From positions 62,001-126,000 of the forward strand of contig NZ_PJCF01000001.1 in the NCBI RefSeq assembly GCF_002835935.1: DNA of 64,000 bases, read 5' to 3'. This DNA is from Paraglaciecola sp. MB-3u-78. Its GTDB lineage: Bacteria; Pseudomonadota; Gammaproteobacteria; Enterobacterales; Alteromonadaceae. Under the pieces are notes generated by a model. The model did not search any database. It was given only the letters and a program-made list of their open reading frames with translations, and was not told the origin of the DNA. Positions 1 through 64,000 of this stretch are shown here, in pieces (positions within the stretch are counted from its first letter, which is position 1; each line of letters opens with the position of its first letter). A program made the translations under genes and the position numbers.

Positions 1-92
1 TTATACTCGCAATGTTGGGAGCGCTATGGACGAATAGAATAGCCCATAAATCTATGCCAACACGTGCTCCACAATGAGATAGAAATGGTTGT

Positions 93-833
93 TTAAAATA
101 AATCCTTTAATTTTGTTGTTGCTGATTTTTGCTGTACTAGAAGCAGTTCAGCAGTAGCAATAGCATCATTGAGCGCATTGTGAGCAAAATGCTTGGGCAA
201 ATTATATTTGTGCCGTAAAGCAGAAAGTCTCAATTCTTGCGGGTCGTAAGCGATATCTCTTTGATCGAGTTTACGTTTCGCCATCGCAAGGGTATCCAAG
301 ATCATAATTGGTGGAGACACGCCATATAATGCTAAACACGCTTGCTTTAAAAATTGTTTTTCAATTCGGGCAAAATGCACCAACATGACTTTGCCTGCTA
401 ATGCTTTTAATAACGCTTCGACGACAGCTCGTAAAGGTTCTCCTTGAGACTTTTGTTGGTCAGTAATGTGATGAATAATCACATTATCTGCATCAAGGCG
501 GTGTTGAGTGTTAATAATTTGATGGTAACAACTGCCTAGTTTTATTTGCCGTTTATCAATGCTTACAAATCCAACGCTAAGTAACTTGTCTGTGATGGCA
601 TTTAACCCAGTGGTTTCAAAATCTACAGACAAAATAGGTAGGTCTGACAAACATGTTTCTTCACTAGGAAAGGGTACAGATAAAAAATCATGGAGCGCCC
701 CTTGAGGCACTTTTTTTAAAAGCCTTTTTCTTCGGGCTTCGTAACCAAATAGACTATTGAGTAACAAAGTAATCCCCCTAAAGAACAGCTGATTGGCGAT
801 AATCTTGCATCGATTTAATGACTTTAAAAGCAT
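93..833 (-). CDS. DnaQ-like 3'-5' exonuclease (DEDDh family)
   Basis: The 246-residue protein carries the exonuclease I motif SVDFETTGLNA near residues 69-80 and the C-terminal motif HNALNDAIATAELL near residue 217, the D-x-E and H-x4-D signatures of DEDDh exonucleases such as the epsilon subunit of DNA polymerase III. It lacks a polymerase-binding tail and is probably not the replicative DnaQ. Its start overlaps the end of the DUF294 gene by about 56 bases, so the two are co-transcribed and probably translationally coupled; a later start is possible. This exonuclease-DUF294-DUF4212-symporter arrangement is a recurring neighbourhood of acetate-type symporters in gammaproteobacteria (from memory). 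Its role in that context is not known to me. Confidence 0.85.
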   Translation of the reverse strand: MLLKSLNRCKIIANQLFFRGITLLLNSLFGYEARRKRLLKKVPQGALHDFLSVPFPSEETCLSDLPILSVDFETTGLNAITDKLLSVGFVSIDKRQIKLGSCYHQIINTQHRLDADNVIIHHITDQQKSQGEPLRAVVEALLKALAGKVMLVHFARIEKQFLKQACLALYGVSPPIMILDTLAMAKRKLDQRDIAYDPQELRLSALRHKYNLPKHFAHNALNDAIATAELLLVQQKSATTKLKDLF

Positions 834-2655
834 CTTTTAAATGCTCTCTTTCTAACTTTGAAATTTGTTTAGGATCTATGTAGCTGTCGACGGGTTGTTT
901 CTTAAGTAAGAGTTTGCACTGATGTTCCAGGCGTACCGAAGTCAAAAATGCATAGGCATCTATCAAATTTTCTGCAGAGGCTTGGGTCAATGATGGGGTG
1001 CCTGAACATTGCTGTAATCGCTCAATTGTATTGACCCCAGACACGCCTTCGATTAACGCGTAAATACGAGCTAAGTCAACAATTGGGGCAATGCCATTAT
1101 GTTTTAAGTCTAGTGTCGCATTGTGTTTACCGTCTTGAATCAGTACAAAGTCTCTGAAAAAACCGAGTGGGGGCCTAGACCTTAAAGCGTTTGAAGACAT
1201 ATGTGCAATAAATAAGGTACTGACTTTGGTTTTTTCTAGCATCCGCTGACGCACTTTTTCAAGTAAGTTAATATCACCATGAATGGTACTTAAATCAAAA
1301 AATACGCTGCTATTTAGCAAGGCTTTTGGGCTAGGTGTATCAACCCATTTATCAAAATATTGTTGCCATATCTTCTGTGGTTGACGCCATTTTTTGTTAG
1401 TCGCCATGATATCGCCAGGACAATAAATAAATCCGCATTCGGCTAAACCGTCACTAACAAAGGTTGCGAGACCCAGAAACCACTTATCATCTTCTGGTTG
1501 CATGGTGTCACAAATAATTAAGGCGTTGTCTTGGTCAGAGTGTGCAAGTTGCTCTTGTCTGGCTTGAGAGCCTGCTGCTAACCAAGCATATGGAACAGGC
1601 GCTGGTCCTAAATTTTGTTCAGCCATTTCAATTAGGCGTATGGTAAATGCCATAGTAATCGCACTGATGCTTTTGCCAATATGGTCGGCATTTGCACCAA
1701 GTTTGGTGAGCTTCACTTGTAATTTATTTAACAACTTACTGATGGTAACTAACTCGGCTACAGAGCTCGCTTTGTGAATAATGCTGGTCATGTTAATGGC
1801 GTTATGTTCTTCGTTATTCACCAAATCGGTCACGCTTACCATGCCGGCAAGTTTACCGAATTTGGTCACCGGTAAATGATGGATATGTTTGCTGGTCATG
1901 GCAATTAATGCGTCATATGCATTGCACTTGATATCAATGGTGGCAATGTCCTTAGTCATGATCGCCTTGACTGGATTAGAAGTGGGTAAACCTAATGCCA
2001 CACAACGTCGCCTAATATCTTTGTCGGTTACTATGCCTAATCCCATGTTAGCGACCTTCTCATTTGAATTGTTGTCGTCAACAACTACTAAGCAAGAGAA
2101 ACCCTGCTTGGTCATTTTAATGGCGGCGTCTTGAATCGAAGCTGTAGGTGATATTGTTGCGACTGGGTGATGATAAAAGTCTTCAACTGAGGTATTGCTG
2201 ATAGAAGACGATAAAATAGCGTCGTCATTGAGTTTAGTTTTTTTGCTATGAAGTCGTTGTTCAGATGAATGCTCTAAAAACTCAATCACCTCGGGTGAAT
2301 CTACTAGCAATGTTTTAAGCGTTTTATAATCAAGGCTGTAAATTAAAGCATCTTCGTCGACAATGACGGCAATTTCCGTATTTAATTCACTTCTTTTTTG
2401 ACAGAAAATAGTGCAAATATCACCTTCACCATATTTGCCTGTCAGTTCTTTATCTGCAGCTAAATAACGCAAGGCGCCTTTGCGCAATATGTACAATTGC
2501 GGTTGTTCAATATCCTCAGGTGCTAAGTGTTCATCCCCCCTTAAATAACGAATGCTAATTTCTCTTACTAATTTACTAAGTAAGGTGTCAGGTAATAAAT
2601 CAAAGGGTGGGATGCTTCCTACAAAAGCAGTGACTTCTGCCAGTTCATTATCCAT
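778..2655 (-). CDS. cNMP-binding/CBS/DUF294 nucleotidyltransferase-like regulator
   Basis: Domain order: cyclic-nucleotide-binding-like N-terminus (about residues 5-140), a pair of CBS domains (about 155-285, with VTDKDIRRR and VSVTDLVNN), then a DUF294 nucleotidyltransferase-like core with GSQARQEQLAHSDQDNAL and a DUF294 C-terminal helical domain. The family is thought to be a nucleotide-sensing, GlnD-like uridylyl/nucleotidyltransferase regulator; its target is unknown. I chose the ATG at 2655 (MDNELAEV) over the ORF's first Met at 2682 because AAAGG lies 8 bases upstream. It is divergent from the DUF4212-symporter pair across a 319-base regulatory gap holding one of the three shared TAAGACCA motifs. 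Confidence 0.88.
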   Translation of the reverse strand: MDNELAEVTAFVGSIPPFDLLPDTLLSKLVREISIRYLRGDEHLAPEDIEQPQLYILRKGALRYLAADKELTGKYGEGDICTIFCQKRSELNTEIAVIVDEDALIYSLDYKTLKTLLVDSPEVIEFLEHSSEQRLHSKKTKLNDDAILSSSISNTSVEDFYHHPVATISPTASIQDAAIKMTKQGFSCLVVVDDNNSNEKVANMGLGIVTDKDIRRRCVALGLPTSNPVKAIMTKDIATIDIKCNAYDALIAMTSKHIHHLPVTKFGKLAGMVSVTDLVNNEEHNAINMTSIIHKASSVAELVTISKLLNKLQVKLTKLGANADHIGKSISAITMAFTIRLIEMAEQNLGPAPVPYAWLAAGSQARQEQLAHSDQDNALIICDTMQPEDDKWFLGLATFVSDGLAECGFIYCPGDIMATNKKWRQPQKIWQQYFDKWVDTPSPKALLNSSVFFDLSTIHGDINLLEKVRQRMLEKTKVSTLFIAHMSSNALRSRPPLGFFRDFVLIQDGKHNATLDLKHNGIAPIVDLARIYALIEGVSGVNTIERLQQCSGTPSLTQASAENLIDAYAFLTSVRLEHQCKLLLKKQPVDSYIDPKQISKLEREHLKDAFKVIKSMQDYRQSAVL

Positions 2656-2762
2656 ATCAAGACCTTTTGGTAATGTTCTCAAAAAAAATTCATGAGTCCT
2701 TTTACTTCTATAGAGCTAATTTGTGACGGCGTAGCCATTAAGTCAACTGGTAAATACTGATA

Positions 2763-2778
2763 TAAGACCAAGGTGGTA
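2763..2778 (+). promoter_or_regulatory. candidate CrbR operator, copy 1 (degenerate)
   Basis: TAAGACCAAGGTGGTA matches the near-palindrome upstream of crbS (21140-21155) at 12 of 16 positions, with the left half TAAGACCA identical. It lies between the divergent DUF294 (start 2655) and DUF4212 (start 2975) genes. The assignment to CrbR is inference from the shared motif and the known role of CrbS/R in controlling acs and acetate permease. Confidence 0.4.
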
Positions 2779-2974
2779 TATCTGACAAAATCAAAGCTTG
2801 CTAATGTTGTAGATAGTTAAAGTTGTATATGAATTGTTATAAGTTGTTTTCAAGCTTGTTGCGAAAACACTTGGCGACAAGTCTATATTCATACTTTTTC
2901 TCGAAAATAGAGTTATTACAACAAAAAACGACGCATGTAATAAATACAGTAACATGCAGTGCTAGGAGAATAAT

Positions 2975-3229
2975 GTGGAAAAGAAGACAACATATTGGCA
3001 GGAAAATCTGCGCTTAATAGCAATATGTCTAGTCATTTGGTTTATTGTATCATTTGGCTTTGGCTTGTTATTAGTAGAACCACTAAACGAATTCCGTCTC
3101 GGTGGATATAAGCTCGGGTTCTGGTTTGCTCAGCAGGGTTCAATTTACACTTTTGTTGGTTTGATTTTTTGGTATAGCCATAAAATGAACAAACTTGATA
3201 AAAAATACGAATCTGAGGATGGATCATAA
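2975..3229 (+). CDS. DUF4212 small membrane subunit of sodium/solute symporter
   Basis: An 84-residue protein with two hydrophobic segments (about residues 12-33 and 48-67), matching the DUF4212 (VC_2705-partner) family that always precedes an SSS-family symporter. The start is GTG at 2975, with AGGAG at 2964-2968 as the ribosome binding site. Its stop TAA overlaps the symporter's ATG (TAATG at 3227-3231), so the two proteins are translationally coupled and probably work as one transporter. It could be an accessory or stabilising subunit; the exact role is not established. Confidence 0.9.
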   Translation: MEKKTTYWQENLRLIAICLVIWFIVSFGFGLLLVEPLNEFRLGGYKLGFWFAQQGSIYTFVGLIFWYSHKMNKLDKKYESEDGS

Positions 3230-4965
3230 TGGATGAGTTAAAACTATATACCTACATCGCGGTCTTTGGCACTTTCACCCTATATTTCGCTATAGCATGG
3301 TGGGCTCGTGCCGCTTCAACCAGTGACTTTTATGTTGCAGGCGGTGGCATAACTCCTATCCAAAACGGCATGGCAATTGGTGCTGATTGGATGAGTGCAG
3401 CGTCATTTATTTCAATGGCTGGTTTAATTGCCTTTTTAGGATACGGTGGTTCTGTATTCTTAATGGGTTGGACAGGTGGTTATGTATTGTTAGCCATGTT
3501 GCTAGCCCCCTATATGCGTAAACACGGTAAGTTCACGGTTCCTGAATTCATTTCTGATCGTTATTACTCTAAAACGGCTCGCATTGTCGCTGTTATTTGT
3601 TTAATCATCGCATCATTAACCTATATCATCGGTCAAATGAAAGGCGTGGGTGTGGCATTTTCTCGCTTCTTAGAAGTTGACTACGGTTTAGGCTTGGCTA
3701 TCGGAATGGCCGTTGTTTGGTTCTACGCTGTACTAGGTGGTATGAAAGGCATTACTTATACGCAAATAGCCCAATACGTTGTGATGATCTTTGCTTATAC
3801 CATTCCTGCCGTTTTCATCTCTTTCCAATTAACCGGCAATCCCATTCCTCAACTTGGTTTAGGTTCGACATTGGCTGATGGTAGTGGTGTTTACTTACTT
3901 GATAAGTTGGACCTAGTTGTAACTGAATTGGGCTTTAAAGAATATACCACAAGCAACATGAATGGCTCATTAGATATGTTCGCCTATACCATGTCGCTAA
4001 TGATTGGTACTGCTGGTTTACCCCACGTTATCATGCGCTTCTTTACGGTTCCTTCTGCACAAGCTGCACGTTCTTCAGCAGGTTATGCATTAGTTTTCAT
4101 CTCGTTATTATACACGGTTGCTCCAGCTGTTGGCGCAATGGCACGTCTTAATTTGATGAGTACAATTGAACCAACTGCCGGTCAACATTTAGAGTATTCA
4201 GAGCGTCCTCAGTGGTTTAAAGACTGGGAGAAAACAGGTTTATTAGCATTTGAAGATAAAAATGGTGACGGTAAAATTCAATATTCAGCAGACAAAGCAA
4301 CCAATGAAATGGTGAAAGTTGATAATGATATTATGGTGCTAGCGAACCCTGCTATTGCTAACTTACCAAACTGGGTAATTGCATTAGTAGCTGCCGGTGG
4401 ATTAGCGGCTGCGCTGTCAACTGCGGCAGGTTTACTACTCGCTATATCATCATCAATTTCCCATGACTTAATGAAAGGTGTATTAACACCAAACTTGTCT
4501 GAGAAAAATGAGTTACTGACTGGGCGAATTGTTATGACACTTGCCATATTAGTCTCGGGTTACCTCGGTTTAAATCCGCCTGGATTTGCCGCAGGGACGG
4601 TGGCGTTAGCCTTTGGTTTGGCGGCATCATCAATATTCCCGGCACTAATGATGGGTATATTCTCTAAGAAAATGAGTGGCACAGCAGCCATTGCGGGGAT
4701 GTGTTCTGGTATCGGAGTAACCATGCTTTATGTATTCCAACATAAAGGCATTATGTTTATTCCTGGTACAGATTTCTTAGGTAGTATGGGTCAAAACTGG
4801 TTCTTTGGTATCTCACCTAATGCATTTGGTGTAGTGGGTGCGTTAGTTAACTTTGGAGTCGCGTTTGTCGTACTTCAGTTCACAGGACCAGCGCCTAAAC
4901 ATGTTCAAGATTTGGTTGAAAACATGCGTCGCCCTGGTGGCACCGCTGCAATCAGCGATCACTAG
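3229..4965 (+). CDS. SSS-family sodium/solute symporter, ActP-like (VC_2705 subfamily)
   Basis: The 578-residue protein has about 13 hydrophobic segments and SSS motifs such as SDFYVAGGGITPIQNGMAIG near residue 35 and AAALSTAAGLLLAISSSISHD near residue 400. Presumed substrate is acetate or a related short monocarboxylate, taken up with Na+ across the inner membrane; the subfamily and the DUF4212 partner point to the VC_2705 type. A hydrophilic insert (about residues 325-370) contains the EF-hand-like loop DKNGDGKIQYSAD, which suggests Ca2+ sensing but lacks the usual acidic residue at loop position 12. In related genomes the gene is usually followed by crbS, from which it is here separated by about 16 kb of accessory DNA. 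A strong terminator follows at 5032. Confidence 0.9.
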   Translation: MDELKLYTYIAVFGTFTLYFAIAWWARAASTSDFYVAGGGITPIQNGMAIGADWMSAASFISMAGLIAFLGYGGSVFLMGWTGGYVLLAMLLAPYMRKHGKFTVPEFISDRYYSKTARIVAVICLIIASLTYIIGQMKGVGVAFSRFLEVDYGLGLAIGMAVVWFYAVLGGMKGITYTQIAQYVVMIFAYTIPAVFISFQLTGNPIPQLGLGSTLADGSGVYLLDKLDLVVTELGFKEYTTSNMNGSLDMFAYTMSLMIGTAGLPHVIMRFFTVPSAQAARSSAGYALVFISLLYTVAPAVGAMARLNLMSTIEPTAGQHLEYSERPQWFKDWEKTGLLAFEDKNGDGKIQYSADKATNEMVKVDNDIMVLANPAIANLPNWVIALVAAGGLAAALSTAAGLLLAISSSISHDLMKGVLTPNLSEKNELLTGRIVMTLAILVSGYLGLNPPGFAAGTVALAFGLAASSIFPALMMGIFSKKMSGTAAIAGMCSGIGVTMLYVFQHKGIMFIPGTDFLGSMGQNWFFGISPNAFGVVGALVNFGVAFVVLQFTGPAPKHVQDLVENMRRPGGTAAISDH

Positions 4966-5031
4966 GCATGAATTGTTTTCTGGACGAGTCGTGTTGGTAA
5001 CATGATTTGATAAGGATGGTCATTGAATATT

Positions 5032-5066
5032 AAAGGCTAAAGAGTTTCTCTTTAGCCTTTATTTTA
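5032..5066 (+). terminator. Rho-independent terminator after the symporter
   Basis: A perfect 13-base-pair stem, AAAGGCTAAAGAG / CTCTTTAGCCTTT, with a TTT loop is followed by ATTTTAT. It ends the DUF4212-symporter transcript. Confidence 0.85.
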
Positions 5067-5187
5067 TAAATATTTAAATCAAAAATATTGAGTGAAATCA
5101 GTTAGCATGGATTAATAGTTAAGTGAAAACGCTTTTATTTGATGGTTGAACATCAAATTTTTTAAAAGCCTTAAAAAAGATAAAATA

Positions 5188-5625
5188 ATGAATAAACATA
5201 CAAGAACTGCATTTATGGTGGCACCAATTTTAGCTGTAATTGGGTATATTGCTGCAGATTATTATGAAGAAGACCAAGCTGAAAAAGAGAAAGTGATCCA
5301 GTTAGTGCCTGTTGAAGGCTGTGATGTCATCAATCAAAAGTGTATTTTGAGAGCTGGCGATTTCGAAGTGAATGTCTTTGACAAAGACAACTTAACCACA
5401 GTCAACTCAACGTTTCCGCTAGATAGCGCAACAATCTTTCTGGTTGATAAAAACAATCAGCCAACCGCCTATCCATTAGGCATGATACAAAGCCCTTATT
5501 ATTGGCATACAGAAACTAACTTGAGAGAATTAATCGGGCATTCAGGACAAAGTTACAAACTTCGACTTGTAGCGAAGATTAAAGGTGGACGTTACATCTC
5601 AGAGTTTTATACAACAACAAAATAG
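5188..5625 (+). CDS. membrane-anchored hypothetical protein
   Basis: I do not recognise the family. The likely start is the ATG at 5188 (MNKHTRTAFMVAP), giving 145 residues; the open frame also runs up to a TTG at 5146. One hydrophobic segment (about residues 8-23) looks like a signal anchor, followed by a roughly 115-residue soluble domain with two cysteines in CDVINQKC that could form a disulfide outside the cytoplasm. The beta-rich pattern (VNVFDKDN, SATIFLVDKNNQ) resembles small periplasmic sandwich domains. It stands alone, after the symporter terminator, on the left edge of the accessory stretch. Confidence 0.6.
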   Translation: MNKHTRTAFMVAPILAVIGYIAADYYEEDQAEKEKVIQLVPVEGCDVINQKCILRAGDFEVNVFDKDNLTTVNSTFPLDSATIFLVDKNNQPTAYPLGMIQSPYYWHTETNLRELIGHSGQSYKLRLVAKIKGGRYISEFYTTTK

Positions 5626-5975
5626 CATTCCATGAGCAAAGGCATGACTAAATTGTCGTTCCGATTTTACGCTTCAAAATACTAAAATGCGTTCTAATCT
5701 GATAGTCCATGAGCGAATTCCTGACGTTCAGCTCTAGTTATTCCAAGTATTAAATAAACATAAATTCATCATAAACAAACTCAATCTTCAGAGCTACTTT
5801 GCTTAACAGCGTGAGGCGCTTGTTTTGCATTTTATGAAAAATGACGTTTTATTTTACCTATACTCCGATGGCGGTCCTTCTAATAAAAACGGTTTTCGGG
5901 ATACTAAAATTGTGTCACGTAATTACAATATCAGGTATTATTTTTACAGTTATGAGACGTTAAATAATAAATAAT
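5626..5975. other. intergenic stretch with degenerate repeats, no gene seen
   Basis: No supported gene. The segment from about 5695 to 5866 is a diverged copy of sequence at 16440-16820, including a 30-base identical block at 5836-5865. A further degenerate block (GAGCG...GACGTTCAG...AGTTATTCCAA, about 5711-5748) belongs to the dispersed intergenic repeat also seen near 13575, 15838 and 16417. Confidence 0.5.
5836..5865 (+). repeat. 30-base direct repeat, copy 1
   Basis: Starts GAAAAATGACG and ends ACCTATACTC; identical over 30 bases to 16791-16820 in the same orientation. The adjoining block AGGCGCTTGTTTTG (here at about 5813, there at about 16655) also recurs, so the repeat belongs to a longer diverged unit. 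Confidence 0.85.
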
Positions 5976-6899
5976 ATGAGAAGTCTTGCCCTATTACTCT
6001 TTTGTACAATTAATACATTATCAGTCCAAGCTGATATGTGTAGCGACATTGATGGTGCCAGCATTTATTCAGATGAACCTTCGCCTGTCTATTTAGGTTT
6101 TTTTGGAAATTCCTTTGCTATTGACTCAGCTATCAACCCATTAGGAACCCACGGCTCAATATTTTCAGATTTTGGTGTATATAATATGCTGGGGTATTAT
6201 GGTTCAAATTTTAGTGAAATAAGTGCAAATAATTCGTTAGCTACAAATCCGCCTATAATTAAACGATGGGGTACTGCTACTGGTTATAAATTAACGAATA
6301 ATTCATTTGTTCGCGGTGGAATTTCATTAACTGATATTAAGAACTGTGGGTTTTACTTTAATAGTCCTGAGCTATTTGCTGACTATCCACAAACTGTTAG
6401 TGCCAGTGATGATTTATTTGATATTGTGACTATTGCGTGGTCTGAAAGTAAAGGTACAGACACCTATAAGCTGTATTATTCTCTCTCTGAATTCTCTGAA
6501 AGGATATTTATCCAAGAAACTGCTTATTTACAGGCTAATGTATCTGTAGGTGAACCCGATGTAGACTACTACTTTTGGATAACTGCAAACAATGGCCATG
6601 GTGAGTCAGTCGCAACGTTTGATTTGGGTCGTGTGATTATTGATAAGGTAACAGATACTGATGAGGATGGAGTACCTGATTACCTTGATATTTTTCCGTT
6701 AGATCCTAATGAAAATGAAGATACCGATTTAGATAACATCGGCAATAACGCTGATTTAGATGACGATGGCGATGGTTATAGCGACATCGATGAAATTCAA
6801 TGGGGAACGGATCCACTTAATAAAGACGATTTTCCTATCAGAACACGAAAACCTTGGCTTTTGAAAGTATTGAAAGACAAAATTACGGAGATTAAATAA
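5976..6899 (+). CDS. secreted protein with thrombospondin type 3 Ca2+-binding repeats
   Basis: 307 residues with an N-terminal signal peptide (MRSLALLLFCTINTLSVQA). The N-terminal 110 residues are unrecognised; about 130-225 resembles a fibronectin-III-like beta domain (YKLYYSLSEFS...YFWITANNGHGES). Residues about 228-290 are Asp-rich (DTDEDGVPDYLD, DDDGDGYSDIDE), the thrombospondin type 3 / calcium-binding pattern of surface proteins, followed by a basic tail. The stop overlaps the next gene's ATG (TAATG at 6897-6901), so it is coupled to the Hcp-like gene. An exported, Ca2+-stabilised surface or secreted protein is the safe description; any ligand is unknown. Confidence 0.75.
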   Translation: MRSLALLLFCTINTLSVQADMCSDIDGASIYSDEPSPVYLGFFGNSFAIDSAINPLGTHGSIFSDFGVYNMLGYYGSNFSEISANNSLATNPPIIKRWGTATGYKLTNNSFVRGGISLTDIKNCGFYFNSPELFADYPQTVSASDDLFDIVTIAWSESKGTDTYKLYYSLSEFSERIFIQETAYLQANVSVGEPDVDYYFWITANNGHGESVATFDLGRVIIDKVTDTDEDGVPDYLDIFPLDPNENEDTDLDNIGNNADLDDDGDGYSDIDEIQWGTDPLNKDDFPIRTRKPWLLKVLKDKITEIK

Positions 6900-7381
6900 T
6901 GACTCATTTTCAAAAAATATTAGCTTTAACACTTATCACCATGACATTAAATATTAATGCAAGGCCAACCCTCCCACCCGATGGATTGTTTATTGATGGC
7001 CAAAAAGGCTTAAAAATTGATGCTTGGAGTTGGGGTGCATCACAATCGGGAACAACTCATATGGGTGCGGGTTCGGGTGCTGGAAAAGCAAGCTTCCAAG
7101 ATATAAGCTTTACTCGACTGTCTGACAGTAATACAGCAATGTTGATGATTAAACTTTCTATTGGTAGCCATTTTCCTGAAGTAACTTTGCGGCAAGGGAA
7201 TGTTACTATTGTGATGACAGACGTTCTAGTTACCTCTATTTCCTTCAACGGGGCCACTAATCCTGTTGGCAATGGAGATGTGCTAAGAGAAAATGTTACG
7301 TTGAATTTTGCTGAATTTAATATGACCATTGATGGTAGCAGCGCGTGCTTTAAAATTGCTGAAAATTTGGCCTGCAATTGA
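6899..7381 (+). CDS. Hcp-family (T6SS tube-like) protein with a signal peptide
   Basis: 160 residues. After a signal peptide (about 1-21, ending NINA-RP) comes a domain that reads like Hcp: DGLFIDGQKG, IDAWSWGASQSG, GSGAGKASFQDISF, LSIGSHFPEVTLRQG, MTDVLVTSISF and ENVTLNFAEF appear in the canonical order. Hcp normally builds the type VI secretion inner tube in the cytoplasm and has no signal peptide. Here export is predicted, and two C-terminal cysteines (SSACFKIAENLAC) would be free to form a disulfide in the periplasm or outside. No other T6SS gene is in the window. It is translationally coupled to the preceding Ca2+-binding secreted protein. Function unknown; an exported Hcp relative co-opted as a secreted ring protein is my inference. 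Confidence 0.75.
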   Translation: MTHFQKILALTLITMTLNINARPTLPPDGLFIDGQKGLKIDAWSWGASQSGTTHMGAGSGAGKASFQDISFTRLSDSNTAMLMIKLSIGSHFPEVTLRQGNVTIVMTDVLVTSISFNGATNPVGNGDVLRENVTLNFAEFNMTIDGSSACFKIAENLACN

Positions 7382-7978
7382 AAAGAAATGCTTATACTCA
7401 CATAACCCGTTGAAATATAAGGTCGCAAATAAGATTTTCAATGGCTAGAGGAAGCCTTCTTTGAGAAGATTTTTATGTTTCTGCTTCGAGCGTAGGCTGT
7501 GTGAAAACTATTGATCAACTTTTGAGCTAAGCACCGTGTTTTTATGATCAAATAATCTTGATATTATCGGCTGCTATTTAGCCTGTTTACTATACTTATT
7601 AATAGGTTAACAAGATTCGCTGATATGTCCCACCATATTACAGGCCAAGGTCGCAACCAAGTCACCCTGTTCCCAGAAGCATTAGATGATTTCGTCAATG
7701 AAGTATGTTGACACCCACATTAATAAACCCCAGTGGCATTTCATCTCAGAACGCTAACTGTTGCCACTTTGCTGACTAACGTGAGAAACTAAAAAGCAGT
7801 CTTCAGAGTACTGCTTTCGTTCTTGAAGCAGACTTAACCGATTTAAGCTTTTGCTGTAGATATTTCTCGATTTCCTATCTACTAAACGCTTTAAGAACAA
7901 ATTTTTTATCACAATGAAATAAGGAACATTACAATTAAAATTAATTAATTATAATGTTCCTTATTGATTAATACTTTC
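7382..7978. other. intergenic stretch with an IS1182 remnant
   Basis: Apart from the IS1182 fragment described separately, no gene is supported. The stretch separates the plus-strand Hcp-like gene from the minus-strand collagen-like gene. The inverted pair AATTAAAATTAATTAATTAT near 7932-7951 next to a repeated GGAACATT / AATGTTCC pair (about 7921-7965) forms a hairpin that could end the collagen-like transcript. Confidence 0.4.
7495..7711 (+). pseudogene. IS1182-family remnant: left end plus transposase N-terminus
   Basis: GGCTGTGTGAAAACT at 7495 is the typical IS1182 terminal sequence. The ATG at 7625 opens MSHHITGQGRNQVTLFPEAL and continues DDFVNE before a TGA at 7709; this is the conserved start of IS1182 transposases. 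The remaining roughly 450 codons and the right end are missing, so this is a truncated, inactive copy. A MITE with related ends lies at 15678-15836. Confidence 0.75.
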
Positions 7979-9286
7979 TTACTGTACAATTGCACATCCA
8001 ACCCGAGCAATACCATAAAAATTGTGAGGTACAGTATCAATATTCCTCCAATTGAATTGCCACGCATTAGCACCATTTCGTTGAGATGTTACAAGTAAAA
8101 ATTTTGCATATACTTGAGGACTAGTCAGATAATACTGTAGAGTATATGCACCTGATATTGCAGTTTTTCCGGGTGGGCAAGTGACGTTAACAATCATTCC
8201 ATCATTTACCCCAATGTTATCTCGGCCAAAACTTAAAAGTTTAAATTCAAATCCTGATAACCCAGGAAGCCCATCAGCTCCATTAGCACCCGCGGCTCCA
8301 TCAACACCATCAGATCCATTAGCACCAGCGGCTCCATCAGCACCATCAGATCCATTAGCACCAGCGGCTCCATCAACACCATCAGATCCATTAGCACCAG
8401 CGGCTCCATCAGCACCAGTTGCACCAGTTGCACCAGTTGCACCAGTTGCACCAATTGTGAGGTCGTAACCAATTAACTGACCATCATTAGGACCAGTTGA
8501 AACTAGCAATGAATAATCTCCAGCAAGAAGTCCTGCTGGTAATTCTGCTTCAATCGCTGTCGCACTAGATGGTGTAAGCTGATCAAGCTCACCCATCTCC
8601 CCCAGATTTACAACAGCAGGATTACCATTATCAAAATTTGAACCATAGATGTACAACATACCATTGTCCATATCGGCATAAACACTCGATAGTGATATAG
8701 CCGCTCCGATAGGTGGTGGTGGTGGTGGTGGTGATCCACCATCAGTTACCACTTCAAGTGTAGCCCCGAGTGCTGTTTCAGTACTCGCGAAACGTACATC
8801 ACCTGCAGTTGTTAACAGTAAAATACCAAAGTTATTATCCGGAGAATCAACCCAGAACTGGGCCAATGAAGTAATATCAATAGAAACAGTTCCACCTACA
8901 TCTGCTCCAGTTACGGCTAGAGTTGCTGTTTCTATTGGGTCAAAAAATGGAGTGGTGTTGAATGTTACGTTAGTTTCAATCCAGCTACTTTGTAATGCAT
9001 GTAAGGTTATGTCTCCAGGCACGTCAACTACAGATACGTTTAACACTAAGGTTGCAGACGAAACAGTACCCCCAAAAGCAGAGAGGTCGAACTGAACCAA
9101 TCCATATTTTGGATTTATGGATTCCACCCAAAGTACAGGTTTCGTACCCTTGTTCTTATTCGCTTGGCTGGATGTACCATCCACGTATGCATCCTTTACT
9201 AGCGGTGCTTGATCTGCATGCGAAATTGACATGCTAGTCAAAAGCAATACCGTTAATACAGAAAGTGATTTATAGATAATATTCAT
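7979..9286 (-). CDS. secreted DNRLRE/collagen-like repeat protein
   Basis: About 435 residues from the ATG at 9286, which has GGAG 9 bases upstream; the open frame also contains a Met at 9301 that lies upstream of that ribosome binding site. Order: signal peptide (ending SISHA), a DNRLRE-type beta domain (about 25-185; KDAYVDGTSSQANKNKGTKPV), a poly-proline linker (SPPPPPPP), an IPT-like domain (about 195-275), a collagen-like Gly-X-Y block of about 65 residues (GATGATG..., GANGSDGVDGAAG) and a C-terminal domain of about 95 residues with two cysteines. Such proteins are exported and the Gly-X-Y block probably trimerises. Surface adhesin or appendage tip is plausible but unproven. Confidence 0.78.
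   Translation of the reverse strand: MNIIYKSLSVLTVLLLTSMSISHADQAPLVKDAYVDGTSSQANKNKGTKPVLWVESINPKYGLVQFDLSAFGGTVSSATLVLNVSVVDVPGDITLHALQSSWIETNVTFNTTPFFDPIETATLAVTGADVGGTVSIDITSLAQFWVDSPDNNFGILLLTTAGDVRFASTETALGATLEVVTDGGSPPPPPPPIGAAISLSSVYADMDNGMLYIYGSNFDNGNPAVVNLGEMGELDQLTPSSATAIEAELPAGLLAGDYSLLVSTGPNDGQLIGYDLTIGATGATGATGATGADGAAGANGSDGVDGAAGANGSDGADGAAGANGSDGVDGAAGANGADGLPGLSGFEFKLLSFGRDNIGVNDGMIVNVTCPPGKTAISGAYTLQYYLTSPQVYAKFLLVTSQRNGANAWQFNWRNIDTVPHNFYGIARVGCAIVQ
8276..8455 (-). repeat. tandem repeats encoding collagen-like Gly-X-Y
   Basis: Coding repeats inside the collagen-like gene: three near-identical 36-base units (GSDGxDGAAGAN) at about 8276-8410, then four to five 9-base units of the GATGAT type at about 8418-8454. 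The units are similar enough that slippage or recombination could change their number. A (GGT)n run at about 8713-8732 encodes the poly-proline linker. Confidence 0.85.
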
Positions 9287-9301
9287 AATACTAGTCTCCA
9301 T

Positions 9302-9634
9302 GTGGTAGTGACTGAAGTGGTCAAGTAAAATTGTTCAAAGAGTTTTATATTTACTCACGTTAATATATTAGCTTTTACTCTGTATAGAGCTACCTAGTGT
9401 GTAGGAATGTCTTGCCAGAAAAGGCTGAGAACTGCGATCTCTTTTTTAAGTAAAGTACGTAGTGAAAGTTTTTATTGGTTAAAAAAAAGTAGTCTAATAA
9501 ATGCACAGATGCAAATGCAAAGTGCAATTAACAGGTTCAGAAGTCGCCCTTTTATAGAATTACTTGAACGAACGAACATCGTTACCGAAGGAGACATTTA
9601 ACTTTTCAGTTGGTTACGTCAACAATGCGCACTG
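9302..9634. other. intergenic stretch, nothing recognised
   Basis: AT-rich sequence upstream of the collagen-like gene, presumably including its promoter. A 64-codon plus-strand frame at 9407-9601 has no ribosome binding site and no recognisable homology, and I do not call it. Confidence 0.4.
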
Positions 9635-9655
9635 CAATGTCATTAACTTAAGGAT

Positions 9656-10818
9656 TTAACACATACGTTTATAATTCATTGGGTACTTATTTGTCTTGTT
9701 TCTACGGTCTTGTCGAAAAAACTTACGGTTGGGTCGAATGACACTTAAATTCTTTGATATTTTGCTTATTAACAGTTCGTATAATTCAAGCCCAGCTAGC
9801 TTCATTGTGAACTGTACAACATTATCTTTGAGCTGATTTACTGCAAAGGTGAAATTGATTTTATATTCATAGAGCCTATTGTTTTTAGCTTTCTTTATTT
9901 TTTGTTTTGCATCATGTATTGCACAAGCGGCAAGGTTTTTAGTTAATAGCTTAGCGTGTAAGTCTTGTAAAACACCTTCAACAGAAACACTAGAATATTT
10001 TCAATATTAAGGCGACTTTTCAATACTTTGTAATCTTCTTCAACTCCCCAGCGTTGGTGATATAAATCAGCAAAAAGAGCAGTAGGATAAGCTTGTAGAT
10101 CTGTTAATGACGAAACTAAAATCTCCGATTCACCTGATGGCAGATCAACTCGCACTAATCGTAAACGTAGTGATTCTGTCGATATTTTATCTTTTCTACA
10201 TCGGCGAAGAGACTTCTCAGTACAAGGAAAGTCAACGACATCACTATATTTTCCACTTTCTAAGAAGGCTTTAACCACATTAGAGCTTTGAACAATGCGC
10301 ATGCAGAAATCAACATTCTTTAGCCTATGGTACTTATAAAACCAAACGGCTGGATAACCTCTGTCGTAAACGACTAAATAGCCTGCTTGGGTTTTATTTA
10401 AATGCTTTAGTGCCATTTCACGCTCTCCTGTTGAATGGCTCTCGACCTGTAAATCTACCGTAATATTATTCTTAACATCATAAAGTTGAGAAAGACGAAC
10501 GGCAGGCATAGCAGCATGTGAGCGAGCTTTACCAAAATGCTTAAGTAGTTCGTTAGAGGTTGGTAATTGTGTGACTGCCCCATCAACGGCTAACAGTCTG
10601 TGTCCTTGCCATTTATCGATGGTTGCAGCTTCATAGAATGCTTGAACTAAATCATCGTTTAACTCGATAAATGCCTGATGAGATAGTTTCATTCTTGCTT
10701 TACAAAAAGCAGCGGTGCTAACTGACGTTGTTGACAAATAGCTATCATCGATAAAATTGAAAAACCGAACAAGTTCAGCCTGAATTGAACTATTGAGAGC
10801 ATTCAACATAAAACTCAT
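9656..10818 (-). pseudogene. IS4-family transposase, frameshifted
   Basis: The frame from 10818 down to 9943 encodes a DDE transposase: LLAVDGAVTQLP (first Asp), YLVVYDRGYPAV (second Asp) and YHQRWGVEEDYKVLKSRL (Y-R-E-K motif). After NIEN (about 9993) the frame breaks; shifting frame recovers SSVSVEGVLQDLHAKLLTKN through to a TAA at 9656, so one base has been lost. Homology also extends upstream of 10818 (HRKKPTDFTRNRTLTFPRLM) to about 10950 without a good start codon, so the N-terminus is damaged too. It cannot make a full-length transposase without frameshifting. Confidence 0.88.
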
Positions 10819-11111
10819 TAAACGTGGAAAAGTAAGGGTGCGATTTCGAGTGAAATCGGTAGGTTTTTTACGATGCTTTTCTAAAAACTCAGTTGAATGA
10901 ATTTCATTGGTTAATTTTCGTACTATTTGAATTACATACTGAACAGCGCATTGGTAATTTCTCTAAATTTTTAATTCATCGACAGATTATCAACTAGGTA
11001 ACTTGTTGTAAATACGCAAAATAAGCTTAAGTTAATGGTAAGCGCTTAATAAACCGACGTACTTTCCAAGTATAAATATCCTTGTCATAATCTAACAGTT
11101 CACAGTAAGCG

Positions 11112-12704
11112 CTATTGAACGTGCGGGGGTAGCCAACTGGGTTTTGAATTTTTGAAATTCCATGGCAGGAGGTCTTCGATCTTTTCAACCGTGTCAGCAT
11201 AGGGTAACGCCTTGAACACGGCATTGAGATAAGCGTAAGGTTCAAGCTCATGAATTTTGGCTGACTCAATCAGGCTATAATGGATTGCACTGGCATTAGC
11301 GCCTGCTGGGGTATCGGCAAATAACCAGGCGCGCCTACCAACAGCAAAGGGACGAATGGCATTTTCAGCCAGAATATTGCTGAGCCTCAGCCGACCATCC
11401 GTACTGTAAACCATTAGCTTTTCCCACTGATTATGTAAATAGGTCATCGCCTTGCCCGTCAATCCTCCTTTGTCGACTCTGGGGCGATTGAGCTCCAGCC
11501 ATGTTTTCAGCTCGCTGAGTATGGGCACACTTCTTTGTTGCCTGGCCTGATAAATTTCATCCGCGCTTAGCAATTTGATTTGACGCTCTACCACGTACAA
11601 CTTATTGATAAGGCTCAGTGCCATATCCGCTTTGGTTACCTTGCCTTTCATTGCCCTGGGTTGCCCATCTTTGGCTTCACGGAATTTTCGTCGTGCATGA
11701 TCCCAGCAACCCACCGAGATTAACTGATTTTGTCTGCATACCTCGTTATAACTGGCACAGCCATCGGTTTGCAGGTAGCCATGGGTAAACCCATCAAGCA
11801 GGCGCAAGGGTACCTCCCTGCCACGGGAGGGATCGTATTCAAACAAGACACTTCGTTGCTGCGGTAACCCGCCCAGGGTTACCCACATCCATTTATGTGA
11901 AGTGGGCGAACGATCTGGCTCTTTCAATACTTGAATGCGGGTTTCATCCGCACAAATCAGTGGGCCCGAATGTTGATGCTCCCTGAGTAGGTTAATTAAA
12001 GGTTGGGCTTGTTTCGACAGGGCAATCACCCAGTTGGCCAGTGTGGCCCTTGATATTTCACCGCCATAACGTTTGATGATGTTTTCAAGTCGATAAAGCG
12101 GCATGCCATCGGCGTATTTTGAAATAATGATATAGGTCATCAGGTTGACGCTCCCCATGGCCTTGGGGACAGGATGTTTGATAAGCTGGGCGGCTTTCAC
12201 CGTGCGGCCATCATCTTGTGTTTTGAAGGTCGCTTTTTCCTGCATGTATTCCAATACACGTACCTGAGCGGGAATGATATCCAGCTCTTCCCTGACTTTG
12301 ACAAAGAAGGTGTCAATGGCACCCACTTTTTCTTCATCACTCAAATAAGCGAACACCTGAAGGCGGGGCAATTTGTCGGACAGTGGCTTGCGACCGGTTT
12401 TGGCCTTTGGCTCGTTGCCTGTAGGTAAAGGTGAGTCGACAGGCTCAGGCTCAGCCACCGCTTCTACTTCATTAAACAGGTGACCTTGCTGTGGTGGTGT
12501 TTGCTCAGAGCTGGCGCCAAAACGTTTTGAGTTGGCCAACCGCAAGTACTCTTCAAGCATCGCTATTCGTTTCTTTTGCTCGGCAATGACATCCGTTTTC
12601 TGTTCGATGACATCGTCTTTTTCAGACAGCAATGCGGTCATCTGGCTCATCGCATCCAGATGTAATTTTGCTTTATTTTCAGTGTCTTGCGGCGCTAATT
12701 TCAT
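11112..12704 (-). CDS. tnpC: IS66 transposase TnpC
   Basis: 530 residues, full length. An N-terminal coiled coil (about 10-55; EQKTDVIAEQKKRIAMLEEYL) and a zinc-finger-like/HTH region precede the DDE catalytic core: LICADETRIQV, GYLQTDGCASYNEV and LSNILAENAIRPFAVGRR give the Asp-Asp-Glu triad. The C-terminal IS66 domain follows (HYSLIESAKIHELEPYAYLNAVF). It is the last gene of the tnpA-tnpB-tnpC operon. Confidence 0.96.
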   Translation of the reverse strand: MKLAPQDTENKAKLHLDAMSQMTALLSEKDDVIEQKTDVIAEQKKRIAMLEEYLRLANSKRFGASSEQTPPQQGHLFNEVEAVAEPEPVDSPLPTGNEPKAKTGRKPLSDKLPRLQVFAYLSDEEKVGAIDTFFVKVREELDIIPAQVRVLEYMQEKATFKTQDDGRTVKAAQLIKHPVPKAMGSVNLMTYIIISKYADGMPLYRLENIIKRYGGEISRATLANWVIALSKQAQPLINLLREHQHSGPLICADETRIQVLKEPDRSPTSHKWMWVTLGGLPQQRSVLFEYDPSRGREVPLRLLDGFTHGYLQTDGCASYNEVCRQNQLISVGCWDHARRKFREAKDGQPRAMKGKVTKADMALSLINKLYVVERQIKLLSADEIYQARQQRSVPILSELKTWLELNRPRVDKGGLTGKAMTYLHNQWEKLMVYSTDGRLRLSNILAENAIRPFAVGRRAWLFADTPAGANASAIHYSLIESAKIHELEPYAYLNAVFKALPYADTVEKIEDLLPWNFKNSKPSWLPPHVQ

Positions 12705-12739
12705 GCCGTAAAGTATACCAAATTAGCGCATTGATTACC

Positions 12740-13105
12740 TTAAAAAACGGCCTCATAATGCAACTTTTTATGACCTTTCATGGCACTGATATCATAGCCA
12801 TCAAGCAGCCAATTAATTTGCTGCCCGGTCAGTGTTATCACCTTATCATCACGCTTTGGCCACTTGAACTTTTCCTCTGACAGGCTTTTGTAATACAACA
12901 CAAAACCATTATCTTCCCAGAACAGACACTTGATTTTATTACGCCGTTTATTGGTGAATGCATAAAGGTGACCGGCAAAGGGGTCGTGCCCCAACTCACA
13001 TTCAATGATGGCAGATAATCCCAAGTGTGCCTTGCGAAAATCAATCGGCTGTTGGTAAAGAAAAACCTGAGTGAGCTCCACACCTGGACGCATCACTTTG
13101 CTCAC
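12740..13105 (-). CDS. tnpB: IS66 accessory protein TnpB (IS66 Orf2-like)
   Basis: 121 residues with the IS66 Orf2 signature: VFLYQQPIDFRKAHLGLSAI, DPFAGHLYAFTNKRRNKIKCLFWEDNGFVL and the C-terminal LTGQQINWLLDGYD. Translation starts at GTG 13105, overlapping the tnpA stop (GTGA), so it is coupled to tnpA. Required with TnpC for transposition of IS66 elements; its biochemical role is not settled. Confidence 0.95.
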   Translation of the reverse strand: MSKVMRPGVELTQVFLYQQPIDFRKAHLGLSAIIECELGHDPFAGHLYAFTNKRRNKIKCLFWEDNGFVLYYKSLSEEKFKWPKRDDKVITLTGQQINWLLDGYDISAMKGHKKLHYEAVF

Positions 13106-13425
13106 GACAACAACTCGGCTAATTGTTTAACCACTGACACGTTACTTGCCGTGATACCTATCAGACGAACACCATTGGTAAAGTGCAATGAGAGTGGATC
13201 ATGATGTTGCGGCTCAGGTAATCGCTGCACACTGACAAAACCGGAGGGTTTGTGGTTAATGGGTACCAGTGCGGTTGAGTATTTGCGTTTGTGGTAGCTG
13301 AAGTTGTGTGGACACAGGTCGTGATCTCGACAATAGGCAGCTTGGGTTAAACCTGAGTCACGCCACTGAGTCACATGCTCACGCCACAGCGGAGCTTCCT
13401 GCTTTAAATTTGATGTTGCGGTCAC
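13102..13425 (-). CDS. tnpA: IS66 accessory protein TnpA
   Basis: 107 residues. Residues about 14-50 form a helix-turn-helix-like segment typical of IS66 Orf1 (WREHVTQWRDSGLTQAAYCRDHDLCPHNFSYHKRKY), and the C-terminus (LHFTNGVRLIGITASNVSVVKQLAELL) matches the family. It is the first gene of the element's operon and presumably contacts DNA. Confidence 0.93.
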   Translation of the reverse strand: MTATSNLKQEAPLWREHVTQWRDSGLTQAAYCRDHDLCPHNFSYHKRKYSTALVPINHKPSGFVSVQRLPEPQHHDPLSLHFTNGVRLIGITASNVSVVKQLAELLS

Positions 13426-13534
13426 TTTGTTTTCCTCATACGTTTGTAATGAGGAAATTATGCAGCAGATTGCCCGTCGGAATAAGGACGTAGGTTTATT
13501 AAGCGCTTACAGTTAATGACATTGATGCGCACTG

Positions 13535-13677
13535 AACGGTCATCCCAATGCAACTTCGTGACAGGCGGCAAATGGCACATTTGCGACGGACAGCGAATGG
13601 CTCCAGTGAGCGATCAACGGACATTAGGGATATTCGGTTTTTGATTGTGCTATCGCTCAAAAATGGACATTAACCCA
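13535..13677. other. degenerate intergenic repeat, no gene
   Basis: The sequence next to the right IS4 target duplication contains GCGACGGACAGC...GAGCGATCAACGGACATTAG (about 13579-13628), one copy of the dispersed GCGACGGAC / GAGCGATCACCGGACATTCAG repeat also found near 15838 and 16417. No coding capacity is supported. Confidence 0.45.
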
Positions 13678-14591
13678 TCAATCAGCAGACGCGTTAGCGG
13701 TCGGTAGGATCGATTTGTTAGCTTTATAGTGCAATATTTTGGTTTGAACGCCTATATATTCATATGCGGCAGCAGCTTTCATTACCAAGTCCTCATCTCT
13801 ACACAAAAATAAATGACAATATGACGCGATGCCAGCGTGCGTCATGTCACTAAAAGATGCCCTGAATCGTCGTTCTTTTTTCATTTTCGAGTCACGATAG
13901 TACCCTAGAAAATTCAACTGGTGATAGACGGCATTTACCTTCTCTTGAGTAGTTCTCTCTCTATCAGCGTCTTCTTCAAAGCTATGTGGTTTAACCCCAA
14001 AAAAGGCTTCTATTTCCATTTTTGAGAAATTAGGAACTTCGGAGAGCACCCGCCATATTTTTTCAACTACATTTGGTGGAGTGATATTTTTTAGAACGAT
14101 TGGCCCGATCCTTGTCACCGTTTCGAATTCAGAAACTAGTGAATCATCTTTTTCATCCAGCTCCTTAGCCATTTCTGATGATTGACTACTCATCAATTCA
14201 GGCATGCCTTCTATAGCTTTTTGGAGGTTTTCAATATCGATAGCATTAACTAGTGGAAGTTCTTCGATACCATCTAGAGCTTTTTTCATTAGCTCTTGTA
14301 AATCAACTGCTCCTTGTTGAAATATTTCTGCGTAGGAACTATCCGGTGCCCTGTTTGTTTAAATTTATGATCAAGACGTGACTCAATGTACTTAGCTTCG
14401 ATTTCTTCAAGCAATTCAAGAAACTTATTTTCATAACCCTTTGAGCGTTCAATTTCTTTTAAGGACTCATTAGAATAGACAGCTGTAAGATTGTGGTTTC
14501 TCAATAACTCTTTGACTTCATGTGGATCACCTTTAGTCATCAAATCTAATATATTGTGGTCTAGATACGCCAATATATGATTGTTTTCCAT
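13678..14591 (-). pseudogene. PIN-like domain protein broken by a frameshift
   Basis: Two overlapping frames (14591-14289 and 14289-13678) form one ancestral gene. The first begins ILAYLDHNILDLM and has ESLKEIERS, the early acidic residues of a PIN-like nuclease fold; the second ends with ASFSDMTHAGIASYCHLFLCRDEDLVMKA, the late acidic residues. Reading the second frame upstream of its ATG gives APDSSYAEIFQQGAVDLQELMKKAL without a stop, and joining at the GGG run (about 14349-14352) after KFKQTG restores a continuous protein of about 304 residues. A lost G is the simplest explanation; sequencing error is possible. Start at 14591 follows AGGAAAC. The TAATG overlap at 14287-14291 could instead let both parts be made separately. 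Confidence 0.65.
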
Positions 14592-14604
14592 AGTTTCCTC
14601 TTAA

Positions 14605-14674
14605 TGTTAACGCCCGCAGCACGGTCAAAATTGGAGCGCAGCGTACATTTTGTCCCAGTGCCTGCGCGTTAGGC
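14605..14674 (-). repeat. attC-like integron recombination site
   Basis: A 70-base imperfect palindrome. On the minus strand it starts with GCCTAAC (matching the RYYYAAC inverse core) and ends GTTAACA (a degenerate GTTRRRY core). Paired blocks are TAACGC/GCGTTA, GCAGgCAC/GTGCTGC with one extrahelical G, and CAAAAT/ATTTTG, around a short loop. The upstream gene's stop codon TAA lies within GCCTAAC and the next gene's ribosome binding site and ATG begin about 15-20 bases after the core, as in gene cassettes. The core deviation and lack of an integrase keep confidence moderate. Confidence 0.5.
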
Positions 14675-15406
14675 AATTAGGCACTCGCTAATTTTACACG
14701 CAAAGTAATATTCCTTTGATCTAGCAATCGTTTCTTTATTAACCTCCACCAATTGCTGTCTGTTAATTTTTTGATCGCGTTCTCCAGCCCAAAAGGCCAG
14801 TTTCCGAGAAATGGGGATAAAAGCAAGGTCACCGCAACCATCAGCAACCAGAAATTCACCATCTAAAGCCTCGATTAATCTCCATTTAAAATGACTGCAA
14901 GTATGCCAATCACGTTCAAGGCTAATTTGTATTTGAACGACAGATGAAGATCTAGAAGCTACAACTCCACCATCTCTGACAAAACTGCTATTTTTACTTT
15001 CTAGTATTTCTTCCTGATCCTTGGTTAAACCTGATCCAGAAACACCGTTTAGAACAATATCGTCTAGATTACTGAGATGATAATCATGCCTAAAACGCCA
15101 CAATAGACAATATTTTGAAATTGTTTGATGATTTCTTTCCGAGAAGCTCTTGATATTATCAATCTCTTCATGAAAGGAATTCTCTATTGGAACCATATAC
15201 CCAGTTTCAGCTCGTTGATCCCAAGTGCGTTTGGTGCAAAATATTTTCGCTCGTTTATGCCTTTTGAAAATTTCACCTGAAGATAGCTCATTTACCTCTA
15301 CTTTCTTGTCAGAATCATAAAACAGCGAAATAGCATGAGCCGTATGAAAATGTTGCTCTATGGTTAGCTGATGGGGATTCTTTTTAATGGTAGGTTCGTA
15401 TGACAT
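14669..15406 (-). CDS. hypothetical cytoplasmic protein in a cassette-like context
   Basis: 245 residues from the ATG at 15406, preferred over the longer frame (start 15469) because AGGGAGAG lies directly upstream. I see no signal peptide or membrane segment. The opening KKNPHQLTIEQHFHTAHAISLFYD and KIFCTKRTWDQRAETGYM vaguely resemble DUF4238-type proteins (an unstated-function family with conserved His near the N-terminus), but I am not sure. The stop codon is embedded in the attC-like site at 14668-14674, suggesting it travelled as a gene cassette. Confidence 0.6.
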   Translation of the reverse strand: MSYEPTIKKNPHQLTIEQHFHTAHAISLFYDSDKKVEVNELSSGEIFKRHKRAKIFCTKRTWDQRAETGYMVPIENSFHEEIDNIKSFSERNHQTISKYCLLWRFRHDYHLSNLDDIVLNGVSGSGLTKDQEEILESKNSSFVRDGGVVASRSSSVVQIQISLERDWHTCSHFKWRLIEALDGEFLVADGCGDLAFIPISRKLAFWAGERDQKINRQQLVEVNKETIARSKEYYFACKISECLIA

Positions 15407-15677
15407 TACTCTCCCTCTGCCTACAGTGTATTGTGTAGACGTCTCAGTAACAACCCAAGCACTACACAAATTGAATTATAGTAATTTCCACACAAACAAT
15501 GAGTTACAAAGATTTTTGTGCACATTTATTACCATGTGACATGGATATTACTGAGACTTCTTAGTAGTATCCTCAATTTACCTTATGTATTACGGAAACA
15601 TCTATTTGTCTATTAAATGACGGCTTTGTGGTTTAAATGGTTGAATAACGCATCTACCGCAATGTCCGCAACTGGCA
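15407..15677. other. intergenic stretch upstream of the cassette-like gene
   Basis: AT-rich, presumably the promoter region of the minus-strand gene starting at 15406. No gene or second recombination core is recognisable. Confidence 0.35.
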
Positions 15678-15836
15678 CAGGCTGTGTAAAAACTCCAATT
15701 TATGTATTTTCGTCTTTAACTTTGACTTAAAAACCTTCTCTACAATGAATATTGATGGTGATTTGCGGTTAATCCTTTGTTTCATTGACACAGCAACGCA
15801 TTGTCAACGGCGGAAAATTAGTTTTTACACAGTCTG
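15678..15836. mobile_element. 159-bp MITE with IS1182-like ends
   Basis: Terminal inverted repeats CAGGCTGTGTAAAAACT (15678-15694) and AGTTTTTACACAGTCTG (15820-15836) match at 16 of 17 positions. A 4-base direct repeat GGCA flanks both sides (15674-15677 and 15837-15840), which fits the short target duplication of IS1182-type elements. The interior has no coding capacity. The ends resemble the IS1182 remnant's GGCTGTGTGAAAACT at 7495, so a related transposase may have moved it. Confidence 0.7.
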
Positions 15837-15945
15837 GGCACTCAGGCGACAGACGGCAAAGAGCGAAAACCTGTCATAGGATTAATTAGCTGTGAAGATC
15901 GCCTATACTGAGGAAGCAGATGGTGACATCTTCCCGTCTATTCTC

Positions 15946-15965
15946 CGTCATTCCCGCGAAGGCGG
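15946..15965 (+). repeat. REP palindrome, left copy (inverted relative to 16317)
   Basis: CGTCATTCCCGCGAAGGCGG, exactly the reverse complement of 16317-16336. Within it CCCGC/GCGG can form a hairpin. Together the two copies bracket the GIY-YIG gene. Confidence 0.85.
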
Positions 15966-16061
15966 TAACCTCCAAACCAACTGGCTAATCTAAAAGAATC
16001 GTCCTTTTCAACATGGCAATTTTTGCATATATTTATTAAACGATTGAAAAGAAATTCAACT

Positions 16062-16334
16062 ATGAAACGGCCCTGCATATACATTCTCACTAATGATAAC
16101 AACAGCACGCTATACATCGGGGTAACAAGTCATTTAGTGCAGCGTATTTATCTACATAAAAACAAACAAGTTAAGGGCTTTAGCTCAAAATACAACTTGA
16201 ATAAACGAGTCTATTTTGAGCAACTTGAAGATATGGATAGCGCAATACGTCGAGAGACAAGGCTCAAGAAATGGAACCGAGAATCGATTGAGCTTACTGG
16301 GGCTATTTGGGGGTTCCCGCCTTCGCGGGAATGA
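16062..16334 (+). CDS. small GIY-YIG endonuclease bracketed by REP palindromes
   Basis: 90 residues from the ATG at 16062 (MKRPCIYIL); the open frame begins at 16023. The single-domain GIY-YIG signature is YILTNDNNSTLYIGVTSHL, with the conserved Arg in QRIYLHK and the acidic/Arg segment RRETRLKKWNR. Family members of this size are stand-alone nuclease domains often annotated as UvrC-like or UPF0213. The last codons (GFPPSRE and stop) are encoded by the right REP palindrome. The bracketing by inverted repeats suggests gene and repeats spread as a unit; this is inference. Confidence 0.85.
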   Translation: MKRPCIYILTNDNNSTLYIGVTSHLVQRIYLHKNKQVKGFSSKYNLNKRVYFEQLEDMDSAIRRETRLKKWNRESIELTGAIWGFPPSRE

Positions 16335-16336
16335 CG
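16317..16336 (-). repeat. REP palindrome, right copy
   Basis: CCGCCTTCGCGGGAATGACG is the exact inverse of 15946-15965. Including the preceding bases, TTCCCGC-CTTC-GCGGGAA makes a perfect hairpin. It overlaps the 3' end and stop codon of the GIY-YIG gene and could also end its transcript. Confidence 0.85.
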
Positions 16337-17443
16337 TGTAATAGCTTGTAAATCCTCATCATCCGCTATCTGCTATAACCGCTAAGTCGGCCAGCGAGCC
16401 ATGACTGTCGGGTATTGGCACTGAAGCGACGGACGGCTTGAGCGATCACCGGACATTCAGCCCCAGTTATTCCAACCATTGAATATCAATTGGTGATCCA
16501 AAAGATACTCAGTCACCTGAATACAAAAAATGACGACATCGTCGAAATATTGCCTCCACAAAGTAGAGCGCCGCCTCAGATAAGTCTGTTTGAATAAAAG
16601 CAGTTCATCATCATAAACAAAAGCAATATTCAAAACGGGTTTGCACAACAGTGGGAGGCGCTTGTTTTGAATTCTGAATTAAGTGGAAATAGTTGCTTAG
16701 TACACGAAAAATAGCCGACTTTCACTCCCTTAAGAATATAAAATAGATGTCAATATGGAAAATATAAGGCATCAAGTATTTTAATTATAGGAAAAATGAC
16801 GTTTTATTTTACCTATACTCTCGTCACCATGACCTGATCCTTGCGTCTGGTGATAGCTTGGTACGCGGGCTCATATTAACATTAACCAGAAATCCAAAAT
16901 GATTTGTCAAGCATCAAACGGGCTGGATTCAAGGTGCAGCGCGCAATCCGCGGTGTATTAAATTGAGATTTTACCCTTGAGGAGTTCTCAACGGCCTTGA
17001 TTAATTTGGTGCAATGGGTGGACTCTGGGTAACCCCTGTCCATAGCGAGGTGTTTTTGGAGGTTCGGATGCAACCAAGCCCGCAAGGTTATCAAGACATA
17101 CGTTCATTCGCTGTTTTTATTCAACGGTGAGTTACCAGAAATTTGCTGACAAGCAGACACAATTAGGGTCGAAAATAGACTCAATATTCAATGCAAATCA
17201 ACATAAATGCGTTTCAACGCTAACAAGTGTTCCGGTGAGATATAGAAAGATTTTCGTCCGGAGCGTTTTTTTCCAAACGGTTGCCCTCAGGCTTGGATTA
17301 CATTTAATGTGAGTCAATTTGTGAGTCAATTCGATCAATGCGGTCACGTTGCTCTTCGATCAGTTCTAGTCTATATACATTATGTTCTCCTTGATGGAGA
17401 CACAATAATAAATAATCCAATACCTAAATTAAGGAAAATTACT
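16337..17443. other. 1.1-kb non-coding stretch with decayed repeats
   Basis: No intact gene. About 16417-16466 is the best copy of the dispersed repeat GGCACTGAAGCGACGG ... GAGCGATCACCGGACATTCAG. About 16469-16675 aligns with 5736-5835; on the minus strand it keeps a 63-codon open frame (MCKPVLNIAFVYDDEL) whose counterpart at 5.8 kb is broken, suggesting a decayed gene shared by both. The minus-strand frame near 16882-17094 (LAMDRGYPESTHCTKLIKA) may be a transposase scrap. From about 17310 the upstream region of the subtilase begins; GC content rises at 17.44 kb. Confidence 0.4.
16791..16820 (+). repeat. 30-base direct repeat, copy 2
   Basis: Identical to 5836-5865, same orientation, about 11 kb apart. 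In this copy about 115 extra bases separate it from the shared AGGCGCTTGTTTTG block. Confidence 0.85.
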
Positions 17444-20431
17444 ATGTTTAAGCGAGTTGCGACATCTATCGCCTGCTCAGTGCTTGTGCTTTGTGGTATT
17501 CAGTCAGCAGTAGCCTCTGCGGCTGGCCCCCAAGCCAATCAATCAAGCGCGGCAGTCGGAAAACAAGTACAAAAAGGCGAATACAATTCATATATTGTCG
17601 TGATGGAACTTGATCCGGCGATAGCCTATAAAGGCGATATCAAAAAATATCCAGCTACCAAGCCTGGCAAGGGAAAGAAAATCAATCCCAACAGCGCGCA
17701 TGTTAAGAAGTATGCGCAGTTCCTGAACAAGTCGCACGACGATACCCTCACTGCAGCGGGACTTAGTGTGGGTGCCAAACTGCATGATTATACCATTGCA
17801 CTGAATGGCTTCGCTGCACAGATGACGCATGCGCAGGCTAAAAAGATAGCCGGCATGAAAGGTATAAGACGAGTAGTTCCCGACGTTCTGCGTCAAAAGA
17901 CCACAGAAAATAGCCCGACCTTTCTTACCCTGGATGGCCCCGCGGGGCCATGGGCGACGGGTTTTGATGGAGAGGGCGTTGTTGTCGGTGTGATTGACAC
18001 TGGCATCTGGCCAGAACATCAGTCCTTCGCCGATGACGGCAGTTATGCATCGCCACCGGTACCAGCCCCGCCCTGTGAGTTCGGCAACATCGGACACAAC
18101 CCGAATGATGCTGCGTTCACTTGCAACAACAAACTGGTCGGTGCCCGGCAAATGCTTACAACTTACCGCGCGCTAATTGGTGCAGCCCCCGATGAATTCG
18201 ACTCAGCTCGAGACGACGACGGGCACGGCACTCACACCGCATCGACTGCGGCGGGCAATGCCGGAGTCGAAGCCAGTGTTTTGGGCACATCCCGTGGCAT
18301 AGTCAGCGGTATCGCCCACAGATCTCACGTCATCGCTTACAAGGGCCTTGGCAATCTTGGCGGATTTGGCTCTGATCTCGCCGCTGCAATTGATCAGGCG
18401 GTAGCCGACGGTGTTGACGTTATCAATTACTCCGTAGGCGGTGGACCCAGCCTTACCGGGGCTGACGATATCGCCTACCTGTTTGCCGAAGATGCGGGCG
18501 TATTTGTGGCTACATCAGCTGGCAATAGCGGGCCAGGTGCAGGTACAGTAGGTGGTCCCGGATCGGTGCCGTGGCTAACCACTGTTGGCGCCAGTACTCA
18601 GGACCGCACCTTCCAGGGTTCCGCTGTATCCAGCGGTGGCTGGGAATTCTTTGGTGCCTCGATAACCGCTGGTACAGCCGAACTGTCTTTAGTTGATGCT
18701 GAAGATGCCGGGGACAACCTATGTAATCCCGGCGCGCTTGATCCCGCCCTGGTAGCTGGCAAGATCGTCTTGTGTGAGCGAGGCGCTATTGCGCGTGTAG
18801 CCAAGAGTGAAGCCGTGTCTCTCGCTGGTGGGGCAGGTATGATACTGTTCAACTCCAACGATGGACAATCGGAAGTTACTGATACCCACTGGGTTCCGTC
18901 GGTACACATCAACAATACCAATGGCCTCGTTATCAAGGCTTATATAGACAGCGAAGGAGCCGCCGCGGTGGCCAGCATCAACGGTGGTGTATCAACCCCC
19001 ATCGATGCCCCATCAATGGCTTCTTTCTCATCGCGTGGATCTAACGTGGTGGCTGAAGATATCATCAAGCCGGACGTAACCGGGCCGGGTGTAAACATCC
19101 TTGCCGGCAATACGCCGTTCCCGGATCCTGGCAGTGTCCCAGGAGAACTGTTCCAGTCTATTTCCGGAACATCCATGTCCAGCCCCCACGTGGCCGGTGT
19201 ATTCGCTCTGCTCAAGCAGGCGCATCCCGACTGGACACCGGCAATGGCAAAATCCGCGCTCATGACCACCTCCTACCAGGCTGTCAAGAAGGAAGACGGC
19301 AGCTCAGCGGCTGATCCCTTCGACATGGGTGCTGGCCATATCAATCCCGGAGGTAAGGCCAAAAAGGGCTCGGTATTCGAACCAGGACTGGTTTACAACA
19401 CGGACTTCTTTGGCTACCTCGGCTTTCTGTGTGATGCAGAACCGTCTGCCCTGTCGCCTTCCACCTGCCCGTATCTTGACTCGATAGGCGTGCCCACAGA
19501 CGCCAGCGACCTGAATATCGCATCAATCGGTGTAGCAGAACTACCGGGCAGCCAGACCGTAACCCGAACCGTGACCAGTGTTGCCAGTGAGAACGGCTGG
19601 CGCACCTATCACGTCGAGGTTGATGAGCCTCCAGGATACAACGTCAGTGTGTCACCCTCCAGTATTAAACTGAAGCGTGGTATGTCGGCCAGTTATGAGG
19701 TCACGATCACCAACGAGACCAGCCCGATTGGCGTGTGGGCTTTCGGCTCTCTTACTTGGGCTGTCCCATCGGATACATATAAGGTTTACAGCCCGATTGC
19801 CGTTCGTGGCGCGCTGTTCAATGCGCCGGTCTTAGTCGAGGGTTCCGGTGCAGTTGGTAGTGCAAGCTTCGATATGCAATTCGGCTACACGGGAAGCTAT
19901 ATGGCAGCACCTCATGGTCTTGTTGCAAATAGTCCTACTTTAGGCGACATCGGCCAGGATCCTGATCAGGCCTATCCAAGTGGCGATGATAGTCCCACCG
20001 GCGTGCATAAGATCGCGTTCCCGGTCACAGGAACTGCATTCGTTCGATGGGAGATGGTAATCCCGGGGGATGATGACATCGACCTGTTCCTGGAGAATTC
20101 TGCCGGGACGATCATTTCCGCCAGCACGAATGGTGGTACAGATGAGTCGATCGAACTAACCCTGCCTGCTGATGATACTTACACCATGGTCGTCCATGGA
20201 TGGTCCGTACCCAACGCGCCGCTGGCATACAGCTTGAACTTCTGGAATGTCCCCATGACATCGGGAGGCAGTCTGATAGTAGATGCAGCGCCGACCTCAG
20301 CGACTGTCGGAAATACGGAGACCATTGAAGTCAGTTGGTCTGGACTCGCCTCAGGAAAACATCTCGGTGCAGTGTCACACACCGGTGATTCGGGTTTGAT
20401 AGGCCTTACCCTGATCGAGGTAGACAACTAA
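17444..20431 (+). CDS. secreted subtilisin-like serine protease (S8) with PA and PPC-type domains
   Basis: 995 residues from the ATG at 17444 (AAGGA 8 bases upstream); the open frame begins earlier at 17309 without support. Order: signal peptide (to about 25), I9-type propeptide (about 45-140; YIVVMELD...LNGFAAQMTHAQAKKI), S8 catalytic domain with Asp185 (GVIDTGIW), His261 (DDGHGTHTAS) and Ser577 (SGTSMSSPHVAG), an inserted PA domain (about 395-500), a fibronectin-III-like domain (about 690-800) and a PPC-like beta domain (DDDIDLFLENSAGTI). The layout is that of large secreted or surface subtilases. The gene is clearly more GC-rich than its surroundings, suggesting horizontal acquisition. A terminator follows. 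Confidence 0.92.
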   Translation: MFKRVATSIACSVLVLCGIQSAVASAAGPQANQSSAAVGKQVQKGEYNSYIVVMELDPAIAYKGDIKKYPATKPGKGKKINPNSAHVKKYAQFLNKSHDDTLTAAGLSVGAKLHDYTIALNGFAAQMTHAQAKKIAGMKGIRRVVPDVLRQKTTENSPTFLTLDGPAGPWATGFDGEGVVVGVIDTGIWPEHQSFADDGSYASPPVPAPPCEFGNIGHNPNDAAFTCNNKLVGARQMLTTYRALIGAAPDEFDSARDDDGHGTHTASTAAGNAGVEASVLGTSRGIVSGIAHRSHVIAYKGLGNLGGFGSDLAAAIDQAVADGVDVINYSVGGGPSLTGADDIAYLFAEDAGVFVATSAGNSGPGAGTVGGPGSVPWLTTVGASTQDRTFQGSAVSSGGWEFFGASITAGTAELSLVDAEDAGDNLCNPGALDPALVAGKIVLCERGAIARVAKSEAVSLAGGAGMILFNSNDGQSEVTDTHWVPSVHINNTNGLVIKAYIDSEGAAAVASINGGVSTPIDAPSMASFSSRGSNVVAEDIIKPDVTGPGVNILAGNTPFPDPGSVPGELFQSISGTSMSSPHVAGVFALLKQAHPDWTPAMAKSALMTTSYQAVKKEDGSSAADPFDMGAGHINPGGKAKKGSVFEPGLVYNTDFFGYLGFLCDAEPSALSPSTCPYLDSIGVPTDASDLNIASIGVAELPGSQTVTRTVTSVASENGWRTYHVEVDEPPGYNVSVSPSSIKLKRGMSASYEVTITNETSPIGVWAFGSLTWAVPSDTYKVYSPIAVRGALFNAPVLVEGSGAVGSASFDMQFGYTGSYMAAPHGLVANSPTLGDIGQDPDQAYPSGDDSPTGVHKIAFPVTGTAFVRWEMVIPGDDDIDLFLENSAGTIISASTNGGTDESIELTLPADDTYTMVVHGWSVPNAPLAYSLNFWNVPMTSGGSLIVDAAPTSATVGNTETIEVSWSGLASGKHLGAVSHTGDSGLIGLTLIEVDN

Positions 20432-20458
20432 TTCTTCAAGGATATTAAACTTTTGAAG

Positions 20459-20482
20459 GGCTCCCGAGGGAGCCTTTTTTTT
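20459..20482 (+). terminator. Rho-independent terminator of the subtilase
   Basis: GGCTCC-CGAG-GGAGCC hairpin (20459-20474) followed by eight T. It lies between the convergent subtilase and lipoprotein genes; the T-run serves the plus strand only. Confidence 0.9.
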
Positions 20483-20486
20483 ATCC

Positions 20487-20978
20487 TCAGGTGTCACCAA
20501 ACGGTTCCGGACCTACCCCTTTGTGAGGCGTTATCGGTCTGGCACAATAAAATGGGCCCCGGCCACCACCGCTGTGGTAGTAATAAGACTTGCCGACAAC
20601 TTCAAACCTTATCTGTGATCCGTTCACCAGCACCTGTTTGTAGCGCATACCCGGCTGCGGACAACCGAGGCTGCCGTCGCGCCAGGTGATCTCACGTATC
20701 TCTGTCAGTGTTATTTCTGACGGCAGCACGTTGAGCCGCTTCGCCAGATCGGCTTGCGCCAGTTGCACCAGTGTTGATGATGCGGGATGACTTTCCTGAG
20801 ACGGCATAATCACCTTATCCCCCTTTAGTTCCACCTCCACTCCGGAGTGGCAGGCGCAATTAGCCAGTATCAGGAACAGCACACCCATGCGGCTAGTTTC
20901 TTTACCTAGCCTTCGTAGTGCTGAAACAGAAAATCGGCTAGAAGCTTTGATACTGACCACCGCGTCCCCCCCCTTCAA
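20487..20978 (-). CDS. putative lipoprotein with GCPQPG domain
   Basis: The start is uncertain: the full frame gives 163 residues, but a lipobox-like LILANC follows a Met at 20888. The C-terminal half (LAKRLNVLPSEITLTEIREITW..., SLGCPQPGMRYKQVLVNG, IRFEVVGKSYYYHS) is a recognisable domain of about 75 residues found in many secreted bacterial proteins; I know no established function. It is convergent with the subtilase and shares its high GC, so the two probably arrived together. An inhibitor or regulator of the protease would be a guess. Confidence 0.65.
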   Translation of the reverse strand: MKGGDAVVSIKASSRFSVSALRRLGKETSRMGVLFLILANCACHSGVEVELKGDKVIMPSQESHPASSTLVQLAQADLAKRLNVLPSEITLTEIREITWRDGSLGCPQPGMRYKQVLVNGSQIRFEVVGKSYYYHSGGGRGPFYCARPITPHKGVGPEPFGDT

Positions 20979-21139
20979 ATTAATCTTCGATGTATAAGAA
21001 GAATAAACCGCATACCTGATCTATTCAACAGGGTCCGATTTTGTTGGGGCAAGTCAATGGACGAGAAAGTTAAAGTGTAAATACCTTTTGTCCTTGTTGT
21101 GGTTTCTTCGCAATGCAATAACTCAGTGCCACCTCAAAA

Positions 21140-21155
21140 TAAGACCATAGTCTTA
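21140..21155 (+). promoter_or_regulatory. candidate CrbR operator, copy 2 (best palindrome)
   Basis: TAAGACCATAGTCTTA has perfect inverted arms TAAGAC/GTCTTA around CATA. It lies 80 bases upstream of the crbS start. It matches the acs-upstream copy at 14 of 16 positions. Assignment to CrbR is inference. Confidence 0.5.
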
Positions 21156-21235
21156 GACCCTCAAAGTTATAGATTAGCTATGCTAAAGTAATATCCAAGA
21201 TGAAAAAGAAACTGTGAACCGAATTGGAATGAAGC

Positions 21236-24200
21236 ATGGCAATGGGTTGGGTAGCGTTAGCACTAGTGTATTTAGGTGGGCTCTTTTGGCTTGGAAGGTG
21301 GGGTGATAGCGATTCCCCATTAGCCAAAAAATTAACATCTCATCCTGCGATCTATTCGCTTGCGCTTGCAATTTATTGTACAGCTTGGACTTACTTTGGG
21401 TCTGTTGGCGAGGCGAGTCGCAATAACTGGCAATATTTACCTATTTTGCTTGGCCCTATGCTGGTGTACGTGTTTGGCTTTCGCTTTATCCAAAAGCTCA
21501 CCTTCGTTAGCAAAAAGCAACACATCACCACCATCGCTGATTTTATTTCGTCCCGCTATGGCAAACGTCAGACTGTGGCGTTATTGGTAACCATCATTGC
21601 GCTTCTCGCAACTATTCCCTATGTCGCGTTACAACTAAAAGCAATCGGTTCAGCATTTCAGTTGGTATCTGAACAGCAAGACAGTGAGTTGATTGTGCTA
21701 ATTGCAACAATTTTCATTGCTTTGTTTTCTATTTATTTTGGTACACAAAAAACAGATGTCACTGAATACCGCAGGGGCTTGATGCTCGCAATTGCTTTCG
21801 AGTCCAGCGTCAAACTCATCGCATTGTTAGTGATTGCTATAGTCGCATTTTTCATGTGGTATCCAAACAGCACAACACCACTTTTACAGTCATTTAGCAC
21901 ACCTGAAGCCTTAAGCACCTTTGAATCGTTTCCTTTCATCGCACAGACCATTATGGCTGGAGCCGCTGTTATTTGTTTGCCTAGGCAATTTCATGTGGCC
22001 GTTGTTGATAATTTAAGTATGGAACATCTGAAAACTGCGCGATGGCTGTTTCCTTTGTATCTTGGACTCATTGCAATGACCATTCCGGTGATTGCAATAG
22101 CAGGGCAAACACTCTTGGCGAGCACATCAGCTGAACCGGATACTTATGTACTTGAGCTGGCGTTAATTTCAGGGTCTGGGTTTGTGCAAGTATTGGTCTT
22201 TGTAGGTGGCCTTTCTGCTGCTACGGCTATGATAATAGTCGCGACACTCACCTTAAGCACTATGTTGACCAATGACGTCATTTTGCCAAAGCTGCTATCA
22301 AAACACAGTACAAATTATCGACAACATAACGTCAGTAAAGTCATTCTGGTGACTCGTCGCTTCGTCATTGCCGGATTATTATTGTTGGCATATTTGTATC
22401 ATCAGCAGATGGGTAATAGCCATTCACTAGCATCAATTGGTCTTATTGCCTTTTCGCTGGTCATTCAGTTGCTACCGTCTATTATCGGTGGTTTGTACTG
22501 GAAAAAAGGACATGCCCATGGTGTTTATGGGGGGTTGATAAGCGGAATTGTAGTGTGGATATTGTGGCTCCTGTTACCCTTTTTTGAAGGGACCAATAAT
22601 GCGCAGTTAAATAATGACAATATCTCTTTTATCGCCATTATTAGTTTGCTCACTAATTTTGTTGCATATGTGTTGTTCTCATATATCGCTACAGAGCGAC
22701 TTATTGACCGTATTCAGGCTCAAGCTTTTGTTGCTCCTCGGGAAAATTTGGATAATCAACCTAAGAAACCTTCGACCTCAGTAACGACCGGCGATCTAAT
22801 AACCTTACTCTCGACTTTTCTGGGCGAGACACGTTGCCAGAGGTTGGTTGAAGACTTTCAACTTCACAACGATATTTCTGTTCATGCAGATACTGCACCT
22901 CCTGCTCATTTTGTTATATTTTGCGAACGAGCGTTAGGAGGGGTTCTCGGAGGCTCTAGCGCTAGAGCCCTTATTGATAGTGTATTGAGTGGCAAAAAAC
23001 TCGGGTTTGAAGAAGTCATTAATTTTTTCGATGACTCCACCCAAGCAATAAAATTTAATACTGGCGCTTTGTTTACTTCAATTGAAAGTCTCGATCAAGG
23101 TATTAGTGTCATCGATAAAAACCTGAATCTGGTGGCGTGGAACAAACGTTACTTGGAACTATTTAACTATCCCCAGGATATGGTTTTAGTTGGGACACCA
23201 GTTGAAAAGCTAGTTCGTTACAATGCATCTCGTGGTGATTGTGGGTTAGGTGATATTGATGCTCTAGTCAAAAAACGGTTGGGTCACCTAAGACGCGGAC
23301 ATGCTCATAAATTCGTGCGACAGCGAAGTGATGGAAAGATGATTGAAATGGTTGGAAACCCTCTGCCTGGCGGCGGTTTTGTGACCAGCTTTAGTGATAT
23401 TACATCCCATATTGAGTTACAAATGGCGCTCAAGGAAGCCAATATTGACCTGAAAAACAGAGTCAAAATTCGCGGGGAAGAAGTTCAGGCTATCAATGCT
23501 GAATTACACAATGAAATTGCCCGTCGGGTAGATTTGGAGCGGGAACTGATTGATGCTCGTCAAATTGCCGAAAAAGCCAATGCAAATAAGACTCGATTTC
23601 TGGCGTTAGCTAGCCACGATATATTGCAACCTTTAAACGCGGCCAAACTTTATCTATCGGCCCTAGATGAAGTCACAATGAAAAGCGAAGTCCGAACAAT
23701 AATTAATAAACTTGGAGAAAGTTTATCTTCAAGTGAGGTGCTTATCGCAACTTTATTGGACATAGCACGATTAGATCAGGGTGAATTAAAACCTGTTAAA
23801 GCGATGTATTCGATTGTCAAAATACTGTCTCCGCTAATAGATGAGTTTTCAATGCAGGCACAAAATAAAGGCCTGAAGTTCAGCACCAGGATTGCAGATG
23901 TCTGGGTTGAAACTGACAAAACTTATCTTTACCGAATTGTTCAAAACCTTTTATCCAATGCAATTAAATACACCAATTCGGGGCGAATTCTGTTAACCGT
24001 CAGAACCCGAAGAAATACGGTGCTGGTCCAAGTCTGGGATACCGGAGTTGGTATTTCTACCAATGAGCAAAAGCATATTTTTGGTGATTTTTATCGTGTC
24101 GACGGAAGCAAAGAACGCGGTGCGGGTTTGGGATTAGGTGTAGTATCGCGGTTGTCAAAGAAACTCGATACACCTTTAACGATAACTTCAAACCTTCGAA

Positions 24201-24658
24201 AAGGTAGTTGTTTTAGTCTTACACTCCCAATGTGCCAAGCCGTTGCTCAGAGTCCAGAACCACTCGCCAAAAGTTTCACAGGGCTTGCTGGCCTTGAGGT
24301 TTTATGTGTGGACGACAAGATTGAAAATCTCGACGCAATGCAGACCTTACTCGGGAAATGGCAAGTGATATGTGTGCAGGCACATAATGTTGCTGAAGCG
24401 CGGCGAAAAGCAGAGAGACATCAACCTGATGTGTTATTGATTGACTATCATCTTGGCAACGGGATCAACGGTCTGGAATTAATTCAGAAGCTTAGAAGTG
24501 ACGCCGGAACAGAAATACCAGCGGCTTTGGTCACAGCTAATCAAGATGAAGAGGTAAAAAAGCAGTGCGCTGCATCAACGATTGGCTATTTGAGTAAACC
24601 AGTGAGGCCCGCTAAACTAAGAGCGCTATTGCTGAGCCTCAAGAATAAAAAGAAGTGA
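21236..24658 (+). CDS. crbS: CrbS-type hybrid histidine kinase with SLC5 transporter domain
   Basis: 1,140 residues. Order: SSS/SLC5-like transporter module with about 13 membrane segments (1-490), a STAC linker (about 515-570; TGDLITLLSTFLGETRCQRLVEDF), a PAS domain (about 620-720), a coiled coil, HisKA with phospho-acceptor His794 (SHDILQPLNAAK), HATPase (NLLSNAIKY, DTGVGIS, GAGLGLGV) and a receiver with Asp1070 (LLIDYHLGNG). This is the layout of CrbS/CbrA-like sensors; CrbS with CrbR drives the acetate switch by activating acs in Vibrio and Pseudomonas. Tail-to-tail with crbR and beside acs here, so CrbS is the better name than CbrA or NahK. In this genome it has its own motif-bearing promoter because the symporter is 16 kb away. 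Confidence 0.88.
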   Translation: MAMGWVALALVYLGGLFWLGRWGDSDSPLAKKLTSHPAIYSLALAIYCTAWTYFGSVGEASRNNWQYLPILLGPMLVYVFGFRFIQKLTFVSKKQHITTIADFISSRYGKRQTVALLVTIIALLATIPYVALQLKAIGSAFQLVSEQQDSELIVLIATIFIALFSIYFGTQKTDVTEYRRGLMLAIAFESSVKLIALLVIAIVAFFMWYPNSTTPLLQSFSTPEALSTFESFPFIAQTIMAGAAVICLPRQFHVAVVDNLSMEHLKTARWLFPLYLGLIAMTIPVIAIAGQTLLASTSAEPDTYVLELALISGSGFVQVLVFVGGLSAATAMIIVATLTLSTMLTNDVILPKLLSKHSTNYRQHNVSKVILVTRRFVIAGLLLLAYLYHQQMGNSHSLASIGLIAFSLVIQLLPSIIGGLYWKKGHAHGVYGGLISGIVVWILWLLLPFFEGTNNAQLNNDNISFIAIISLLTNFVAYVLFSYIATERLIDRIQAQAFVAPRENLDNQPKKPSTSVTTGDLITLLSTFLGETRCQRLVEDFQLHNDISVHADTAPPAHFVIFCERALGGVLGGSSARALIDSVLSGKKLGFEEVINFFDDSTQAIKFNTGALFTSIESLDQGISVIDKNLNLVAWNKRYLELFNYPQDMVLVGTPVEKLVRYNASRGDCGLGDIDALVKKRLGHLRRGHAHKFVRQRSDGKMIEMVGNPLPGGGFVTSFSDITSHIELQMALKEANIDLKNRVKIRGEEVQAINAELHNEIARRVDLERELIDARQIAEKANANKTRFLALASHDILQPLNAAKLYLSALDEVTMKSEVRTIINKLGESLSSSEVLIATLLDIARLDQGELKPVKAMYSIVKILSPLIDEFSMQAQNKGLKFSTRIADVWVETDKTYLYRIVQNLLSNAIKYTNSGRILLTVRTRRNTVLVQVWDTGVGISTNEQKHIFGDFYRVDGSKERGAGLGLGVVSRLSKKLDTPLTITSNLRKGSCFSLTLPMCQAVAQSPEPLAKSFTGLAGLEVLCVDDKIENLDAMQTLLGKWQVICVQAHNVAEARRKAERHQPDVLLIDYHLGNGINGLELIQKLRSDAGTEIPAALVTANQDEEVKKQCAASTIGYLSKPVRPAKLRALLLSLKNKKK

Positions 24659-25315
24659 TCAGGAAAACTGGACTCTAGGTGGCGGCTCTAACTGTAGCTG
24701 GGAAGCTATAAGTACGGCCTGAGTGCGATTGTTGATCCCTAACTTCTTAAACACGGCTGTGACATGTGCTTTTACCGTAGCAACTGCAATGTCCAGTTCG
24801 TAAGCTATTTGCTTGTTTAGCAAACCATCTCGCATAAAACACAGCACTTTATACTGGGCAGGAGTGAGACTAGAAACTGACTCAGCAAGTTTCACAAAAG
24901 CTTCATCAAAGTCGGTCACATCGGAAGGCATTTTTTCTGGCACCCACACCTCCCCTTCTAAGATGCTGGCAACTGCTTTTGCTACTTCACAAGCCTGGGT
25001 GGTTTTTGGAATAAATCCAAGGGCCCCTGTGTTCATCACTTTTGACACAATGCCAACATTTTCAATACCTGATACAACAGCAACAGGTATCTCTGGAAAC
25101 AATTTTCGAATATGGATAAGACCAAATAAATCGGTGCTTCCAGGCATATGTAAATCAAAAAGCAAAAGGTCGACTTCGTTCTCATGCAGCGTCTTGACTG
25201 TTTCATTCAAGTCACTAGTTTCCAACAAATTCAAGTCGACTAGATTGAGCATTAATGCTCCCCTAAGCGCGTCGCGATACATGGGATGGTCATCAGCTAG
25301 CAATATTGTCAACAT
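24659..25315 (-). CDS. crbR: CrbR-type LuxR-family response regulator
   Basis: 218 residues. An N-terminal receiver with acidic pocket LLADDHPMYRDAL and phospho-acceptor Asp54 (LLFDLHMPG) is followed by a LuxR/FixJ-type HTH (about 150-208; LTPAQYKVLCFMRDGLLNKQIAYELDIAVATVKAHVTAVFKKLG). The gene is convergent with crbS with no gap between stop codons, and precedes acs on the same strand. It is the expected partner of CrbS and activator of acs; the shared TAAGACCA motifs are its candidate binding sites. Confidence 0.9.
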   Translation of the reverse strand: MLTILLADDHPMYRDALRGALMLNLVDLNLLETSDLNETVKTLHENEVDLLLFDLHMPGSTDLFGLIHIRKLFPEIPVAVVSGIENVGIVSKVMNTGALGFIPKTTQACEVAKAVASILEGEVWVPEKMPSDVTDFDEAFVKLAESVSSLTPAQYKVLCFMRDGLLNKQIAYELDIAVATVKAHVTAVFKKLGINNRTQAVLIASQLQLEPPPRVQFS

Positions 25316-25431
25316 TGTATTTCCTCAATTAAAGCAAATCTAGTTTAACAACTCGTAGCTGATAGGCCAAGCAAATGTAAATTATTAGTTAACAGGCACT
25401 ATTAGCTTATAAATACGCTTAGTTAACGACA

Positions 25432-27372
25432 CTACATATTAAGCCTATTCTCTATCAGGCTATCCACAACAGCTGGGTCAGCCAGTGTTGATGTATCACC
25501 TAACTGCTGATATTCATTAGCTGCAATTTTGCGTAATATTCGGCGCATGATCTTACCCGAACGGGTTTTCGGCAACCCTGCAGTCCACTGAATTAAATCA
25601 GGTGTCGCGATAGGACTCAGTTCCTTTCGCACCCAAGAACGTACTTCTGCGGTAAGTTCGTCGCTTGGAGAAATACCTTCTACCGGTGTAACGTAAACAT
25701 AAATAGCTTGGCCTTTGATATCGTGGGGATACCCCACTACTGCGGCTTCTGCAATTGACGGATGAGAAACGAGGGCACTTTCTATCTCAGCCGTGCCTAA
25801 ACGGTGCCCTGAAACATTTAAGACATCATCGACTCTGCCAGTGATCCAGTAATAGCCATCCTCATCTCTTTTGGCTCCATCGCCCGTAAAATAGACATTA
25901 TCGTAGGTGCTGAAATAAGTCTGAATAAAGCGTTCATGGTCTTTGTAAATGGTTCGTGCTTGTGCAGGCCAGCTGTCTTTTATGCCTAAATTGCCTTCTG
26001 CCGGACCATCAAGTTCAACCCCTTCGCTGTCGAACAATGCGGGCACAACACCAAATAAAGGTAACGAAGCAGACCCAGGTTTCAAATCGGTAACCCCAGG
26101 TAAGGGTGAAATCATCATGCCGCCGGTTTCCGTTTGCCACCAAGTATCAACTATCTGGCAACGACCCCGTCCAATGACATCATAATACCAGCCCCAAGCT
26201 TCTGGATTGATAGGTTCTCCAACCGAACCCAATAAACGTAATGATTTTCCGTGAGTATCGGATGCAGCAAAATCACCATGGGCCATCAAGGCGCGAATGG
26301 CTGTAGGAGCGGTATACAATATGCTGACCTGATGTTTATCTACCACTTGGCAAATCCGCCTGACATCTGGGTAGGTAGGCACACCTTCAAATAACAAGGT
26401 AGTAGCGCGATTGGCTAATGAACCATATACCATGTAGCTATGACCTGTGATCCAACCCACATCCGCAGCGCACCAATATACTTCTCCAGGTTGATAATCA
26501 AACACGTATTTATGAGTGATTGCGGTGTACAGAAGATAGCCACCTGTAGTGTGAACTACCCCTTTTGGTGTGCCTGTAGAGCCTGATGTATAAAGAATAA
26601 AGAGGGGATCTTCCGCGTTCATGACTTCTGGTTCACAGTTGCTACTGCAGTCACTCACCAGATCCTGCCACGAGCAGTCAATATCACCCATGTCCACATT
26701 CGCTTCTGTATGTTTCCACACTATAACTTGTTCAACACAAGGGCAGCGGTTATCCAATAGCGCCTCATCAACATTCGCTTTCAATGGGATGGGTTTTCCG
26801 GCTCTGAGCGCTTCATCAGCGGTGATGACTATTTTAGCACCGCAGTCATTTACACGATCGGCAATAGCATTGGGAGAAAAACCCGCAAAAATAATAGAAT
26901 GTATCGCTCCCAGTCTTGCGCAAGCTAACATTGCATAAGCGGCTTGAGGGATCATCGGCATATAGATCGCCACTCGGTCACCCTTCTCGACCCCAAGTTT
27001 TTTCAAACCATTGGCAATTTTACATACTTCATCGTGCAGTTCTTGATAGGTGATATGGGCGCTATGTTCCCCACAATCACTTTCCCACACTATGGCGTTT
27101 TGATTAGCATGTTGTGCAAGATGCCTATCAATACAATTGTAAGAGACATTTAGCTCTCCATCTTCAAACCACTTTATTTGGGCATCTTGCTTATTGAATG
27201 AGGTGTTTTTAATTTTTTGAGGAAACTTAAACCAATCTAAGGCTTTCGCTTGCTCAGCCCAAAATATGTCGGGGAACTCCACCGATTGTTGATACATCTC
27301 TAGGTATTGCTCTTTACTCAGGTGAGCATGTTTTTTTGCCTGTTCAGACACAGGATATATTGCATCGGTCAT
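25432..27372 (-). CDS. acs: acetyl-CoA synthetase (AMP-forming)
   Basis: 646 residues, the normal length. It activates acetate to acetyl-AMP and then acetyl-CoA, the high-affinity route for acetate use. Visible motifs: the P-loop-like [29 protein letters not shown], the hinge/adenylation segment [20 protein letters not shown] and, near the C-terminus, [11 protein letters not shown] with the Lys that is controlled by reversible acetylation in well-studied enzymes. A candidate CrbR site lies 62 bases upstream of the start. Confidence 0.98.
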
Positions 27373-27433
27373 ATGTTATCTCCAGCGACATTTACTAGTG
27401 ACTATAATCTACTCCCTACTATAAACAGTGGAA

Positions 27434-27449
27434 TGAGACTTTGGTCTTA
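27434..27449 (-). promoter_or_regulatory. candidate CrbR operator, copy 3
   Basis: On the minus strand TAAGACCAAAGTCTCA, 14 of 16 identical to the crbS-upstream copy, with arms TAAGAC/GTCTCA. It lies 62 bases upstream of acs, where an activator site would be expected. Confidence 0.5.
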
Positions 27450-27649
27450 TAGAGCATAAGTTTATATGCAATTTCATTATTTTGGTGCGAATTTTAGGCG
27501 ATTTTAACACACTGATTGCTCGGTTTCGCTGCACACTTTAGATAGCGCCCAGCAATGTTTTACTCAAAAACACCAAAGAGCGCGTTATAACACTTGGTTC
27601 CAGGTTCGAAAGTGATATTATACAAAAGTTGATAGATTGAGAAATTACA

Positions 27650-27811
27650 ATGAACCGTCGTAAAAAAGGTAATCAGATTTTAAAAGCCCGTGCCAAAAAG
27701 GCAAATGCCAAATTAACCTCAAAAAACAAACCTAAATATATTAGCAAAGCCGATCGGGGGACAATAACCTCTGAGCCAACTGAAGACAAAAATGTCGTTT
27801 CTGAGGAGTGA
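27650..27811 (+). CDS. DUF2986 small basic protein
   Basis: A 53-residue frame, MNRRKKGNQILKARAKKANA then KLTSKNKPKYISKADRG, matching the DUF2986 family of small Lys-rich proteins found in Vibrio, Shewanella and Alteromonas relatives. There is no membrane segment. The opening GATAGATTGAGAAATTACAATG offers only a weak ribosome binding site. Function unknown; the high charge suggests nucleic-acid or ribosome contact, but this is a guess. It is divergent from acs. Confidence 0.8.
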   Translation: MNRRKKGNQILKARAKKANAKLTSKNKPKYISKADRGTITSEPTEDKNVVSEE

Positions 27812-28321
27812 TGAGCATTGAGTAAGTCGTCGTCCAAAGAGAGCAAATAGTCTTAAATCCATAAATTCCCCATAAATATTGCTCTAAAAGTAAAAAAGGT
27901 AGTTAAAGCTGCCCTCATATACTTATAAAATAAAACTAAAGACTATTGGCTACCTTGTTTAACAAAGTAGTCTTTAAAAACAAAACATTCTTCACTCTCC
28001 ACATAAACCAATACCCTTCATAAAACAATAGTCAATTGAGACAAAAGCGATTTTATCGACCGTGAAGATCCCTCAGGGTCTAACCTTGTGGATCCAAAAA
28101 AACTTTAGATTTGCGTAATACACACTGGGGGAACTATCCTTTATTTACTCATTTTTGGTTTGTTTTAACTGTTCATTGAACAAACCTATGAAGTGAGCAT
28201 CTTTTGGTTGGCTGATGTCACTGGGTTTCTATTTATAGCCAACAAATAAGCCTCTATTTTGAGATGTTAGCTGTTTGATTCAATCAGAGGCTGTCAACTC
28301 ATATAAAGTAGAGGATTTATT
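27812..28321. other. 510-base AT-rich intergenic stretch
   Basis: No gene seen. A hairpin-capable segment, AAAGACTA (about 27941) paired with TAGTCTTT (about 27968) around the palindrome TTGTTTAACAA, lies within it, and the last 100 bases presumably hold the promoter for the secreted protein at 28322. Confidence 0.4.
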
Positions 28322-29005
28322 ATGTATAGGTTAAAAAAATTAATTACTGCTGCAATATTGATTGTTATGGCGGGGTTTCCATTCCACGGGAATTCACAAA
28401 CGGCACCTTACCATCTGACCAAAATAAACTCGGGATACAAGGTTGAAGGGCTACCGACGGAATTGCTGAAGGATTTGTCAAAAGTAGGTAAGAAAGAGTT
28501 AGTTGTATTGTCACTCGTCGACCCCTCATACGGACGCAGCAAAATACAAGGATATGTTCGAGCAATGGATAAAACGACTCTTTCAATTAGAACTAAGGAT
28601 AGTTTCATATTTCACCCCGATTTAAATAGAACCTATATGCTGTTTGAATTGGATAGTGCTCCTGCAGCAGGCGGGAACTGTTCAGGTTGCACTCTTACTA
28701 ATACAAACCTAAAAGCAACCAGTCCTCAAATCTGCTGGTGTTTTAGTAAACTCACATTAGGACAAAATAATGAATCATGCAGTCACAGTTTTACCCAGCT
28801 TCGTTTCCCTACACCAGAAGAGTCGGCATTTAAATTGAGGAAAAACATAGGAGAGCCAAACCGGTTCCAAGCTATATACTTGGAGTGCTATCCATCGTCA
28901 GGAGAAGGCGGTGAAGATTGCAGTCTATTTGACACTCTCTGTGCAGGAGGTGGGGGCGGCAGTAGTTCTTTACCAGGAGGCGGTTCTGGTTGTTCAGTGG
29001 AGTAA
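28322..29005 (+). CDS. Cys-rich secreted hypothetical protein with Gly/Ser tail
   Basis: I do not recognise this 227-residue protein. It has a clear signal peptide (to about residue 25, FHGNSQ) and GAGG upstream as ribosome binding site. The mature part has about ten cysteines, in NCSGC, CWCF, SCSHSF, LECYP, DCSLF and LC contexts, so a disulfide-stabilised extracellular fold is likely. The tail is low-complexity Gly/Ser (AGGGGGSSSLPGGGSGC). It stands alone between non-coding stretches. Confidence 0.65.
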   Translation: MYRLKKLITAAILIVMAGFPFHGNSQTAPYHLTKINSGYKVEGLPTELLKDLSKVGKKELVVLSLVDPSYGRSKIQGYVRAMDKTTLSIRTKDSFIFHPDLNRTYMLFELDSAPAAGGNCSGCTLTNTNLKATSPQICWCFSKLTLGQNNESCSHSFTQLRFPTPEESAFKLRKNIGEPNRFQAIYLECYPSSGEGGEDCSLFDTLCAGGGGGSSSLPGGGSGCSVE

Positions 29006-29020
29006 AGTAATCTTACTTTT

Positions 29021-29049
29021 TGTTATTGTTATTGTTATTGTTATTGTTA
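29021..29049 (+). repeat. hexanucleotide microsatellite (TGTTAT)n
   Basis: Nearly five tandem copies of TGTTAT directly after the stop of the Cys-rich protein gene. It lies outside any called gene. Confidence 0.9.
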
Positions 29050-29121
29050 ACAAAAAAGTACATGGCTTTAATTCTGAGTTGTAATTCCAATGGAAATATT
29101 GGAAAAAATAAGAAGCGGCAT

Positions 29122-29151
29122 GCCGCCGAATGTATCGTGTATTTCGGCGGC
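29122..29151. terminator. strong hairpin between convergent genes
   Basis: GCCGCCGAA (29122-29130) and TTCGGCGGC (29143-29151) form a perfect 9-bp GC-rich stem with a 12-base loop. Only short T-tracts follow (ATTTTTAA on plus, TTTTTTCC on minus), so it is probably a weak bidirectional terminator between 28322-29005 and the DUF5060 pseudogene. Confidence 0.5.
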
Positions 29152-29168
29152 AGCTTCATTTTTAAACA

Positions 29169-30297
29169 TTACTCGTTGTTTCTTTGCAATAATATCACCC
29201 AGTCTTTATCACTCTTATTTTTAGGTGCTTGGAGGGTATTCATGCCTAGCCCTTTCAAGGATGTAAGTCCTAGTTGCTGAAACTCCCCTCCCTGTTTTGG
29301 GTCGAACCATCGCACTGAGTACCCAAGTGCTGACTGCCCAAGATCAATTTGGGTAGCCATGCCAGCGGGTAAATAAATCAAGTACACCTCACCTACTTTT
29401 GCAAACCCATAGGCTTGTTTATTAGTCAGTAAATGTTGAACTGGTTTCATGTCCCAAAATGGTACATTTTCTTGAAAAAAATCAATGGCAATTTTGGTTT
29501 GACGCCACAAGTTGTGACGATAACGCCAGTCTTCGGAGGTCAGATCATTGTTGGGTTGTTTACCGCCAAAGTACCACTCCACTCCTGCTCCTCCGGCCAA
29601 CAGACTGCCCCATAAGGCATATCGCCTTAGTGTGTCATGGTCTGGATCTTGAAAATCATTCAGGGCACCAGTATGCCACTCACCAATTTCATCCATAGTG
29701 ATCAGCCAGTCGTTACCGGCAGCTCTGGCTTTTTCACGCCAAAGTGCCAGCTCTTGATTGACGCGTGTCCTGTCATTAACTTGAAATGACAGGCCATCTA
29801 GTGGCTGAAACCCAAGCAGGGGTGGCAACAAGTGTTCTTTGTCTTCGGCAGTCGAATGTGTATGCAATAAAATATCCCATTGCGCTAATTTACTTACATC
29901 AAAGCTGTCAAAAATTCTGGTGAGGTGTAAGGCCAGACATCCTTGCCATCGCCATTAATATTCATAGTCAAAAAATAAACTGAGTTCATGCCCATTGAAG
30001 CCAAATAGTTGATTGCTCCGATCACATTCTTACCTTTGTTAACTTTCCATGTGGGGTCACCTAATTGCCAGTCTCTTTTATGGGCTGCGAACTCATGGAT
30101 AGTTCCTCCTGCGCTGGCTTCACCATCTCGGTTCTGACCTGATATTCTATAAGTGTCATCGAAATCAACATAGGCCAACAAATTTTCTGGGCTATTAGCA
30201 CCGCCTTTTAACCAATACTGATCTGAATATTTAAATTTGTAATACCTTTTTTCAATTTCTAATCGATCTCTATGGGCTAAATAAAATTGTGACCATC
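29169..30297 (-). pseudogene. DUF5060-type glycoside-hydrolase-like protein, truncated and frameshifted
   Basis: The 3' part (29867-29169) carries ALWGSLLAGGAGVEWYFGG, ending in a C-terminal beta domain, and the 5' part (to about 30297) carries HRDRLEIEKRYYKFKYSDQYW and KGGANSPENLLAYVDFDDTY, hallmarks of DUF5060/apiosidase-like polysaccharide-active proteins. The frame breaks in the run of five T/A at about 29914-29918; one extra base would give SPEFFDSFDVSKLAQWDILLHTHS and join the parts. The N-terminal domain and signal peptide are missing: upstream of SQFYLAHRD the frame hits a TGA. This is a decayed gene, probably from a polysaccharide-degradation locus. Confidence 0.8.
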
Positions 30298-30966
30298 AGT
30301 TATGATCAAAATATAAGTCAACTTCTACCCATTAGTCGTTATAGTCTAAAAATTAATGTGGTGGGATTAGGCACTGCAGGGGCCGCAGCAGGAATTGGGT
30401 TAGCCGCATTGGGCCAAAAGGTGATAGCGGTTGATCATGATCAACGAAAGGTTAATGCTTCAAATCGGGGCCGTGTACCCGATGAAGACTTAAAACTAAA
30501 AACCCTTCTAACACAGGTGCGAAAATTGAATAATATGGTTGCATCATGCGATTTGCAACACGCCATATTAAGTACTGACTTAACTATGATTTGCTTAGAT
30601 GGAAGCGGCATTCAAAAAATAGCAGATGACTCGGACAATATGACGCCGATTGTTGAGCAAATATCTGCAACCTTAAGATCCAATCAAGACTTTCACCTTA
30701 TCGTTGTTTGCCAGCCAACAACACATGCTGACACTCATAACTTTATCGGTACAGATATCGAACAAATTACAGGCAAAACATTAGGCAAGGACTTTGGTTT
30801 ATGTTTTATTCCTTTAGTGCTTAGGGAACAACGAGCATTAAGTGACTTTTATGCATTACCTAACATGACTGTGACAGCAAGCGATACAAGGAGTGAGAAC
30901 TTAATAGGAAAACTTTTTAACGGATTCAATCACAAAATAAAATACACTAGGTATATTAAGATGTAA
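30289..30966 (+). pseudogene. truncated UDP/GDP-sugar dehydrogenase N-terminal domain
   Basis: 225 residues resembling the NAD-binding half of the UDP-glucose/GDP-mannose dehydrogenase (AlgD-like) family: INVVGLGTAGAAAGIGLAALGQKVIAVDHD gives a GxGxxG nucleotide-binding motif, and KDFGLCFIPLVLREQRALSDFY matches the NPEFLREG-like segment, here with altered residues (FIPLVLREQ). The central catalytic Cys domain and the substrate-binding half are absent. The GTG start at 30289 is arbitrary. A decayed relic is most likely; a divergent stand-alone NAD-binding protein cannot be excluded. A weak terminator hairpin (CAGGCCA/TGGCCTG, 30969-30987) follows. Confidence 0.6.
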
Positions 30967-31000
30967 TACAGGCCAATGAATGGCCTGAATTCTTTGTTTG

Positions 31001-31645
31001 TCAGGTGAACAATCTCCAAAACCAGCCTTTAGACAGTTCTTCTTCACAGGTTTTTAACTGAGTCGCATACTGTAAGGAACGTGCATTTACAACTTTAGCG
31101 ACGTCTTTAAGCCATGCTTTGCTATTATAACTGCCTCGTTTATACCCCCCCCACCCCTCGTGATAATTAAGATACTGCAACTCCGCATCCCACTTTGATA
31201 CAGCGTTTATTTTATTGGTTTTATTAATAAACCAGCCCATAAAATCAATAGCATCACTAAAGTCTGAACGCTCAGCCCAAGAGTTATTTGTTTCCCGTTT
31301 GTAATCATCCCAGGTGGGGGTCTTAGCCTGAGAATAACCATAGGCACTGCTGATACGCCCCCATGGTATCAAACCAAAAAAGAAATAGTCTTTGGGTGGA
31401 CGGGCTTTAGCCTTAAAAGAACTTTCCTGATACATCATTGCCATAGGCACATGAATTGGTACACCCCACTTTGCTTTCATGTCGGTTGCAGTTTCAAACC
31501 AATCACGTTTTTCAGTAAAAATATCGCAAATATTACTAGTGTTTTGAGGCGGAGTCGTGGTGCAGGCCACTAAAAACAAGGTACTAGCCATAGTTATTAA
31601 AATAATTTTAAAAAACTGATATTTTTTTGTGAACTTTTGTTGCAT
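31001..31645 (-). CDS. lytic-transglycosylase-like (SLT) lipoprotein
   Basis: 214 residues. The signal sequence ends in the lipobox LFLVAC (Cys about 28). The body matches SLT-type goose-lysozyme-like folds: AMMYQESSFKAKARPP supplies the catalytic Glu, followed by AYGYSQAKTPTWDDYK and YLNYHEGWGGYKRGSY. It should cleave peptidoglycan glycan strands from the outer or inner membrane surface. Same strand as gshA but with its own start; a plus-oriented terminator-like hairpin separates them. Confidence 0.88.
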   Translation of the reverse strand: MQQKFTKKYQFFKIILITMASTLFLVACTTTPPQNTSNICDIFTEKRDWFETATDMKAKWGVPIHVPMAMMYQESSFKAKARPPKDYFFFGLIPWGRISSAYGYSQAKTPTWDDYKRETNNSWAERSDFSDAIDFMGWFINKTNKINAVSKWDAELQYLNYHEGWGGYKRGSYNSKAWLKDVAKVVNARSLQYATQLKTCEEELSKGWFWRLFT

Positions 31646-31702
31646 AACCTACTCTTAATTAGCGTGTTCTAGTTATTATGTGTTTCCCTGGTAGTAGCTT
31701 TG

Positions 31703-31731
31703 AAGCCTGAATTATTTCAGGCTTTTTTTTT
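31703..31731 (+). terminator. plus-oriented terminator between two minus-strand genes
   Basis: AAGCCTGAA/TTCAGGCTT stem followed by a run of nine T on the plus strand. Both neighbours (gshA and the SLT lipoprotein) are on the minus strand, so it would stop antisense transcription heading into gshA; on the minus strand it has an A-run on the 5' side instead and only a short tail. Confidence 0.6.
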
Positions 31732-31739
31732 GCTTAAAA

Positions 31740-33356
31740 TTAATCAGTTGTGGTAACTGCAAAATAACTACTTAGAAAATTATCGAAAGAAATATTGTCT
31801 TGCTGCTCAATAATACGTTGTTTATCTATAGATAACTTCGCATGTTCTGCCAATACCTCAGCATTCATAAATTCATAATCAGAATCTATCAATTGTTGTT
31901 TGTAATCTTCAGCCAAAGCTAAACCAAAGGTACCATTATCACATTGCTGGCTAACTAGTCGTTCTAGAATTTTGGCTGAGGGAGTCAAACTAGGATCAAG
32001 TATTTTTTGATTTTCAAGCTCTAACGCAACTGAATAATGTGTTGTGTTATTCGCATTGTCTAGGACCAAAGCCACTTCTTGCATGTCAGAGAACATCTGT
32101 AATGCCCAATTAGATAAACCTACGGATTGTTGCTCATTTAAGAGCATTAGCTCAGGGTCTCGCCCATGACCCACTACCGCACTTAAATTGACTTCGGTTT
32201 CATGGTACTGATTTGCATTCATCATCGGACTGGGTTTTGTGACACAGTACAACAAAAACACATCAAGAAAATAAAACTGATTTTCCTCAATGCCTATTGC
32301 ACTAAATGGATTAACGTCTAAGGCCCGAACTTCTACGTAGCTCACGCCTCTTTTATCTAAGGCCTCTGACGGTTTTTCTAAGGACTGAGTTGGCTGTTTG
32401 GGTCTAATAGGCGAATACAATTCATTTTCAATCTGCAATACGTTGGCATTTAACTGTTGGTACTCTCCTTCTTGCTTACCAGCATATTTTTGGAAAGCCG
32501 CAGATGGCTGGTTAATGGCTGCTTTTAACGATGCAATGTAGCTGTCTACTTGGTTATAACAAATATTTAAACCCGATTGCGCACTATTGGTATACCCCAA
32601 ATCACTCATTCTAAGAGACGTGGCGTAAGGCAAGTAATACGTGCCGCTTCCCAATTTTTTAAAAGGCAGATCCGTTTCTTTACCTTTGATAAACGATCCA
32701 CAAATGGCAGGAGAAGCACCATACAGATAGGGTATTAACCAACAAAAGCGCCGATAATTTCTGATTAAAGAAAAATATGCTGCAGAAATTGTATCTTTAT
32801 TGGCTTTTTTATCGGATTTTTCTATAGATGTTTTTTGTAACCACTGTTGCCAGAATTCGTCAGGAAGAGAAAAATTAAAATGTACCCCCGAGATAGCCTG
32901 CATCATACTTCCGTAGCGGTTTTTTAACCCTACTCGATACAGCGTTTTCATTTTGCCTACGTTAGACGAACCAAAGTTTGCGATAGGAATAGCATCTTGA
33001 TCCTCAATAAAACAAGGCATACTCATAGGCCATAAACGTTCATCACCCATATTTGAAACTGCAAATTTATGCACATCATTTAACTGCCCGATAGTTTTTT
33101 GTACAGACACTTCAGGCGGTGTGATAAATTCCAGTAAAGATTCAGAAAAATCGGTAGTGATAAACTCGTGGGTCAAGGCCGACCCCAAGGCCTCTTGATG
33201 AGGGCTCTGTGCCAAACCGCCGTCTGGATTGATGCGTAAAGTTTCACGCTCTATCCCATGACGAATGCCAGTTAAGGTTTGCGCAACTGCTTGGTCTTGT
33301 AAAACATTTAAACGCTCTGCAAAAGATGTCTGATTTGCTTGCAAAATACTATCCAA
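31740..33356 (-). CDS. gshA: glutamate-cysteine ligase (type 1)
   Basis: 538 residues, the gammaproteobacterial type. It makes gamma-glutamylcysteine, the first and rate-limiting step of glutathione synthesis. Recognisable segments include GIRHGIERETLRI near residue 32, HEFITTDFSESLLEFITPP, DERLWPMSMPCF, YGSMMQAISGVHFNFSLP and YVEVRALDVNPFS. The substrate- and metal-binding regions appear complete, so it should be active. Confidence 0.97.
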   Translation of the reverse strand: MDSILQANQTSFAERLNVLQDQAVAQTLTGIRHGIERETLRINPDGGLAQSPHQEALGSALTHEFITTDFSESLLEFITPPEVSVQKTIGQLNDVHKFAVSNMGDERLWPMSMPCFIEDQDAIPIANFGSSNVGKMKTLYRVGLKNRYGSMMQAISGVHFNFSLPDEFWQQWLQKTSIEKSDKKANKDTISAAYFSLIRNYRRFCWLIPYLYGASPAICGSFIKGKETDLPFKKLGSGTYYLPYATSLRMSDLGYTNSAQSGLNICYNQVDSYIASLKAAINQPSAAFQKYAGKQEGEYQQLNANVLQIENELYSPIRPKQPTQSLEKPSEALDKRGVSYVEVRALDVNPFSAIGIEENQFYFLDVFLLYCVTKPSPMMNANQYHETEVNLSAVVGHGRDPELMLLNEQQSVGLSNWALQMFSDMQEVALVLDNANNTTHYSVALELENQKILDPSLTPSAKILERLVSQQCDNGTFGLALAEDYKQQLIDSDYEFMNAEVLAEHAKLSIDKQRIIEQQDNISFDNFLSSYFAVTTTD

Positions 33357-33535
33357 CTAAAATAAAAATAACCAACTTGTGGCTTCTAGTCTACCTGCAG
33401 TTTATAAATAAAGTAACTAGGGTCTATGGGTAATTTACATCGAGCAACAAATACGCCATATTGTTTGCTAGAATACGTGAAACTAATATTATGCAAATTT
33501 TTTAAATACCCGACTACATTGAAGGAAACGCTATT

Positions 33536-34084
33536 TTGTCTGGTTCTGACTTAAGTATTTTTGATGCACAATTTGCCATAAATCAGTTTAGCGGTAATGA
33601 ATCGTTACTGGTGCAAATTTTAGAAAAATTTATCCAACAGTATCAGTCTTTTGATACCTTGATCTCAGAACAACTTCAGCAAGAAGACTTACAAACAGCC
33701 AAACAACAATTGCATACCTTAAAAGGAGTCAGTGGCAATTTAGGTATGAAGGCCTTATACCAAGCCTGTAAGGACCTTGAAGATAGTTTAGCTAATCAAG
33801 AAACTGACACCACCTTAGAAAATTTTTTGAAGGTTTTTAAACAAACATTAACCTTAATACTTAGTTTCTCAGCAAAAAAGGGTACTGAAGAAATCCCTGA
33901 AACTGCCCCTAAAAAAGATGACAAAGCATTACTAATCGCGGCATTAAAGCGCAATGAGTTTATTTCTGAGAGTAAGATTCAAAGCTATGGTCAAGCATTA
34001 GATTTGTCTTCAGAAAAACTGAATGAACTGAAACAGGCAATTGATAATTTAGATTATTCCACCGCCATTGCGCTGCTGGAGTAA
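33536..34084 (+). CDS. Hpt-domain phosphotransfer protein
   Basis: 182 residues starting at TTG 33536 with GGAA upstream. The Hpt motif LHTLKGVSGNLGMKALYQACKDLE (phospho-His in the LHTLKG context, about residue 62) sits in a four-helix bundle (residues about 10-115). The C-terminal 60 residues (SKIQSYGQALDLSSEKLNELKQAIDNLDYSTAIALLE) are helical and resemble a second degenerate Hpt-associated segment seen in some hybrid-kinase tails. It should shuttle phosphate from an unknown hybrid kinase; divergent from gshA. Confidence 0.85.
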   Translation: MSGSDLSIFDAQFAINQFSGNESLLVQILEKFIQQYQSFDTLISEQLQQEDLQTAKQQLHTLKGVSGNLGMKALYQACKDLEDSLANQETDTTLENFLKVFKQTLTLILSFSAKKGTEEIPETAPKKDDKALLIAALKRNEFISESKIQSYGQALDLSSEKLNELKQAIDNLDYSTAIALLE

Positions 34085-34102
34085 CAAAAGATTTTAATAG
34101 AC

Positions 34103-34804
34103 TTGATAGATATTTTGTTTGACCATCCCGATTTTGTGGTGGTCAATAAACCCTGCAATATTTCCGTTCAAAATGAGTCTCACCAATCAGGTATTTTGCC
34201 CATCCTTTGTCAACAACTTAACGTTGAAAAATTATGGTTGGTACATAGATTGGACAAGGTAACGTCTGGTATTTTAATGCTGGCTAAACACCCCCAAGCT
34301 GCAGCAGAGTTTGGTCAGTTATTTGAGCAAAAACAAATAGAAAAGTACTATCTGGCTATCTCTGCGAAAAAACCCAAGAAAAAACAAGGTGCCGTCAAAG
34401 GCGGTATGAAAAAAGTCCGAGATGGTAAGTGGATGTTGGACAGTAGTGATACTGCTGTGGCTATCAGCCAATTTTTTAGTTTCTCTGTTTCCCCAGGCTT
34501 TAGATTATTTTTGGTGAAACCTCTTACGGGTAAGACACATCAAATTCGGGTGGCCTTAAAAAGCATAGGCAGCCCTATCTTAGGGGATGAGTTATACAAA
34601 GGGGCGAGCTCTGACCGCACTTATCTTCACGCGTATTGCATTCGTTTTCACTATCAAGGACAAGCCATTTGCATCATGTGCCCGCCAAATAAAGGTGATG
34701 AATTTGTCAGTGATAACACTAAGCAACAAGTCACCGAGTTAGCATCACCTTGGACACTCAAATGGCCTAACATCAAATGGCCCCAACAAAAACATGCAGG
34801 TTAA
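34103..34804 (+). CDS. RluA-family pseudouridine synthase
   Basis: 233 residues starting at TTG 34103, aligned with the family start (DHPDFVVVNKPCNISVQNE). The catalytic-Asp motif WLVHRLDKVTSGILMLA, the FRLFLVKPLTGKTHQIRVAL segment and the C-terminal DRTYLHAYCIRF are intact. It isomerises uridine to pseudouridine in an RNA; which substrate is not clear, as it is a short RluA-like protein without an S4 domain (the TIGR01621 type). The 3' end overlaps the next gene by 11 bases. Confidence 0.92.
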   Translation: MIDILFDHPDFVVVNKPCNISVQNESHQSGILPILCQQLNVEKLWLVHRLDKVTSGILMLAKHPQAAAEFGQLFEQKQIEKYYLAISAKKPKKKQGAVKGGMKKVRDGKWMLDSSDTAVAISQFFSFSVSPGFRLFLVKPLTGKTHQIRVALKSIGSPILGDELYKGASSDRTYLHAYCIRFHYQGQAICIMCPPNKGDEFVSDNTKQQVTELASPWTLKWPNIKWPQQKHAG

Positions 34805-35705
34805 GTCGCGACTTAAATTTCCTACATTAGCGATTGTTGGCAAAGGTGCTATAGGCGGATTAATGGGGTTTAAGTGCCACCAGCTTGGCTATAATTATCA
34901 GCACTTAGTAAAAACACAACCGCAACCACTGTTTAAGGTAACCGATATAACTGGCGTGTCACATAGTTTCACACCGAATGCCTCAGTAATAACTCAGCCT
35001 AACCCATTTGATTTACTAATATTGCCGGTCAAAGCGTACCAAGTCATGTCGGTGCTAGAGCAATTAGCACCCTTTATTGAACCACATCATATAATAATGC
35101 TACTGCATAACGGTATGGGTACCATAGAGCAGGTTAAAGAAAAGCTACCTAATAATCCATTGATCGCCGCCACTACCAGTTACGGGGCATTTAAACCGGA
35201 TGCAAACACACTGCTAGAAACAGGTTTAGGTCAAACTCACCTGGGCTGGATAGGCAGTGTTGATATAACGTTAAAACAAGCCATAGAGCCCATACTTTCA
35301 GCGCTACTACCACCGAGTCACTGGCATCAAGATATCGCTTTAGCATTATGGAAAAAGTTAGCAATCAATTCGGTGATTAATCCCCTTACCGCCATTCACA
35401 ACTTAAAAAACGGCGAGCTTGCAGATATAAAATATAACGCCAACATTTCTAATATTTGTTTGGAAATCTCAACGGTGATGAGAGCACTCGATTACTCAAT
35501 TGACAGCACTGAACTCATTAAAAACGTGCAGCAAGTGATATCAGCCACAGCTAATAACTACTCTTCGATGCATCAAGACCTGAAGTTTAAACGTCACACA
35601 GAAATTGAGTTTATTAATGGTTATGTCATCTCTAAGGCTACTGAGTTAAATATAAAGGTGCCACATAACCAACGTTTGCTTGAGCAAATAAGACAGTTAG
35701 AATAA
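34794..35705 (+). CDS. panE: 2-dehydropantoate 2-reductase (ketopantoate reductase-like)
   Basis: 303 residues. The N-terminal Rossmann motif AIVGKGAIGGLMGFKCHQLG binds NADPH; LLHNGMGTIEQV and LALWKKLAINSVINPLTAIHN are characteristic of PanE/ApbA, including the catalytic Lys. It reduces ketopantoate to pantoate in CoA synthesis. It overlaps the pseudouridine synthase gene and is probably translated by coupling. Paralogous reductases exist, so the exact substrate is inferred. Confidence 0.88.
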   Translation: MQVKSRLKFPTLAIVGKGAIGGLMGFKCHQLGYNYQHLVKTQPQPLFKVTDITGVSHSFTPNASVITQPNPFDLLILPVKAYQVMSVLEQLAPFIEPHHIIMLLHNGMGTIEQVKEKLPNNPLIAATTSYGAFKPDANTLLETGLGQTHLGWIGSVDITLKQAIEPILSALLPPSHWHQDIALALWKKLAINSVINPLTAIHNLKNGELADIKYNANISNICLEISTVMRALDYSIDSTELIKNVQQVISATANNYSSMHQDLKFKRHTEIEFINGYVISKATELNIKVPHNQRLLEQIRQLE

Positions 35706-35769
35706 CCAAATCGGCTAAGCTATAACGTCCAGGGCTCAAGTTATTAAATTTTTTTTCTGTGTCCCCTCA

Positions 35770-35783
35770 TTGACTTAGATCAA
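35770..35783 (+). promoter_or_regulatory. FNR/Anr-like box upstream of DUF2892 gene
   Basis: TTGACTTAGATCAA matches the FNR consensus TTGAT-N4-ATCAA at 9 of 10 conserved positions. It lies 59 bases upstream of the DUF2892 gene, where an anaerobic activator would bind. Confidence 0.55.
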
Positions 35784-35841
35784 CAACAGCAAGATCCGCC
35801 TGTTTATACTGAGTGCAGATTCAGTTAACAGGTGCATAATT

Positions 35842-36078
35842 ATGAAACAGAATGTTGGAATTTTAGATACCACGATCCGTAGTATTGTAGGTGTGGCATG
35901 CTTAGCCCTAGCGGCCGAAGGCCTTTTTCCACAAGCTATCTCTATTGCCCTTTTAGTGATTGGGTCATTACTTTGGGTAACAAGTAGTTTTGGGGTATGT
36001 TTTATCTATAAAATTCTTAACCTAGACACATACCCTGGTGCAGGACATGGTTTAACTCAGTGGTATCCAAGAACTTAG
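35842..36078 (+). CDS. DUF2892 small inner-membrane protein
   Basis: 78 residues with two membrane segments (about 13-27 and 33-48), the DUF2892 / YgaP transmembrane pattern (NVGILDTTIRSIVGVACLALA...SFGVCFIYKILNLDTYPG). Two conserved Cys-containing segments (VACLA, GVCFIY) recall YgaP-like rhodanese partners, but no rhodanese domain is present. An FNR-like box upstream suggests induction at low oxygen. Confidence 0.9.
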   Translation: MKQNVGILDTTIRSIVGVACLALAAEGLFPQAISIALLVIGSLLWVTSSFGVCFIYKILNLDTYPGAGHGLTQWYPRT

Positions 36079-36710
36079 AATAGGTATCTCAATACACTTT
36101 ACCTTTCAGGCCAGCTAAAGCTGTTCCATATTTATCGCGCTAAATACATCGTACGTGGTTTTTATTCTTGGCATGCAATTAATATTTTTGAATCTCGATA
36201 AATTTAAAAGCACGCTTCGCGCCATCATCCAGCGCGGCGTCCGCATGATGGTTTTTGACTCGAAGGGATTCTAGTCAAAATCCCGCAGGACGCGGGTGCC
36301 CGACAGGGCATAAAATAAAAGTCATAAAATTCAAACGTCAATCGCTATCGACTATCTTGTGTGTCTGATAATTATGTTCTGGCTATATTAATTTCTTTCT
36401 CTGTGTAGCGAAGCGCTCTGTGATTTCTGTGGTAGAAAGCTTTTAAAAGCTGAAAAACCAAAGTTTAAGATTTTCTACCACAGAAGGCGCACAATGCACA
36501 GAGAAAAGCAAAGTCTATTGATTATCCAAGTCTTGATCTGACCAAATTTCGGCAGTAAATTGGCTGAAAACGTAATTAGATCAAACTTTAAAATGGATTA
36601 GTATTAATCTTTACAGCTACTCATACCTAAATATCTTCTTCTTAAATTTTGTAAAACGAATCCGCTATCTTTCAAACGTACGAGTTTTCCAGCTTCGCTG
36701 GGCAAACAAA
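36079..36710. other. 630-base intergenic stretch with palindromic repeats
   Basis: No gene. Contains the GC-rich block around 36211-36310 (GCGCCATCATCCAGCG, GGACGCGGGTGCCCG), which looks like an unrelated repeat, and the palindromic element at 36396-36507 described separately. Confidence 0.45.
36396..36507. repeat. 112-base palindromic element (CTCTGTG...TGGTAGAAA)
   Basis: Left arm runs from TTTCTCTGTG (36396) to TTCTGTGGTAGAAA (36438); right arm is the inverse, from TTTTCTACCACAGAA to CACAGAGAAAA (36507), with a 7-base length difference in the middle. The centre holds AGCTTTTAAAAGCT. It has the look of a MITE or a dispersed hairpin repeat; I see no ORF inside. Confidence 0.65.
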
Positions 36711-36730
36711 AAGGACACCGAAGTGTCCTT
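36711..36730 (-). terminator. Rho-independent terminator of lysS
   Basis: On the minus strand AAGGACAC-TTCG-GTGTCCTT with a UUCG tetraloop, then TTTGTTTG. It follows the lysS stop and ends the prfB-lysS transcript. Confidence 0.85.
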
Positions 36731-36752
36731 TTTAAAAGATAAATTATGGTTG

Positions 36753-38297
36753 TTATTCAGCTTGAGTTTCTGGCTTCATATGTGGAAACAAGATCACGTC
36801 TTTAATCGTTGGACTGTCAGTAAATAACATCACCAAGCGATCTATGCCTATGCCCTCTCCCGCTGTTGGCGGTAAACCATATTCCAAGGCTCGAATGTAA
36901 TCTTCGTCAAAGTGCATGGCTTCATCATCGCCTGCGTCTTTTTCTTCGACTTGTTTACGGAAACGAGCAGCTTGGTCTTCGGAATCATTTAACTCCGAGA
37001 AACCATTGGCCAATTCACGACCACCTACAAAAAATTCAAAACGGTCGGTGACAAAACTGTTGTCATCATTTCTTCGCGCCAGTGGAGAGACTTCCCAAGG
37101 GTAAGCGGTAATAAAGGTGGGTTGGTCGAGTTTTTCTTCAGCCGTGGCTTCGAAAATTTCACACAAATATTTGCCTGCACCCCAAATCCCGTCTACTTCT
37201 GGCTCTTTAATATGCAGCAGCTTAGCCATGACTTTAAGTTCAGCTAAATGGTTTTCAGGATCATTAATCGCGTCAACATTTGCTTCAGGCCAGTATTTGA
37301 TGACGGCTTGGTTCATGCTTAAACGGGCAAATGGCTGACCAAAATCGTAGTTTACTTCACTGACTACATTGCCTTCGGTGTCTTTAGTGGTGTTTTTGAT
37401 GATGGTGGTGCCCAACACGTCTTGCGCCACTTTACGTAACATTTCTTCGGTTAGATTCATTAAATCATGATAATCAGCATAAGACTGATAAAACTCTAAC
37501 ATCGTGAATTCAGGGTTATGTCTAGTCGACAGACCTTCGTTTCTGAAATTACGGTTAATTTCGAATACACGCTCAAAACCACCTACTACTAAACGTTTGA
37601 GATAAAGTTCAGGGGCGACACGTAAATACATATCGATATCAAGGGCGTTGTGATGCGTAGTGAAAGGTTTAGCTGTGGCACCACCTGGTATCACTTGCAA
37701 CATGGGAGTTTCGACTTCCATAAAATCACGTTCAATTAAAAAATTGCGAATGCCACTGACAATCTTACTGCGGATCATAAACGTATCGCGGGTTTGCTGA
37801 TTAGTGATCAAGTCCACATAACGTTGACGATATTTGGTTTCTTGATCAGCCAAACCATGGAATTTTTCAGGTAGTGGACGCAATGATTTAGTCAACAATT
37901 GGTATTCGGCCATATTGACATACAAATCGCCTTTACCTGACTTGTGTAACACGCCTTTCACACCAATTATGTCGCCTATATCTAAGCTACCGTAACGCTC
38001 TTTAATATCTTTTTGGATGTCTTTGGAAGCATACGACTGAATCCGACCTGTCATATCTTGTAATGACAAAAATGGTCCACGCTTAGCTAAGATACGACCT
38101 GCAATACTCACTACTTTACCTAGTTCTTCTAAAGCCGGTTTTTCATGCTCACCAAAGGCTTTTTGTAATTCATCACTGTAAAATTCGCGGCGAAAGTCAT
38201 TAGGGTAACCATTGGATTGACAGTTTTCTCTAATGTGAGAAAGTTTAGCGCGGCGCTCTGCAATCAACTTATTTTCATCTTGTGTTTGTTCGGTCAT
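36753..38297 (-). CDS. lysS: lysyl-tRNA synthetase (class II)
   Basis: 514 residues. An N-terminal OB-fold anticodon-binding domain (about 60-180) precedes the class II catalytic core: motif 1 [21 protein letters not shown], motif 2 [20 protein letters not shown], motif 3 [14 protein letters not shown]. It charges tRNA-Lys. It lies downstream of prfB on the same strand with a 34-base gap, the standard gammaproteobacterial prfB-lysS operon. Confidence 0.98.
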
Positions 38298-38331
38298 CGA
38301 CTTTCCTGATATTGCTTTGCTGTGTTAGGTA

Positions 38332-39430
38332 TTACAGACCAGATTTTAAACTGGCTTGAATAAATTTGTCTAAATCGCCGTCTAATACGGCTTGTGTATT
38401 GCGGGTTTCTACCCCAGTACGTAAATCTTTAATCCGTGAATCATCCAGTACGTAAGAGCGTATTTGGCTACCCCAACCTATGTCGGACTTGCCGTCTTCC
38501 ATGGTTTGTTTTTCTTCATTCTGTTTATGCATTTCGTGTTCATAAAGCTTGGCCTTTAACTGTTTCATGGCCTGTGCTTTATTTTTGTGCTGGGAACGGT
38601 CGTTTTGACATTGCACCACTATGTTAGTGGGTTCGTGAGTAATACGTACCGCCGAATCTGTGCGGTTAACGTGTTGACCACCGGCACCTGAAGCACGATA
38701 AGTATCAATTCTCAGATCAGAAGGATCGATTTCAATCTCGATATCATCATCCACTTCAGGATAAGCAAAAGCAGAAGCGAAAGACGTATGCCTACGGCTG
38801 CCAGAATCAAAAGGTGATTTCCTCACTAATCGATGCACCCCCGTCTCAGTGCGTATCCAACCAAAGGCATAATCGCCGCTAAATTTAATAGTGGCACTTT
38901 TAATACCGGCTACATCACCATCTGAGACTTCAATTAATTCTGTTTTAAAGCCGTGGGCTTCACCCCAGCGTAAATACATACGCAGCAGCATATTCGCCCA
39001 ATCTTGTGCTTCGGTTCCTCCTGACCCTGACTGGATATCAATATATCCATGATTGGCGTCATTTGGCCCAGAAAACATGCGTCGAAATTCCAGTAATTCG
39101 AGTTTTTTAATCAGCTCAGCAAGTTCAGACTCGGCCTCATTAAAAGTATCTTGATCTTCGGCTTCAACTGCCAGTTCAACCAAACCTTCAACATCCTCAG
39201 TCCCCTGCTCTAGAAGAACGATGGTTTCGACGATCAGTTCAAGCGCCACTTTTTCTTTACCTAAGGCTTGAGCTCGCTCAGGTTGATTCCAAGCATCAGG
39301 GCTTTCTAATTCGCGATTAACTTCTTCAAGGCGTTCTTTCTTTTGATCATAGTCAAAGATACCCCCGGAGTGACTCGGCACGTAGTCTTATATCCGCTAA
39401 CGCATTATGTACTGGATTGATTTCAAACAT
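38332..39430 (-). CDS. prfB: peptide chain release factor 2, with programmed +1 frameshift
   Basis: The gene starts at ATG 39430 ([20 protein letters not shown], then LRGYL) and the first frame stops at an in-frame TGA at 39353-39355 (codon 26). The slip site CTTTGAC preceded by CCGGGGGTAT matches the autoregulatory frameshift of E. coli prfB, giving about 365 residues; reading on in +1 gives [12 protein letters not shown]. The GGQ motif ([16 protein letters not shown]) and the SPF-type recognition region ([15 protein letters not shown]) are intact. RF2 reads UGA and UAA; the internal UGA makes it sense its own level. Confidence 0.97.
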
Positions 39431-39524
39431 GAATAATAGGGTTACACTCGAAATAAAAAGAGACGGATTTTAACGGATTTTACGCGCTAATAATAGGGAG
39501 AGTATTAGAATTAACCATGCGCAC

Positions 39525-40379
39525 TTATTGTTTAAGTGTCAGCTCATTGGATTTAGATTTAGCTTTATCTTTTTCAGAATACCAATGTCCCATAAAATCA
39601 GCATAAATAGCTTGCTCAATTTCTATCGCTCGTTCAGTAGGGCAAAAGATAGTAATGCCGATTTCTGTATCCCCAAGCTCAGTGGTTGATACTTTAATAA
39701 GTGGGTCTGGGCCAGCAATGGTAATGTCCAAACGCCTTTCAATCATTTGATTATAACGCACGGCCACATCATAAAAATCTGCACAATAAGATTTTGCGAT
39801 CTCGACTATTTTATCAATAAACACGAAGGGATTGACACTCTGATCTCGGGTAATAATAAAATGATGGGTGGCATAACGTTTTAAAAAATTTAAGTTTTTG
39901 ATTGGGCTAGTCATCAATTTATTATTAGGGATAAACAATGTTTTACCTGAAAATTCGTAGGTCTTAATGTTTACTTCTAATAATGTGGTTTTTATCCAAT
40001 CTGTGGCCGAGACTTCGCCAACAAAATGATCGACTTCAATCCAGTCTCCGATACGAAAAGGTCGCGTTGAAACTAAATAGAAAAAGCCAATAACACATTG
40101 AATGAATTCTCGGGTCGCCAACACTATAGCCACAGAAAAAGCAGCAATTGAAAATGCGAAGGTTTGCATCTCCGCCGCCCAAAGGCTAAACAATGAGACT
40201 ATGAGTACAAAATTTAAAAAGTTCTTAACGTTGTTAACTAAATCCCTTCTGTCTTCACCTTTATTTTTAGCGTATTTACGCACCAATTTAACGAGTCCAT
40301 ATTTCGTCAGCAATGCCAAAAATGTGATGGAGAAGGTTAAAATCAGTTTGTTTTCAAAAATGTTCTGTATAAATTCCAT
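39525..40379 (-). CDS. MscS-family mechanosensitive ion channel
   Basis: 284 residues with three N-terminal membrane segments (about 12-28, 52-70, 78-108), the third amphipathic pore helix region FSIAAFSVAIVLATREFIQCVIGF, followed by the MscS beta domain (FRIGDWIEVDHFVGEV, GKTLFIPNNKLMTSPIKNL) and an alpha/beta cytoplasmic domain. It should open under membrane tension to release solutes; a shorter family member. Monocistronic, its C-terminus is Lys-rich. Confidence 0.9.
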   Translation of the reverse strand: MEFIQNIFENKLILTFSITFLALLTKYGLVKLVRKYAKNKGEDRRDLVNNVKNFLNFVLIVSLFSLWAAEMQTFAFSIAAFSVAIVLATREFIQCVIGFFYLVSTRPFRIGDWIEVDHFVGEVSATDWIKTTLLEVNIKTYEFSGKTLFIPNNKLMTSPIKNLNFLKRYATHHFIITRDQSVNPFVFIDKIVEIAKSYCADFYDVAVRYNQMIERRLDITIAGPDPLIKVSTTELGDTEIGITIFCPTERAIEIEQAIYADFMGHWYSEKDKAKSKSNELTLKQ

Positions 40380-40534
40380 ATAGAATATTTAGCTTTATAA
40401 GGGTCTAAAAATGCAAAGTATACACAACTATGAATCAGAGAATATATTGATTGCTCCCACAACTAAAAATAACACTTTACCTTAAGCCTAGGCTGCAAGT
40501 AATATGCAAAACCTAGTATTACCGGACGTTAAAA

Positions 40535-41066
40535 TTGCGCATTGCTATTTTATCTCGTAACCCAAAACTTTATTCAACTCGCCGCCTAGTTGAGGCCGGA
40601 ACAGCCCTCGGTCATCAAGTAGATGTCATTGATACTATCCACTGTTATATGGATATCACCAGTAGCCGATCTTCCGTCAGATATAATGGTAAACCACTCC
40701 CCTATTATGATGCGGTTATTCCACGTATAGGTACATCGGTTACTTTTTATGGCACCTCTGTGGTTAGGCAATTCGAAATGATGGGCACCTTTAGTGTGAA
40801 TGAATCGGTCGCCATCAGTCGTTCTAGGGACAAGTTACGGTCGTTACAGCTATTGTCTCGAAAGGGCATTGGCATGCCAAGAATAGGTTTTGCTCACCAC
40901 CCTGACAAAATTGACGATTTAATCAAAAATATTGGCGGTGCGCCCGTTTTCACTGGGCTTAGATGGCATTGAAACCGCTACAGGTAAAGACGTGGCCAGT
41001 ATGATTATTCGGTTTTTAGAAAAAAATGCCAAACCCAATAGCAACAAAACCCGAGGAAAAGGCTAA
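40535..41066 (+). pseudogene. rimK: rimK (S6 glutamate ligase) with a large internal deletion
   Basis: From TTG 40535, residues 1-138 match the RimK N-terminus ([18 protein letters not shown] ... KNIGGAPV). At about 40942-40955 the reading frame jumps to the C-terminal end of RimK ([30 protein letters not shown]), out of frame, so about 125 codons of the ATP-grasp core (Mg-ATP- and glutamate-binding residues) are missing. It cannot be active. Normal RimK is about 300 residues and adds glutamates to ribosomal protein S6. It heads a rimK / M14-type / aspartic-protease set in which the next gene is also deleted. Confidence 0.9.
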
Positions 41067-41514
41067 ATGCAAGTGCTTGAAATTGGTGGCGTCAGAGTAA
41101 AACCAGGTGAAACAAAACGTATAGAACTGCCTAGGTGTGGTTAACGTGATGCGTGAAATCGGCATGTTAAATAAACGTCAACGCCAAGGTCATAAAATTC
41201 CTAAGTTTGTGGCACGTCAAAGTGGTTGGGTACGTGCAACAGAAAACGGCTTTGTAAGCCATGTTGCGCAATTAGGTGACCATGTTAACAAAGGAGCTTT
41301 ATTGGCCATTATTGCCGATCCATACGGAACTGAATTAAGCAAAGTACTTTGCCCTGAAGAAGGCGTAATTATAGGCAAACAAAATATTCCCTTAACTCAA
41401 GAGGGTGAAGCCATGTATCACATAGCTTATTTTAGAAAACCTGATTTAGTCGCCGAACACCTCGAATTATTACAAGACAATTTTGTTTTGGAAGATCCTT
41501 CTATTATCGATTAA
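41067..41514 (+). pseudogene. RimK-linked M14/AstE-type peptidase, internally deleted
   Basis: The ATG at 41067, three bases after the rimK stop, begins MQVLEIGGVRVKPGETKRIELP and then jumps to GVVNVMREIGMLNKRQRQGH, out of frame, where the normal zinc-binding peptidase core (about 200-230 codons) should be. The preserved 3' part (HKIPKFVARQSGWVRATENGF ... EEGVIIGKQNIPLTQEGEAMYHIAYF) is the C-terminal domain of succinylglutamate desuccinylase/aspartoacylase-type proteins that follow rimK in Alteromonadales and related genomes. A second, independent internal deletion adjacent to the one in rimK is striking. Confidence 0.85.
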
Positions 41515-41526
41515 AGAGTAACTCAG

Positions 41527-41973
41527 ATGAATAATAAACATTTAGTTGGCGCACTTGAGCTATGTGATTTACCCCAACTCAAGCTTAACTCAATAGAGAC
41601 AAGAGTAGACACGGGTGCCACCACATCATCATTACATGTGGACAATATTGTCGAGTTTAAAAAAGAAAAGGAAAAGGGAAAGGGAAAGGGAAAGTGGGTA
41701 CGATTTGATATACACCCTGACACACATGATGTGAACCAAGTAGTGCAAAGAGAAGCCAAAGTCAAAAGTGTTCGCAAGGTTAAGAGCTCTAACGCGACCC
41801 ACCAAAGACGCCTTGTCATCGAAACCGATATATTAATTGCCGGAATGCGCTGGTGTATCGAGCTCACACTTACAGACCGCTCTGAAATGAAATATCTGAT
41901 GTTGCTTGGCAGGGAAGCCATGTCTGGGCGTTTAATTGTTGACCCAGAACATGAATTTTTACTAGCCAAATAG
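41527..41973 (+). CDS. RimK-associated retropepsin-like protease
   Basis: 148 residues with the aspartyl-protease-like motifs RVDTGATTSSLHVDNI and MLLGREAM, typical of the RimB / ATP-dependent zinc protease family linked to RimK. It is intact, unlike its upstream partners, but contains an odd Lys/Gly tract KKEKEKGKGKGK (residues about 46-57) encoded by a (GGGAAA)n run at 41673-41694 that should be prone to slippage. With rimK and the M14 gene broken, its function is doubtful. Confidence 0.85.
   Translation: MNNKHLVGALELCDLPQLKLNSIETRVDTGATTSSLHVDNIVEFKKEKEKGKGKGKWVRFDIHPDTHDVNQVVQREAKVKSVRKVKSSNATHQRRLVIETDILIAGMRWCIELTLTDRSEMKYLMLLGREAMSGRLIVDPEHEFLLAK
41673..41694 (+). repeat. coding hexanucleotide (GGGAAA)n repeat
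   Basis: Three to four tandem GGGAAA units inside the RimB-like gene, in a purine-only stretch (about 41659-41698). Slippage in multiples of six keeps the frame. Confidence 0.75.
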
Positions 41974-42039
41974 GCAAAGATATTATTATTAAGAATGTCT
42001 TTGCAATCATCAAACTGAAACCTAGCTATATTTAACTGT

Positions 42040-42612
42040 TTAGGCTTTTAACTTAGTTAGGGTTTCGACCAACTCTTTTCCGAGAGACTTTAACGCTTTT
42101 TCGGTTTTAACATCGTTAATATTGCCGTCGCCGTCAAACATAGCAAACGCGCCACCTACCGCTTTTTGATTGGGTAGTACCATAGTGCCTAAATTTTCCA
42201 TCAACATACGCAATACAACTAAAACCCGCATACCGCCTAATGCACCTGGCGATGCGCCCATGATCGCTGCTACCTTGCCCCGATAGGCCGCCATATTGGC
42301 TTCATCGCCGGTTTTTCTGGATGCCCAATCAATCGCATTCTTAAATAAGCTACTATAGGAACTGTTGTATTCAGGAGATGAAATTAAAAAGCCGTCATGA
42401 CTTATCATTAATTCCTTGAAGGCTTGAGCAGCAACAGGCATGCCTTGTTGTGCCTCTAAGTCTTCATTAAAAAAAGGCATGTCAAAATCTTCAAGGTTGA
42501 TAATAGTGACCTCTGCGCCAGCCTCCCGAGCACCTTTCGCAGCAATAGCGACCACTTTTTTATTCACTGAATCTTTTCTACCACTACCTGCAAAAGCTAA
42601 AATTTTTATCAT
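42040..42612 (-). CDS. NAD(P)H-dependent FMN reductase
   Basis: 190 residues of flavodoxin-like fold: AFAGSGRKDSVNKKVVAIAA binds FMN phosphate, EYNSSYSSLFKNAIDWAS is the family motif, and GASPGALGGMRVLVVLRMLM follows. It resembles NADPH-dependent FMN/chromate/azo-reductase-type proteins. Its physiological substrate is unknown. Monocistronic, with a promoter facing the rimK remnant. Confidence 0.9.
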   Translation of the reverse strand: MIKILAFAGSGRKDSVNKKVVAIAAKGAREAGAEVTIINLEDFDMPFFNEDLEAQQGMPVAAQAFKELMISHDGFLISSPEYNSSYSSLFKNAIDWASRKTGDEANMAAYRGKVAAIMGASPGALGGMRVLVVLRMLMENLGTMVLPNQKAVGGAFAMFDGDGNINDVKTEKALKSLGKELVETLTKLKA

Positions 42613-42702
42613 ATTGGTTGTCTCACTTGTTGGTAAATATTGATAGATAAACCATGCACAAGATTAAGTATGCTTTATCCGAAAGTATTTTATATCATCT
42701 AA

Positions 42703-42738
42703 AAACTAACAACCCGCTAAATAGCGGGTTGTTAGTTT
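42703..42738 (-). terminator. Rho-independent terminator of argS
   Basis: A perfect 17-bp stem, AAACTAACAACCCGCTA / TAGCGGGTTGTTAGTTT, with a 2-base centre, oriented on both strands; on the minus strand it ends argS (stop at 42776) and is followed by TTTAGATG. Confidence 0.8.
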
Positions 42739-42775
42739 ATGTGTTGCGTTAGCTCGAAACGCAAAGTTAAAAATA

Positions 42776-44512
42776 TTACATTTTCTCCATCGTCTCAATA
42801 CCTAACAAGTCCAAGCCAGACTGTAATGTTTTAGCTGTCAACTGAGCTAACATTAAACGACTATTTTTAGTCTGTTCATCAATCCCCTCTTTTAATATTG
42901 GGCAAGCTTCGTAGAAACTCATAAATAAACTGGCTAGCTCATACATGTAAGTACAAAGCACATGAGGTGTGGCCTCGCTTGATACTTGTTTTATCGCTTC
43001 GACAAATTGCATTAATTTGACGGCTAACAATTGTTCTTGAACCTCTTCAAGCTGGATCTCTGCCTGTAAGTTCACATCATCAGCATGAGCTTTTCTGAAA
43101 ATACTTTGTACACGGGCGTAGGCATATTGCAAATAAGGCGCGGTATTGCCTTCAAAACTGAGCATAGTGTCCCAGTTGAAAATGTAATCTGTGGTGCGAT
43201 TTTTACTGAGATCCGCATATTTGACTGCACCAATACCCACCTTGTCAGCGATGGTTTTACGCTCTTGTGCTGACAAATCGGATTCGCGTTTATTAATCAG
43301 AATTTCAGCTCTTTCAATGGCTTCTTCTAATAATTCAGCCAACTTAACGGTTCCACCGGTACGGGTTTTAAAAGGTTTACCATCGCTACCTAACATCATC
43401 CCAAATGGGCAATGTTCATAACTTTGTTGCCCATTTATAAAACCTGCTTTACGGGCAACAATTTCTGTTTGTTTAAAATGCAAAGCTTGACGCACATCCG
43501 TAAATATCAAGGTGCGATCAGCGCCTAAAACACCATTACGATAACGAATAGCCGCTTGGTCAGTAGTAGCATACAAATATCCACCACCAGACTTTTGCAC
43601 TATATAGGCTGCGGGATTGCCCTCTTTGTCAGCCATTTCCTGCAAGAAGGCCACTTGTGCACCTTGGCTTTCGGCCACTATACCTGAGGCTTTAAGCTCA
43701 GCGACTGTTGCGGCCAAATCATTATTGTAAGCACTTTCACCCATTACATCGCTGCGTTTAAGGCTGACATTAAGTTTGTCGTACACTTCTTCGCTGTGGG
43801 CGATAGATACATCAATAAAATTTTGCCATAGTTGCATACACTGGGCATCGCCACCTTGTAACTTCACCACATAATCCCGAGCACGATCCGCAAACCCCTC
43901 TTCATTATCAAAGCGCACTTTAGCTGCTCGGTAAAAATCTTCTAAATCAGATAATGCAGTTTCGGCAATTTCATTCGCGGCTAACTTGTCATTTAAATGC
44001 GCCAGTAACATGCCAAATTGTGTGCCCCAATCACCCATATGATTTTGACGAATAACTTTATGACCTAAAAATTCCAGCGTTTTAGCCACGGCGTCACCAA
44101 TAATGGTGCTACGTAAATGTCCAACGTGCATTTCTTTAGCAAGGTTGGGCGCTGAGTAATCCACTACGACAGTTTGTTGCTGTTCCGCTTCAATGCCAAG
44201 ACGAGTATCTGCATTAGCGGCTTGGAGTTGCTGGGCTAGCCACTGAGGTTTTAGGTAAATGTTAATAAAACCTGGACCTGCGACTTCGAGCTTTTCTGCT
44301 TCGTCATCTAAATCAACAGCATCCACAATTTTTTGAGCAATATCCCGCGGGTTTTGTTTAAGCACTTTTGATAATGCCATAGCGCCATTAAACTGATAAT
44401 GCCCAAATCCAATACGGGTGCTACGACTAAGTGGCGCTGACGTGCCTTCTGGTGCACCTATGGCAATAAGCGCGGCTTTAAATTTTACTAGTAAATGTGT
44501 GTGTAAGTTCAT
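42776..44512 (-). CDS. argS: arginyl-tRNA synthetase (class I)
   Basis: 578 residues. Class I signature: [32 protein letters not shown] contains the HIGH-like HVGH; the KMSKS region is replaced by the usual ArgRS variant ([12 protein letters not shown]). The C-terminal anticodon-binding DALR domain ([38 protein letters not shown]) is complete. It charges tRNA-Arg. Downstream of prfC on the same strand with a 42-base gap, so probably co-transcribed. Confidence 0.98.
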
Positions 44513-44554
44513 GTCTGCTCTTGTCTAAAATGCTACAGGCGGCTAAAAAATGCC

Positions 44555-46132
44555 TTAGTGCTCTCTGGTAGTATGAAATTCGATATCAGGGTAACGCTCT
44601 TTGGCTAGAGCCAAATTCACTCTGGTTGGTGCAATGTAAGCCAAATTATCACCCCCATCTAATGATAAATTAGCTTCTGCTTTGCGTCTGAACTCGTCGA
44701 GCTTTCTTGGATCTTTAGATGTCACCCACTGCGCTGTATAGACGTTAATATGTTCATACATTGCATCTACGTTGTACTCGCCTTTTAAACGGGCCACCAC
44801 CACATCAAATTGCAAGACACCCACAGCCCCCACTATCAAATCGTTATTTTGTAACGGCCTAAATACTTGGACGGCACCTTCTTCGGCTAATTGAATCAAA
44901 CCTTTTTGCAATTGTTTTTGTTTAAGTGGATCGTTTAATCGAATACGCTTAAATAATTCTGGGGCAAAATTGGGAATCCCCGCAAAGCGGAATTTTTCGC
45001 CTGCGGTAAACGTATCGCCGATTTGTATAGAGCCGTGGTTATGCAAACCAATAATGTCACCAGCGTAAGCCTCTTCCAACAACTCTCGGTCGCTGGCTAA
45101 AAAAGTCACAGCATCTGAAATTCGCACATCTTTGCCTATGCGGCTATGGTGCATCTTCATACCTTTCTCGTACTTACCCGATACTATGCGGCAAAACGCG
45201 ATACGATCTCGGTGTTTTGGGTCCATATTGGCTTGAATTTTAAATACAAAACCACTGAATTTTTGTTCGCTTGATTCGACCTTGCGATCACTGGTTTCAC
45301 GCCCTTGAGGTAATGGTGCCCATTCAACCAAACCATCAAGCATATGATCAACACCGAAATTTCCCATGGCAGTGCCAAAAAAAACAGGGGTTAATTCTCC
45401 AGCCAAAAATTCATCATGATTAAAATCGTGTGATGCACCTTTCACCAGTTCAAGCATATCTCGTATTTCTTCAGCGTAAACACCGATAGCGTCATCTAAT
45501 TCAGGATTATGTAAGCCTTTAACAACACGCACGTCTTGAATAGTGTGACCTAAACCTGTTTTATAAAGATAAGTTTCGTCTCTTAGTAAGTGATATACAC
45601 CCTTAAACTCTTTACCCATACCAATCGGCCAGGTAATAGGCGCACATTTTATATTCAGTACTTTTTCAACTTCATCTAATAAATCGATAGGATCCCGAGT
45701 ATCCCTGTCGAGTTTATTCATAAAGGTAATAATTGGCGTATCACGCAACCGCGTTACATCCATTAGTTTTATGGTACGGGCTTCGACACCTTTGGCCGCG
45801 TCAATCACCATCAAACAGGAATCAACAGCAGTTAAGGTACGATAGGTATCTTCTGAGAAATCTTCATGTCCTGGAGTATCTAACAAGTTTACAGTGCATT
45901 CACGATACGGAAATTGCATCACTGAGGTGGTGACGGATATGCCCCGCTCTTTTTCCATTTCCATCCAATCAGACTTAGCATGTTGCCCTGACTTTTTGCC
46001 TTTCACCGTACCGGCTTTTTGTAAGGCATTACCGAACAACAATACTTTTTCGGTGATAGTAGTTTTACCCGCATCGGGGTGAGAGATAATCGCAAAGGTG
46101 CGGCGTTTATCAACTTCTTGTTGGAAAGACAT
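44555..46132 (-). CDS. prfC: peptide chain release factor 3
   Basis: 525 residues, a translational GTPase: G1 [19 protein letters not shown]2 region [13 protein letters not shown]3 [16 protein letters not shown]4 MNKLDRD. The RF3-specific domain 2/3 ([23 protein letters not shown]) is complete. It removes RF1 or RF2 from the ribosome after termination, at the expense of GTP. Confidence 0.98.
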
Positions 46133-46410
46133 GGAATACTCTTAAGTGACTGGTTACTAAATAATTTGGCCGCGTATTGTATATTACTCCGATAAAAAAG
46201 TCGCTAATCTGATGTATTTTTGTAGCTCGGTTCCATGTTTTATTAGGCTCTGTGCTTTTTACTGTAAGAAAGGTCGATATTGACAGCATTTATTATAAAC
46301 TTTCCTATTTACTCAAACCGATGTTTAAATTATATTGGGTCGAGGTAAATTTTTTGTCTAACATTATTTAAACAAATATCATTCATAGTTTGCCATCAGG
46401 AAAACCTAAC

Positions 46411-46677
46411 ATGTCACATAGAAAAATGTTTAGTGGCGCTCAACTCAAATCATTGCGCAGAGAAGCGGGTTATACCCAAGAAGAGCTGGCTCAACGAGTG
46501 GGTATTAGCCGTGAGACTGTCTCTGCTATCGAAAATGACAAACCTGAAACCATGGATAATATCGGTGTGGGTGTAGTGAATAAGTGGTGGTCTATTTGTC
46601 GCCAAACTGCATCACAACAAACTCGCGAATCTTTCTTCTCTACTGTTATGGATTATTTTGGCTTTAACTTGAGCTGA
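46411..46677 (+). CDS. XRE-family helix-turn-helix regulator
   Basis: 88 residues from the ATG at 46411, with AGGA upstream (the open frame reaches a TTG at 46390). The HTH is clear: FSGAQLKSLRREAGYTQEELAQRVGISRETVSAIENDKPE, ending in a Trp-rich helix (NKWWSICRQ). Small stand-alone regulator; its target is unknown. The 3' end is followed at once by a short intergenic gap and a terminator hairpin that falls inside the next gene. Confidence 0.85.
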   Translation: MSHRKMFSGAQLKSLRREAGYTQEELAQRVGISRETVSAIENDKPETMDNIGVGVVNKWWSICRQTASQQTRESFFSTVMDYFGFNLS

Positions 46678-46697
46678 TCTTGTTTTAGTCTAGGCTT

Positions 46698-47408
46698 ATG
46701 TTAATACGTGCCTATCTTCCCCAGATTCTTACAGCCCTCTTCGGAGGGCTTTTTGTATTTCTTGGTATTGCTACTTTTGGTAACGCATTAGCTTTCGACC
46801 GTATTTATGTAAGTTTGTTAATATTTACGGGGTTGGTTTGTAGAAAAGATATCAATGTAGTCAGTGTCATCATCATTCTAGTTTTGCAATTGATTTGGGA
46901 AGGTTTAGCCTGGAATATACTGGTAGATGAAAATCTGGTTAAGGTCATATTTTATTTAACCGCTCTCTATGCAGTCTTCTATTTTCGTTATGATTGGTTA
47001 GCAAAAATGGTGGCGACGATTGTAATCATAGCTTCTGTAAGCGAATTGTACTGGTACTTAAATGACTACAGTGCCCCAGAAATATATTGGTATATATGGA
47101 TTATGATTTCTAACCTTTTAATTAGGCACCTAGTTTTCTGCCGAGTCAGCTTTGTGGACAGGTATTACCCTACAAAAGGGGAATCAGTAAATTTAGATTG
47201 GGTTATCTATAAATTTAATGCCGCGCTAACTATACTTCAAGCCGCAATGGTTTTTGAGTACTTATCACGACACTTACTAGGCTTCAACGATATACTGATC
47301 GTATATTATTCCTACTCTTATATTATTCACATTATCGGAACAATAACTATTTGGGCCATATTTACCGAAAGCTATAAACGCCTAATTCCCAAACTACTTA
47401 AAGCTTAG
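46698..47408 (+). CDS. polytopic membrane protein of unknown function
   Basis: I do not recognise it. 236 residues with about seven hydrophobic segments (8-24, 35-47, 55-73, 80-94, 102-117, 128-145, 170-230). No charged catalytic motif stands out. The annotated ATG at 46698 sits before a strong terminator hairpin (46733-46754), so a downstream start is possible, although translation through the hairpin gives a good membrane helix (LTALFGGLFVFLGIA). Confidence 0.55.
   Translation: MLIRAYLPQILTALFGGLFVFLGIATFGNALAFDRIYVSLLIFTGLVCRKDINVVSVIIILVLQLIWEGLAWNILVDENLVKVIFYLTALYAVFYFRYDWLAKMVATIVIIASVSELYWYLNDYSAPEIYWYIWIMISNLLIRHLVFCRVSFVDRYYPTKGESVNLDWVIYKFNAALTILQAAMVFEYLSRHLLGFNDILIVYYSYSYIIHIIGTITIWAIFTESYKRLIPKLLKA
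46733..46754 (+). terminator. terminator hairpin inside the start of a membrane-protein gene
   Basis: AGCCCTC-TTCG-GAGGGCT followed by TTTT(G) is a canonical Rho-independent terminator with a UUCG loop, 55 bases after the stop of the XRE gene. It overlaps codons 12-19 of the downstream membrane-protein gene, so it either ends the XRE transcript or acts as an attenuator. Confidence 0.75.
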
Positions 47409-47488
47409 ACTCCCCTTAAGGCCAAAAAACCTACATAATCAGTTTTGTGGAAATTGTTCCACTACAATATTGATAATTAGGAAAAGTG

Positions 47489-47734
47489 ATGAAACTCTCT
47501 ACACCAACGCTGTTATGTTTAACAGCCTTCATGAGTCTAACCAATAGCTATTTTGCTCACAGTACATCTAGCATGGAAAATGTTAAAAACGTTGATAATT
47601 TGATCATACTCGACCAGTTCATTCTAGATAAAAAAACACAACAACGCCCTCTAGTTGCTGGCCTTTCTATTAAGAAGCCACCACAAAATACTCTGACAGC
47701 TGGCCTTTCACTGAAAAAACCACCCTATGTTTAG
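47489..47734 (+). CDS. small secreted protein with repeated KKPP peptide
   Basis: 81 residues from the ATG at 47489, GGAAAA upstream. A signal peptide (about 1-25, SYFAHS) is followed by a short linker and two copies of a short motif, AGLSIKKPP and AGLSLKKPP, which make up most of the C-terminus. I know no family. The layout (leader plus tandem short cores) is reminiscent of exported peptide precursors, but nothing in the sequence identifies a maturation enzyme. Confidence 0.6.
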   Translation: MKLSTPTLLCLTAFMSLTNSYFAHSTSSMENVKNVDNLIILDQFILDKKTQQRPLVAGLSIKKPPQNTLTAGLSLKKPPYV

Positions 47735-47983
47735 GTCGTTTTCTAGTAGATAGCCAGACTCAAAAATTCGCCGTCCTCATTGGACTGTGCTCAGAAAAAG
47801 CATATTTTTTACTTTTAACTATAAGAATCATAAACTTACCCAATATAGTGAAATTATTTCACCTCGTGGAGTCAAATCCACATTTTTATTTGTATGATTA
47901 ACATCGAGAATGAAAGTAAAGATTAAAAATAAAAATTATTCACTACTTTGCTGCTGTTTCAATAATGATAAGAGGAATTAAAA
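47735..47983. other. intergenic stretch, nothing recognised
   Basis: AT-rich sequence between two small plus-strand genes; presumably promoter region for the HTH protein at 47984. No gene or hairpin of note. Confidence 0.4.
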
Positions 47984-48238
47984 ATGTATATTAATGGTGC
48001 GGACTTGAGAAAAATGCGTCTTGATGCAGGGTTAACCACAGTTAAAATGGCAAAACTTGCTAACGTGAAAACTCGTAAGACTTACGAAAATTGGGAAAAA
48101 AATATTGGTGCACCGAGTATGAACCAATTTATTGCAATGTGTGTGGGCTGTAACTATAACTCGTCTAAGTTTGTAAAATTAGCAGTTGAACGCCAAGACA
48201 CGTCAGAAAATCTAAATGTAACCGCTGCACGTCGTTAA
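47984..48238 (+). CDS. small HTH-like DNA-binding protein
   Basis: 84 residues, INGADLRKMRLDAGLTTVKMAKLANV is an XRE-type helix-turn-helix, followed by KTYENWEKNIGAPSMNQFIAMCVGCNY typical of small phage-derived or plasmid-type repressors. RAGAGGAATTAAAAATG-like context (AAGAGGAATT upstream) gives a good ribosome binding site. Target unknown. Confidence 0.75.
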   Translation: MYINGADLRKMRLDAGLTTVKMAKLANVKTRKTYENWEKNIGAPSMNQFIAMCVGCNYNSSKFVKLAVERQDTSENLNVTAARR

Positions 48239-48313
48239 GTTGTATTTGGGGGCTTGTCCCCCTCTCCCCATTGTATTGATAAATTTCTAATTATCTTTTT
48301 AGGTACTCAATTT

Positions 48314-48760
48314 TTACCCTAAGTAACAACACATAATCAAAGCATCTTCTTTACCTTTGGCGCTCGGATAATAATTGACTCTCTGTTCGACCAAAATAAA
48401 ACCGGCATTGTCATAAAGGTTAATGGCAGCTGCATTAGACTCTCGTACCTCAAGCCAAATTTGCTGAATATTATTCTGGTTGCATTGTGCCATAAAGTGT
48501 TTCAACAAAGATTTACCTAAACCCTTGCTTTGATGCGCAGCGCTGACCACTATATCCATCAAGGTCACTTCATCAAGGACAGTCATACCAATGTAATAAC
48601 CTAATGGCTGATTATCTTGGTCGAGTGAGTAAGCAAAATAGGGTTTAGTTAAACAATCTTCAAAGATCTTACGGGACCAAGGTGAAAACTGTCCTTTTTT
48701 ATGCAAATCAAAATAGGGATCACTATTTTGTGCCGTTAATGGGGAAAATTGTGGTTTCAT
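48314..48760 (-). CDS. rimI: ribosomal-protein-alanine N-acetyltransferase
   Basis: 148 residues, a GNAT acetyltransferase: MDIVVSAAHQSKGLGKSLLKHFMAQC supplies the acetyl-CoA loop (Q/R-x-x-G-x-G/A) and IQQIWLEVRESNAAAINLYDNAGFILVEQRVNYYP the C-terminal beta strands. RimI acetylates the N-terminus of ribosomal protein S18. It follows holD on the same strand with a 25-base gap, the conserved holD-rimI pair. Confidence 0.93.
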   Translation of the reverse strand: MKPQFSPLTAQNSDPYFDLHKKGQFSPWSRKIFEDCLTKPYFAYSLDQDNQPLGYYIGMTVLDEVTLMDIVVSAAHQSKGLGKSLLKHFMAQCNQNNIQQIWLEVRESNAAAINLYDNAGFILVEQRVNYYPSAKGKEDALIMCCYLG

Positions 48761-48785
48761 CTAACTGAGTGCGACCGCTATTGGG

Positions 48786-49286
48786 TTAAATTTTTGCAAG
48801 AGATAAAGCGCTTTGTAGTTCCTGCCAAAGTTGCTTTTTGGTATCTGAGTGATGTAACTCAGTTAAAGCTGGGGTAATAAGTTGTTTATGATTAAAACTC
48901 ACCTTTTCGCCTTGTGTCCAACTCAGGGGATAACCTGAATAGTGACTCAGTTGCTCGGTTGAAATATGTTTTTGAGGCTTAGCGTCTAGGTCTAACGCGA
49001 TTAATACATCGGTAAACATTTGAAACTTGGTATCGCTTAGGGTAAATGTCAATAACACAGACTCGGTGGCTTCACTTGTTTGCGTTTGAATTTTGAGTTG
49101 ATTTAACTTGGCTAGGGCATCTTCTTTTGATGTGACGTCAGATGACTTAGTAACCACTTCAGGGGATTGGTTATCAACCTTTACTTGAGTTTGCTGTTCA
49201 CTGGTTAACTGCCATGAGGATATGCCCATTTCATTCAAAATGGCGTATTGATAATCACTTAATGCAAGATGAGAAGTATTTTCCAT
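48786..49286 (-). CDS. holD: DNA polymerase III psi subunit
   Basis: 166 residues. The N-terminus SDYQYAILNEMGISSWQLTS matches the psi (HolD) family, and the place next to rimI is the conserved position of holD. Psi links the clamp loader to chi and SSB. Sequence conservation in this family is low, so the call rests partly on context. Confidence 0.82.
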   Translation of the reverse strand: MENTSHLALSDYQYAILNEMGISSWQLTSEQQTQVKVDNQSPEVVTKSSDVTSKEDALAKLNQLKIQTQTSEATESVLLTFTLSDTKFQMFTDVLIALDLDAKPQKHISTEQLSHYSGYPLSWTQGEKVSFNHKQLITPALTELHHSDTKKQLWQELQSALSLAKI

Positions 49287-49617
49287 TTCAACAGATTAAC
49301 ATGAATTTAATTTAGATAAGTGATGTTTAAGATCAGTGGCTCTTAAAAAAGTTGCGTTTGAGAAAAGTTGGCAAGGGTGGAGGGATTGCCTCAGTTACAT
49401 CCAAGTAACTGACCGCAAGCGGCGCTGTCGCGGTTCAAATCGTTCCAGACGATTTGTATTTCAGGCTTCCTGCCTTGCACCCCTTCGGGGCCATACTCCG
49501 CATGTTCTAATTTATTCCAGAAAAATTAGTCAAACCCATGGGCGTTCTCACCCTCTATCTTCATTATCATTTTTTACTTTACAACCAAAGCTCTACTCAG
49601 GCCGATTCTTAATTATT
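49287..49617. other. 331-base intergenic stretch with a structured repeat
   Basis: No gene; a 123-codon plus-strand frame crossing it and the tRNA is not real. The folded segment at 49370-49490 is described separately. Confidence 0.5.
49370..49490 (+). ncRNA. structured tRNA-proximal repeat, cloverleaf-like
   Basis: GCAAGG (49371) pairs with CCTTGC (49473), enclosing hairpins CAGTTAC/GTAACTG (49392-49411), CCGC/GCGG (49413-49422) and CAAATCGT/ACGATTTG (49436-49456). A CCCC/GGGG hairpin follows at 49480-49490. The first 17 bases (GGCAAGGGTGGAGGGATT) repeat the 3' end of the adjacent tRNA-Trp complement (49619-49636) with one mismatch. It may be a dispersed repeat, an old integration scar or a small RNA. 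Confidence 0.45.
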
Positions 49618-49694
49618 TGGCAGGGGTGGAGGGATTCGAACCCCCAACCATCGGTTTTGGAGACCGCTGTTCTACCAATTGGAACTACACCCCT
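49618..49694 (-). tRNA. tRNA-Trp (CCA)
   Basis: On the minus strand the gene starts AGGGGTGTAGTTC; the anticodon loop CTCCAAA contains CCA, the T arm reads GGGGGTTCGAATCCC, and the acceptor stem ends CACCCCTG followed by an encoded CCA. The complement around 49621-49694 is the body; 49618-49620 is the CCA tail. Confidence 0.97.
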
Positions 49695-49807
49695 GCTGAC
49701 CGGCTGAATTATACTGACGGGAAACGAAAGGTAAAGTGATTTTGCTTTTACTATACACATCTAACGCACAACTGCACATTTAATGAGCTATCGGCATCAA
49801 TAGTACC

Positions 49808-50599
49808 TTAAGTTGACTGACGAGCAGCCTCATACCAAAGTTTATTGGTTAATTCGACTAGGGGTTTCATAATGTTTACTTTAGTAATTACCTCAGATAA
49901 ACGTTGTTCACTATATTGAGCATAGAAAACACATAAGCTAGCTTCATCGGTTAGGCTAAAGCCATTTACAGTAATACATGATGCAAGATCGAAATACGGG
50001 CAAGATATTGCGCAGTATTCCCAATCAAAAATTTTACTGGGCTGAGAATGAGTGACATGAGTTAAAGCTAAATCATTGTGACAAAACACCGCTTTAGTTG
50101 AGCAGGCTTGTTGCCAAATCACCCCATAACTATCGATAATTTGTTGTTCTGAAGCTGAAATCGGTATATCAATCACACTCATATAATGTTGCCATTGGCT
50201 GGGCAAATCTAGTTCTGGGGCATTTACCTTAGTGTTATGTATTATTGATAACGCAGACGCTAAGCTTTTGGTAATGGTTACATTAGATATATCGGCCTGA
50301 TCTAAAGTGGGGCTATCTAGCCATTGGTCAATTTGAAAATCAAGTGACTTTGAAAGATAGATTGGCTTTACTGCAAGCCCTTTAGCAGCAAGTGCCAATT
50401 GAATATCAAACAGCTTGTTTCTATCTAACAACGTAATTTTGTCTGACTCAAACGTTTTGACAAAATAACTTTTGTTGGATGTGTCAAGGCGATAACTACT
50501 GTTTATTGTTCCCCCTTTTAAAGCGTTAAGATGAAAGTCTGATTGAACAAACTCCAAATTTTCTAACTCAGCTTCCAGCTTAATCTTTAAATCGCTCAT
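49808..50599 (-). CDS. thiamine kinase-like phosphotransferase
   Basis: 263 residues of the APH/choline-kinase fold: VFCHNDLALTHV (catalytic Asp in HNDL) and KIFDWEYCAISCPYFDLAS (Mg-binding DWE) are in place, and GGTINSSYRL resembles the N-terminal ATP-binding strand. The family includes ThiK-like thiamine kinases. As last gene of the TPP-riboswitch operon, four bases overlapping pnuT, phosphorylating imported thiamine is the likely job. Confidence 0.8.
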   Translation of the reverse strand: MSDLKIKLEAELENLEFVQSDFHLNALKGGTINSSYRLDTSNKSYFVKTFESDKITLLDRNKLFDIQLALAAKGLAVKPIYLSKSLDFQIDQWLDSPTLDQADISNVTITKSLASALSIIHNTKVNAPELDLPSQWQHYMSVIDIPISASEQQIIDSYGVIWQQACSTKAVFCHNDLALTHVTHSQPSKIFDWEYCAISCPYFDLASCITVNGFSLTDEASLCVFYAQYSEQRLSEVITKVNIMKPLVELTNKLWYEAARQST

Positions 50600-51201
50600 A
50601 CGGAGTCTGTCTGACCTTCTACATTAGCGGGTTCTATACGCCATTGCATAAAACCATATACCGCAAATCCGGTATAACATAAAAATAATATCCCTGTTAA
50701 AACTAAATCATTGGCAAAGTAGAGATAGGCTGCAAAGAGATTAATAATAATCCAGTACAACCAATTTTCCCGCACTTTATGGGCCATTAGCACAGTTGTG
50801 AAAACACTAAAAACGGTTATAAATGCATCTAAATGTATATAATTTGCATCCAACACAGTACTCGCAAAATGAGTTAATAATAGCGCCCCAATGGTCAGCC
50901 CTGTAATACATATCACATGCCGAGATATTGGCCAGCTATTTACAAACACTGTATCACCATGATTATCACGCCACTTAATTAAGCCATAAACAGCCATAAT
51001 TAAGTAATAAAAATTGAGTCCAGTGTGAAAAGGTAAAGACACGCTCCAAAATAGCCATGTGTAGATCCCTGTGCTGACCAAGGCACAGGGCCAACACCAG
51101 ATGTTTTGCCTAGCCGCCAGCCACACGTACGCCACAGCTAAAGCCACCGCAATACCTTCCAAAAAAGATGTTGCGGCCAATTGCTCTAGAAAATGCTCCA
51201 T
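50596..51201 (-). CDS. pnuT: PnuC/PnuT-family thiamine transporter
   Basis: 201 residues with seven membrane segments, the PnuC family pattern (VAYVWLAARQNIWCWPCALVSTGIYTWLFW, NFYYLIMAVYGLIKW, ENWLYWIIINLFAAYLYF). PnuC transports nicotinamide riboside and relatives; the TPP riboswitch context and the neighbouring kinase make the thiamine variant PnuT likely. It starts one base from the YkoF-like stop. Confidence 0.85.
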   Translation of the reverse strand: MEHFLEQLAATSFLEGIAVALAVAYVWLAARQNIWCWPCALVSTGIYTWLFWSVSLPFHTGLNFYYLIMAVYGLIKWRDNHGDTVFVNSWPISRHVICITGLTIGALLLTHFASTVLDANYIHLDAFITVFSVFTTVLMAHKVRENWLYWIIINLFAAYLYFANDLVLTGILFLCYTGFAVYGFMQWRIEPANVEGQTDSV

Positions 51202-51458
51202 TAAATTTCTGTACTCATCTTGTCACCATTTAAAAACTTACAGACAAATATTGCCTGTCCTACTTTTTGATGACTACGTTGCATTTCTTCGGCTAACAAT
51301 TGCATAGTGGATAGATAATCCCCGCTCACTAAAGTACTAGTTGCAGACGTCACTACTTTGAGACTCTCATGAGTATTTAAACGATCAATAAACTCTTGAA
51401 TTGGCTCTATGTACTGTTCTTTGAGAGGATACATGGATATTTCGACAACTAATTTCAT
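51201..51458 (-). CDS. YkoF/DUF77-like thiamine-binding protein
   Basis: 85 residues: KLVVEISMYPLKEQYIEPIQEFIDRLN and the C-terminal IFVCKFLNGD match the YKOF/thiamine-binding family, usually two ferredoxin-like halves; this is the single-half version. It shares the riboswitch operon, which supports thiamine or hydroxymethylpyrimidine binding. Confidence 0.8.
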   Translation of the reverse strand: MKLVVEISMYPLKEQYIEPIQEFIDRLNTHESLKVVTSATSTLVSGDYLSTMQLLAEEMQRSHQKVGQAIFVCKFLNGDKMSTEI

Positions 51459-51477
51459 CTTGATTCCTTATGATTAC

Positions 51478-51504
51478 AGCCGGAGTGACAAGTCAGCTCC
51501 GGCT
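51478..51504 (-). other. intercistronic hairpin downstream of the TonB receptor gene
   Basis: AGCCGGAG/CTCCGGCT 8-bp stem in the 59-base gap between the receptor and YkoF-like genes. There is no T-run, so it may protect or separate the receptor mRNA from the rest of the operon rather than terminate. Confidence 0.5.
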
Positions 51505-51517
51505 TGGTATATCGTTA

Positions 51518-53629
51518 TTAATATTGATATTTAAAGTTGATACCTACACGGCGAGGCTCACCAAACTGTTCATATAAATGGCCTTCATACTCATCTCGAG
51601 GATCGTTTCCAAAGTAAAATCCACGATTAGCGTATTGTTTATCAAACAAGTTACGAGCATATAAACTCACCTGCCAATTTTCAATTTGGTAATCGAGGCT
51701 AGTATGGGTGATAAAGATATTGTCTGACTGCTGTTCGTGACTAAAGGAATAAAAGAACTCATCTTTAGCATCAAATTCGATAAGCCAATTTAGGTTGTCA
51801 GCGACTTGCCAATTTAGACCCGCATTCACATGATATTTAGGCGCATGTGCTTGGTCTCGTTTATCAATGGTGCTGCCATCTTGACGCGTAATACCGCTAA
51901 TCTCAGTTTTGAGATAACCAATATTAACGAAGGTGTCTACACTATCTGACAACATATAATTGAGACTGACTTCAATACCGTAGTTTTTTCCATCTGCGGC
52001 ATTATTATACAAATCCACAAAAGATTGATCGTTAACAATAGAGTTTTTATATTGCACGTCGTCACGATTTTGATAGAAGGTGGTAAAGTCTAGGACTAAA
52101 CTTCCATCTTTATTGGCACCTTTTATGCCAAATTCAATGCCGACTAAAGATTCAGCATCAAAAATTGCATTGTCGAGTAAATCTTGTTTGAACTCAGCAA
52201 TTTCCTCGTCGTCAATCTTACCTAGAGCTTGGCCATTTACCCCACCCATTTTATAACTGCGCAATAGACTAAGATAAAGCATGCTGCTGTCACCGACTTT
52301 TTGATGATAGCTAATTTCAGCTCCCCAATCATTATGCTTAAGTTCTTCATTAATCATATTGGAATCATCATAATCGAGTGTCTGCGAGGCTAAACGTAAA
52401 CTTGTAGTAATCCACTGGTCATCTGATAACACATATTTATATTGACCAAATAACGCACTGTCCACACGATCCACTTGGCTCTCAAACGGTCCTGCTAACC
52501 AAGTATATTCACGGGTTAAGTCTTCTGTTTTGTCGGCAAAATAAAATCCGACCACCCAAGTGTTGGCTTTATCAGTTTTGCTGGTTAGTTTTGCTTGAAT
52601 TGTTCTGTCTTCACGTTCACGGAAGTAATAATCGGTAGATGAATATTCCCAGCCTGGCGCTATACCAACATAACTCCAATCCTCATCATAGCCATAAGCT
52701 AAATCAGCTTGCATAAAACTGCTCTGAAGCTGCACATTAGCCCAGCCTAAACCTCGATAATCTAGGGTTACACCAATGGCTTCACTTTCTTGTGTGTCAA
52801 AGCCAGGCTCATCAGATAAGGTGGTTCTATCTCTGTTGAGTGAAAAAGCATCATAGCCATTATCCACATCTATCAAGTGAATGACGGTGTTAACAGACAA
52901 GTCTTCGGTTGCTTGCCAATTCAGTTTGGCTCGTGCAGTTAACTCGTCCACACCATTAGTATCGTCAAGTCCCAACCAAGTGTTTTCTACAAATCCATCA
53001 CTGGTATTTTGGTGAACTGACAAACGATAGTCAACGGAATCGCTTAATCCACCGCCGACTGCGGCTCCTATTTGCCAACTACCGTAATTAGCAACACCAA
53101 ATTGGGCGTCAATACTGGTTTGCTCTGAGGGATCTTTACTCAGCACGTTGATCATGCCAGCAAGGCCATCAGCACCAAAACGCGCACTGTTTGGGCCTTT
53201 GAATATTTCAACTTGTTCGATATCAAAAGTACTTGCGCCGGCGAGCAATCCAGAATAATTGATACCGTCAACCAGGTAACCAACAGAAGGATTGATTGGA
53301 TCGGTAAACTGACTACGTTCACCAATTCCGCGAATTTGCACAAAGCGTCCACGACTAGCACCGCTGGCAAAATTTACATTGGCCGCTCGATTTAATATAT
53401 CTTCGAGATGTTGGGCTTGGCGTTGTTGTATTGCTTGTTCGTCTAGTACAGAAATGCTGCTAGCCATTTCAAACAAGGGCGTTGCAGACAAAGCACCTCG
53501 TACGATAATGCGTTCTAACTCATTTGGTGTAACCGGTTGATCATCAGTGTTTTGCGCAGATGCATAAGTACTGATTAAACTTAGGTTTAGGCTTATTAAA
53601 GTAGCCAGTGGCTTTTTACAAAATTTCAT
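51518..53629 (-). CDS. TonB-dependent receptor, thiamine-type
   Basis: About 703 residues from the ATG at 53629 (the frame reaches 53704). Signal peptide (ending STYASA), TonB-box-like and plug domain (SISVLDEQAIQQRQAQHLEDIL, RFVQIRGIGERSQFTDPINPSVGYLVDGINY, VEIFKGPNSARFGADGLAGMINV) and a 22-strand-like beta-barrel ending in the aromatic GINFKYQY. It is the first gene after a TPP riboswitch, so outer-membrane import of thiamine or its precursor is the likely role; the TonB2 system at 60-64 kb could energise it. Confidence 0.9.
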   Translation of the reverse strand: MKFCKKPLATLISLNLSLISTYASAQNTDDQPVTPNELERIIVRGALSATPLFEMASSISVLDEQAIQQRQAQHLEDILNRAANVNFASGASRGRFVQIRGIGERSQFTDPINPSVGYLVDGINYSGLLAGASTFDIEQVEIFKGPNSARFGADGLAGMINVLSKDPSEQTSIDAQFGVANYGSWQIGAAVGGGLSDSVDYRLSVHQNTSDGFVENTWLGLDDTNGVDELTARAKLNWQATEDLSVNTVIHLIDVDNGYDAFSLNRDRTTLSDEPGFDTQESEAIGVTLDYRGLGWANVQLQSSFMQADLAYGYDEDWSYVGIAPGWEYSSTDYYFREREDRTIQAKLTSKTDKANTWVVGFYFADKTEDLTREYTWLAGPFESQVDRVDSALFGQYKYVLSDDQWITTSLRLASQTLDYDDSNMINEELKHNDWGAEISYHQKVGDSSMLYLSLLRSYKMGGVNGQALGKIDDEEIAEFKQDLLDNAIFDAESLVGIEFGIKGANKDGSLVLDFTTFYQNRDDVQYKNSIVNDQSFVDLYNNAADGKNYGIEVSLNYMLSDSVDTFVNIGYLKTEISGITRQDGSTIDKRDQAHAPKYHVNAGLNWQVADNLNWLIEFDAKDEFFYSFSHEQQSDNIFITHTSLDYQIENWQVSLYARNLFDKQYANRGFYFGNDPRDEYEGHLYEQFGEPRRVGINFKYQY

Positions 53630-53699
53630 ATAAAAGGATCTCTTCATTATAGGTTGAAAAGATCCGGCTGTACGGCAGGTAAATGGGGATAGTTGTCTG

Positions 53700-53784
53700 A
53701 CCATTCCTACGCCGGCATTATCCGGATCAGGTATAAGGGTTATGAGTGTTTTCTCAAATCTCAGCCTAAAAGGCTCCCCTTGGT
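53700..53784 (-). promoter_or_regulatory. TPP riboswitch (THI element)
   Basis: The minus strand reads AGGGGAGCC, GGCTGAGAT, ACCCTT, ACCTGATCCGGATAATGCC and GGCGTAGGAA in order, the core of the thiamine pyrophosphate riboswitch. It lies about 70 bases upstream of the TonB receptor start. High TPP would reduce expression of the four-gene operon. Confidence 0.97.
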
Positions 53785-53890
53785 TGCTAAATACAGGTTG
53801 ATTAGTTACCTATTATTCAGCTTGGGCAGTGTAACAGGCAAATAAAGCTTCGCAATAGATGAATGGAAATTTATAAGAGCAAAATAGTAT

Positions 53891-54742
53891 TTATTTCTTA
53901 ATGTTTAGTTTTACTATCTTCTGATTGGAGAAGAAAGAACCTTCTTGGGTAAACCATACCTCACCATTTGGAGCCACGCATACTCCCTCAACTTGCCCAT
54001 AACCTGAAAGACCAAATGACGTCTGCAAGGTCAAATCTCGATTAAGAATAGTAATAAAAGGGGAAAAACTTCCCACCCGGTTTAATTCATAACCAACCAA
54101 AATAAATCGATTATTTGTGCTATCAAAATCCCCACCTGTAATGACACCTGATAATCCCTTTATCTCATTTATAGGTTCAACAAACTGGTTAGGCTCGACT
54201 TTATTGAGTTGGTAGATAAATAAGTTACCGCTATTCCAACTCTTAGAAAATAAAAACAGACTATCATCCAAATTAATTAAAGTTTCAGCGTCGTAATCGT
54301 GATTTAGATACTCGTTATTTTTAACTAAATGATTAATATAAAATAGCTTAGATGTGGTGACATTGGTCTTACTACTACTGACTTGTTTAGGCACTGTATG
54401 GATCTGTACAAACTTTCGCTTGCCATTGTTGTTACCCACATCACCAATATAAAAATATTGGCTATCTCCAATCAATGCCTCCCAATCTGTATTTTTTGCA
54501 GGGATCAGTTGTTTGTTAATAATCTGCCCAGAAGAGTCAATATTGTAAATAATAGGTTTATTTCCAGAGTCATTGACAGTATAGGCTGACCCCATGTCTG
54601 GACAGTATAGACCCGAAGTTTCTTTTAACTCATCAGGTAAATTGGTCTCTTCTAACACCATATAATTTGGAGTATTGGTAGCTAATGAACCACAGGCCAC
54701 TAAAAGATTGATAGCTATAAGTAAAACGAATTTAAGCACCAA
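53891..54742 (-). CDS. lipoprotein with beta-propeller-like repeats
   Basis: 283 residues with lipobox LLVAC (Cys about 17). The body contains propeller-like blades (ETSGLYCPDMGSAYTVNDSGNKPIIYNID, NTDWEALIGDSQYFYIGDVGNN, GVCVAPNGEVWFTQEGSFF) similar to SdiA-regulated / esterase-like propellers. Function unknown; probably a periplasmic-facing binding or enzyme domain. Confidence 0.75.
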   Translation of the reverse strand: MVLKFVLLIAINLLVACGSLATNTPNYMVLEETNLPDELKETSGLYCPDMGSAYTVNDSGNKPIIYNIDSSGQIINKQLIPAKNTDWEALIGDSQYFYIGDVGNNNGKRKFVQIHTVPKQVSSSKTNVTTSKLFYINHLVKNNEYLNHDYDAETLINLDDSLFLFSKSWNSGNLFIYQLNKVEPNQFVEPINEIKGLSGVITGGDFDSTNNRFILVGYELNRVGSFSPFITILNRDLTLQTSFGLSGYGQVEGVCVAPNGEVWFTQEGSFFSNQKIVKLNIKK

Positions 54743-54936
54743 AAGTATCTTCCTTAAAATTAAAAATTTAATTGATATATCTCCTGAAATGCAAATATTC
54801 CATATTTGAAAAGGAGATCTTTACTGAATTTGTAGCTGAGTTAGTAACTTGACTATCTAAAAACCACATTCGTATTTTTGAATAAGTTTGCTTACACTAG
54901 CAAGCATTAATCAATCGTCATAAATAAGAATTTGTA

Positions 54937-57048
54937 GTGAATTTACCCAAACAGTTATTCCATTGGTTTCAACAACGCCAGTCAAAGTTAAGTCATAGGC
55001 AATTGTTGGTCATAACAGGCCAAGAGGAATGGACAAAAAACGCTGCGGTTACCTTAATAGATAAAAATGATATACAAAGTATTTTATGGATCTCAGATGC
55101 TCAAACTGATTATGAAGATATTAGTGTAAAAGACTACCGCTGTAAATTAGGTCACGAATATGACTGGGTGGTACTAAACTGCTTTAGTGGATTTAGAGCC
55201 AACGCAGCAATGGCATTGAGTGGCACAATAAAAGCCCATGGATTAATGATTATTCTGTGTCCTGAATTATCTGAATGGCCACACTATGGGGATCCAGAAC
55301 AATTCAATCGTATTTCATATGGCTACCATCAAAAATTTACAAAAAGTTATTTTATTCAATACTTAATATCTTCCTTTAACGAAGATAGTGCCGTCGCAAT
55401 GTTATCTGTTGATAAATTTTCTGGTAAGGCACTTTTTGTTGTAGACAACTCAGATAAAGATCGATATTACGAGCAAGACATAGCTGTAACGCACATTTGT
55501 AAGGTTGCCCAAGGACATAGAAATAGACCTTTAATATTGACTGCGGATAGAGGCCGCGGTAAGTCTTCAGCTTTAGGGATCGCCGCCTCTAAAATAATGC
55601 AAACTTCGGATAAAACGATATATTTAACTGCCCCACATATTCGTAGTGTCGAACAAGTATTTATTCATACCAAACGTTTATTACCTAATGCGGTAATATC
55701 TAAAAATAGTGTTATTTATGCATCCAGTTCAATAACCTTTAAGTCCATCGATTTATTATTATCAGACGACATATCGGTAGATTTGTTATTAGTAGACGAA
55801 GCCTCTGCAATTCCTGTTCATATCCTGAATAAACTTGCTAAAAAATTTCCACGTATTGTTTTTAGTACAACGGTTCATGGATATGAAGGCAGTGGTCGTG
55901 GTTTTGAAATGCGCTTTATAAAGCAACTCTCACAACTGAAGCCCAGCTTCAAAAGATTCCAGATGTTACAACCAATCCGCTGGTATAAACACGACACATT
56001 AGAACAATTCTGGTTCAATACAATGTTTCACAATGTACAACAAGATATTGAAACAATTGAGCCAGAGAACCAATCAATTAACTTTCAACACCTCTCAAAA
56101 GCACAATTACTCAAAGACAAAACATTACTAGGGGGACTATTTAGGTTATTGATAGACGCCCACTACCAAACCAGCCAAGATGATTTGCAACGTTTATTAG
56201 ACGCTCCTGAAATAGAATGTTTTATAATGAGCAGAGGTAACACTTTGCTTGGGGTGGCTCAAATAGTCAAAGAAGGGGGAGATTGTCTTGGTGAAATTTC
56301 CAATCATATTGCTGATTGCAGCAGGCGTGTAAAAGGGCATTTAGTTGCGCAAAACATTACGTCAACCTATAACACTGCCCCCTTCCTATTAACTCAACAA
56401 TGGCGAATAAGCAGAATTGCTATCGCCCCTGTTCATCAGCTCAAAGGGTTTGGAAAACAGTTAATTGACTACGTAGAACAGCAGGCGAGACAGCAACACA
56501 TTGAGTTTCTAACCACGTCTTTTGGTTGCAATACTGACATCTTAAGGTTTTGGTACAGAAGTAGATTTTTGCTTGCTAAACTCAGCGCAAAACCTGAGGT
56601 ATCGAGTGGCGAGCACAGTGCTATTTGTATTAAACCTTTAACAAATGAGGCACTGAAAATATCTGACTCTATTCATAAAGATTTTTATCAGGAATTGCTT
56701 TATCAGATGGACAAAAATTTTCAATGGTTGTCTGAGGCCTTACTTATTCAAATATTACTGTTTGAGCCAAGGGTAAATGTAGGTGCATCTAACAATATGG
56801 CAATACTTAGTCAATTTGCTATAGGGAAACGGGCATATTTCACCTGCAAGCGTTTACTAAAAGAGTACCTGATAGCCAATCCTGATTGCTTCTCAAAAAT
56901 AGAAACACAACAGCAGGCTTTGTTGGTGGCTGCACTATTACAAAACCTAAAAGACAAGAACCTTTGTGCAAAATATAATTTAAGTGGTAAAAAACAAATC
57001 GAACAAGCATTAAAGACTAGCTTTGGAAAAATTTTAATAAGTCATTGA
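54937..57048 (+). CDS. tmcA: tRNA(Met) cytidine acetyltransferase
   Basis: 703 residues starting at GTG 54937. The helicase-like module has Walker A LTADRGRGKSSALGIAAS and Walker B LLLVDEASAIPV; the GNAT domain has WRISRIAIAPVHQLKGFGKQL (acetyl-CoA loop) and FLTTSFGCNTDILRFWYRS. It acetylates C34 of elongator tRNA-Met (ac4C) using ATP and acetyl-CoA. It is convergent with the MFS gene with only six bases between stops. Confidence 0.95.
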   Translation: MNLPKQLFHWFQQRQSKLSHRQLLVITGQEEWTKNAAVTLIDKNDIQSILWISDAQTDYEDISVKDYRCKLGHEYDWVVLNCFSGFRANAAMALSGTIKAHGLMIILCPELSEWPHYGDPEQFNRISYGYHQKFTKSYFIQYLISSFNEDSAVAMLSVDKFSGKALFVVDNSDKDRYYEQDIAVTHICKVAQGHRNRPLILTADRGRGKSSALGIAASKIMQTSDKTIYLTAPHIRSVEQVFIHTKRLLPNAVISKNSVIYASSSITFKSIDLLLSDDISVDLLLVDEASAIPVHILNKLAKKFPRIVFSTTVHGYEGSGRGFEMRFIKQLSQLKPSFKRFQMLQPIRWYKHDTLEQFWFNTMFHNVQQDIETIEPENQSINFQHLSKAQLLKDKTLLGGLFRLLIDAHYQTSQDDLQRLLDAPEIECFIMSRGNTLLGVAQIVKEGGDCLGEISNHIADCSRRVKGHLVAQNITSTYNTAPFLLTQQWRISRIAIAPVHQLKGFGKQLIDYVEQQARQQHIEFLTTSFGCNTDILRFWYRSRFLLAKLSAKPEVSSGEHSAICIKPLTNEALKISDSIHKDFYQELLYQMDKNFQWLSEALLIQILLFEPRVNVGASNNMAILSQFAIGKRAYFTCKRLLKEYLIANPDCFSKIETQQQALLVAALLQNLKDKNLCAKYNLSGKKQIEQALKTSFGKILISH

Positions 57049-57054
57049 TGGACT

Positions 57055-59136
57055 TTAATTAAAGACCTTTAAAATAGCCAGCAAACTTGAATAATCATCC
57101 GTCCATAAGACCTTTTGATATTGGTCCTTAGCTATCACGGTTTGCTTAAAGCTTAACTTTAGTGATTGGGTCAATAGAGTATTATTTGTCAATACCACCC
57201 ACTGAGCATCATGTTCATTTCCATTACCAGGCGTTTCAAACAACATAAGCTGCATATCTAAGGTTCGACTATGGTTTATGATGACAGGTAAAAGTGACAA
57301 ATGCCGATTAGAAATGTGTAAAGCCACCACACCTTGGGTATTGATATGCTGCTGATACAATAAAAATGCTTCACGTGTCATCAAATGAGTAGGAATTAAA
57401 TCTCCTGAAAAAGCATCAATGATAAGTAAATCAAACGCATTTTTTTGCCCTAAATCTAATTCGTTTTGCAAAGAGACACGAGCATCACCTAACTTGACTT
57501 CAACTTCAGCCTTAGAACTGTCCAAGTAACTAAAATATTTATGAGCATAGTCTGAGACTAATGGGTTGAGCTCATAAAAAGTATAATAATCGCCAAGTTT
57601 ACCATAGGCTGCTAATGCCCCTACCCCTAAACCAATAATCCCGACTTGTAAGTTACTGTTGCTAGACAACTCCTCAATGACCAGTTGTACACCTGTACCT
57701 GGACGATAATAACTAAGAGGCACTGCTAATTTAGACAGTGGCAAAGATTGACTACCGTGTGAGGTAGTGCCATCAATTAACCGCCTCTCATTGACGTTTC
57801 CCTCAGTAATATCTTTTACAGACAGTATGCCATAAAAATTTCGCCCCTTAGCAATGTCGTATTGTTGGTATTGGCTATTGAGTTTAGTGAAAGCCAATAA
57901 CCAAACAAGGGCAACAACTGCACTGCCTGCCGCTAATTTTGAAAGATGACTATTAGCAACAACACCAGCCATAATGGATTTGACATCAGCACGCTCATCT
58001 TGTTTGTTCCACCATAATGAAGCTGTAGCCAATACTAGTACACTGAAAATCGCTAATGGAAATTCTAAAAACTCATTAAACAAACTTTTAGCCACAAAAG
58101 ACACGAGAAAACTACCAAAAACTCCACCGCCAGATAAAGCCAAATAAAACAAGGTTGTATTGCCCTGCTTTGGTTTAAGTGAATTCAATTCACCATGACA
58201 AATCATACAACCACACAATAAAATCAACAGATAAATCAATAACTGAGTAAGGATGTCAAATTGCCCACCTATAAAATAAATTAACAAGGCAACAAATGAC
58301 AGCAGCATAAAGAAAGGTAACCAAAGGTATCGAACATAGATGCCAAGGTTGCTGAATGCCACCACATAGGTCAGCAAGTATATTGCTAACGGTGCGAGCC
58401 ACAGAAAAGGCACAGGTGGTACATTTTGTGTCAATGCATTGGTGGTTGATACCAACAATACCACCCCTAAGGCGGACAACATAAACCATAAGATAAGTCT
58501 AAAAAAACCTACCTGAGGATTAATAATGTGTTCGGGGATAAAAAGTCTATCTTTTTTATTTTGCTTAACAACTATAAAAAAAATCCAAGCAACTAAAAGC
58601 ACAAATAACCAATAAATACTGGACCATAACTTAACTTGCCAATCGAGTGTCATAAACGGTTCAATGACCGATGGGTAACTCACCAGCGCCAAAAATGCAG
58701 CAATATTTGAAATGGCATATAACCTATAGGGATTCGCGCCATGAGTTTCTCTGGTGAACCAATGCTGCAGCAGGGGTGTATTGGCTGATAATATTAAATA
58801 AGGAAAACCTAGACCAAAAAACAATACTTTCAACACGCCCCAAGTTGGTGGCTCGCTTATTATTATATTTTGTATATCAGCAATATTGTAAGGCAACAAA
58901 AATAAGCTAAATAATAGGCATACCAGATGTGCAACAATCTGATGTTTGACTTTAAAAATCTTAGTCAGGATATAAGCATATAAATAACCTACCAACAAAA
59001 AGAATTGAAAAAACAACATACAAGTGGTCCATACACTGGCACCACCGCCGAACCAAGGGAGTATGATTTTTGAAATAATAGGTTGTATTTGAAAAACCAG
59101 AAAGGCACTAATAAAAACTGAGATGAAATATTGCAT
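57055..59136 (-). CDS. fused MFS / spermidine-synthase-like protein
   Basis: 693 residues. About 11-13 N-terminal hydrophobic segments (1-450; KIILPWFGGGASVWTTCMLFFQFFLLVGYLYAY) precede a C-terminal methyltransferase-like half (LQVGIIGLGVGALAAYG, VKLGDARVSLQNEL, FDLLIIDAFSGDLIPTHLMTREAF) typical of the fused MFS/spermidine synthase family. Substrate and role unknown. The second half lacks a polyamine-binding motif that I can confirm. Confidence 0.85.
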   Translation of the reverse strand: MQYFISVFISAFLVFQIQPIISKIILPWFGGGASVWTTCMLFFQFFLLVGYLYAYILTKIFKVKHQIVAHLVCLLFSLFLLPYNIADIQNIIISEPPTWGVLKVLFFGLGFPYLILSANTPLLQHWFTRETHGANPYRLYAISNIAAFLALVSYPSVIEPFMTLDWQVKLWSSIYWLFVLLVAWIFFIVVKQNKKDRLFIPEHIINPQVGFFRLILWFMLSALGVVLLVSTTNALTQNVPPVPFLWLAPLAIYLLTYVVAFSNLGIYVRYLWLPFFMLLSFVALLIYFIGGQFDILTQLLIYLLILLCGCMICHGELNSLKPKQGNTTLFYLALSGGGVFGSFLVSFVAKSLFNEFLEFPLAIFSVLVLATASLWWNKQDERADVKSIMAGVVANSHLSKLAAGSAVVALVWLLAFTKLNSQYQQYDIAKGRNFYGILSVKDITEGNVNERRLIDGTTSHGSQSLPLSKLAVPLSYYRPGTGVQLVIEELSSNSNLQVGIIGLGVGALAAYGKLGDYYTFYELNPLVSDYAHKYFSYLDSSKAEVEVKLGDARVSLQNELDLGQKNAFDLLIIDAFSGDLIPTHLMTREAFLLYQQHINTQGVVALHISNRHLSLLPVIINHSRTLDMQLMLFETPGNGNEHDAQWVVLTNNTLLTQSLKLSFKQTVIAKDQYQKVLWTDDYSSLLAILKVFN

Positions 59137-59223
59137 TAATTATACAGGCGTTGACTTAAGATTAAACTTTTGTAGATGTTTTAAATTACTATTTTTACTC
59201 ATATAATAAAAATTACATCGTAA

Positions 59224-59247
59224 AAAAAAGCTCCCTAGGGAGCTTTT
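59224..59247 (-). terminator. Rho-independent terminator of the TonB2 operon
   Basis: AGCTCC-CTAG-GGAGCT hairpin with flanking A/T runs (AAAAA before, TTTTTTTT after, minus strand). It follows the TPR gene stop at 59252 and ends the DUF3450-to-TPR operon. Confidence 0.85.
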
Positions 59248-59251
59248 TGAA

Positions 59252-60514
59252 TTAAAGTTTTATATTACGGTTTTTAGCCTTTTCCTTGATATATGGTTCC
59301 CAACTTCTAGCATTACGAGCTGTAGAACTGTCCTTTTTTGCTTCTTGCACATGCTTGTAAGCAGTCCTAAAGTCACCTTTATCGAAACTTGCTTGCATCA
59401 TAGCTAAATGGATCGCGCCCACTTTATCAGAACCTCCGTCCAAAGCCTTTTGCAGAGAAACAATAGCATCACTATATTGCTCTAAAGCATAATAAACCAT
59501 GCCTTGCTTTTTAAATAAATCAGGATCAGAAGCCAATAAGGCAGATTGTCCATAATAATCAGCAGCTTCTTTAAACTCTTTAGCTTGTTGATACGATGAG
59601 GCAACACTAGTGAGCATTCTTTCATCTTTATCGACTAATCCAGATTTAATATGCTTTTCTAATATTTGAGCCGCTTTTACAGGTATATCATTCATTGAAT
59701 ACAGCTGGCTAAGTGCTTTTATTTCAGCAGGTTTAGTTAAGTAACCTTGATTATAAGCCATCTCAAACGTAGACAATGCTTTCTTATGATCTTCAACAAG
59801 CATGTAAAAGAACCCAAGTTGCGTCCACTGTGCCTTTTCATCAGGAAATATCCTGACTGTTTCTTCCTGCACTTCAATGGTTTCTTTATACATTTTGCGG
59901 TTGTAATAAGAGGTCATTTTAAGCGCATAGGCATTTTTATTAGGCTTTTCAGCTAAGGCTATAGCCTTATTGATAGGCATAATAATTTCAGCATATTTTT
60001 GCGTCTGATAATAAGCGTTAGCCATTCTAAAATAGACATCAAAGTCTTCTTTACAAGTAATATTCATCCATTGTTGATAGTACTTAATCGCAATATCATA
60101 TTGCTCTTCCTGAAGGCTTAAATCAGCGATCAATTTTATGGTACCAACCTGCTCTGAATCATTTAATTTGCTAGGGGCAACGGCTCTTTGCAAATACTCA
60201 ATGGATTTTTTTGCTTTACCCGTTTGAGTAGCCAATAAATTACCAATAAAACGATCAGTAAATGCCCTGTCAAATGTGTCAGACGTATCGATTTCATAAA
60301 GAATATCTAACGCTTCATCTATTAGGTCATTGTTGTAGGCGTCTAAGGCTTTCCCAACCTTTTTACCTACCTTTTGTCCAGGAATGTTGGTTGGACCTCG
60401 CTTATAATCAGCACATGCAATGGGAGCAGATACTTGAGCATAAACACTGGTGGGAATAACAGCGGCAACAGAAATCACTGAAGCCACATATAAATGTTTT
60501 AGATGTTTATTCAT
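59252..60514 (-). CDS. TPR protein of the TonB2 system
   Basis: 420 residues with a signal peptide (to about residue 25, VYAQ) and about ten tetratricopeptide-like helix pairs (SIEYLQRAVAPSKLN, DIAIKYYQQWMNITC, YYNRKMYKETIEV, ALSTFEMAYNQGYL, AIVSLQKALDGGSD). In Vibrio and Alteromonadales such a TPR protein is encoded after tonB2 and is linked to TonB2-type transport. It starts at the tonB stop with overlapping bases. Confidence 0.88.
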   Translation of the reverse strand: MNKHLKHLYVASVISVAAVIPTSVYAQVSAPIACADYKRGPTNIPGQKVGKKVGKALDAYNNDLIDEALDILYEIDTSDTFDRAFTDRFIGNLLATQTGKAKKSIEYLQRAVAPSKLNDSEQVGTIKLIADLSLQEEQYDIAIKYYQQWMNITCKEDFDVYFRMANAYYQTQKYAEIIMPINKAIALAEKPNKNAYALKMTSYYNRKMYKETIEVQEETVRIFPDEKAQWTQLGFFYMLVEDHKKALSTFEMAYNQGYLTKPAEIKALSQLYSMNDIPVKAAQILEKHIKSGLVDKDERMLTSVASSYQQAKEFKEAADYYGQSALLASDPDLFKKQGMVYYALEQYSDAIVSLQKALDGGSDKVGAIHLAMMQASFDKGDFRTAYKHVQEAKKDSSTARNARSWEPYIKEKAKNRNIKL

Positions 60515-61125
60515 TATGATTGATCCAACTTAAAGTCTAGTTGCACTGTTAGGCCGAATTGCTTCATCGGTTTACCATCTTCAATTTTGGGCTTGTACTT
60601 CCATTTACCTAAAGCACGTCTTGCTTCACGGTCGAAGACACGTTTTGGATCCGCATCTATCACTGTAACGTCTTCGACTCCACCCACTTCATTGATAGTA
60701 AAAGACAATTTAACCCATCCTTCTTTACCATCACGTGCGGCTTGAACTGGATATTTAGGTTCAATCCTCACGATAGGAGTCGCATCTCCATCACGCATTG
60801 CACCAACACTACCGATATTAACCGAGGCACCTCCAACGTCAACAGTGGGCATTGCGAAGCTAAGTCCATCTGTATCAACTTTAGCAACGTCAGGTTCAAC
60901 AGGCTCTATTTTAGGAGGCTGCTTAGGTGGTGGTGGTGGTGGTGGTGGTACCCTTTGTCTCAGTTGTGTTGCATCATCTGGTGTTGCCATAACAATATCG
61001 ATTACAACTGTTTTACCAGGATCTGGAGGTGGTCTTCCAGAATTAGAAATCAACTCTGCCATCACAATAAAAAGAAGAAAGGCAATTACACCACCTAACA
61101 ATATAGAAACTATTAATCGACCCAT
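60514..61125 (-). CDS. tonB: TonB2-type energy transducer
   Basis: 203 residues from the ATG at 61125 (MGRLIVSILLGGVIAFLLF), chosen because it directly follows exbD (stop 61127) with one base gap. One N-terminal membrane helix, a short Pro-rich linker (VPPPPPPPPKQPPKIEP) and a C-terminal TonB domain (YPVQAARDGKEGWVKLSFTINEVGGVEDVTVIDADPKRVFDREARRALGKWKYKP). It carries energy from ExbBD to outer-membrane receptors. The Pro tract is encoded by a (GGT)n-type run at about 60927-60948. Confidence 0.95.
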   Translation of the reverse strand: MGRLIVSILLGGVIAFLLFIVMAELISNSGRPPPDPGKTVVIDIVMATPDDATQLRQRVPPPPPPPPKQPPKIEPVEPDVAKVDTDGLSFAMPTVDVGGASVNIGSVGAMRDGDATPIVRIEPKYPVQAARDGKEGWVKLSFTINEVGGVEDVTVIDADPKRVFDREARRALGKWKYKPKIEDGKPMKQFGLTVQLDFKLDQS

Positions 61126-61126
61126 A

Positions 61127-61525
61127 TTAGCTACCTGCCGTTGCAATTGAGATACGATCAATACCGGCCATTTTAATTTGGTCCATAACTTCAACAACAA
61201 GCCCATGTTCGGCTTCTTTGTCAGCCTGAATAATTATTACATCAGACGGTTGCTCAGCCATTAAACGCTCTAAATTAGCACGTACAAGGTCTACATCAAC
61301 TTCACTTTTATCTATCCAAACTTTTCCATCTTCTGTAACCGCGATGAAAATATTTGCATTTTTAGGCATAACAGCTAAGTCGCCTTTAGGTTTATTAACG
61401 TTAACACCTGCTTCTTTTACAAAAACAGTAGTCACAATGAAGAAGATCAACATTATGAAAACTATGTCTAGCATAGGTGTCATATCAATGGTTGCATCTT
61501 CTTCTACTCGAACTTTACGACCCAT
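61127..61525 (-). CDS. exbD: ExbD/TolR-family biopolymer transport protein
   Basis: 132 residues: an N-terminal membrane helix with the conserved Asp (IDMTPMLDIVFIMLIFFIVTTVFV) and a periplasmic domain (VWIDKSEVDVDLVRANLERL, DVIIIQADKEAEHGLVVEVMDQIKMAGIDRISIAT). The membrane Asp takes part in proton translocation with ExbB. Part of the TonB2 operon. Confidence 0.96.
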   Translation of the reverse strand: MGRKVRVEEDATIDMTPMLDIVFIMLIFFIVTTVFVKEAGVNVNKPKGDLAVMPKNANIFIAVTEDGKVWIDKSEVDVDLVRANLERLMAEQPSDVIIIQADKEAEHGLVVEVMDQIKMAGIDRISIATAGS

Positions 61526-61537
61526 AAGATCCTCTCT

Positions 61538-62062
61538 TTAATGATGGGGCAAGGCATCTACTAGCTTTTCTCTGGCTATTTTAACTTTAGCTTCAAGACG
61601 AGAGCTAAAGAAAACACCAGATAAAGCAGCAACCATTCCAGCCATTGTAGGAATAGTAGCCATAGATATCCCTGCGGCCATTAGACGAGGGTTACTTGTA
61701 CCCTGAGTTGCCATGGTCTCGAACACACCGATCATTCCAGTGACTGTTCCCAGCAGACCAATTAGAGGGCACATAGCCACAAGTGTTTTAATTAACAACA
61801 TTCTTGAACTAAGGCCATCTGAAGCTTGTGAAATCCATGTGTCACGGATTCTATGCGCATACCATGAGGTAGTGTCTTCGCGTGCATCCCAGTTAGAGAT
61901 AATTTCGTCTCTCAACTTTGGGAAAACTGAAGCTAAATACCAGAAGCGCTCTATCATAAATGCCCACATAAGAAAGAGCGCAGCAGCGACAACGTAAAGC
62001 ACGTCACCGCCAGCAGCAATAAAATCCCTGACAGACTCCCATTGTTCTATCAGAAATAACAT
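61538..62062 (-). CDS. exbB: ExbB/MotA/TolQ-family proton channel
   Basis: 174 residues from the ATG at 62062 (MLFLIEQWESVRDFIAAGG); the frame begins at 62086 and would overlap the preceding gene. Three membrane helices and the TolQ/ExbB signature (LIKTLVAMCPLIGLLGTVTGMIGVFETMATQGTSNPRLMAAGISMAT) are clear. With ExbD it forms the energising motor of TonB2. Confidence 0.95.
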   Translation of the reverse strand: MLFLIEQWESVRDFIAAGGDVLYVVAAALFLMWAFMIERFWYLASVFPKLRDEIISNWDAREDTTSWYAHRIRDTWISQASDGLSSRMLLIKTLVAMCPLIGLLGTVTGMIGVFETMATQGTSNPRLMAAGISMATIPTMAGMVAALSGVFFSSRLEAKVKIAREKLVDALPHH

Positions 62063-62063
62063 A

Positions 62064-63419
62064 TTAGGCTTTCTCCGTCTCAGCATGCGTAGCTATAATA
62101 CCCGCAGTCTGCTCATCGAGAATATGCACAATAGATTTACTGCGCCCAGCAACAATACTGTGAGTCAGCAACAGTGGTAGTGCAGCAATAATACCCAAAG
62201 CAGTGGTTACCAAGGCCATTGAAATACTGCCCGCCATTAATTTAGGATCGCCGGTTCCGAACAAAGTGATTTGTTGGAAGGTTTCAATCATACCAATAAC
62301 GGTACCTAACAGACCTAATAAAGGCGCTATCGCAGCAAAGATCTTAATGATATTAATACCACTTTCAATTCTAGGTAGCTCTTTCAAAATAGCCTCGTCT
62401 AACTTCAACTCTAAGCTTTCTGCATCTGCGGTTTTGTTTTCACCGTAAACTTGTAGAATACGACCAAGAGGATTGCTGCTAGAAGGGTTAGAAACGTTCT
62501 TAAGTTGCGACTTCATTTTCCCACCTACTATGGTGAGAGTAACAACTTTATACAAACCTATTATTAAACCGATAGCCAACATTACAGTAATGGTATAACC
62601 CACTGTACCACCCGCATGATAACGTTCCATCATGGTCGCTTTTTCTTTTAATAGGCCAAGAATACCACCTTTTGAAGGGTCAGCATAAAATGGAACAAGA
62701 CCTGAAGTAGCAGCTTGAAGTTCACGAGTAGAGTCAACTAGGAATCCATCGGGTTGTCGACCTAGAGGCTGAACCATTGCATTTTTGCTATCGTATACTA
62801 AATAACCTTGCTCACCAATTAAGTTGAACGTACCAATACGCACCACTTCTTGTTGTTGAGAACCGCCGTCTAAGTTTACGACTTCAGTAGTGAAGCGTGA
62901 AACTTGTCCTGACTCAGTCATTTCAGTTTGTAGTGCAAACCAAAGATCCTCTAATTCTTTAATATTAGGAAGGCCTTTAGCTTCTTCAGACATACGTTTT
63001 AAAAACGCACCTCGTCCTGGGAATTCAGCACTTACAATTGAAGTAGAAATTTGACCATATGCTTCTGCAGATGCTTGACGAACCACACCAAACATTTCAC
63101 CTAAGGTACCTGTAGCGGTAGTTAACTCTACTTCTTTTTCAGCTAATCTTACTTCGTTATCGGCAAATGCTTTTTGCAATCTGTCGCCACGAGACGTTTC
63201 AGCTTTAAGATCGGCTTGCGCCTTTCTTACTAGAGCTTGTTTATCAGCACGAGCCGACTGAAATTCTGCTTCACGTTCTTTATTAATACGTGCTTCGGAT
63301 ACACGGCTCTTTTTAACTTCATCAAGAAGTTCTTCTAAAGAAGTAGCTGCTTGTAGTGAAGAAGACATTAATGCAATCGTCACAGCAGCTAATATGGATT
63401 TAAATACAGTTTTCATCAA
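62064..63419 (-). CDS. ttpC: TtpC-like MotA/TolQ/ExbB protein with periplasmic coiled coil
   Basis: 451 residues. A signal-like N-terminus, a periplasmic coiled coil (about 30-105; SLEELLDEVKKSRVSEARINKERE...), a membrane-proximal region and a C-terminal ExbB-like domain (EIGL-type helices, GLLGTVIGMIETFQQITLFGTGDPKLMAGSISMALV). This is the layout of TtpC, the third ExbB-like component unique to TonB2 systems of Vibrio and relatives. It overlaps neither neighbour and sits between DUF3450 and exbB. Confidence 0.9.
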   Translation of the reverse strand: MMKTVFKSILAAVTIALMSSSLQAATSLEELLDEVKKSRVSEARINKEREAEFQSARADKQALVRKAQADLKAETSRGDRLQKAFADNEVRLAEKEVELTTATGTLGEMFGVVRQASAEAYGQISTSIVSAEFPGRGAFLKRMSEEAKGLPNIKELEDLWFALQTEMTESGQVSRFTTEVVNLDGGSQQQEVVRIGTFNLIGEQGYLVYDSKNAMVQPLGRQPDGFLVDSTRELQAATSGLVPFYADPSKGGILGLLKEKATMMERYHAGGTVGYTITVMLAIGLIIGLYKVVTLTIVGGKMKSQLKNVSNPSSSNPLGRILQVYGENKTADAESLELKLDEAILKELPRIESGINIIKIFAAIAPLLGLLGTVIGMIETFQQITLFGTGDPKLMAGSISMALVTTALGIIAALPLLLTHSIVAGRSKSIVHILDEQTAGIIATHAETEKA

Positions 63420-63421
63420 TA

Positions 63422-64000
63422 TTACTCCGCAGCTTTGATTGGTAATTTAAGAAGATCAGGTGGCAATAATGCGTTCGCCATACGTACTGCTATTACAACT
63501 GGATTAATATACTCAGCACCCAGTTCTTCCCAAGCTCTAGCATCATTGTCCCAGACCCAAGCATTCTTTTGATCAAGTGACAAAGCTAAATGCGCAGTTC
63601 TACCAAGGTTGAAGAAATCTACTGTAATTTCAGTTCCTTGATAATCCAACTTACCTTGATAGGCCTGAATTTTTCCACCGTATGAGTTTTCGATTTGATA
63701 TGCTTCGATGACCTGACGGAACTGTTCAGAGGTCGTGACATTTGAATTAGCCATAATGTCGCGTAAACGTTCTACACGCTCTTTACGCTCATTAAGATTA
63801 ATTGGCACATCAAGATTAATGAATTTCTCAAGACTATCAATCATTCTAAACATTAGCGGAACTACACCACGTTTAACGCCATCAATACCATCAATCTGAG
63901 TTTGCAGTGAATCAAGACTACGCTGCTGATCTGCAACCAGTGTAGAAACATAATCGTTATACACTTTCAGATTTTCTGTTTCGTCAACGACTCCACGATA
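63422..64000 (-). CDS. DUF3450 coiled-coil protein (partial, cut by window edge)
   Basis: The visible 193 codons (VVDETENLKVYNDYVSTLVADQQRSLDSLQTQIDGIDGVKRGVVPLMFRMIDSLEKFI ...) match the DUF3450 family of periplasmic coiled-coil proteins that begin TonB2 operons. The frame is open at the window's end, so the start and signal peptide are beyond it. Three bases separate it from ttpC. Confidence 0.9.
   Translation of the reverse strand, partial: YRGVVDETENLKVYNDYVSTLVADQQRSLDSLQTQIDGIDGVKRGVVPLMFRMIDSLEKFINLDVPINLNERKERVERLRDIMANSNVTTSEQFRQVIEAYQIENSYGGKIQAYQGKLDYQGTEITVDFFNLGRTAHLALSLDQKNAWVWDNDARAWEELGAEYINPVVIAVRMANALLPPDLLKLPIKAAE

Follow-up and report, generated by a model that had tools for sequence, protein, structure and literature searches.

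The results of this work suggest that three palindromes in the window (the whole stretch of 64,000 nucleotides analysed here) are very probably ACTU-type CrbR (ErdR) operators, which would activate acs(-crbR), crbS, the symporter genes and probably the DUF294-exonuclease pair, in a regulon that in Alteromonadaceae would also include a DcaP-family porin. The first-pass annotation had described them as one motif at three promoters of an acetate locus, and they lie exactly where it placed them: TAAGACCATAGTCTTA (21140..21155, plus strand), 80 nt upstream of crbS; TAAGACCAAAGTCTCA (27434..27449, minus strand), 61 nt upstream of acs; and TAAGACCAAGGTGGTA (2763..2778, plus strand), flanked by the DUF294 gene (start at 2655, minus strand) and the GTG start of DUF4212 at 2975 on the plus strand, so that the promoters concerned are those of crbS, acs and the symporter operon/DUF294 pair. 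Nine distinct crbS-promoter sites from other genomes served to train a 16-column matrix, and by its scores these are the three best sequences of the window (21.9, 19.8 and 16.8 bits, with the crbS site first and site 2763 third), the fourth reaching 12.1 bits. The weakest is site 2763, which keeps the left half and the core GGT but has a degenerate right half (GGTGGTA); the other two conform in full to the ACTU inverted repeat with its core ACYNNNGTC. Within three mismatches of TAAGACCANNGTCTTA the window holds 13 strand-matches, compared to a mean of 6.0 (sd 2.5) in 100 shuffles of it, one of which had at least 13.

The genes around these sites are those expected of a CrbS/CrbR acetate system. 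Domain searches identify an RNase_T/DEDD 3′-5′ exonuclease of the PP_0353 type (93..833, minus strand) downstream of the DUF294 protein (778..2655, minus strand), whose CBS and nucleotidyltransferase domains resemble published descriptions of PFLU5625/PP_0354, the basis of its assignment to that type. Profile matches identify the small Na+/solute symporter subunit DUF4212 (TIGR03647; 2975..3229, plus strand), the actP-like large subunit of the VC_2705 family (TIGR03648; 3229..4965, plus strand) and the acetate-CoA ligase acs (TIGR02188; 25432..27372, minus strand). CrbS (21236..24658, plus strand) has the PAS_7, HisKA, HATPase and C-terminal REC domains of a hybrid kinase, and its N-terminus appears to be an SLC5-like transporter domain, with 12 hydrophobic, predicted transmembrane segments within residues 1-487 and a profile of residues 6-487 that matches a solved ‘histidine kinase’ (10ed_A, E 1.5e-67). 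The Pfam search returned no SSF match for it, and against the window's own SSF protein its profile reached E 0.00025 and a probability of 43%, over 117 columns only; no STAC match was listed either, and Pfam may hold no model of that domain. The REC and LuxR HTH response regulator whose gene follows acs at a distance of 116 nt in the same orientation (24659..25315, minus strand) is probably CrbR/ErdR, given its neighbours acs and crbS and its best NCBIfam model, ErdR NF041830, matched at 191.5 bits, below the 390-bit cut-off.

Comparison with published CrbR motifs, proposed by the same annotation, gives a match. In the excerpts of PMC5715377 used here, the ACTU motif of Pseudomonas fluorescens spans about 16-17 nt as an imperfect inverted repeat around the core ACYNNNGTC, located at -52 to -36 just upstream of an RpoD promoter; Table 4 lists its sites (e.g., TACGACTAAAGTCTAAA), the motif is required for CrbR-dependent acs activation, and a mutational test of it is published there. 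P. fluorescens sites scored under an Alteromonadaceae matrix (n=7) reach 13.0-16.8 bits for acs, MCP, CheV and PFLU0110, 11.6 for actP, 9.9 for crbS and only 2.7 for PFLU5625. The spacing in the window agrees with the -52/-36 position, since -10-like hexamers of predicted promoters follow the sites at offsets of 22-23 nt: TATGCT for crbS (21179..21184, plus strand; 23 nt), TAGATT for acs (27406..27411, minus strand; 22 nt) and TAATGT for DUF4212-SSF (2802..2807, plus strand; 23 nt), the latter reading TAGTGT in the four relatives. The sites would then lie just upstream of the promoter in these three cases and not at DUF294 or the porin: no good -10 or promoter was found on the DUF294 side of site 2763, nor a fixed -10 offset at the porin promoter, whose site is followed in many loci by a conserved extension, TAGACCA..GCTTAT.

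Could the three sites be nothing but common short AT-rich inverted repeats that happen to lie near acetate genes? A genome-wide scan, suggested earlier as a check on random frequency, gave a divided answer, in that loose matches stay at background whilst the strict palindrome exceeds its control within the genus. With at most one mismatch to TRMGACYWWVGTCKNA the whole genome has 74 strand-matches, compared to 79 in the reversed control. A narrower pattern, at up to three mismatches, gives 257 compared to 179, part of this excess coming from the palindrome matching both strands. Among the 24 loci from this last scan that were inspected by their flanking ORFs (L001-L024), many matches lie inside ORFs, and in two loci (L010, L013) candidate sites precede MsrA-like and globin-PAS genes by 50-71 nt. 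The strict palindrome TRMGACYWWRGTCKYA has three sites in the genome and one in the reversed control, with 0.47 expected per genome from the window's base composition; across an order sample of 59 genomes it is rarer than in the control (12 compared to 28 sites), and of the nine strict sites beyond the window's genome, five lie away from acetate and porin genes. Motif frequency by itself was therefore not accepted as proof, given background levels of one-mismatch matches and no enrichment of the strict form across the order. Against coincidence, besides the three top scores, stands the conservation of the sites. Site 2763 is identical in all five same-genus genomes, the window's included, that have the divergent DUF294/DUF4212 pair, where it sits in an invariant 24-nt block (TATAAGACCAAGGTGGTATATCTG). 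The strict palindrome occurs 30 times in a sample of 21 same-genus genomes (9 in the reversed control), with 27 of these sites in crbS, acs or porin promoters. Chance, in our judgement, is a highly improbable explanation.

The distribution of the strict palindrome also follows that of CrbR. It is present in all 15 of these genomes with a CrbR ortholog, 14 of which have it at the acetate locus or a porin, and in none of the six without CrbR; the exception (G004) has CrbR and a single strict palindrome off-locus. Sites before acs, actP-like and DUF294-type genes thus accompany CrbS/R and are absent without them, G004's off-locus site aside. It might still be that another LuxR/NarL-type regulator binds these sites and that CrbR acts elsewhere, as five same-genus genomes encode a second CrbR-like protein (47-48% identity) and LuxR-type regulators can have half-site preferences in common. 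No such paralog was found at E<=1e-60, however, in the window's genome and nine other CrbR-bearing genomes, where strict sites are nonetheless present, and the motif published for P. fluorescens, which is of like form, is CrbR-dependent (PMC5715377, excerpts); we regard this alternative as quite improbable. The proposal that the sites are CrbR operators thus gains support from the published motif, the identity of the targets, conservation, -10 spacing, co-occurrence with CrbR and published ErdR gel shifts; sequence, position, conservation and co-occurrence are what the data here show.

Sites at acs and at crbS/DUF4212 recur throughout the Alteromonadaceae. Of 80 loci considered, 59 were used (L025-L082, L095) and 21 remote ones left out (L083-L094, L096-L104; 25-31% identity, two with 41% over 69 residues); together with 13 same-genus loci and the window these make a panel of 73. 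Wherever crbS and DUF4212 are divergent, in 51 loci, the interval contains a site (exactly one in 40 of them), although this is partly circular because the matrix derives from crbS sites; TAnnnT occurs 22-24 nt from the site toward DUF4212 in 51/51 and toward crbS in 36/51, with a background of 8.5%. The acs flanks were counted in 68 loci, excluding three without a usable acs start (L055, L071, L078) and two with less than 450 nt upstream (L043, with two sites and a truncated porin-like ORF, and L053, with one site). Under a matrix with 10 crbS-promoter sites as its only training set, at least one site precedes acs in 62/68 and none reaches the threshold in six, counts that, like those at crbS, are partly circular since the patterns and matrix were built after viewing Alteromonadaceae acs and crbS sites.

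Going beyond the first-pass annotation, the strongest additional target seems to be the DcaP porin, which lies outside the window: the third strict palindrome of the genome is on another contig, 87 nt upstream of its gene. The protein is a probable DcaP-type barrel, judging from Pfam (PF19577, 38.8 bits; cut-off 27), profile comparison to 6eus (E 1.4e-24) and the fit of a predicted model (mean pLDDT 72) to the same structure (TMq 0.72, TMt 0.77, 22% identity); an NCBIfam search gave no match. In relatives the porin stands divergent from acs, and at least two ACTU sites lie upstream of acs in 45 of the 51 loci with such an adjacent porin (only one in the other six), compared to 0/17 without it. 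Among eight independent well-supported contrasts, five to six go in the same direction and none in the opposite (sign test, median p 0.031, range 0.031-0.063), on a quick tree with long branches that meet. A porin match exists in 14 same-genus genomes, and in each of them at least one porin has an upstream site.

The second site could alternatively be an extra operator of acs, acting in tandem for stronger activation, with the porin an unregulated neighbour. Both sites do share one intergenic region, some loci have three, and the porin side has no fixed -10 spacing. This is hard to reconcile, however, with the absence of the second site from all 17 loci lacking an adjacent porin, in three of which (G006, G013, G016) an inserted gene separates acs from a porin that keeps its own site, or with strict sites at off-locus porins, both in the window's genome and, 74 nt upstream of a stand-alone porin, in a genome of another family (G074). 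We therefore consider an extra acs operator unlikely and prefer a site belonging to the porin. The acs flank of the window itself carries what appears to be a remnant of the divergent porin promoter (27450..27514, plus strand; TAGAGCATAAGTTTATATGCAA, compared to TAGACCATGAGCTTATATGCAA in G001), with DNA similarity up to 27486 with G001 and up to 27514 with G017; a tblastn search revealed no similarity to porin coding sequence after it (best E 1.7). In 13 searched genomes without a porin beside acs, seven have a distant homolog elsewhere (E<=1e-3), and a strong site accompanies it in one (Arenicella, L189).

Searches of the open-access PMC literature found no link between CrbR/ErdR and either a DcaP porin or Alteromonas. 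In the portions of text at hand, the word porin appears in PMC5715377, PMC10903459 and PMC6591292 in the reference list only, is absent from those on P. putida MxtR/ErdR (PMC8402216, PMC9927547) and A. baumannii EmaSR (PMC9603970, PMC10891947), and in PMC8871633 porins are discussed under CbrB and SigX. Compared by description, one parallel is PP_2662/PA1974 of the Pseudomonas ped cluster, a putative outer-membrane porin beside short-chain alcohol oxidation genes, believed to be an alcohol carrier, with CrbRS/ErdR discussed as a possible higher regulator; unlike the porin described here, it has no acs linkage or ACTU mention in the portion concerned (PMC12997753). A. baumannii DcaP (PDB 6eus), reported as a trimeric 16-stranded anion-preferring channel with affinity for dicarboxylic acids (PMC7573547, in part), is probably alike in family and fold, going by the Pfam, profile and model matches, whereas the Alteromonadaceae porin is linked to acs and ACTU sites.

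From all this we infer the following model. A CrbR~P dimer would bind each operator just upstream of the -35 region and activate the sigma70 promoters of acs(-crbR), crbS and the DUF4212-SSF symporter operon, and probably that of DUF294-exonuclease too; kinase and regulator would therefore both be under positive feedback, and the DcaP-family outer-membrane porin of Alteromonadaceae would belong to the same regulon. The regulon of P. fluorescens SBW25 (PMC5715377, in the excerpts) is alike in the inverted repeat and its spacing to the promoter, in a hybrid kinase with transporter domain paired with a LuxR-type regulator, and in its targets acs, the actP operon and a cAMP-binding/CBS/nucleotidyltransferase (DUF294-type) protein; there, however, crbS is a weak match (q 0.6), whereas here its site is the best of the window, crbR lies after acs in the same orientation and the DcaP porin has a site. 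In Table 3 of that paper the motif is scored as missing for the DUF294 homolog of P. atlantica T6c. In P. putida, gel shifts with purified ErdR (=CrbR) were obtained for the promoters of actP-I, scpC and PP_0354 (CBS-domain), and, unlike what is proposed here for acs, binding to acsA-I was not seen (PMC8402216, in part); the KT2440 MxtR/ErdR system also has a CBS-domain and RNase_T pair, PP_0354-PP_0353, comparable to 778-2655 and 93-833 and forming an operon (PMC9927547, section 7). The MxtR/ErdR-like EmaSR of A. baumannii responds to ethanol/acetate and offers a precedent of autoregulation, its emaR promoter being barely active without EmaSR, whereas the emaS promoter is not induced, in contrast to crbS with its own site here, and another binding box has been proposed (PMC9603970 and PMC10891947, in part).

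For the window itself these results amount to an ordinary confirmation, i.e., a published motif at the expected genes, with the addition that crbS is likely autoregulated. The usual layout pairs symporter with crbS and acs with the porin as divergent promoters, the operators lying in between; in the window's genome both pairs are apart, the symporter adjoining DUF294 and the porin being found on another contig, both with an operator of their own. Acetate is a major marine carbon currency, and its passage across the outer membrane is usually regarded as passive and unregulated. We think it somewhat more probable than otherwise that CrbS/CrbR of Alteromonadaceae controls the whole path from outside to acetyl-CoA, i.e., an inducible DcaP-porin channel for acetate/small carboxylates, the symporter and Acs, and that the operators are gene-bound modules staying with the porin after the acs-porin pair is broken by insertion, deletion or relocation. 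The loci would then be natural experiments of these three kinds, in which the operator stays with its gene. If the acs-linked porin does answer to CrbR, the outer-membrane step would join the acetate switch in many marine bacteria, and the porin would gain a testable substrate.

The three palindromes that the first-pass annotation placed at 2763, 21140 and 27434, and took for candidate CrbR operators, lie at exactly these positions, among the genes it named: the gene of a DUF294 protein with CBS domains (778-2655, minus strand), DUF4212 (2975-3229, plus), crbS (21236-24658, plus) and acs (25432-27372, minus). The neighbourhood also holds a VC_2705-type symporter gene (3229-4965, plus), crbR (24659-25315, minus) and, downstream of DUF294, an exonuclease gene (93-833), the same order as that of PP_0353 after PP_0354 in P. 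putida (PMC9927547). The three sites have the top scores in the window with a matrix for which other genomes supplied nine distinct sites at crbS promoters. The guess at CrbR operators was right, as the motif is the one named ACTU by Sepulveda and Lupas in 2017 in P. fluorescens, where it lies at -52 to -36 relative to the acs start site, loses activation through four point mutations, and is tabulated in forms including TACGACTAAAGTCTAAA and TAATACTAAGGTCGTCT; in E. coli, activation of the acs promoter depends on CrbR and the intact motif (PMC5715377). By their sequence, the window sites are putative operators of this published class. In P. putida, gel shifts with ErdR, the CrbR of that species, moved the actP-I, scpC and PP_0354 promoters but not that of acsA-I (Henriquez and Jung 2021, PMC8402216). 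The window's CrbR scores under the NCBIfam ErdR cut-off. Scored with the matrix built for Alteromonadaceae, the sites of P. fluorescens reach 13.0-16.8 bits at acs, MCP, CheV and PFLU0110 but 11.6 at actP, 9.9 at crbS and only 2.7 at PFLU5625, so that the motif is not quite alike in the two groups. A perfect palindrome at 59954-59969, TAAGGCTATAGCCTTA, has a low motif score (11.2 bits).

Whether the motif occurs at random frequency, as the first-pass annotation proposed to check by a genome-wide scan, depends on its form. The loose form (at most one mismatch to TRMGACYWWVGTCKNA) stays at the control level in the window's genome, with 74 strand-matches against 79 for the reversed control, whereas the strict palindrome TRMGACYWWRGTCKYA exceeds expectation, with three sites against 0.47 expected from base composition. 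Across 21 sampled same-genus genomes it reaches 30 sites against nine in the control, and 27 of the 30 lie in promoters of crbS, acs or the porin discussed below, a count that is partly circular because the pattern was chosen after viewing Alteromonadaceae acs and crbS sites. Elsewhere, strict palindromes occupy corresponding places in two genomes (L205 in G013, L207 in G016), between a MarR-like gene and an ORF of 397-402 amino acids, and a further one (L206, in G004) is upstream of an efflux-type gene; those of L205 and L207 are intergenic, around position 1501 of each locus, and outside the acetate locus. The 15 same-genus genomes with a CrbR ortholog (E<=1e-60) are the same 15 that have a strict site, G004 solely by its off-locus one, so that 14 of the 15 have it at the acetate locus or the porin; the six genomes lacking CrbR have none, which alone is not striking with a control average of 0.43 per genome. 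A second CrbR-like regulator, 47-48% identical, occurs in five same-genus genomes (L225-L229). In a sample of 59 genomes from the order, strict palindromes number 12 against 28 in the control, so this exact form is no general signal for the order as a whole. Leaving out the window's genome, nine sites remain, three of them at crbS and acs/porin of the family member G064, one upstream of a DcaP porin in G074, outside the family, and five elsewhere.

The third strict palindrome of the window's genome lies on another contig (C23, 536690-536705), 87 nt upstream of the gene of a 372-aa porin. This porin is assigned to the DcaP family by its Pfam score (38.8 bits, cut-off 27) and by two resemblances to 6eus, a DcaP of solved structure: one at the profile level (E 1.4e-24), the other in the fold, where 6eus is the top PDB hit (TM 0.72/0.77) of a predicted model with mean pLDDT 72. 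Such a porin is upstream of and divergent from acs in 14 of the 15 CrbR-bearing same-genus genomes, the exception being that of the window, as well as in named Alteromonas, Aliiglaciecola, Salinimonas and others, though not all. Among the 68 panel loci usable for the acs flank, at least two sites are upstream of acs in 45 of the 51 with an adjacent porin (within 700 nt) and in none of the 17 scored as being without one, these 17 including three in which one gene separates the pair, and all counts resting on the crbS-trained matrix. The six exceptions comprise two Psychrosphaera loci, three same-genus loci with intergenic regions of 149-171 nt and one shared site, and one whose porin is 675 nt away, with its own site beyond the 450 nt scored. 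Fisher's test gives p 2e-11, relatedness being ignored. On a quick tree of Acs and CrbR, the porin label changes at least eight times on well-supported branches, and the second site tracks the porin in five to six of eight independent contrasts and goes the opposite way in none (sign test, median p 0.031, range 0.031-0.063).

Of the 16 same-genus porin matches, 14 have a site within 700 nt, the two without being extra copies in the window's genome and in G010; each of the 14 genomes in which a match occurs thus has one or more site-bearing porins. No site accompanies the porin match of G023, which belongs to another genus. The porin promoters show no fixed -10 offset of the kind seen at the other sites, and their activation may work differently, or the -10 may be elsewhere than searched. 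In many loci the porin-side site is immediately followed by a conserved extension like TAGACCA..GCTTAT, which resembles an extra half-site. DcaP porins prefer anionic compounds and bind dicarboxylic acids, according to a review (PMC7573547); a substrate for the present one would be a guess from family and neighbourhood.

Where the pair is broken up, the sites seem to stay with their genes. In the three same-genus genomes with an intervening gene (G006, G013, G016), acs and porin keep a site each; the gene, typed in G006, encodes a methyl-accepting chemotaxis protein with a Cache domain (L184:3326-5011), and ORFs are similarly placed in L182 and L183. An MCP also has one of the best ACTU q-values in Table 4 of the P. 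fluorescens work (PMC5715377). The window's acs flank is 87% identical to that of the relative G001 through 27486 and 77% to that of G017 through 27514. The flank retains the beginning of the porin promoter, in which GACC has become GAGC, but nothing similar to porin coding sequence was detected there. The porin on the other contig is 82% identical to that of G001, as against 97% for CrbR, and is therefore probably not simply the acs-side copy relocated. Distant porins also occur elsewhere in seven of 13 genomes with a porin-less acs, one with a strong site, and the G074 palindrome lies 74 nt upstream of its porin, with no acs within the 20 kb inspected there.

Site 2763 is identical letter by letter, including its degenerate right half, in all five same-genus genomes with the DUF294/DUF4212 pair (the window's and four relatives with DUF294 79-88% identical), within an invariant block of 24 nt. 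On its DUF294 side, TAAGTCAAC (2739-2747) is also invariant in the five aligned genomes and could be a weak half-site or a piece of the DUF294 promoter; no convincing -10 was seen from the site towards DUF294. G008 has FIST and GGDEF-EAL genes (L181:3698-6741) between the symporter and DUF294 of its acetate island, with genes of similar size at the equivalent place in further same-genus genomes.

In most other panel loci (73 in all) the symporter operon is divergent from crbS, whose upstream side in the window is occupied by a 1040-aa subtilisin-like protease (S8, PA, fn3, PPC; 17309-20431), in the place that the operon takes in many relatives. All 51 divergent pairs have a site, exactly one in 40 of them; its presence is partly built in, the matrix coming from crbS sites, but its position is not. 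At a distance of 22-24 nt from the site, a TAnnnT hexamer occurs on the DUF4212 side in all 51 pairs and on the crbS side in 36 of them, against a background of 8.5%, and acs promoters share this spacing (six of 68 loci have no acs-promoter site at threshold). By the same spacing, the -10-like hexamers of the window would be TATGCT for crbS, TAGATT for acs and TAATGT for DUF4212. A single operator thus seems to act on both divergent promoters, the sensor gene's own promoter included. In the open-access literature searched, we found in print neither this shared operator, nor the porin branch of the regulon, nor the separation of the two in the window's genome. For autoregulation there is precedent in A. 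baumannii, where the emaR promoter is EmaSR-dependent, although that of emaS was not induced (PMC10891947). As crbR follows acs on the same strand at a distance of 116 nt, ACTU control probably extends to both CrbS and CrbR, the two halves of the system.
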